Source: a virus. From it: a stretch of 22,728 nucleotides of DNA. Below, piece by piece: positions 1 to 22,728 of the stretch. The first letter of the stretch is position 1, and each line of letters starts with the position of its first letter. A program made the position numbers and the translations under genes. The stretch covers positions 64,001 to 86,728 of the IMG/VR virus record IMGVR_UViG_3300037502_003876; one strand, 5' to 3'. The notes below the pieces were generated by a model. It did no database searches and was not told where the DNA came from. It saw only the letters and a list, made by a program, of their open reading frames with translations.

Positions 1-213
1 CGCCCCACCCTGAGCGACATCGCCGAGTGCGACATGCTCGGCCGGCCCGCCGACACGCTGCTGGCGCTGTGGCGACCGGACCCGGACAAGGACCCCACCG
101 GGGTCGAGATGGCGTTCCCGAAGAACCGCGGGCTGCGCCAGGACCTGCGACCGATGTTTGAACTGCACTCGCCCTTCGGGCTGCTGACCGAACGAGAGGA
201 GACACGACCATGA
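1..213 (+). CDS. Replicative DNA helicase, DnaB-like C-terminal end (partial)
   Basis: The open frame enters from the left edge and ends at TGA 211-213, giving 70 residues. They contain an LSDIAECDMLGRPADT stretch followed by a short LLALWRPD strand and an AFPKNRG motif. In DnaB/RecA-fold hexameric helicases the matching region has a 'P..sDl..S...e..aD.v..L.R' pattern and then a K-N/H-R arginine-finger motif near the end, so this is probably the last part of the phage replicative helicase that unwinds DNA at the fork. The Walker motifs would lie outside the window, so the call rests on the tail alone; another RecA-fold ATPase is possible. The next gene begins in an ATGA overlap, so both are probably co-translated in a replication operon. 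Confidence 0.6.
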   Translation, partial: RPTLSDIAECDMLGRPADTLLALWRPDPDKDPTGVEMAFPKNRGLRQDLRPMFELHSPFGLLTEREETRP

Positions 214-716
214 CCGCCCCCGCCCGTACCCTGCCCCTGTTCGACGACGCGGACCTGGACCCGGCCACGCTGCCGCGCCCCGGCACGCTGGCGCCACCAC
301 CCCCACCCCCGACGACGACGCACCGCCGCCCGTCCCGCGTGGCGCAGATGGCGCTCCCGATCAAGCACCACCTCCCCGTGGTGCAGCCGGACCTCCACGC
401 GGCGACCGGCGGCGTGTGCCTGGTCCAGCAGGACGAGTGCAGCGAGGAGGACTGCCGGCACCACCTCGGGGCCGTCCGCGAGCACCTGGGGGAGAAGTGG
501 GGATGCGCGCTGGCGGTGGCCACGGCGTTCTCTGCCCACGGACTCGCGCCGGTGCACGTCGCCCGGCTGCTGGGGCTGCCCGAGGGCGAGGTGCAGGAGG
601 CCGAGCACCGGGCGCTCCGGTGGCTGCGCCTGGAGGTGGCGCGCCTCGCCGCCGAGGAGGAGGAGGACGCCCGCCGGGCCGCCGCCCGGGAACGGATGCG
701 CCGCGCCGCCGGCTGA
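210..716 (+). CDS. Sigma-region-4-like helix-turn-helix protein with three-Cys motif
   Basis: 168 residues. The ATG overlaps the helicase stop (ATGA) and has a good Shine-Dalgarno, AGAGGAGA, nine bases upstream. Residues 1-45 are Pro/Thr-rich and probably disordered. C70, C77 and C82 in a C-x6-C-x4-C-R-H-H-L pattern recall 'CP.v.CR.HL' motifs that precede sigma-like domains in some phage proteins. Residues about 110-140 (LAPVHVARLLGLPEGEVQEA then a basic RALRWLR helix) read like the region-4 helix-turn-helix of sigma-70 factors, which contacts the -35 box. The end is an acidic then Arg-rich helix. There is no region 2, so it is not a complete sigma factor. It may be a transcription regulator; the conserved -35-like elements downstream are plausible targets, which is inference only. 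Confidence 0.55.
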   Translation: MTAPARTLPLFDDADLDPATLPRPGTLAPPPPPPTTTHRRPSRVAQMALPIKHHLPVVQPDLHAATGGVCLVQQDECSEEDCRHHLGAVREHLGEKWGCALAVATAFSAHGLAPVHVARLLGLPEGEVQEAEHRALRWLRLEVARLAAEEEEDARRAAARERMRRAAG

Positions 717-740
717 CCCCTGCGCCGACCATGCGAGGGT
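713..740 (+). promoter_or_regulatory. Leaderless promoter 1 (array element)
   Basis: -35 CTGACC at 713-718, 16-base spacer, -10 GAGGGT at 735-740, then six bases to the ATG at 747. The TGA of the -35 box is the stop codon of the preceding gene (714-716). The core differs from the element at 2248-2275 by one base in 28. Confidence 0.7.
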
Positions 741-746
741 GAGGGG

Positions 747-1166
747 ATGAACCACGACCTCACCCCTGACGACATCGCCACCCTGAAGCGCGCCGAGGAG
801 ATCCTGATACGCCGTGCCGCGCGGCTGCGCCAGAACCCGGCCGTCACCGACCACGAGCCCACGGACCGCCTGTGCATCGCCGCCGATGGGCTCCAGCGCA
901 TCCTCGGCGTCCCGGAGCCGGAGACCTCGCCCGCCGTGCCGGTCGTCCTGTCGGTGATACTGACGCCGTACCAGGTGCGCACCCTGCGCAACATCCTGGC
1001 GGGTTCCTGCTACGACGCCAGGGACAGCGAGGCGGTGGCCGTGATGCTCGCCGAGATCGACCGCCGCCCGGTGGACCTGTACCGGCACTACGGCAACGAC
1101 CCGCCGGAGGACGCGGAGGTCGTGGAGAGCGCGGCGCCGCTGCTGGCAGAGGCAGCCGCCGGCTGA
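747..1166 (+). CDS. Hypothetical protein, single-gene unit
   Basis: 139 residues; I do not recognise the family. Residues 1-60 look alpha-helical with an Arg/Glu-rich segment (AEEILIRRAARLRQ). The middle holds a short hydrophobic strand (VPVVLSVIL) followed by a helix (TPYQVRTLRNILAG), and the end is acidic and Ala-rich. No signal peptide, membrane segment or catalytic motif is evident. The start is supported by the leaderless promoter six bases upstream; the stop TGA at 1164-1166 lies inside the next promoter. It forms its own transcription unit between two array promoters. Confidence 0.7.
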   Translation: MNHDLTPDDIATLKRAEEILIRRAARLRQNPAVTDHEPTDRLCIAADGLQRILGVPEPETSPAVPVVLSVILTPYQVRTLRNILAGSCYDARDSEAVAVMLAEIDRRPVDLYRHYGNDPPEDAEVVESAAPLLAEAAAG

Positions 1167-1190
1167 CCCCTCGCGGCGGCCGGGTAGGGT
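1163..1190 (+). promoter_or_regulatory. Leaderless promoter 2 (array element)
   Basis: -35 CTGACC at 1163-1168, 16-base spacer, -10 TAGGGT at 1185-1190, six G-rich bases, ATG at 1197. The -35 TGA is the stop of the upstream gene. A second promoter-like element lies at 1210-1238. Confidence 0.7.
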
Positions 1191-1196
1191 AGGGGG

Positions 1197-1826
1197 ATGC
1201 CTCCCGCTGTTGACCGCCCCGCCTCGCCCGGGGAGACTGGCCGCATGGTTGCCCTCTCCACGTTCGTCCAGCCCGCGGCGCTCCGTGCGCCACCGGACCC
1301 CGCGCCGGGGGACCGGCGGCTGAGCTTCGACGCGACGATGGACCTCCTCCGCGCGGTGGCGGACGGCGCGTGGCGCGTGACGCTGGACGACGTGCCGGCG
1401 TCGGCCTGGCGCGAGGGTCGGGACCGGGTGCGGGAGGAGCTGCGGGCGGTGCTCCACGTCCGCGACGAGCTGCACCAGCGCGGCGACGTGTTCCTGGTGG
1501 CGGTGGCGGCGTATCACCCGGCGTCGCTCCCGGAGGCCACGGACCTCCTCGCCCGGGCCCGCCCGCGGATCGACCGGGTGGCGGCGGTGTTCGGCTGGTT
1601 CGCCGCGGTGGACGTGCCCGGGACGCCGCCGGTGGCCGCCCCCGTCCGCCCGCCCGGCACCCCGCTGGACTACGCGCCGACGGTGGACGAGGTGTTCACC
1701 TGGATGCACCCGTCGCCCGAGCGCGCGGCGCACCTGGCCGCGACCCGGGCCGAGCGGTTCCGCGCGGCGGCAGAGGCGACGGTGCGCGACCACGGCCGGG
1801 CGCTCGACCTGCTGGCGGACCGGTGA
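1197..1826 (+). CDS. Hypothetical protein upstream of the Doc-like gene (two possible starts)
   Basis: 209 residues from ATG 1197, or 193 from the in-frame ATG 1245. Both starts lie six bases after a -10-like box, so two isoforms differing by 16 residues are possible; the extra residues are encoded by the second promoter element itself. The protein is Ala/Arg/Asp-rich and mainly helical, with an aromatic patch (AAVFGWFAAVDV) around residues 130-141 and a Pro-rich linker after it. I recognise no domain. It overlaps the Doc-like gene by GTGA and so is probably co-translated with it. An antitoxin role is conceivable from position only, but it is larger than usual Phd-type antitoxins and shows no DNA-binding motif I can identify. 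Codons here end in G more often than in later genes. Confidence 0.65.
   Translation: MPPAVDRPASPGETGRMVALSTFVQPAALRAPPDPAPGDRRLSFDATMDLLRAVADGAWRVTLDDVPASAWREGRDRVREELRAVLHVRDELHQRGDVFLVAVAAYHPASLPEATDLLARARPRIDRVAAVFGWFAAVDVPGTPPVAAPVRPPGTPLDYAPTVDEVFTWMHPSPERAAHLAATRAERFRAAAEATVRDHGRALDLLADR
1210..1238 (+). promoter_or_regulatory. Second, in-frame leaderless promoter candidate
   Basis: -35 TTGACC at 1210-1215, 17-base spacer containing GCCTCGCCCGG, -10 GAGACT at 1233-1238, then GGCCGC and ATG at 1245. It has the best -35 of the set but a spacer one base longer, and it sits inside the reading frame begun at 1197. Confidence 0.5.
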
Positions 1827-2251
1827 ACGTCGCCGACCTCACCCACGCGGACCTGCTGACCGTGGAGGAGGTGCTGCACCTCCACGCGGCGGTCATGCAG
1901 CGGGCCGGGCGGGCGCCGCAGCACGCGGACCCGGACCGGCTGGCCAGCGCGGTGCAGTCGGCCCACGGGCGGCTGGACTACGAGCACGAGGGGCCGCCGC
2001 CGCTGGACCTGTTCGACTACGCGGCGACCTACCTGCACCGGATCGCCGAGAGCCAGGCGTTCCTCGACGGCAACAAGCGCACGGCGCTGGCCGCGGCGCT
2101 CGCCTTCCTGGAGTTGCACGGGGTCGGGATGCCGGAGGAGACGGAGGCCATGGTGGAGGCCGTGGAGCGGTTCGCCGCGCAGCCGGACGGCGCCCCGCGG
2201 TGGACGACGGACGACGGCGCCGCGTGGCTCCGAGGGCTCCACCGGGACTGA
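1823..2251 (+). CDS. doc: Doc/Fic-family protein (death-on-curing-like) with Gln in place of motif His
   Basis: 142 residues, starting at GTG 1823 in a GTGA overlap with the upstream gene. Residues 78-88 read QAFLDGNKRTA, matching the Fic/Doc active-site loop H-x-F-x-D-G-N-K-R except that His is Gln78. Length, the helical pattern and the AAALAFLELHG helix after the loop fit Doc, the phage P1 toxin that phosphorylates elongation factor Tu. In Fic enzymes the motif His is the catalytic base, so either activity is changed or this is a naturally variant subfamily; I believe Gln-type Doc-like sequences exist but cannot verify it. No Phd-type antitoxin is recognisable next to it. It could act as a host-growth or superinfection factor. 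Family call is strong, activity uncertain. Confidence 0.85.
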   Translation: MNVADLTHADLLTVEEVLHLHAAVMQRAGRAPQHADPDRLASAVQSAHGRLDYEHEGPPPLDLFDYAATYLHRIAESQAFLDGNKRTALAAALAFLELHGVGMPEETEAMVEAVERFAAQPDGAPRWTTDDGAAWLRGLHRD

Positions 2252-2275
2252 CCCCTGCGCCGACCGTGCGAGGGT
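2248..2275 (+). promoter_or_regulatory. Leaderless promoter 3 (array element)
   Basis: -35 CTGACC at 2248-2253, 16-base spacer, -10 GAGGGT at 2270-2275, GGCGCC, ATG at 2282. The -35 TGA is the stop of the Doc-like gene. Confidence 0.7.
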
Positions 2276-2281
2276 GGCGCC

Positions 2282-2440
2282 ATGGACGAGATCAAGATGA
2301 TGTTCTTGACGGTTGTGACCGTGGCCGTCGCCTTCACGGTGGGGTACATCACGGGCAAGAGCCTCGACACCTGGCAGGCCGTCGAGGTCGCCCGCCTTCG
2401 CTGTGCGCCCAGCGCCGCGCCGGCCGGGAGCGCGCCATGA
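2282..2440 (+). CDS. Small single-pass membrane protein
   Basis: 52 residues. After MDEIK, residues 6-26 form one hydrophobic segment (MMFLTVVTVAVAFTVGYITG), long enough to cross the membrane, followed by a soluble tail with one Cys. It has no obvious signal-peptidase site, so I read it as a short anchored protein, perhaps with the N-terminus inside. Function is unknown; small one-helix proteins in early phage regions may act in superinfection exclusion or as partners of envelope proteins, but nothing here proves that. The start is fixed by the leaderless promoter. The last codons overlap a 12-codon reading frame by ATGA. Confidence 0.65.
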   Translation: MDEIKMMFLTVVTVAVAFTVGYITGKSLDTWQAVEVARLRCAPSAAPAGSAP

Positions 2441-2475
2441 GCGACACCACGAGGGAGCAGATCGAGGCGCGCTGA
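2437..2475 (+). CDS. 12-residue micro-ORF
   Basis: It reads MSDTTREQIEAR then TGA. The ATG sits in an ATGA overlap with the membrane-protein stop, and its own TGA (2473-2475) lies in the -35 box of the next promoter, exactly as for full-size genes of this block. That double fit supports real translation. It could be a peptide, a coupling device or a remnant of a longer gene. Upstream sequence GCCGGGAGCGCGCC gives a weak ribosome-binding site. Confidence 0.35.
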   Translation: MSDTTREQIEAR

Positions 2476-2499
2476 CCCCTCTGCCCGGGCGCGTAGGGT
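2472..2499 (+). promoter_or_regulatory. Leaderless promoter 4 (array element)
   Basis: -35 CTGACC at 2472-2477, 16-base spacer, -10 TAGGGT at 2494-2499, GGCGCC, ATG at 2506. The -35 TGA is the stop of the micro-ORF. Confidence 0.7.
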
Positions 2500-2505
2500 G
2501 GCGCC

Positions 2506-3699
2506 ATGGCCGAGAACAGCAACATCGCCTGGACCGACAACACCTTCAATCCCTGGATGGGCTGCCAGCGCGTCAGCCCCGGGTGTGAACGCTGCTACGC
2601 CGAGACGCTGGTGACCAACCGCATGAAGCTCCCGGTGTGGGGACCAGCGAAGACGACGGAGCGCAAGCGCACCGCGGTGAGCACCTGGCGCCAGCCGCTC
2701 GCGTGGAACCGCAAGGCGCAGGAAGAGGGGCGCCGCGTCAAGGTGTTCTGCGCCAGCCTGGCGGACGTGTTCGAGGACCATCCCCAGGTGGCCCCCTGGC
2801 GCGCGGACCTGTTCCGCATGATCGAGGACACGCCCCACCTGGACTGGTTGCTGCTGACCAAGCGCCCCGAGCACATGCTGCGCCTCGCCGCGGAGGCCGG
2901 GTGGTCCGGGCCGTGGCCGGTCAACGTGTGGGCGGGCACCACCGTCGAGAGCCAGGCCGCTGCAGACGAGCGGATCCCGCACCTGCTGCGGGTGCCGGCG
3001 AGGGTGCGGTTCCTCAGCGCGGAGCCGCTGCTGGGGCCGATTGATCTGCTCGGCTGGGCGGACCAAGCGCCGGCTCCCCCCTCCGAGGAGATGTGCGGCG
3101 GCTGGGAGGACCACGCCTGGGAGGACTGGATTCCCCTGTCGGTCCGGAGGTCGATCGAGAGCTTCTGGAGCGAGAGCATGAGGCGTGGCCCCTACCAGTG
3201 GCTCCGCGACCACGTCACCCAAGGCGTCCCCCGCACGGGCGCCAAGGTCACCATCGAGATCGACCGGCACGGCTGGGGGACGGTCAACAAGATGACGCCC
3301 TCCGGGGTCGGGGTTCAGGGGCGTTACGTGCACTGCTGGAACAACATCGGGCGCGTCGTCACTGACGCTGGTCAGCTCGTCTCCGTAAGCAGTCACGGTA
3401 GCAGCGGTTGGCTGACAGGCTGGTACGACAGGGCCACCGACAGCTACCGCCCCAAGTTGCACTGGATCATCGTCGGCGGCGAGAGCGGGTCCTCTGCTCG
3501 GCCCTTCGATCTTGCGTGGGCCCGCGGACTACGCGACCAGTGCTCGCGCAAGCATCAGACAAAGATCCCGTTCTTCTTCAAGCAGGCCGGCTCTCGCCCC
3601 CTCCTCGAAGGCGCCACGCTAAGGCTCGTGGACCGCGCTGGCGCCGACCCGGCCGAGTGGCCGGAGGACCTGCGCGTACAGCAGTTCCCCGCGGGCTGA
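2506..3699 (+). CDS. DUF5131 / phage Gp37-Gp68 family protein
   Basis: 397 residues. The N-terminus shows IAWTDNTFNPWMGCQRVSPG followed by CERCYAE, with C20, C27 and C30 in a C-x6-C-x2-C pattern; then FCASLADVFED, LLLTKRP, NVWAGTTVES, RFLSAEPLLGPI and, at 324-334, GGESGSSARPF. This is the ordered motif set of the DUF5131 family (phage Gp37/Gp68). Its biochemical role is not established; the Cys triad recalls metal- or FeS-binding radical-SAM-like proteins. About 130 residues (roughly 186-316) separate PLLGPIDLL from the WIIVGGESG strand, more than I expect for the family, and this insert looks slightly less GC-rich. It forms a single-gene unit with its own leaderless promoter. Confidence 0.85.
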   Translation: MAENSNIAWTDNTFNPWMGCQRVSPGCERCYAETLVTNRMKLPVWGPAKTTERKRTAVSTWRQPLAWNRKAQEEGRRVKVFCASLADVFEDHPQVAPWRADLFRMIEDTPHLDWLLLTKRPEHMLRLAAEAGWSGPWPVNVWAGTTVESQAAADERIPHLLRVPARVRFLSAEPLLGPIDLLGWADQAPAPPSEEMCGGWEDHAWEDWIPLSVRRSIESFWSESMRRGPYQWLRDHVTQGVPRTGAKVTIEIDRHGWGTVNKMTPSGVGVQGRYVHCWNNIGRVVTDAGQLVSVSSHGSSGWLTGWYDRATDSYRPKLHWIIVGGESGSSARPFDLAWARGLRDQCSRKHQTKIPFFFKQAGSRPLLEGATLRLVDRAGADPAEWPEDLRVQQFPAG

Positions 3700-3723
3700 C
3701 CCCTCGCCCGACGCTGGCAGAGT
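3696..3723 (+). promoter_or_regulatory. Leaderless promoter 5 (array element)
   Basis: -35 CTGACC at 3696-3701 within an exact TGACCCCTCGCC, 16-base spacer, -10 CAGAGT at 3718-3723, six bases, ATG at 3730. The -35 TGA is the stop of the DUF5131 gene. Confidence 0.7.
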
Positions 3724-3729
3724 CGGCCT

Positions 3730-4389
3730 ATGAAGATTCGCCTCTCGCCCCGCGCCGCCGCGCTCTCCGACCGCCTCCTCGCCCACGTCCAGCAGGGCCC
3801 TGTCCGCACCCGCGCCGACCTCGAAGCGTGGTGGGGCCAGCGGTCCGGGGTGCAGCGGGTGGAGCTGTTCCGGCTCCTCGCCGACCTGGTGGACGAGGGC
3901 CACCTTCACCGCCACGGCCCGGACGCGTGGGGCGCCACGCCGCCCGTCCCCGAGGCGCCGCCCACGCCTCGCCCGGCGCCGGTCCCGCTGAGCATCACGC
4001 TCGGCACCGGCGACGACGCGGTGACCGTCACCGGCGCCAACCCGGACCGCGTGCGCGCCGTCGCCCTCGGCTACCAGCGGGACGCGGTGCGCGGCGGCAC
4101 GGGCCCGGTGCGCCTCGCTCCGGCGACGCCCCCACCCCCGCCACCGGCCCCGGCGCCCCCGCCCGCCCCCACGCCGCCGTCGCCGAAGGTGGACCCGCGC
4201 CCCGTGCCCACCCCGGGCACCACCGCCGCGCGCATCCTGACGCTCCTGCGCCGCGGCAAGCGCACCACCGCCGAGGTGGTCGAGCGGCTGGACCTGGCAG
4301 CGCCGACGGTGCGCGGCCGGCTGAGCGAGTTGACCGCCGCCGGATGGCTGGTGCGCGACGAGGCGGGCCGGTGGAGCGTGGTGCCGTGA
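3730..4389 (+). CDS. Protein with two predicted winged-helix domains joined by Pro-rich linkers
   Basis: 219 residues. Residues about 8-68 (ALSDRLLAHVQQGPVRTRAD ... LLADLVDEGHLHRHG) and about 162-219 (TTAARILTLLRRGKRTTAEV ... RGRLSELTAAGWLVRDEAG, WSVVP) each have a helix, a helix-turn-helix and a beta hairpin, as in MarR/IclR-type winged helices. Between them lies a small beta-like domain (SITLGTGDDAVTVTG, residues about 88-102) flanked by Pro/Ala linkers. This suggests a DNA-binding regulator or tether; no enzymatic motif is seen. It heads a four-gene unit and overlaps the next gene by GTGA. Confidence 0.65.
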   Translation: MKIRLSPRAAALSDRLLAHVQQGPVRTRADLEAWWGQRSGVQRVELFRLLADLVDEGHLHRHGPDAWGATPPVPEAPPTPRPAPVPLSITLGTGDDAVTVTGANPDRVRAVALGYQRDAVRGGTGPVRLAPATPPPPPPAPAPPPAPTPPSPKVDPRPVPTPGTTAARILTLLRRGKRTTAEVVERLDLAAPTVRGRLSELTAAGWLVRDEAGRWSVVP

Positions 4390-4682
4390 CCGCGGCGACG
4401 TTCTGCGCGCTGACGGCAGCGCTGACGGCGGCCGTGGACGCGGGCGTGGTAACCCGGTGGCGCGTGCACGCCGACGCCGCCCAGGTGTCCCTGTGGCTCG
4501 GCGCGACCCCCTTCCTGCTGGCGCCGGACCAGGTGCCCGCGTGGCTCGCGGACCGGGTGCGGTACATGGGCGCCTCCACCAGCCGGTTCTTGCTGCCGGC
4601 GCAGCACCGCGCGTGGTCGGTGCTGCTCGACCGGCTCGGCGACCTGGCCGAGACCCTGCCGTGGTGGACGGTGGCGCCATGA
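4386..4682 (+). CDS. Hypothetical protein
   Basis: 98 residues from GTG 4386 in a GTGA overlap. The sequence alternates a helical N-terminus (FCALTAALTAAVDAGVV), a beta-like stretch (RWRVHADAAQVSLWLGATPF) and a helical C-terminus ending WWTVAP. I do not recognise the family. There is no Cys cluster or clear membrane segment. Tight overlaps on both sides show it is translated as part of the four-gene unit starting at 3730. Confidence 0.6.
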   Translation: MTAATFCALTAALTAAVDAGVVTRWRVHADAAQVSLWLGATPFLLAPDQVPAWLADRVRYMGASTSRFLLPAQHRAWSVLLDRLGDLAETLPWWTVAP

Positions 4683-5014
4683 CCCGCGCCGCCCGTCTCC
4701 GGTCGCGCCTGTGGCTACGTGTCCTGCTGTTCCACGACCCCAGCGTGCCGGACAAGATGGTCCGCGCCCTCTACGTGACGGGCAGGCATGTGGCCTACGT
4801 CATGGGTGACGGGCAGTGGGATGCCTACTGTCTCGACGAGGAGACGTTCCACGAGAACGGTCCCGCCGGGATGCAGTGGTTCGGCGGCGGCCGGCTGGAC
4901 TGCTGCGACTCGTCGGAGCGTCTGGCCCCGGAGGCGCTGGACTTCTGCCGGGCAAGGCTGCGCGACCCGGCCCCGCCGTGGCTGCGCGAGCGCAGTACGT
5001 GGGTGGCGCCATGA
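4679..5014 (+). CDS. Hypothetical protein
   Basis: 111 residues from ATG 4679 (ATGA overlap). A basic N-terminus (RAARLRSRLWLRVLLF) is followed by beta-type sequence (ALYVTGRHVAYVMGDGQWDA) and a mixed region with three Cys, including a CC pair (GGRLDCCDSSE). I recognise no family. It ends in WVAP, like its upstream neighbour (WTVAP), because both stop codons sit in the same GCGCC-ATGA junction sequence. Confidence 0.6.
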   Translation: MTRAARLRSRLWLRVLLFHDPSVPDKMVRALYVTGRHVAYVMGDGQWDAYCLDEETFHENGPAGMQWFGGGRLDCCDSSERLAPEALDFCRARLRDPAPPWLRERSTWVAP

Positions 5015-5214
5015 CCCGCGCCAACCGACGCCGCCGCTACCGGGCCCGCCAGCGCGTGGGCCCCCACCAGACCATCGGCGACCACCCGTGCGCAGTGTGC
5101 GAGACCATCGTCATCGGGACGTGGGCCCGGTGCCTCGCCTGCGGCCTGGACCACCGCCACGCCTGGGGCCAGTACCGCCACCCGCGCCGGAGCCGGTGGG
5201 GCCGGGGCCGCTGA
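5011..5214 (+). CDS. Small basic zinc-ribbon protein
   Basis: 67 residues from ATG 5011 (ATGA overlap). C27-x2-C30 and C41-x2-C44 form a compact zinc-ribbon pattern between very Arg-rich ends (RRRRYRARQR and RRSRWGRGR). Small basic zinc ribbons in phages usually bind nucleic acid or host proteins; which applies here is not visible. It is last in its unit, and its TGA is part of the next promoter's -35 box. Confidence 0.65.
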   Translation: MTRANRRRRYRARQRVGPHQTIGDHPCAVCETIVIGTWARCLACGLDHRHAWGQYRHPRRSRWGRGR

Positions 5215-5238
5215 CCCCTCGCCGGCCGGGGGCACACT
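5211..5238 (+). promoter_or_regulatory. Leaderless promoter 6 (array element)
   Basis: -35 CTGACC at 5211-5216 within exact TGACCCCTCGCC, 16-base spacer, -10 CACACT at 5233-5238, seven bases, ATG at 5246. The -35 TGA is the stop of the upstream gene. Confidence 0.7.
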
Positions 5239-5245
5239 CGGCTGC

Positions 5246-5815
5246 ATGACCGACCCACTCCCCGACCACGCCCGCCCCATCGCCTGGATTGACGTGGAGA
5301 CCACCGACCTCGACGAGCACGCGGGCGCCGTCCTGGAGGTGGGCCTCGTGGTGACCGACCCGGACCTCCACGAGACCGCGGCCCGGGCGTGGACGGTGCG
5401 CTACGTGGGCCCGGTGGCCGACGTGATCGCCCGGATGCACGGCCCCGCCGGCAGCGGCCTGCTGACGCCCACGGCCACCGGCTGGGCCTGCGCCGGGCTG
5501 TCGGCGCCCGAGGTGGACGCCATGGCCGCGGTGTGGCTGCGGGAGGCGTGCCGCGGCGTCGCCCCGCTGTGGGGCGGGCGCAACGTGTCCTTCGACCGGC
5601 GCTGGTGCCGCGCGCACCTGCCCCACCTCCACGACACCGTGCACCACCGGAGCCTGGACGAGACCACGCTGCGGATCGCGCTCGCCGGGTGGGCCGGCGT
5701 CACCGTGCCCAAGGACGCCACCGCCGCGGGCAACACCCACCGGGCGCTGGCGGACCTGCGGGAGAGCCTGCGGGTGGCGCGGGCGTTCCGGGACGCCGTG
5801 CGAGGTGGTCGATGA
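5246..5815 (+). CDS. DEDDh 3'-5' exonuclease, oligoribonuclease-like
   Basis: 189 residues. IAWIDVETTDLDEHAGAVLE gives Exo I with D16 and E18; GRNVSFDRRW gives Exo II with D117; HRALADLRESL gives Exo III with H165 and D170. All catalytic residues of the DEDDh family are present. The VHHRSLDETTL stretch before Exo III and overall length (about 180) are closest to oligoribonuclease (Orn), which degrades very short RNA to mononucleotides; a DnaQ/RNase T-type DNA exonuclease is the alternative. A region between Exo I and Exo II has a Gly/Thr-rich insert (HGPAGSGLLTPTATGWACAG). It may recycle nucleotides or remove nano-RNAs during infection. First gene of a four-gene unit. Confidence 0.85.
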   Translation: MTDPLPDHARPIAWIDVETTDLDEHAGAVLEVGLVVTDPDLHETAARAWTVRYVGPVADVIARMHGPAGSGLLTPTATGWACAGLSAPEVDAMAAVWLREACRGVAPLWGGRNVSFDRRWCRAHLPHLHDTVHHRSLDETTLRIALAGWAGVTVPKDATAAGNTHRALADLRESLRVARAFRDAVRGGR

Positions 5816-6105
5816 GCCTCGGCTTCTGTGACTTCTGCGCGCGCCTCGACGAGATGGCCGAGACGACGCCCTTCGGTGGGCGCTGCACCGCCTGCGCCAC
5901 CGGTCTCTGCTACGACACGGACGGGTGGCGCAAGTGCAGCGCCGGCCTCTGCCGGCCCACCCGGCTGCGCGAGGAGGAGGCGCCGTGCACCGACCCCGGC
6001 CTCGTCCTGCTGGGCCTCGCGTTCTTCGACGCGATCCGGGCCGACCTCGCGGCGCAGGGCGTCGTCCTCGACGCGGCCGACTGGCTCCTCGGGGAAGACG
6101 AGTGA
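5812..6105 (+). CDS. Cys-rich small protein, probable zinc binding
   Basis: 97 residues from ATG 5812 (ATGA overlap). C6-x2-C9, C25-x2-C28, C33, C42 and C47 fall in the first half, consistent with two zinc sites; the second half is a hydrophobic helix (LVLLGLAFFDAIRADLAAQG) with acidic ends. I do not recognise the family. Adjacent to the exonuclease and two other Cys-containing proteins, so a shared nucleic-acid role is possible. Confidence 0.6.
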   Translation: MSLGFCDFCARLDEMAETTPFGGRCTACATGLCYDTDGWRKCSAGLCRPTRLREEEAPCTDPGLVLLGLAFFDAIRADLAAQGVVLDAADWLLGEDE

Positions 6106-6461
6106 CCGCCCGCGTCCACACCGCCCGCGTGGGCTACCGCGGGGACGACGGCCTGCCGGTCACGCGCCGCGTGGTGACGCACCCGGACGGGCTCCCGTTC
6201 GCCCCGTCGGACGCGCTGCTGTCCTGGGGCCTGGCCGAGCGCCGGGCCGGCCGCGGGGAGGCGATGTGGCCGGAGTACGAGCGCCGCTACGTCGAGGAGA
6301 TGCGCGCCTCCTACCGGCAGCACCGCGCGGCGTGGGAGGCGCTGCTGGCCCGGGAGGAGGTCACGCTGCTGTGCTTCTGCCACGACCCGACGCACTGCCA
6401 CCGCGGCGTGCTCGCCCGGCTGCTGGTCCGGTGCGGCGCCGTCTACGAGGGCGAGCGATGA
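6102..6461 (+). CDS. DUF488-like protein
   Basis: 119 residues from GTG 6102 (GTGA overlap). The C-terminal stretch VTLLCFCHDPTHCHRGVLAR (C91, C93, C99, H100) matches the C-x-C-x4-5-C-H-R signature with a following leucine-rich helix seen in DUF488 and related phage proteins. The preceding segment (WPEYERRYVEEMRASYRQH) is an aromatic, Arg-rich helix also typical there. DUF488 has no settled function; the Cys/His set could bind metal. The N-terminus (VHTARVGYRGDDGLPVT) is basic and beta-like. Confidence 0.65.
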   Translation: MTARVHTARVGYRGDDGLPVTRRVVTHPDGLPFAPSDALLSWGLAERRAGRGEAMWPEYERRYVEEMRASYRQHRAAWEALLAREEVTLLCFCHDPTHCHRGVLARLLVRCGAVYEGER

Positions 6462-6682
6462 GCCGCGCCCCGCACACGGCAGGCCAGCGCGACGGCCGCT
6501 GGCGGGTCGGGATGCGCGCCCGCTGCGCCCGGTGCAGCGCCACCGTGGACGGCTACGTGGCCGAGGCGCCGACCTACGACGAGGCCCTGACCGACGCCAA
6601 CCGGCTGACCGACGCGGAGGCGCGCGACCTCGGCTGGCGCGTCACGATGCACGAGGACCGGTGCCCCGTCTGCCGGCGCTGA
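6458..6682 (+). CDS. Small zinc-ribbon protein with split Cys pairs
   Basis: 74 residues from ATG 6458 (ATGA overlap). C23-x2-C26 near the start and C69-x2-C72 at the end bracket a helical, acidic centre (EALTDANRLTDAEARDLGW). Such pairs normally co-ordinate one zinc ion. No further function can be read. Last gene of the exonuclease unit; its TGA lies in the next promoter. Confidence 0.6.
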   Translation: MSRAPHTAGQRDGRWRVGMRARCARCSATVDGYVAEAPTYDEALTDANRLTDAEARDLGWRVTMHEDRCPVCRR

Positions 6683-6706
6683 CCCCTCGCCGGGGCAGGG
6701 CAGAGT
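6679..6706 (+). promoter_or_regulatory. Leaderless promoter 7 (array element)
   Basis: -35 CTGACC at 6679-6684 within exact TGACCCCTCGCC, 16-base spacer, -10 CAGAGT at 6701-6706, seven bases, ATG at 6714. This decides ATG 6714 over an in-frame GTG at 6705, which lies inside the -10 box. Confidence 0.7.
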
Positions 6707-6713
6707 GCCGGGG

Positions 6714-7199
6714 ATGAGCAACGACCACAATACCACCGGGCTGACCGTGCTCGCGCACGTCGCGTGGACGCTCGGGCTGTCGCAGGACGGTGGCGCCAGC
6801 GAGATCCACGAGCGCATCGTGTCCCACATCCAGGCTACCCAGGAGCGCGTCCGCGCCGAGGTCTACCGGCAGGTCATCGCGTGGTGCGACGCCCCTCCGC
6901 TCGACGACGCGGACGCAGGCGCCACGGTGGCCGAGGCCGCCGCCCGGGACGCGCTCCGGGATGCTCGCCGGGAGGCCGCGCAGGCGGGCTACAGCGAGGG
7001 CCAGAAGGCGGCCCGCGCCGAGGTGCTGGCCGAGATCGAGGCGCTGCTGAGCCAGAGCCGCGCCGCCGTGGCCCAGGGCGAGGAGGAGCGCGGGCGGCTG
7101 GTCGCGCAGTGCGACGCCCTCGCCCGCGCCATCGACGACGAGACCCGGCGCGCCGTCACCCTCCACCGGCTGGCCGCCCACCTGCGGGGGACGCCGTGA
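6714..7199 (+). CDS. Coiled-coil hypothetical protein
   Basis: 161 residues; start chosen by promoter spacing. From about residue 35 onward it is almost entirely helical, Ala/Glu/Arg-rich, with heptad-like runs (AAARDALRDARREAAQAG; ARAEVLAEIEALLSQSRAAV; ERGRLVAQCDALARAIDDE), so a long coiled coil is likely. The first 30 residues contain a short hydrophobic helix (LTVLAHVAWTLGL). Family unknown. Heads a four-gene unit with GTGA overlaps. Confidence 0.65.
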   Translation: MSNDHNTTGLTVLAHVAWTLGLSQDGGASEIHERIVSHIQATQERVRAEVYRQVIAWCDAPPLDDADAGATVAEAAARDALRDARREAAQAGYSEGQKAARAEVLAEIEALLSQSRAAVAQGEEERGRLVAQCDALARAIDDETRRAVTLHRLAAHLRGTP

Positions 7200-7573
7200 C
7201 CGCCCCGCCGAACGCGTCCCCCATGGCCGAGGAGCTGGCCGCCACCTGCGTCCAGGTGGAGGCGCGGGGCGTCCTGCGGCATGTGCGCATCGTCCCGCCC
7301 GGGACCGACCCGGCGCACAGCCTCCCGTGGGCGACGTGCTCCGAGGCCGAGGTGCGCCACCACGTCGCGGACGCCGTGCGGCTGCTGGCGCCGTTCGTCG
7401 ACCTCGGCCTGGCCCGGGGTCGCGCCGCCCGCTCCCCCACCACGCCGTCGGCCGAGCCTCCCGGCGCCTACCTCGGCGCGCTCGCCGACCCGGCGCTGTG
7501 GGTCCACGCCCCGCGCGAGGTGGCGCCCGTCGACCACGACCGCCACGACGACGACGACGGAGACCCCGGGTGA
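7196..7573 (+). CDS. Hypothetical protein with acidic His/Asp tail
   Basis: 125 residues from GTG 7196 (GTGA overlap). The first half has beta-like sequence (VQVEARGVLRHVRIVPPG), then a helix (EVRHHVADAVRLLAPFVDLG), then a low-complexity tail with His and a run of Asp (DHDRHDDDDGD). The tail could bind divalent metal but may simply be disordered. Family not recognised. Confidence 0.6.
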   Translation: MTAPPNASPMAEELAATCVQVEARGVLRHVRIVPPGTDPAHSLPWATCSEAEVRHHVADAVRLLAPFVDLGLARGRAARSPTTPSAEPPGAYLGALADPALWVHAPREVAPVDHDRHDDDDGDPG

Positions 7574-7800
7574 CCGACGACGACCGCGTGACCGTCACGC
7601 TCCCGTGGGAGGTGGCCTGCGAGGTCGAGGAGACGCTGGCCGCCCACGTCCAGCTCTACGACCACCTGCCCTCGGACCCGCCCGACCTCCTCGTCGGCCG
7701 GCTGGCCACGGCGCTCGCGCTGCTCCGGGTCGCCATGCGTCCGGCGCCGCTCCCCGGGGGCAACGTCGTGCCGCTGTCCTCCCGCCGGAGGCCCCGGTGA
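7570..7800 (+). CDS. Hypothetical protein
   Basis: 76 residues from GTG 7570 (GTGA overlap). It opens with an acidic strand (DDDRVTVTLPWEVACEVEE), followed by a leucine/alanine-rich helix (LLVGRLATALALLRVAM) and a basic end. Not recognised; could be a small regulatory or partner protein. Translationally coupled on both sides. Confidence 0.55.
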   Translation: MTDDDRVTVTLPWEVACEVEETLAAHVQLYDHLPSDPPDLLVGRLATALALLRVAMRPAPLPGGNVVPLSSRRRPR

Positions 7801-8039
7801 AGCCCACCCGCCCGCTGCTCCCGACCGACGCCGCCCGCGACCTGAGCCGGCAGGTGGCCGCCCAGCGCCTCGCCGCCTACGACGCCCAGGCCGCGGCGCT
7901 GGTGCCCTTCCTCCGGGCGCTGGCCGACCGCCTCGGCGCCACCCCGGACGCGGACCGCCTCCGACGCGAGGCCCACCTGCTCAGCCTGCGCCTCCCGCCG
8001 GACCTGCCGCTCTACCCGGAGCCCGCCCCGGACGGCTGA
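7797..8039 (+). CDS. Hypothetical helical protein
   Basis: 80 residues from GTG 7797 (GTGA overlap). Nearly all helical and Ala/Leu/Arg-rich (AARDLSRQVAAQRLAAYDAQ, then FLRALADRLGATPDADRLRR), ending in a Pro-rich tail. Family unknown. Its stop TGA is part of the next promoter's -35 box. Confidence 0.55.
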   Translation: MKPTRPLLPTDAARDLSRQVAAQRLAAYDAQAAALVPFLRALADRLGATPDADRLRREAHLLSLRLPPDLPLYPEPAPDG

Positions 8040-8063
8040 CCCCTCGCCGGGGGAGGGTAGGGT
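8036..8063 (+). promoter_or_regulatory. Leaderless promoter 8 (array element)
   Basis: -35 CTGACC at 8036-8041 within exact TGACCCCTCGCC, 16-base spacer, -10 TAGGGT at 8058-8063, GCGGCC, ATG at 8070. The -35 TGA is the stop of the upstream gene. Confidence 0.7.
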
Positions 8064-8069
8064 GCGGCC

Positions 8070-8876
8070 ATGCCCTCACCCCGCGCCTACCCGCGCCTGC
8101 ACCGGGAGGCCACCGACCCGACCACGCCCCCGGGCCGGCTGGACAAGTTCACGAGGCACCTGTCGATCACGGTGCGCCGGTGGGCCACGGCCAACCCGAA
8201 CCTGCCGGAAGGCCGCCTCCGGGAGCTGATGGGCCACGGCCACCCGGCCGCCTGGGACAACCCGGCCGCCCCGCTGGTCCTGCTGACCGTGCCCCGCGAG
8301 GAGGCCGAAGGCGGCGCCCGGGCCTGCGCCCGGGAACTGGCCCGGCTCCGGTCCCGGGAGAGCACCTTCGGCGCGGAGGACACGCCGTACCCGGTGAGCG
8401 ACCGCATGCGCGCCCTGCTCCACCCGCTGCTGCTGTCCGCGTGGGAAGACCCCAGGCCGAGCCGGCTGCTGATCCCCACCTCCCACCACGCCCGGAACTG
8501 CGGCCTCCTGTCCCGCGAGCATCACACCGTCACCCTGCTGGTCTGCCTGGCCGTGCGCGCCGTGCTGGCAGAGCGGCCCGACCACGGATGGTCCACCTGG
8601 CAGACCGACCGCATGATCGACGAGGCCGAGGCGTTCGCGCGCTCCGGCGAGACCGACCCGCTCCGGGCCGGCGCGTGGCTGGACCGGTTCGCGTGGATGG
8701 CCTCCTCCATCGCCTACCAGGCCCTCTTGCACGCGGCGATCTGCCACGGTGACTGGATGTACCGGATGGGCGACGGGTCCAACGGCCGCAACCTCGACGA
8801 CCTGCCCGGCGTGGCGGACCTGATCCGCGCCGCGCTCCCGGTCCCGCTGTGGATGCAGGAGGTCGCCCCGGGCTGA
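8070..8876 (+). CDS. Hypothetical protein with LRV-like N-terminus
   Basis: 268 residues. The first 75 (TDPTTPPGRLDKFTRH; ITVRRWATANPNLPEGRLRE; AAWDNPAAPLVLL) contain two or three copies of a 'NP..P...L..L......R..A' pattern, as in variant leucine-rich repeats (LRV), which stack as short helices and usually bind proteins. The rest is helical and rich in Trp and His (HGWSTWQTDRMIDEAEAFAR; FAWMASSIAYQALLHAAICH) and shows no catalytic motif I know. It forms its own transcription unit. The LRV assignment is by eye and tentative. Confidence 0.6.
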   Translation: MPSPRAYPRLHREATDPTTPPGRLDKFTRHLSITVRRWATANPNLPEGRLRELMGHGHPAAWDNPAAPLVLLTVPREEAEGGARACARELARLRSRESTFGAEDTPYPVSDRMRALLHPLLLSAWEDPRPSRLLIPTSHHARNCGLLSREHHTVTLLVCLAVRAVLAERPDHGWSTWQTDRMIDEAEAFARSGETDPLRAGAWLDRFAWMASSIAYQALLHAAICHGDWMYRMGDGSNGRNLDDLPGVADLIRAALPVPLWMQEVAPG

Positions 8877-8900
8877 CCCCTCGCCCACGCCGGGCATCCT
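8873..8900 (+). promoter_or_regulatory. Leaderless promoter 9 (array element)
   Basis: -35 CTGACC at 8873-8878 within exact TGACCCCTCGCC, 16-base spacer, -10 CATCCT at 8895-8900, GCCGCC, ATG at 8907. The -35 TGA is the stop of the upstream gene. Confidence 0.65.
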
Positions 8901-8906
8901 GCCGCC

Positions 8907-9146
8907 ATGGCCCACGCGACCCCGTGCCTCTACCCGCCGAGCCCGGCGGCCACCACCGAGCCACCCGCCCCGGACCTCGCCCCCGGGCTGCGGGAGGCCG
9001 CCGCCCACCTGGACCGCCGCGCGGACGAGGCCCGCGGCCACGCCCGGGCGCTCCGGCAGCGGGCCGCCGCGCTCGACGACCTCGCCGCCGTGCTGACGGC
9101 CGAGGCCACCCACCTGCGCACGCAGGCCGGGGGCGCCGGTGGCTGA
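8907..9146 (+). CDS. Small coiled-coil protein
   Basis: 79 residues. A Pro-rich start is followed by one long Ala/Arg helix (GLREAAAHLDRRADEARGHA, then ALRQRAAALDDLAAVLTAEA) with heptad spacing, probably a coiled coil. Not recognised. Its 3' end overlaps the membrane-protein gene by eight bases. The pairing of a short coiled-coil protein with a two-helix membrane protein could reflect an envelope complex, but this is inference. Confidence 0.6.
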   Translation: MAHATPCLYPPSPAATTEPPAPDLAPGLREAAAHLDRRADEARGHARALRQRAAALDDLAAVLTAEATHLRTQAGGAGG

Positions 9147-9300
9147 CCTGCTGGCCGCGCTGCTGTTCGCGCTGGGCATCGTCGGCGCCGCCCTCGGCCG
9201 CCACGACCCGGCGCTGCTGACCGCGAGCCTCATGGCGCTCACGGTCGCCGTCCTCCACGCCCACGCCCACCACCCGGACGACCCGGACGACGACCCGTGA
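9139..9300 (+). CDS. Small two-helix membrane protein (holin-like size)
   Basis: 53 residues from GTG 9139, preceded by GGGGGCGCCG as a possible ribosome site. Residues 3-20 (DLLAALLFALGIVGAALG) and about 24-42 (PALLTASLMALTVAVLHAH) are hydrophobic and separated by a short RHDP turn, giving two membrane helices in a hairpin; the tail is His/Asp-rich. Size and topology resemble small holins or antiholins, but no lysin is nearby, so a lysis role is unproven. It overlaps the preceding coiled-coil gene and ends in a GTGA junction. Confidence 0.55.
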   Translation: MADLLAALLFALGIVGAALGRHDPALLTASLMALTVAVLHAHAHHPDDPDDDP

Positions 9301-9362
9301 GCCCGCCCGCCCGGCACCGCCACGGTGACCCCTCGCCCACCGCGGGCATCCTCGGCCCATGA
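9297..9362 (+). CDS. Micro-ORF spanning promoter 10
   Basis: 21 codons from GTG 9297, overlapping the upstream stop by GTGA and the next ATG by ATGA. The frame reads MSPPARHRHGDPSPTAGILG plus one Pro and runs straight through the promoter element at 9325-9352. Both overlaps match the coupling style of this block, but the composition is what any GC-rich frame would give, so it may be incidental. Confidence 0.2.
   Translation: MSPPARHRHGDPSPTAGILGP
9325..9352 (+). promoter_or_regulatory. Leaderless promoter 10 (array element)
   Basis: -35 GTGACC at 9325-9330 within exact TGACCCCTCGCC, 16-base spacer, -10 CATCCT at 9347-9352, CGGCCC, ATG at 9359. Here the TGA is not the stop of the preceding full-size gene, which ended at 9300. 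Confidence 0.65.
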
Positions 9363-9694
9363 AGACCGCCCACCGATTGCCCACCGTGACCCCGTTGCGC
9401 CCTCCCGCGAGGCTGGCCCCGGCCCTGGCCCGGGCGCTCCCCGGATGGGAGGTCCGCCTGACCGTGTACGTCACCGGCGGCGAGTGCCGCTACCGGGCCC
9501 ACGCCCTCACGACGCGCTACCTGCCGGGCTGCGTCCTCACCCTCGACGTGCCCGGCGCCCCCTCCGACGGCGAGCGCCCCGCGTGGGTGGCGCTGGTGGA
9601 TGCGCTGGCCGCGTGCGAGCACCTGGACGTCAACGAGCGCGCCCAGGTCACCGCGCTACAGGACGTGCTGCGCTCGGCCCGGAGGACGCCGTGA
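9359..9694 (+). CDS. Hypothetical protein
   Basis: 111 residues. After a basic Pro-rich start (RLPTVTPLRPPARLAPALAR) it has beta strands (WEVRLTVYVTGGECRYRAHA; CVLTLDVPGA) and a C-terminal helix (WVALVDALAACEHLDV). I do not recognise it. The start is set by promoter spacing, and the end overlaps the next gene by GTGA. Confidence 0.6.
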   Translation: MKTAHRLPTVTPLRPPARLAPALARALPGWEVRLTVYVTGGECRYRAHALTTRYLPGCVLTLDVPGAPSDGERPAWVALVDALAACEHLDVNERAQVTALQDVLRSARRTP

Positions 9695-10239
9695 ACCCGC
9701 CGGTCCTCGCCGCGCTGGCCGAGGGCGGCCCGCTGCCGCTGCACATCGGGGTGTGGGAGCGCCCCCGCGTGGTGGACTGGCGCGGCCACCGCCTCCAGAT
9801 GCACGACGACGGCCACGGGCTGGCGCTGCTGTCCTCTGCGCCGGAGGACGCTGACGAGATCGCGTGCACGGAGAACACCCGGGCCATCCTCGACGCGGCG
9901 CTGGACGGGGAGACGGCCTTCCACGGCGTGGACCGGACGCACCTGGCCGTCGACCTGCTGGGGCACATGGTGGCGATGAACCGCGTCAGCTTCGTCTGCG
10001 CGGTGAGCGGCCTGTGGATGCGCTCCGACACGCTGGCGCTCGTGCTCGCCGCCGACGTGGAGCAGGTGGGCGCCACGCCGCACCCGGTCCCCGCCCGCAC
10101 CGGGCTGCCGTACCGGGCGCTGCTGTGGCTCGGGAGCGGGTGGGCCATCCTCCAAGCCGGCAGCCGCGAGCCGCAGCGGTCCGGGCCCAGCGCCCAGGCG
10201 AGCATCCCGGCCCTCACCATCCAGGCGGGGGAGCCGTGA
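9691..10239 (+). CDS. Hypothetical protein
   Basis: 182 residues from GTG 9691 (GTGA overlap). Alternating beta segments (LPLHIGVWERPRVVDWRGHR; GHGLALLSS; RVSFVCAVSGLWMRSDTLAL) suggest a compact soluble alpha/beta fold. The C-terminal 30 residues are Ser/Gln/Pro-rich and probably flexible. No known motif was found. It sits between an unknown protein and a zinc-ribbon/HTH protein in a three-gene unit. Confidence 0.6.
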   Translation: MNPPVLAALAEGGPLPLHIGVWERPRVVDWRGHRLQMHDDGHGLALLSSAPEDADEIACTENTRAILDAALDGETAFHGVDRTHLAVDLLGHMVAMNRVSFVCAVSGLWMRSDTLALVLAADVEQVGATPHPVPARTGLPYRALLWLGSGWAILQAGSREPQRSGPSAQASIPALTIQAGEP

Positions 10240-10853
10240 GCCGCCCCCGCTCCCCGTGCCCCGTCGGCCAGCGGTTCGGGCGGCTCGTGGTGACCGGCGA
10301 GGGGACGCCGCGGAGGTACGGGCGAGCCGACCTGCGGGTCCGGTTTTTCTGCTGCCGGTGCGACTGCGGTGTCGTCAAGGACGTCAGCGCCATCAGCCTG
10401 CGCCGCGGGGTCACCGTGTCCTGTGGATGCATCCGCGCCACGGTCACCCGGGTCTGCGGACGCGCCCTCAACCCACAGGAGCGCGAGCAGGTCGAGGAGG
10501 GCGTGCGCCAGGCCGGCACCGCACGCGCCTACGCCGCCGCGTGCGGCGTCAGCGCCAGCACGCTCTCGGACGCGCGCAAGGGCAAGCCGGTCCGGCCCGG
10601 CACGCGGGAGAAGATCCTGTGCACGCACGACTCCACCCGCGCGCCGCCGTCGCGGGACGCCGTGGCCACGCTCCTGGCCCGCATCCCGACCACGCCCACC
10701 CCTGTCCGGGTGATCGAGGCGTGGGGCTGCGTGCTGGACCTGTCGCGCGGCGACGTGTGGGCTGCCCTGGAGAGCGCCCTCGCCCGCGGGGAACTGGCCC
10801 GCGACCTCGGACCGGCCGGGCTGCGCTGGCGTCGGGTCGGACCGCCACGGTGA
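10236..10853 (+). CDS. Zinc-ribbon plus helix-turn-helix protein (HNH/AP2-associated type)
   Basis: 205 residues from GTG 10236 (GTGA overlap). Residues 8-65 follow the pattern G-x-R-F-G-R-L-x-V, then CCRCDCG (C39-C44) and SCGC (C63, C65), which I know as the zinc-finger module at the front of many phage HNH and AP2-domain homing-type endonucleases. No HNH or AP2 nuclease follows; instead residues about 97-125 (GTARAYAAACGVSASTLSDA then a basic RKGKPVRPG) form a helix-turn-helix. The C-terminal 70 residues resemble a further small helical domain. Likely a DNA-binding protein, possibly derived from a homing endonuclease by domain exchange. Last gene of its unit. Confidence 0.65.
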   Translation: MSRPRSPCPVGQRFGRLVVTGEGTPRRYGRADLRVRFFCCRCDCGVVKDVSAISLRRGVTVSCGCIRATVTRVCGRALNPQEREQVEEGVRQAGTARAYAAACGVSASTLSDARKGKPVRPGTREKILCTHDSTRAPPSRDAVATLLARIPTTPTPVRVIEAWGCVLDLSRGDVWAALESALARGELARDLGPAGLRWRRVGPPR

Positions 10854-10877
10854 CCCCTCGCCCGGGAGGCGCACACT
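10850..10877 (+). promoter_or_regulatory. Leaderless promoter 11 (array element)
   Basis: -35 GTGACC at 10850-10855 within exact TGACCCCTCGCC, 16-base spacer, -10 CACACT at 10872-10877, GGCCGC, ATG at 10884. The -35 TGA is the stop of the upstream gene (10851-10853). Confidence 0.7.
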
Positions 10878-10883
10878 GGCCGC

Positions 10884-11495
10884 ATGAAGCACGCCGCGCC
10901 CCCACCCGCTCCCGCCCCGTCCCCTCCGCTCCTGCTGGCCCAGGCCCGGCTGCACCCGACCGACGAGGCGGACCTGCGCTGGTACTGGTGCGATGCCCCG
11001 GGCGAGATGGGCGAGCGGTCCTCCCTCGGCCCGATGACCGACCGGCTCGCGGAGGGCCGCGTCACCGCCCCGCAGGCCGGCACCCCGGACCTGCCCGCCC
11101 GCGCCTTCTTCGCCGCCCGGCGCGCCCGCCCCATCGAGGCCCGGCTCCGGCGCCTGTCCGCCGTCCACCAGGTCACGCTGCGCGCGGCCTACGGCCCCGG
11201 CCTCCCGGCGTCGCAGCTCGCGGACTACCCGGGGCTCGGGTCCGACGCCCTCCCGGCGACCCTGCTCCTGCTGGTGGCGCAGCGCACCGGCGTCCCCCGG
11301 GCCGACGTGCGGCAGTGGTGCGGCAACGCCAAGGACGTGGCCAGCGCCGCCGCCCACCGCGCCCGGCTCGCGGCGCTGCGGTTCGAGGCCACGTTGCAGC
11401 TCACCTCCGCCGGCCTGGCCTACAGCGACCTGATCCGCGCCGAGCACCGCGCCGCCCGCCGGCCCCACGAGGACGCGGACGAGGAGACCCCGTGA
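10884..11495 (+). CDS. Hypothetical protein, possible phage late-regulator type
   Basis: 203 residues. After a Pro/Ala-rich start, LRWYWCDAPGEMGERSSLGP and a helical core (RPIEARLRRLSAVHQVTLRA then AYGPGL) give a 'R...i...L..L...h..vL...Y' pattern that recalls helical phage regulators with sigma-like or RinA/ArpU-like folds. I cannot identify a clear recognition helix, so this is only a suggestion. A second helical part (DVASAAAHRARLAALRFEAT) follows. First gene of a four-gene unit; GTGA overlap with the next. Confidence 0.5.
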   Translation: MKHAAPPPAPAPSPPLLLAQARLHPTDEADLRWYWCDAPGEMGERSSLGPMTDRLAEGRVTAPQAGTPDLPARAFFAARRARPIEARLRRLSAVHQVTLRAAYGPGLPASQLADYPGLGSDALPATLLLLVAQRTGVPRADVRQWCGNAKDVASAAAHRARLAALRFEATLQLTSAGLAYSDLIRAEHRAARRPHEDADEETP

Positions 11496-12004
11496 GCACC
11501 CCCGACGCCACCCCGCCCCCGCCCCCGTCCCGCCCCGTCGCCCTGCTGGTCACCGGGAGCCGGTCCCTCGCCACCCGCATCGCCCGCGCCGAGTGGGCCC
11601 ACGCCATCGTCGCGGACGCCGTGCGCGCCCTCCCGCCCGGCTCCCTCCTGCTCCACGGGGGCGCCACCGGCCCGGACCAGTGGGCCCACGACGTGGCGCT
11701 CCACCACCGCCCGGACGTGGCCATCCACGTCTACCAGCCCAACGGCCACCTGCGCCGGTACTCGGAGCGGTCCGGCGACCTGCGCTTCGTCGAGCCCGGC
11801 CGGTGGTCCGCCACCGACGCCGGCCCCCTCGCCCGCAACCGCCACCTGGTCCACGTCCTCGCCGCGCTCCCCGGCTACACCCCGCGCGTCCTCGCCGTGG
11901 TGGACCCGGCCAGCCGCACCCACGGCGCTGACCACACCGCCCGCCTCGCCCGCGCCGCCGGCCTGCCGGTGGACCGCCGCGTCCACCCGGGGGCGACCCC
12001 GTGA
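11492..12004 (+). CDS. SLOG-fold protein, DUF2493/YspA type
   Basis: 170 residues from GTG 11492 (GTGA overlap). VALLVTGSRSL (residues 16-26), LLLHGGATGPDQWA (52-65) and GPLARNRHLV (111-120, R115-N116-R117) are the three ordered motifs of the SLOG/DUF2493 family, a Rossmann-like fold related to DprA and LOG proteins that is proposed to bind nucleotide-derived ligands. The exact role of the phage members is unknown; links to NAD- or nucleotide-signal metabolism have been proposed for SLOG proteins generally. Length is usual. The domain assignment is firm; the substrate is not. Confidence 0.8.
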   Translation: MSTPDATPPPPPSRPVALLVTGSRSLATRIARAEWAHAIVADAVRALPPGSLLLHGGATGPDQWAHDVALHHRPDVAIHVYQPNGHLRRYSERSGDLRFVEPGRWSATDAGPLARNRHLVHVLAALPGYTPRVLAVVDPASRTHGADHTARLARAAGLPVDRRVHPGATP

Positions 12005-12882
12005 CCCCGCGCCGCCACCGCGGGTGGATGGTCCTGCCGCACGCGACCGAGCGGTTCGTCGAGCGCGTCGCCCCCGTCCCGCCGGAGGTGGCCCACGCCT
12101 GGCTCACGGAGCACGCCCACACCGCCGTCCACACCGGCCAGACCACCGCCCGCGGCCAGGTGCTCTACCGGCTCCGGCACCCGTGGCCCGGCCCCGACGC
12201 CGTGCTCGTCGTCCAGCGCGACCCGGACGGCACCCGCGCCGTCGTCACCTGCGGGTACTGGCACGAGCAGGACGACGGAGACGACGTGGAGGACGCCATG
12301 CCTCCCGCGCCCCACGTCCCTGTCCACGCGGGACTGCCGACGATGGCCGCCGAGCCCGCCCGCCCGCTGACGGCCGAGCAGGTCAGGGTAGGGCTACAGC
12401 CGCGCAGGGAGGTGCGGCGCCTGGAGTTCCCGCCGCCGAAGGATCTACCCCGCCCGCCGGGGCACCTCGACCTCGGCTGCATCTGCACCGGGCTGACCCT
12501 CGACCCGGACGCGCTGACGTCCGGGCACCTGCTCCGGTGGGCAGAGCATGTGAACCACGCGCGCAAGCAGCTGCGCGGAGTCCACCATGACAACGTGAGG
12601 TCGTGCGCGGCCAAGTCCCTGGCGACCTCGCTGCGCAGGTACGCCCACGAGCGGCGCCAGGCCGAGGACAGGGCAGCGCGGGTGGCCAGGGCCCAGGAGT
12701 CGAAGGCCGGAAGCCTGGCCAGGATCGCGGCCAAGGGCAACGTCCACCGCTCGCTGCTGACCGCCGTGGGCGAGGTGCTGGAAGAGCGCCACGGCAAGGC
12801 GTGGTGCGAGGAGGTGTTCACCGAAGCCAAGCGCCGCCTCACCGCCCTCCTCGCCGACGCCCCGCCGGACTCCGCCCCGTGA
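12001..12882 (+). CDS. Two-part hypothetical protein
   Basis: 293 residues from GTG 12001 (GTGA overlap). Residues 1-90 (LPHATERFVERVAPVPPEVA; GQVLYRLRHPWPGPDAVLVV; TRAVVTCGYWH) have an H-x3-RF-x2-R start and alternating strands that faintly resemble DUF4258 or RelE-like small folds. An acidic linker (EQDDGDDVEDA) leads to a C-terminal half rich in basic helices (SLATSLRRYAHERRQAEDRA; ARVARAQESKAGSLARIAAK), probably coiled coil or nucleic-acid binding. There is a lone C-I-C pair (GCICTG). Function unknown. Confidence 0.6.
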   Translation: MTPRRHRGWMVLPHATERFVERVAPVPPEVAHAWLTEHAHTAVHTGQTTARGQVLYRLRHPWPGPDAVLVVQRDPDGTRAVVTCGYWHEQDDGDDVEDAMPPAPHVPVHAGLPTMAAEPARPLTAEQVRVGLQPRREVRRLEFPPPKDLPRPPGHLDLGCICTGLTLDPDALTSGHLLRWAEHVNHARKQLRGVHHDNVRSCAAKSLATSLRRYAHERRQAEDRAARVARAQESKAGSLARIAAKGNVHRSLLTAVGEVLEERHGKAWCEEVFTEAKRRLTALLADAPPDSAP

Positions 12883-13238
12883 CCCCGCGGTACCCCCACG
12901 GCTGCCCGCCCCGCTACCTCACCCGCGACGGCGCCCACGCCCGCGTCCAGGTCACCCACCTGTGGCTCGCCGACCACGCCCCGTCCCGGGTCCAGGAGCC
13001 GTGGTGCTCCTCGCCGGAGTACACCGCGCCCGTCGTCCTCGCGTGCGTCGCCGCGCTGCGCGACCTGCCCGCCGTCGGCTACACCGTGGACACCTACCGC
13101 CGCTACCAGGTCGAGGTGTGGGGCCCACCCGGCGCCCAGCTCCGCCAGGCCCGGCGCCGCCTCGCCCGCCTCCTCGGCCACGCCCCGGAGAGCCGCGTAT
13201 GGCCCGCCCCGACCCCTCGCCGGGGCAGCGTAGGGTGA
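12879..13238 (+). CDS. Hypothetical protein whose end runs through promoter 12
   Basis: 119 residues from GTG 12879 (GTGA overlap). It contains HARVQVTHLWLADHAPSRVQ, then a hydrophobic helix (APVVLACVAALRDLPAV) and strands (YTVDTYRRYQVEVWG); the last ten or so codons (PAPTPRRGSVG) are the sequence of the next promoter, and the stop TGA is made by the last two bases... of the -10 region plus the base after it (13236-13238). Family unknown. It ends only four bases before the next ATG. Confidence 0.55.
   Translation: MTPRYPHGCPPRYLTRDGAHARVQVTHLWLADHAPSRVQEPWCSSPEYTAPVVLACVAALRDLPAVGYTVDTYRRYQVEVWGPPGAQLRQARRRLARLLGHAPESRVWPAPTPRRGSVG
13209..13236 (+). promoter_or_regulatory. Leaderless promoter 12 (array element)
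   Basis: -35 CCGACC at 13209-13214 (one base off TGACCCCTCGCC), 16-base spacer, -10 TAGGGT at 13231-13236, GAGGCC, ATG at 13243. The stop codon of the upstream gene falls after this -10 box, not in the -35. Confidence 0.65.
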
Positions 13239-13242
13239 GGCC

Positions 13243-13518
13243 ATGACCGACGGCACCACGCGCAACCCGGCCGACCCCACCCGGCCCGACCTCGGCGGAC
13301 CCCTGCCGGTGGACAAACTCGAGCACCTCCTCGCCCTGGCCGAGACCCAGCGCCGCCTGCCCTTCCTCCCGGCGGTCTCGTTCTACAGCGTCCCCGGCTC
13401 CACCGACATCGCCGTCCTGCTCGGCGAGGAACCTCTCGGCGTCCTCACCCGCGCCCAGTACGACGACCTCCGCGCCCGCCTGGCCCCCACCACCCCACGC
13501 CCGCCGGTCACCCCATGA
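13243..13518 (+). CDS. Hypothetical protein
   Basis: 91 residues. Disordered Thr/Pro-rich start, then LPVDKLEHLLALAETQRRLP and beta-type sequence (AVSFYSVPGSTDIAVLLGEE), then a short helix (TRAQYDDLRARLAP). Not recognised. The start is set by promoter spacing and it overlaps the next gene by ATGA. Confidence 0.55.
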   Translation: MTDGTTRNPADPTRPDLGGPLPVDKLEHLLALAETQRRLPFLPAVSFYSVPGSTDIAVLLGEEPLGVLTRAQYDDLRARLAPTTPRPPVTP

Positions 13519-13733
13519 GAGCCGGCTGGGAGCGCACCCGCCTCGCCGTCGTCGACGGCCGCCGCCTGTGGCAGACCCGCACCGTCCTCGGCTGGCGCAT
13601 CTACCACGCCGACGGCACCCTGATCGGCACCCACGACCGCGAGCCATTCCCCGCCCTCCGGCAGCTGTGCCGCCGATGGGGCTGGCGCATCACCGTCGTC
13701 GTCGGCCCCGTCACCCGCGAGGAGCCCGCCTGA
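13515..13733 (+). CDS. Small hypothetical beta-rich protein
   Basis: 72 residues from ATG 13515 (ATGA overlap). Short strands with aromatic residues (LAVVDGRRLWQTRTVLGWRI; ITVVVGPVT) surround a central helix (EPFPALRQLCRRWGW). Family unknown. Its TGA is at 13731-13733, seven bases before the next promoter box, so this is one of the few stops not merged with a -35. Confidence 0.55.
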   Translation: MRAGWERTRLAVVDGRRLWQTRTVLGWRIYHADGTLIGTHDREPFPALRQLCRRWGWRITVVVGPVTREEPA

Positions 13734-13739
13734 CCGCCG

Positions 13740-13767
13740 GTCACCCCTCGCCCCGGTCGCGCACACT
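13740..13767 (+). promoter_or_regulatory. Leaderless promoter 13 (array element)
   Basis: -35 GTCACC at 13740-13745 (one base off TGACCCCTCGCC), 16-base spacer, -10 CACACT at 13762-13767, CAAGGC, ATG at 13774. It is the last array element before the packaging module. Confidence 0.65.
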
Positions 13768-13773
13768 CAAGGC

Positions 13774-14133
13774 ATGAGCGACCCCACGCCACCACCCACC
13801 CACCGCCGAGGATCCGTCGCCCGCTGCGCCCGCTGCGGGTTGGTCGAGGTCGCAGGCCACCGGGAGGACATGCCGATGTGCCCCGCGTGCCAGGGCGCCG
13901 CCACCGTCGAGGCCCTGGCCCCGGGTGGGCGGTACCGCGAACTCGCCGCCGCCCTGGACGACGGCCCCGACCTGCCCCCCGGCCCGCTCGCCGTGCCACC
14001 CGCGCAGCCGTCGCCTTACAGCGACCTGCGCACCGCCCTCCTCGCCGCCATCGCCCACCGGGACCAGCGCATCCGCGAGCTAGAGGCCGAGGTCACCACC
14101 CTCCGCGCCCGCCTCGCCCGGAGCGCCCCGTGA
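13774..14133 (+). CDS. Zinc-ribbon protein with C-terminal coiled coil
   Basis: 119 residues. C18-x2-C21 and C36-x2-C39 form a zinc ribbon after a short His/Pro-rich start; a Pro-rich linker follows, and the last 35 residues (LAAIAHRDQRIRELEAEVTT then LRARLARS) are a clear coiled coil that could dimerise it. Probably a nucleic-acid- or polymerase-binding regulator, by analogy with zinc-ribbon proteins; not proven. It overlaps the next, HTH-like gene by GTGA. Confidence 0.6.
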   Translation: MSDPTPPPTHRRGSVARCARCGLVEVAGHREDMPMCPACQGAATVEALAPGGRYRELAAALDDGPDLPPGPLAVPPAQPSPYSDLRTALLAAIAHRDQRIRELEAEVTTLRARLARSAP

Positions 14134-14363
14134 CCGCCGCCGCCCTCAAGCCCTGGTACACCCTCGCCGAGTACGCACGGCTGACCGGCGACCCCCTCGC
14201 CGTCGTCAAGCGACGCGCCGACCGCGGCACCCTCCGCACCGGACGCATCGGAAAAAAACGCGTCATCTACCTGATCACGCTGATGGCTGAAAATGCCGAC
14301 CTTTATGCCTCCCTCGTCGCCGTGGAGCAGGTCCGGTTCCTCTGCGGCCACGGCCACAAATGA
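14130..14363 (+). CDS. Excisionase/MerR-like helix-turn-helix protein
   Basis: 77 residues from GTG 14130 (GTGA overlap). KPWYTLAEYARLTGDPLAVV then KRRADRGTLRTGRIGKKRVI fits the 'y.t..e.A..lgvs...vr.w...G.l....iG...r' pattern of excisionase/AlpA/MerR-type winged helices. It is the last gene before the terminase operon, so it may control late transcription or site-specific recombination; no integrase is in view. The second half is unusually AT-rich for this window (an A7 run at 14252-14258, then GCTGAAAATGCCGACCTTTA). C-terminus ends in HGHK. Confidence 0.65.
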   Translation: MTAAALKPWYTLAEYARLTGDPLAVVKRRADRGTLRTGRIGKKRVIYLITLMAENADLYASLVAVEQVRFLCGHGHK

Positions 14364-14373
14364 CCACAAACGA
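14354..14373 (+). repeat. Two tandem 10-base repeats before the terminase operon
   Basis: CCACAAATGA at 14354-14363 is followed directly by CCACAAACGA at 14364-14373, nine of ten bases identical. They overlap the end of the HTH gene and are AT-rich relative to the surroundings. They could be binding sites for a regulator or for TerS, or chance. Confidence 0.4.
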
Positions 14374-14486
14374 CACCAGCGAGGTCCGTCCCTGTAGGGG
14401 GTCAGAGTGGGTCTCGGCGCCGCCGCGCGCACCCACCCTCGCCACACCCACAAGGGACCGGGCAAGCTGCGCCCGGGGATCGTGCC
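14364..14486 (+). promoter_or_regulatory. Control region of the packaging/head operon
   Basis: This 123-base gap is the largest in the window. It lacks the array element. A -10-like CAGAGT is at 14403-14408 (preceded by TGTAGGGGGT), which would give a leader of roughly 70 bases on the terminase mRNA; no convincing -35 is seen. It also holds the second tandem repeat and a hairpin. Packaging sites (cos or pac) often lie beside TerS, so this is a candidate. Confidence 0.35.
14458..14476 (+). other. Hairpin just upstream of TerS
   Basis: CCGGGC at 14458-14463 pairs with GCCCGG at 14471-14476 across a seven-base loop, AAGCTGC. No T-run follows, so a classical terminator is unlikely; it ends ten bases before the GTG start and could affect translation or mark a packaging site. 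In sequence this GC-rich a 6-bp stem may be chance. Confidence 0.3.
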
Positions 14487-14969
14487 GTGTCACAGCCCAG
14501 AGAAACCCAGACCCAAGACGCGGCCCAGAATGCCGGCGACCACACGGTCCGCGACCAGCGCGTCGCCATCATCGTGGACCTCAAGATGAGGCTCCGCTGG
14601 CGCCGCCTCTCCGCGCGTCGGTTTGCCGAGCAGTGGGGCGTCTCCGAGAACTACGTCCACGAACTGGCCACCCTCGCCAACAAGGTCGTGCGCCGTAGCG
14701 CCACCGACCCGGACGCGCTCGCCGCCGACCTGATCCCGGACCTCGTGGCCACCTACCGGGCCGCCTCGCGCGCCGTCCGTGACCGCCACGGCGACCCGCA
14801 CGCCCAGGCGAAGATGGCGGCCAGCGTCGCCAGCATCGCCAAGGTGCTGGTCGACGTCGCCGGGCTCGACGCCCCCAAGAAGACGCAGACCGAACTGAGC
14901 GGCCCCGACGGCGGCCCCGTCCAGGTGACCGGCCCGCTCATCTTCACGCCGCCCGAGTCCGACGACTGA
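14487..14969 (+). CDS. terS: Terminase small subunit
   Basis: 160 residues from GTG 14487, with GGGGA seven bases upstream as a weak ribosome site. Residues about 39-62 (RRLSARRFAEQWGVSENYVH) form a helix-turn-helix, followed by helices typical of the oligomerisation core (PDLVATYRAASRAVRDRH; KMAASVASIAKVLVDVAGLD) and a C-terminal ELSGPDGGPVQVTG segment, a signature I associate with small terminases. It binds the packaging start site and recruits the large subunit. TerL follows three bases after the stop, as usual. Confidence 0.8.
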   Translation: MSQPRETQTQDAAQNAGDHTVRDQRVAIIVDLKMRLRWRRLSARRFAEQWGVSENYVHELATLANKVVRRSATDPDALAADLIPDLVATYRAASRAVRDRHGDPHAQAKMAASVASIAKVLVDVAGLDAPKKTQTELSGPDGGPVQVTGPLIFTPPESDD

Positions 14970-14972
14970 CCC

Positions 14973-16421
14973 ATGCCCCGCAAGCCAGGCGACCACCCGG
15001 ACGACTGGCGACCGCACCCGGGCCCGCAGACCCGGTTCCTCAGCCTGTCCTGCTTTGAAGCGCTCTATGGCGGCGCCGCCGGAGGGGGCAAGAGTGACTG
15101 CCTGCTGGTCGACGCCATCCGCTACGTCGGCCGCGGCTACGGCACCGCCTACCAGGCGATCCTGCTGCGGCGCACCTTCCCCGAACTGGAGAAGAGCCTC
15201 ATCGTCCGCAGCCAGGACCTCTACCCACGGGTAGGCGGGCGCTACAACCAGCAGTCCAAGACCTGGACCTTCCCGGGCGGCGAGCGCGTGCTGTTCGGGT
15301 ACATGGAGAACGACAAGGACCGTCTCCAGTACCAGGGCGCGCAGTTCCAGTTCGTCGGCTTCGACGAGGCCACGCACTTCAGCGCCGTCCAGTACCTCTA
15401 CCTCTTCAGCCGGTGCCGCTCGGCCCGCGGGGTGCCATGCCGCATCCGCGGCGCCACCAACCCGGGCGGACCCGGCCACGAGTTCTTCTTCCACCGGTTC
15501 GGCGCCTGGCTCGACAAGAAGCACCCGCACCCGGCCGCACCCGGTGAGGTGCGCTACTACCTCTCCGACCCGAAGGGCGGCGAGCGCGAGGTGCCGCGCG
15601 GCACCGTCCGCACGGAGCACGCCCCGGACGGCACGCCGGTCGAACTCCCCGCCCTCGGCCGCGCGTTCGTGCCGGCCCTGCTGGAAGACAACCCGACGCT
15701 GCTGGCAGACCCGACCTACCAGGCCGCGCTCGCCCAGCTCGACCCGGTGACCCGGATGCAGTTGCGGTACGGCAACTGGCTCGCGGCCACCGGCAAGAAG
15801 CTCTACTTCGACCGCCAGTGGGTCACGCTCATCGACCCGGCCGACGTGCCGGCCGACCTCCGATGGGCCCGCGCCTGGGACCTCGCCGCCACCGCGCCGA
15901 GCCAGGACAACCCCGACCCGGACTGGACCCGCGGCGTCAAGATGGCCCGCTTCCAGGGCGGCGTCCTTGTCGGGGACGTCGCCTCGCTGCGCGGCCACAC
16001 CGGCGCCGTCGACGCGTTCCTGCAGAGCACCGCCCGGCGCGACGGCCACACCACCACGCAGGTCGTGCCGCTCGACCCGGGCGCCGCCGGCAAGGTCGCC
16101 GCCTCCCACTACCAGGGACTGCTGGTTGGCTACCCGGTCAGCCTCGCGCGCCCCACCCTCGACAAGCTCACCCGCTTCCGCCCGTTCAGCGGCTACGCCT
16201 CGCCTCCCCGGCAGGGCGTGTACGTGGTGCGCGCCCCGTGGAATGAGGCGTACTTCGCGGAGCTGGAGGCGTTCGAGGGCCGCGACCGTGACCGCGACGA
16301 CCAGGTGGACGCCACCAGCGACGCCTTCAACCACCTCGCGCCGCTGATGCGCACCGTCGTCCACGACGTCGAAGCCGACGCCGACGGCTACCGATTCGCC
16401 GCGGAACCGCGCGGTTACTGA
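14973..16421 (+). CDS. terL: Terminase large subunit
   Basis: 482 residues, full length. ATPase: Walker A GGAAGGGKS (33-41), Walker B FVGFDEATH with D131 and E132, and a GATNPGG coupling motif soon after. Nuclease (RNase H-like): D303 in RAWDLAAT, D368 in PLDPGAAG and D446 in DDQVDATSDAF. It pumps DNA into the prohead and cuts the concatemer. The start directly after the TerS stop, with little Shine-Dalgarno sequence, suggests translation by reinitiation. All key residues are intact. Confidence 0.95.
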   Translation: MPRKPGDHPDDWRPHPGPQTRFLSLSCFEALYGGAAGGGKSDCLLVDAIRYVGRGYGTAYQAILLRRTFPELEKSLIVRSQDLYPRVGGRYNQQSKTWTFPGGERVLFGYMENDKDRLQYQGAQFQFVGFDEATHFSAVQYLYLFSRCRSARGVPCRIRGATNPGGPGHEFFFHRFGAWLDKKHPHPAAPGEVRYYLSDPKGGEREVPRGTVRTEHAPDGTPVELPALGRAFVPALLEDNPTLLADPTYQAALAQLDPVTRMQLRYGNWLAATGKKLYFDRQWVTLIDPADVPADLRWARAWDLAATAPSQDNPDPDWTRGVKMARFQGGVLVGDVASLRGHTGAVDAFLQSTARRDGHTTTQVVPLDPGAAGKVAASHYQGLLVGYPVSLARPTLDKLTRFRPFSGYASPPRQGVYVVRAPWNEAYFAELEAFEGRDRDRDDQVDATSDAFNHLAPLMRTVVHDVEADADGYRFAAEPRGY

Positions 16422-16445
16422 CCCCACCCCCCAGACGAGGCCCCC

Positions 16446-16889
16446 ATGCCCATCTCCCCGGTCCACGGCGACGCGCTCGCCCGCGAGAACGCCCAGCACC
16501 TCATCAAGAAGCTCTCGCTCACCGTCGGCCACGCGGACCTCACCGCCGCCGCCACGAGCCAGGTCATCAACATCGGCGCCGCCGCCCTCCCGCCCGGCGC
16601 GTACATCGTCGGCCGTACCCTCCGCCTCGCCACCGCGTTCTCCGGCGGCAGCGTCTCGGCCATGGTCGTGGACATCGGCGGCACCGACGCCGACGCCATC
16701 GTCGACGGCGAGAGCATCTTCACCGGCGCCACCTCGGCCAAGGCCGGCACCTCCGGCATCGACCCGTTCGGCGCCCTCGGCGGCCAGCAGCTCACCGCCA
16801 CCTTCATCGCCACCGGCGACAACGTGGTCAACCTGTCCGCCGGCTCCCTCACCATCGACATCCTGTACGCCGTGCCCGCGGGGTACTGA
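16446..16889 (+). CDS. Probable virion protein, beta-rich
   Basis: 147 residues from ATG 16446, with GACGAGG upstream as ribosome site. The sequence is Gly/Ala/Thr-rich with repeated short strands (SVSAMVVDIGGTDADAIVDG; QQLTATFIATGDNVVNLSAG; LTIDILYAVPAGY), a composition and ending I have often seen in small phage structural proteins encoded near the portal. No family name can be given with confidence. Its place between TerL and portal supports a head or neck role. Confidence 0.6.
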   Translation: MPISPVHGDALARENAQHLIKKLSLTVGHADLTAAATSQVINIGAAALPPGAYIVGRTLRLATAFSGGSVSAMVVDIGGTDADAIVDGESIFTGATSAKAGTSGIDPFGALGGQQLTATFIATGDNVVNLSAGSLTIDILYAVPAGY

Positions 16890-16892
16890 CCC

Positions 16893-17156
16893 ATGGCCTC
16901 CTGGCAAGGGACCCCGCCTGACTGGTCCGCCCCGGCCACGCGCGCCGCCTCGATCTCGCCGGCGGACAGCGACTTCGCCAACGGGGTCATCTACCGCGCC
17001 CTGTGGGTCGGCGGCGCCGGCAACCTCACCGTCCGCATGGCGGACGACAGCGGCGACGTGACCCTCTCCGGCGTCCCCGCCGGCACCCTCCTCCCGCTCG
17101 CCGTCAAGCGCGTCGCCGCCGCCACGACCGCCACGCTCATCGTCGGCCTCCGCTGA
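16893..17156 (+). CDS. Spike-base-like small virion protein (GTA Rcc01079-type)
   Basis: 87 residues. ISPADSDFANGVIYRALWVG then GAGNLTVRMADDSGDVTLSG then VPAGTLLPLAVKRVAAATTA followed by IVGL matches the 'pSD...l..~RALyVG.aG...V......V.F..VpaGt.LPv.v..V.atgTTA..I..L' pattern of the small spike-base protein family first named from the Rhodobacter gene transfer agent (RCAP_Rcc01079). In GTAs it belongs to the head spike. It begins three bases after the preceding stop. The match is from memory, so moderate confidence. Confidence 0.55.
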   Translation: MASWQGTPPDWSAPATRAASISPADSDFANGVIYRALWVGGAGNLTVRMADDSGDVTLSGVPAGTLLPLAVKRVAAATTATLIVGLR

Positions 17157-17181
17157 CCGCTCCCCCTCCGCCCGCCCACCC

Positions 17182-18585
17182 ATGAGCCTCCTGGACAACA
17201 TCGCCTCCTGGTGGCGAGGGCGAGCCGCGCGCCGCACGCGCTCCGAGGTCCCGCTCGGCCCCGGCCTGAGCATCGAGGACCTCCCGCTCTACGCGCAGTA
17301 CCAGCGCATCGGCGGCCCGCTCACCCCGGAGCAGGTCACCGACGCGATCCGGTCCGCCGACATCGGGACCATGTGGCCGCTGGTCACCCTGGCCAACGAC
17401 GCCCGGCGCAAGGACGGCCACCTGCAGAGCATCCTCGGTACCCGGGAGATGGCCCTGCCGTCGCTGCCGTGGGAGGTCGCCGCCGGCGGCACCCGGCGCC
17501 GCGACCGCAAGGCGGCCGACTGGATGGCCGAGGCGCTCACCGACGCGTGGGGCGGCCGCGAGTCCGACTCCGACCTCGTGGGCCTCCGCGCCCTCGTCGC
17601 CCACCTGCAGGGCGGCGTCTTCCACGGCTACGCGCTGGCCGAGACCGTCTACGAGAAGAGCGGCGGCCTGCTCTACCCCAAGGGCTGGAACCCGGTCGGC
17701 GCCTACCGCGTCCTCTTCGATCCGGTCAGCGGTCGCCCCCACTGGTACGACCCGACCGGCACACAGGCCCACCCGGGCGTCGACATCCGGCGCGGGTTCG
17801 CCCCGGGCAAGGTGATCTTCTACCAGCCCCGCGTCACCGGCGACGACGCCCACCGCGAGGGGCTGTCCCGCGTGCTGCTGTGGGCGGCGCTCTTCCGCAA
17901 CTGGTCGGTGCGCGACTGGGTGGCCCTCGGCGAGCTGTCGTGGAAGCCGTGGCGCATCGGCGAGTACGAGCCCGACGCCGACGACACCGCCATCAGCAAG
18001 CTACGCACCATCCTGCGCACCATGTCCGCGTCCGGCGTGGCCATGCTGCCGGCCCGCACCAAGCTCCGCGTCGAGTGGCCCGCCGGCAACAAGCAGGAGG
18101 GCACCCACCACGCCCTCGCCGAGTTCCTCGCCGGCGAGATGAGCAAGGCCGTCCTCGGCCAGACCCTCACCACCGAGGCCGGCAGCCGCGGCGCCCGCGC
18201 GCTCGGCCAGGTGCACGACCTCGTGCGCCGCGACCTCCTCGACTACGACGCCGCGTGCGTCGCCGAGTGCCTGCGCCGCGACCTCATCGGCCCGCTCGTC
18301 CGCCGGAACTTCGGCCCGGACGTGGCCATCCCCACCTTCCGGTTCCTCACGGAGGAGGGCGTCGACCTGGTGAACTTCGCCAACGGCGTCACCACCCTCG
18401 CCCGCGGCGGCCTCCGCATCCCGGCCACCTGGGTGCGCGACCGCGCCGGCATCCCCGCCCCGAAGGACGACGAGGAGGTCATGGGCCTCCTCGCCCCGGG
18501 CGAGGTCGACGTGCCCATCGACCCGGCCACGGGCCTCCCCGCCGAACCCGCCCCCGCACCGCCGGCCCCCGCGCCGGAGGAGTGA
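17182..18585 (+). CDS. Portal protein, DUF935 / Mu gp29-like
   Basis: 467 residues. It shows the DUF935 order: LVTLANDARRKDGHLQSILG and TREMALPSLPWEV near residue 75-95, GYALAETVYEK, HREGLSRVLLWAALFRNWSV, and LGQTLTTEAGSRGARALGQV at about 325-345 followed by HDLVRRDLLDYDA. The C-terminus is a Pro/Ala tail. Portal proteins form the dodecameric ring through which DNA enters and leaves. Mu-type portal with an HK97-type protease indicates a mosaic head module. Start at ATG 17182. Confidence 0.92.
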   Translation: MSLLDNIASWWRGRAARRTRSEVPLGPGLSIEDLPLYAQYQRIGGPLTPEQVTDAIRSADIGTMWPLVTLANDARRKDGHLQSILGTREMALPSLPWEVAAGGTRRRDRKAADWMAEALTDAWGGRESDSDLVGLRALVAHLQGGVFHGYALAETVYEKSGGLLYPKGWNPVGAYRVLFDPVSGRPHWYDPTGTQAHPGVDIRRGFAPGKVIFYQPRVTGDDAHREGLSRVLLWAALFRNWSVRDWVALGELSWKPWRIGEYEPDADDTAISKLRTILRTMSASGVAMLPARTKLRVEWPAGNKQEGTHHALAEFLAGEMSKAVLGQTLTTEAGSRGARALGQVHDLVRRDLLDYDAACVAECLRRDLIGPLVRRNFGPDVAIPTFRFLTEEGVDLVNFANGVTTLARGGLRIPATWVRDRAGIPAPKDDEEVMGLLAPGEVDVPIDPATGLPAEPAPAPPAPAPEE

Positions 18586-18591
18586 CCCGCC

Positions 18592-19623
18592 ATGACCCTC
18601 TCCCCCCGCGACGCCCCCACGCGCCTGTCGCTCGACGGCTACGTCTCCGACGACGCCGCGCACGAGGTCCGCGCCATCGACGAGGCCAGCCGGTCCGTCG
18701 AGTACGTGTGCTCCACCGAGACCCTCGACAGCCACGGCACCATCCTCCGGCAGAACTGGCGGCTCGACCGCTACGCCCGCAACCCGGTCGTGCTGTTCTG
18801 CCACGACAGCCGCAGCATCCCGGTCGGCACCGCCTCCAACGTCCGCGTCCAGAACGGCCGGCTGATGGCCCGCGTCACCTTCGCCACGGAGGACGTGTGC
18901 GAGGACGCCGAGGAGTGCTGGCGCGCCGTCAAGGCCGGGCTGCTCCGCGGCATCAGCGTCGGCTTCCTCGCCCACGCCTACCGCTGGGAGATGCAGGACG
19001 ACCAGGAGCACCTCGTCCTCGACGACCTGGAACTCCTCGAACTCAGCGTCTGCGCCGTGCCGTCCAACCCGGACGCCCTCGCCCAGCGCGACGCCCTCTC
19101 CACCCTCCGCGCCCAGGCCCAGGCCCACGCCCAGCGCCAGCGCCCCACCAAGGACACCCCCGCCATGACCGACGAAGACATCAAGGCGCTGCGCGAGGCA
19201 CTGGCCCAGCGCGACGCTGACTCCACCCGCCTCCAGGCCACCCTCGCCCAGCGCGAGGCGGACCTCACCGCCGCCCGCGCCGACGCGCAGGCCCAGCGCG
19301 ACCTCGTGGCCCGGCTCTCCGCCGAGGCCGACGCGCTCAAGTCCCGCGCCGACGCCGCCGAGGACAAGGTGGCGCGCCTGGAGATCGAGGCCCGCATCGG
19401 CAAGGACGTGGACCCGTCCGAGGTCGACGACCTGCTCGCCGTCCGCCGCGTCAACCCGGACGCCTACGCCCGGATGCTCGCGCGCCGCGCCCAGCGCAAC
19501 GACGCGCTCACCGTCCAGACCATCCCCGCCGACGCCCCCGCGCTGCGCTCCCCGGAGCCCGCGAGCGCGTCCCCCGACACCAACTTCCAGGCGGCCCTTG
19601 CCCGCCACCTGCCCAAGGAGTGA
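18592..19623 (+). CDS. HK97-type prohead protease with C-terminal scaffold domain
   Basis: 343 residues; GGAGGAG nine bases before the ATG. Residues about 20-170 are the protease: STETLDSHGTILRQNW, NPVVLFCHDS with H71, GLLRGISVGF with S122, and LELLELSVCAVPSNPDA. H71 and S122 match the catalytic His and Ser of peptidase family U35. From about 175 to 300 it is a long Gln/Ala/Arg coiled coil (LREALAQRDADSTRLQATLA repeated in related form), which fits an internal scaffold; an internal ATG at 19165 may make scaffold alone. It cuts the scaffold and capsid during maturation. Confidence 0.9.
   Translation: MTLSPRDAPTRLSLDGYVSDDAAHEVRAIDEASRSVEYVCSTETLDSHGTILRQNWRLDRYARNPVVLFCHDSRSIPVGTASNVRVQNGRLMARVTFATEDVCEDAEECWRAVKAGLLRGISVGFLAHAYRWEMQDDQEHLVLDDLELLELSVCAVPSNPDALAQRDALSTLRAQAQAHAQRQRPTKDTPAMTDEDIKALREALAQRDADSTRLQATLAQREADLTAARADAQAQRDLVARLSAEADALKSRADAAEDKVARLEIEARIGKDVDPSEVDDLLAVRRVNPDAYARMLARRAQRNDALTVQTIPADAPALRSPEPASASPDTNFQAALARHLPKE
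19165..19623 (+). CDS. Nested scaffold protein from internal start (candidate)
   Basis: In-frame ATG at codon 192 of the protease gene, preceded by AAGGA at 19150-19154 (ten bases upstream). It would give a 152-residue protein, MTDEDIKALREALAQRDADS onward, containing exactly the coiled-coil scaffold and no protease. The layout mirrors lambda C/Nu3, where a scaffold is translated from inside the protease gene. Not proven; the AAGGA also encodes part of PTKDTP. Confidence 0.45.
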   Translation: MTDEDIKALREALAQRDADSTRLQATLAQREADLTAARADAQAQRDLVARLSAEADALKSRADAAEDKVARLEIEARIGKDVDPSEVDDLLAVRRVNPDAYARMLARRAQRNDALTVQTIPADAPALRSPEPASASPDTNFQAALARHLPKE

Positions 19624-19626
19624 GCC

Positions 19627-20034
19627 ATGGCCACCCGCGCTCTCGTCGACCTGTCCAAGTGCACCATCAAGACCTTCACGGTCAAGGCCGCGTCCTCCGT
19701 CACCGAGGGCTACGCCGTCAAGATCGAGGACGGCCAGATCGCCCTCAACTGCTCCGCCGGTGACGCCGCCGACGGCATCGCCCTGGAGTCCGGCGCCGCC
19801 GGCACGCAGGTGCAGGTCGCCCTCGCCAACTGCGGCGGCCTCGTCGCCGTCAAGGTCGGCACCGGCGGCGCCACCGCCGGCCTCTACGGCGCCGCTGTCG
19901 CCAACGGCATCGCCGACGCCGGCGCCCTCGGCGGCGGCACCACGCTCGTCAACATCGTCTGCAAGTTCCTCCAGACCGGGGTCGCCGGCGATGTGGTCGG
20001 CGCCATCCCCCTCTCCATCCCGGCCGTGACCTGA
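19627..20034 (+). CDS. Head decoration protein (DUF2190-like)
   Basis: 135 residues; AAGGAG lies six bases upstream, overlapping the protease stop. Small Ala/Gly/Val-rich beta protein: TIKTFTVKAASSVTEGYAVK, DAADGIALESGAAGTQVQVA, LVAVKVGTGGATAGLYGAAV. This alternation, the size and the position between protease and capsid fit decoration/stabilising proteins such as DUF2190, which bind the outside of the expanded capsid. Other small structural roles are possible. Confidence 0.65.
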   Translation: MATRALVDLSKCTIKTFTVKAASSVTEGYAVKIEDGQIALNCSAGDAADGIALESGAAGTQVQVALANCGGLVAVKVGTGGATAGLYGAAVANGIADAGALGGGTTLVNIVCKFLQTGVAGDVVGAIPLSIPAVT

Positions 20035-20057
20035 ACGCCCAAGGAGACCTCCCAGCC

Positions 20058-21218
20058 ATGTCTCACCTTCCCCTGCATTCCGTTCCGGTCAACGACACCG
20101 CTCGTGTCCGGGAGTACCTCAACCTCAAGCGCGCCCTCGCGGCGCTCCGCACCTCCCGCGACCCGGCCGACCAGAAGGCGTGGCGCGAGCAGCGCGACCT
20201 CGTGGTCGCCCAGGGCAGCCAGTCGATGGACATGCGCGCCATGGAGCGGATGCTCCAGGAGCGCGGCCTCCTTGGCGACCGCGGCGTGACGCCCTCCAGC
20301 GTCCACGGCCCGACGTTCATGAACGGCATGAGCGTCGCCTACGCGAACGAGGCGTTCATCGTCGACGAACTCCTGCCGACCCTGCCGGTGCAGAAGCTCT
20401 CCGACGAGTACGCGATCTACCGCAAGCGGGACATCCTCGCGGCTCCAGACGACGCCATGAAGGGCATCGGCACCGCGAACGAGATCTTCGACAACCGCGA
20501 CTCGGCCTCGTACACCTGCGAGCCCCGCGGCCTGAAGAAGCGCCTCGAAAAGAAGACCATCGACAACCAGGATGAGGTCTTCGACGAGATGATGGACCTC
20601 TCCGAGCAGGTCTCTCACCTCATGGCGTTCGCCCGCGAGAAGCGCGGCCTCGCCATCCTCGCCAACGCGGCCAGCTACTCGGGCAACACCACCGCCATCG
20701 CCGCGGGCAGCGAGTGGGACAGCGCCGGCGGCGGCGACCCGGTGCTCAACATCCGCACCGCGCGCCACAACGTGTGGTCCGGCAACGGCCCCGGCCGCGT
20801 CATCGGGTTCTGCCCGCTGAACGTGTACCTGCGCCTCGGCACGCACCCGGCCATCCTCGACCTCACCAAGTACACCAGCGCCGGCATCGTCCCGCGTCAG
20901 GTGCTCGCCGCGGTGTTCGAGCTGGACGACCTGCTCATCGCCAAGGCGTGGGAGGACACGGCGAACGAGGGGCAGACCGCCTCCTACTCCAGGATGCTCA
21001 GCACCGACGTGTTCGGCATCGTGCGCGTCGTCGCCCCGAGCAAGCGCAACGCCGGGTTCGGGTTCAACTTCCGCTTCAAGGGGGAGATGAACAACCTCAC
21101 CTGGTACAAGGAGGAGGAGGGCACCCGCGGCTGCTACTACAACCAGCAGACCTGCGACGAGGTCTTCAAGGTGGTGGCGCCCGACACCGGCTGGCTCATC
21201 ACGAACTGCCTCGCCTGA
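20058..21218 (+). CDS. Major capsid protein
   Basis: 386 residues; AAGGAG at 20041-20046. The core from residue about 86 begins FMNGMSVAYANEAFIVDELL then PTLPVQKLSDEYAIYRKRD, the usual N-arm and 'P..PV....~Y..y' entry of HK97-fold coat proteins, and ends in TWYKEEEGTRGCYYNQQTCD then KVVAPDTGWLITNCLA. Residues 12-74 are an extra charged, helical stretch (VREYLNLKRALAALRTSRDP; KAWREQRDLVVAQGSQSMDM) like a delta/scaffold arm that the protease might remove. Context (protease, decoration protein, small protein, gp36-like) makes the role clear. Confidence 0.88.
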   Translation: MSHLPLHSVPVNDTARVREYLNLKRALAALRTSRDPADQKAWREQRDLVVAQGSQSMDMRAMERMLQERGLLGDRGVTPSSVHGPTFMNGMSVAYANEAFIVDELLPTLPVQKLSDEYAIYRKRDILAAPDDAMKGIGTANEIFDNRDSASYTCEPRGLKKRLEKKTIDNQDEVFDEMMDLSEQVSHLMAFAREKRGLAILANAASYSGNTTAIAAGSEWDSAGGGDPVLNIRTARHNVWSGNGPGRVIGFCPLNVYLRLGTHPAILDLTKYTSAGIVPRQVLAAVFELDDLLIAKAWEDTANEGQTASYSRMLSTDVFGIVRVVAPSKRNAGFGFNFRFKGEMNNLTWYKEEEGTRGCYYNQQTCDEVFKVVAPDTGWLITNCLA

Positions 21219-21514
21219 TGGGACGCCGTGACCGCGAGCGGTCCGCCCCCGTGACCGCACCGGTCGACGACCCGGCCCCCGCTCCGGCCGTCGTCGACGC
21301 GGCCGCCCTCGCCCCGGCGCCCGACGCCGGCGAGGCAGCGCCCGCCCCCGCCTACGAGCACGCCGCCCACCTGACCCCGCCGGCCACGACGCGCTACCGC
21401 GTCCGCGGCCCCGGGATGATCTACGTGGGCACCCGCCTCCTCGGCCCCGGCAAGGTCGTCGACCTGAGCCCCGCCGAGGCCGCCTCCCTCGCCGCCCACG
21501 TCGAGCCGGCCTGA
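21218..21514 (+). CDS. Small protein after the capsid gene
   Basis: 98 residues; its ATG shares the A of the capsid stop (TGATG), so translation is coupled. The first 55 residues are Ala/Pro-rich and disordered (DDPAPAPAVVDAAALAPAPD). The C-terminal 40 (TTRYRVRGPGMIYVGTRLLG then PGKVVDLSPAEAASL) make a small beta domain common in short proteins between capsid and head-completion genes. Exact function unknown. Confidence 0.6.
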   Translation: MGRRDRERSAPVTAPVDDPAPAPAVVDAAALAPAPDAGEAAPAPAYEHAAHLTPPATTRYRVRGPGMIYVGTRLLGPGKVVDLSPAEAASLAAHVEPA

Positions 21515-21542
21515 CCGCCGGCCCGACCCTCCCACGACGGAC

Positions 21543-22013
21543 ATGACCTACTGCTCCCTCACCGACGTCGAGCGCGCCATCGGCACGGCCCTCGCGCTGC
21601 GGCTGCTCGACGACGACGCCGATGGGGTCGTGGACGCATCCGTCCTGGCGGACCTGCTGGACGACGTGGACGCCGAGATCAACGGCTACATCGGCCGCAA
21701 CTACGACCTCACCGCGCTGGCCGCCGCCGTCCCGCCGACGGTGCGCCGCATCGCCACCGACCTCGCCATCCAGGCCGCCTACCTGCGCCGCCCGGAACTC
21801 CTCCTCGACCGCGGCGAGACCCCGTGGGAGCGCCGCTACGGCGCCGCCCTCGGCAAGCTCAAGGAGCTGCGCGACGGCAAGTGGCGGCTCGACATCGACG
21901 GCGCCCCCGCCGACCCGGCCAACGTCGACGGCGGCGCCTACTACGGCCCGAGCGACGCGTACCCGGATGGGGTCGGGTGCGGCATCTTCAGCTCAGGTTT
22001 TGGAGACTTCTGA
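21543..22013 (+). CDS. DUF1320 / Mu gp36-like head-completion protein
   Basis: 156 residues. YCSLTDVERAIGTALALRLL, DDVDAEINGYIGRNYDLTAL then VPPTVRRIATDLAIQAAYLR match the DUF1320 pattern (Y.t..dl....g......l.dd ... id~ai..A...I..yl..RY.lP ... vP..l...~~diA.y.l). These proteins connect the portal/head to the tail. C-terminus carries a Gly/Tyr-rich tail. The next gene starts in a TGATG overlap. Confidence 0.85.
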   Translation: MTYCSLTDVERAIGTALALRLLDDDADGVVDASVLADLLDDVDAEINGYIGRNYDLTALAAAVPPTVRRIATDLAIQAAYLRRPELLLDRGETPWERRYGAALGKLKELRDGKWRLDIDGAPADPANVDGGAYYGPSDAYPDGVGCGIFSSGFGDF

Positions 22014-22471
22014 TGGTCGACGTGGACATCGACCGCAGCGCCCTCGACGCCGCCGCCCGGGCGTTCCTCACGGACCTGAGCCAGCGCGCCCAGCGCGCCA
22101 CCCGCGCCGAGGCGGAGGCCGCCCGCGAGCGCATCGCCTCCGGCCTCTACTGGACGAACCGCACCGGCCGCACCGCGCAGTCCTTCCGCGTGGAGACCGG
22201 GGTGGAGAGCCTGGCCTCCACGCTGGTCAGCGCCAGCAAGGTGGCCGTCTTCCTGCTGAACGGCACCCGGCCTCACCCGATCCTGCCCCGGCGCAAGGGG
22301 GCGCTCGCCTTCGTCGTCAACGGGACGCGCGTGGTCACCGCCCGCGTCCAGCACCCGGGCACCCGCCCCCGCCCGTACACCACCGCGGAGGCCACCCGCG
22401 CCGAGCCCGCGCTGGCGGACCGCGTGGAGGCCGCCGCCCAGGACGCCGCCCGCTCCGCCGGGCTGGACTGA
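22013..22471 (+). CDS. HK97 gp10-like tail-completion protein
   Basis: 152 residues from ATG 22013 (TGATG overlap). A helical start with Arg/Ala is followed by WTNRTGRTAQSFRVETG and the family signature VFLLNGTRPHPILPRRKGAL then AFVVNGTRVVTARVQHPGTR, with H-P-G near the end, matching the 'e.GT.pH.i.p...k.L.f...g.....~V.HPG....pF' motif of HK97 gp10. It joins the tail tube to the neck. Confidence 0.85.
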   Translation: MVDVDIDRSALDAAARAFLTDLSQRAQRATRAEAEAARERIASGLYWTNRTGRTAQSFRVETGVESLASTLVSASKVAVFLLNGTRPHPILPRRKGALAFVVNGTRVVTARVQHPGTRPRPYTTAEATRAEPALADRVEAAAQDAARSAGLD

Positions 22472-22476
22472 CCGCC

Positions 22477-22728
22477 ATGCCGAGCCTCCTCACCACCGCC
22501 GGCCGGGCGCTCCTGCTCACGACCCCGTGGGCCAGCGGCGCCTACAAGGCCGCCCTCCTCGGCCCCGACTACGACCCGGACCCGGCCGACACGCTGGCCA
22601 CGGCCGCCGCCCACGAGGTCACCGGCCCCGGGTACACGCCCGGCTACGGCGGCTCCGGCCGCAAGGCGCTCGCCAGCAAGACCGTCACCGCCGTCGCCGC
22701 GTCGGACCGCGTGACCCTCGACGCCGCC
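22477..22728 (+). CDS. Minor structural protein (partial, cut by window end)
   Basis: 84 codons from ATG 22477, open to the right edge. MPSLLTTAGRALLLTTPWAS then YKAALLGPDYDPDPADTLAT, HEVTGPGYTPG and KALASKTVTAVAASDRVTLD recall a family of small phage structural proteins with 'y.~~L.....~.~.dt......neVtgtGYt~GG~~la..tvt....d.v.~da'. Likely a virion protein of the neck or tail; the family has no settled function. Only the first part is visible. Confidence 0.65.
   Translation, partial: MPSLLTTAGRALLLTTPWASGAYKAALLGPDYDPDPADTLATAAAHEVTGPGYTPGYGGSGRKALASKTVTAVAASDRVTLDAA

Follow-up and report, generated by a model that had tools for sequence, protein, structure and literature searches.

A rigidly spaced promoter-like element ending at ATG start codons recurs before the non-structural genes of a high-GC phage

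Introduction

Leaderless mRNAs occur widely in bacteria of high GC content, and the lytic promoters of the Streptomyces phage phiC31 are a conserved phage-specific early set in an actinophage. In Streptomyces, the -35 and -10 consensus sequences are BTGACN and TANNNT, about 22% of the mRNAs of Streptomyces avermitilis are leaderless, and AUG is favoured in the leaderless genes (PMC8780764). In Mycobacterium tuberculosis, about 22% of the mRNAs or start sites begin with RTG, and mycobacterial leaderless starts prefer C at -1 (PMC4633059). The start-associated sequence (SAS) of cluster K mycobacteriophages, GGGATAGGAGCCC, contains a Shine-Dalgarno (SD) core and has been proposed to act in translation (PMC3203893).

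Here we describe an element of a high-GC phage that consists of a TGACC-type -35, a conserved block running past it, a fixed spacer, an NANNNT hexamer and, in most copies, an ATG a few nucleotides further on. It resembles the SAS/ESAS of cluster K in that many copies of one asymmetric sequence lie a few nucleotides from start codons, in the bias for ATG (80/93 in SAS), in the restriction to non-structural genes, in being rare in hosts and in sometimes overlapping the upstream stop codon (PMC3203893), but the array here has the spaced -35/-10 geometry of promoters. Moreover, GGGATAGGAGCCC with up to two mismatches is matched once in the window, against 0.69 expected, and not at a start. The leaderless promoters of Actinobacteria and Deinococcus-Thermus are for the most part similar, with (T)ANNNT shortly before the ATG, BTGACN as the -35, C at -1 and a preference for AUG (PMC4633059, PMC8780764, PMC12340547, PMC3160421); whereas those host promoters share the -10 and -35 only, the phage set adds the block, the rigid 16-bp spacing and a phage-wide spread. 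T4 middle promoters and sigma appropriation offer a further likeness, combining a host-type -10 with a phage-specific box near -30 that replaces the normal -35 (PMC6755090), although the analogy extends to the box position only, the box sequence is another one, no AsiA/MotA homologue is shown here, and leaderless starts are not what defines the T4 middle mRNAs. In halovirus HF2, class I intergenic repeats are promoters across the early-middle genes, but these are of the archaeal TATA type (PMC8707807). Start-associated repeats, leaderless promoters and phage -30 boxes are thus each already known. What appears to be new, within the open-access literature, is their union in a single rigid element present 27 times; in that literature we found no described phage with a phage-wide regulon built from one rigid leaderless promoter design.

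Results

Source of the sequence

The window, i.e. the whole stretch of 22,728 nucleotides analysed, runs from base 64001 to base 86728 of a virus record of 86,728 bp (GC of the window 74%), the topology of which is given as linear in the database entry. By its gene content, which includes an integrase, a CI-like HTH protein, a DnaB helicase, a uracil-DNA glycosylase (UDG), a PAPS-reductase-family protein, a terminase, a portal protein and a major capsid protein (MCP), the record looks like a temperate tailed phage. An exact 127-bp repeat is present at both of its ends, which makes a complete, circular map of about 86.6 kb probable. No close isolated phage was found in homology searches, and those with the terminase, DnaB, PAPS reductase, UDG, DUF5131 protein and MCP turned up no near relative for which a host is named; an MCP with 45% identity is encoded on an Actinomycetota MAG contig, which carries no element. 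The gene calls below come from our own simple caller, and the well-sampled genomes are two only.

Elements in the window and in related contigs

For training a 29-column matrix, from which the ATG was excluded, we used 29 elements that the window does not contain (from elsewhere in the same phage and from one relative). Applied to the window, this held-out matrix found exactly 13 elements with scores of 19.7-34.6, the next best scores being 6.4 on the plus strand and 4.1 on the minus strand, and 100 dinucleotide shuffles gave a mean of 0.01 matches scoring at least 15. The elements, each written with the position of its ATG in brackets, and one doubtful sequence are the following:

713-746, plus strand, element 1, cTGACC-16-GAGGGT-6-ATG(747), matrix score 19.7
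1163-1196, plus strand, element 2, cTGACC-16-TAGGGT-6-ATG(1197), matrix score 25.2
2248-2281, plus strand, element 3, cTGACC-16-GAGGGT-6-ATG(2282), matrix score 20.1
2472-2505, plus strand, element 4, cTGACC-16-TAGGGT-6-ATG(2506), DUF5131 gene, matrix score 29.8
3696-3729, plus strand, element 5, cTGACC-16-CAGAGT-6-ATG(3730), winged-HTH protein gene, matrix score 34.6
5211-5245, plus strand, element 6, cTGACC-16-CACACT-7-ATG(5246), matrix score 27.4
6679-6713, plus strand, element 7, cTGACC-16-CAGAGT-7-ATG(6714), matrix score 31.7
8036-8069, plus strand, element 8, cTGACC-16-TAGGGT-6-ATG(8070), matrix score 31.7
8873-8906, plus strand, element 9, cTGACC-16-CATCCT-6-ATG(8907), matrix score 24.7
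9325-9358, plus strand, element 10, gTGACC-16-CATCCT-6-ATG(9359), matrix score 22.8
10850-10883, plus strand, element 11, gTGACC-16-CACACT-6-ATG(10884), matrix score 21.8
13209-13242, plus strand, element 12, ccGACC-16-TAGGGT-6-ATG(13243), relaxed -35, matrix score 23.9
13740-13773, plus strand, element 13, gTCACC-16-CACACT-6-ATG(13774), relaxed -35, matrix score 20.6
1210-1244, plus strand, doubtful fourteenth sequence, TTGACC-17-GAGACT-6-ATG(1245), below the matrix threshold

The original prediction had described thirteen such elements, two of them with a relaxed -35, and all are present, the relaxed ones being those at 13209 (CCGACC) and 13740 (GTCACC). It had also counted a fourteenth with a 17-base spacer; this sequence is literally there, but it lacks the GACCCCTC core described below, does not reach the threshold score and sits within the ORF beginning at 1197, and it was therefore left uncounted. 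The comparison with shuffled sequence and the scan of related phages, both proposed with the prediction, speak for it. The pattern TGACC-N16-NANNNT-N6/7-ATG occurs 11 times in the window against 0.01 times per shuffle, and a gap-permissive scan allowing other spacer lengths gave no further copies. The whole phage record has 27 elements, 13 of them inside the window and the others including sets at 25-30 kb on the plus strand and at 37-51 kb on the minus strand; in addition, there are 22 elements in a relative (IMGVR_UViG_3300043411_001246) and four in a third contig (IMGVR_UViG_3300033067_001394), which gives a pooled set of 53 copies from three contigs. A BLAST search with one element against isolated phages revealed no array. 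Single matches in the low-GC viral contigs L014, L018, L021, L022 and L040-L045 are at chance level and were rejected, and those in G003 and G004, which have no genes in common with the phage, are probably due to chance too.

Structure of the element

The block GACCCCTC overlaps the -35 and runs four bases past it. Few parts of the element are as well conserved, with successive bases found in 52 (G), 53 (A), 53 (C), 53 (C), 53 (C), 52 (C), 52 (T) and 49 (C) of the 53 copies. It is followed by one variable base, mostly by CC, and then by a weakly conserved spacer, most of which has diverged across the copies. The extended block can thus be written GACCCCTC(g)CC, i.e. GACCCCTCgCC. The original prediction covered part of the set, and this conserved block past the -35, the most unusual feature of the element, is absent from it. 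The distance from the -35 to the -10 is 16 bp in all 53 copies. In the NANNNT hexamer the A (A-11) is present in 52/53 and the T (T-7) in 53/53 copies, while the middle is variable and the first base is C in 38/53, which is weak for sigma70. The gap between hexamer and ATG measures 6 nt in 36 copies, 7 nt in 12 and 8 nt in one, and four copies have no ATG at 6-8 nt. If the A of the ATG is taken as +1, the block lies at about -32 to -22 and the hexamer at -12 to -7. The base at -1 is C in 42/49 (expected 36%, p=2e-12), which is support and not proof, because starts joined to the preceding gene by an overlap often have C there too.

Gene organisation and distribution

The elements of the window organise one long series of genes:

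747-14698, plus strand, unbroken chain of 33 ORFs, 13 starting at elements and 20 at stop/start overlaps

All 33 ORFs counted from 747 to 14363 begin in one of these two ways, and the 20 overlapping starts lie at -4 or -8 relative to the preceding gene. ATG is used at 13/13 element starts against 8/20 overlapping starts (p=5e-4), GTG being the start codon of the other 12 overlap-joined ORFs. From 747 to 14133 every ORF start that does not overlap a preceding gene (13/13) has an element, and the original wording, that they begin nearly every transcription unit, was an understatement. In 10 of the 13 elements the upstream gene has its stop codon in the TGA of the -35, and the gap between stop and ATG is thereby fixed at 30-31 nt. 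This counts against the promoter reading, although the T of this TGA is enriched even where no called gene stops there (19/31). Terminator-like sites and promoters of the E. coli consensus were not found in positions 1-14500.

The elements had been reported missing from the head module, and this extends to the whole structural region, since none of the 27 falls in its roughly 32 kb (p=3e-6). The same is seen in the relative, with 0/22 in about 30 kb (p=7e-6). The third contig has one element beside portal-region genes, and the exclusion therefore does not hold without exception among relatives. The tail genes of the relative are up to 72% identical to those of this phage, and its early genes are 30-78% identical and reshuffled. 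The element is kept before orthologues in both phages, namely the genes at 2506 (DUF5131), 3730 (winged HTH) and 5246, and the orthologue of the 10884 gene in the third contig is also led by an element. In both phages, dnaB is followed by a small HTH gene and then by the first element of the plus-strand array. Judged by gene content, the genes of the array are probably early.

Discussion

Probable leaderless promoters

We consider it likely that the elements are leaderless promoters of the sigma70 family, with a block that a factor encoded or co-opted by the phage probably recognises as well. RNA polymerase of the host, carrying a factor of the sigma70 family, would read each element through a -10 of the form NANNNT and a BTGACN-like -35 at a fixed spacing of 16 bp, and transcription would start at the A of the ATG that follows, or no more than one base away from it. 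The first gene would then be translated from a 5' AUG of a leaderless mRNA and the downstream genes of each operon by stop/start coupling. The elements would be copies of one design spread across the non-structural operons, and a DNA-binding factor that also reads GACCCCTCgCC would switch the whole set together. The -35 mostly fits the Streptomyces consensus BTGACN. The -10 agrees with TANNNT in its A and T, position 1 being mostly C, and the fixed A-11 and T-7 with a free middle would fit recognition by sigma70 region 2.

That the mRNA begins at or next to the ATG, as first proposed, is indirectly favoured by A-11 and T-7, the fixed gap, which places the A of the ATG where transcription usually starts, the C at -1, the exclusive use of ATG in the window and a copy in the relative (G002, position 2513, minus strand) that has, in place of the adjacent ATG, a leader of about 35-40 nt with AGGAG before the ATG; this last copy uncouples the element from translation, which fits a promoter and not a translational signal. 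The accompanying statement that no SD leader is possible is not secure, for the median anti-SD energy is -7.45 kcal/mol at the element leaders against -3.2 kcal/mol at internal ATGs, and the G-rich pairing near the -10 means that genes could also be translated from read-through RNA. About 28% of the hexamers, CATCCT, CACACT and CACCGT among them, do not match an SD sequence. Should the leaderless reading hold, ribosomes would be loaded by different routes on early and late phage genes, from which timing or resistance to changes of initiation factors could result, and the elements would be compact, portable leaderless promoters that come with a testable candidate regulator.

A proposed factor that reads the block

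It is quite possible, though short of probable, that these are ordinary leaderless promoters of the host sigma, one strong type having been copied, and that the block is common by descent and has no dedicated factor. The -35 fits BTGACN and the -10 fits the ANNNT of high-GC hosts, the overlap of 10/13 elements with an upstream stop would suit the boundary of a recombining gene-plus-promoter cassette, and a search of the record for sigma region 2 gave no match. (A search for a T7-type RNA polymerase was also without a match, as was its control.) However, GACCCCTC is nearly invariant in three contigs while the spacer has diverged almost freely, which calls for selection, and in 296 genomes of one phylum, the Actinomycetota, the extended motif has a single stray match. 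Furthermore, the block is longer than a normal -35 allows, and joint regulation of the set by a phage factor is therefore probable. Two canonical promoters, TTGACA-16-TATTAT/TAGTAT, are also present in this phage; they have SD leaders of about 40 nt, and the spacer of both is the palindromic operator ATACGGGCGCCCGTAT. As two promoter classes coexist, a separate factor probably controls the array. One gene comes into question by its place:

210-716, plus strand, SD-led gene for a 168-aa HTH protein with a Cys/His motif, directly before element 1, candidate regulator

This protein is a weak candidate for the regulator of the array. In one scheme, which we regard as rather doubtful, it is like sigma region 4 and replaces or tethers region 4 of the host sigma, thereby bringing the specificity for GACCCCTCgCC, much as in sigma appropriation by T4, while host region 2 reads the -10. 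Its gene is SD-led and immediately precedes the first element, a place that the homologue also occupies in the diverged relative. It is the best Sigma70_r4 match of the genome (E 0.0019), the Foldseek lists for two low-confidence models of it are led by sigma region 4, and the position of the block resembles that of the MotA box centred at -30 (PMC6755090). Against this, its score of 14.9 bits is below the curated cut-off of 24.1, comparison with bona fide sigma region 4 gave no support by HMM and a probability of 2% by hhalign, the homologue in the relative has no Sigma70_r4 match, the VIA Z values of the models tie sigma region 4 with LuxR-type and other HTH folds, and searches found no homologue beyond the relative's copy. 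It also resembles what we take to be a free-standing sigma-4 family with the motif CxxxSCRHHL; this family was looked for in plasmids and phages and was not found, so the resemblance stays a lead. In the fullest version, the non-structural genes of a temperate phage family form one leaderless regulon: a small phage protein like sigma region 4 directs the polymerase of the host to GACCCCTCgCC, transcripts by the dozen begin at their own AUG, and leaderless translation yields the early proteins. As a whole, this version is improbable.

It also seems unlikely that the block is the operator of a prophage repressor which silences all promoters of the array at once, like the stoperators of cluster A but placed on promoters. 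The phage looks temperate, with its integrase and CI-like HTH protein, and the block overlaps the -35; yet the CI-like protein has no significant match in the relative, where the same block is present, the block is non-palindromic, and a different, palindromic operator (ATACGGGCGCCCGTAT) sits in the two canonical promoters. A translation or RNA signal, with the G-rich hexamer as SD sequence or with a hairpin of block and hexamer, is most improbable despite the anti-SD energies and the possible pairing of ACCCCT with AGGGT in 14/53 copies, because the hexamers without an SD match still keep their A and T, and a hairpin or RNA element was rejected on the results of RNAalifold, which gave no consensus pair, the absence of any covarying pair and the lack of an Rfam match. 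Returning to leaderless promoters with a block-reading factor, a second HTH protein shared by the two phages (record positions 31345-31920, 64% identical in the relative) is an alternative candidate for the regulator.

Element copies and neighbouring genes

The first and third elements of the array are near-identical, spacer included (window 713-740 versus 2248-2275; shared sequence CTGCGCCGACCRTGC), which suggests that this promoter was duplicated recently. Copies of the element sequence without an ATG at 6-8 nt are found on the minus strand in this phage (G000) and in the related phage IMGVR_UViG_3300043411_001246 (G002), and make useful natural controls when leadered and leaderless use are compared. 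Of the non-structural genes, the one for a DNA methyltransferase is far better conserved between the two phages than any other, and an element lies directly downstream of it in each.

G000 record 49258; G002 2513, 5765 and 69752, minus: element copies without ATG at 6-8 nt
G000 record 49262-50029 (L011:9262-10029): DNA methyltransferase gene, 78% identical to its counterpart in the related phage
Window 1823-2251: Fic/DOC family protein, within the array operon

Canonical promoters

A near-identical pair of canonical promoters is located in the record stretch L010, and the palindrome ATACGGGCGCCCGTAT forms the spacer in both. Each is followed on its 3' side by a repeated SD leader and then by a different gene, and similar leaders are also present at L010:12260 and 12861.

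L010:14004-14089 and 15082-15167 (record 34.0 and 35.1 kb), minus: TTGACA-16-TATTAT/TAGTAT

Record ends and other genes

Window 22602-22728 repeats record bases 1-127 exactly, which gives the record a terminal direct repeat of 127 bp; its map is thus probably circular and complete, though its database entry says linear. Elsewhere, the phage encodes a PAPS-reductase/DUF3440 protein with a ParB-N domain protein in its vicinity. A haloarchaeal plasmid carries a 54% identical homolog, and there too a ParB-N protein is close by.

Record 38187-41460 (L010:18187-19260, L011:39-1460): PAPS-reductase/DUF3440 protein near ParB-N domain protein

The protein at L011:4656-5666 gave a weak Cas6-like match (E 0.0015, below the cut-off).
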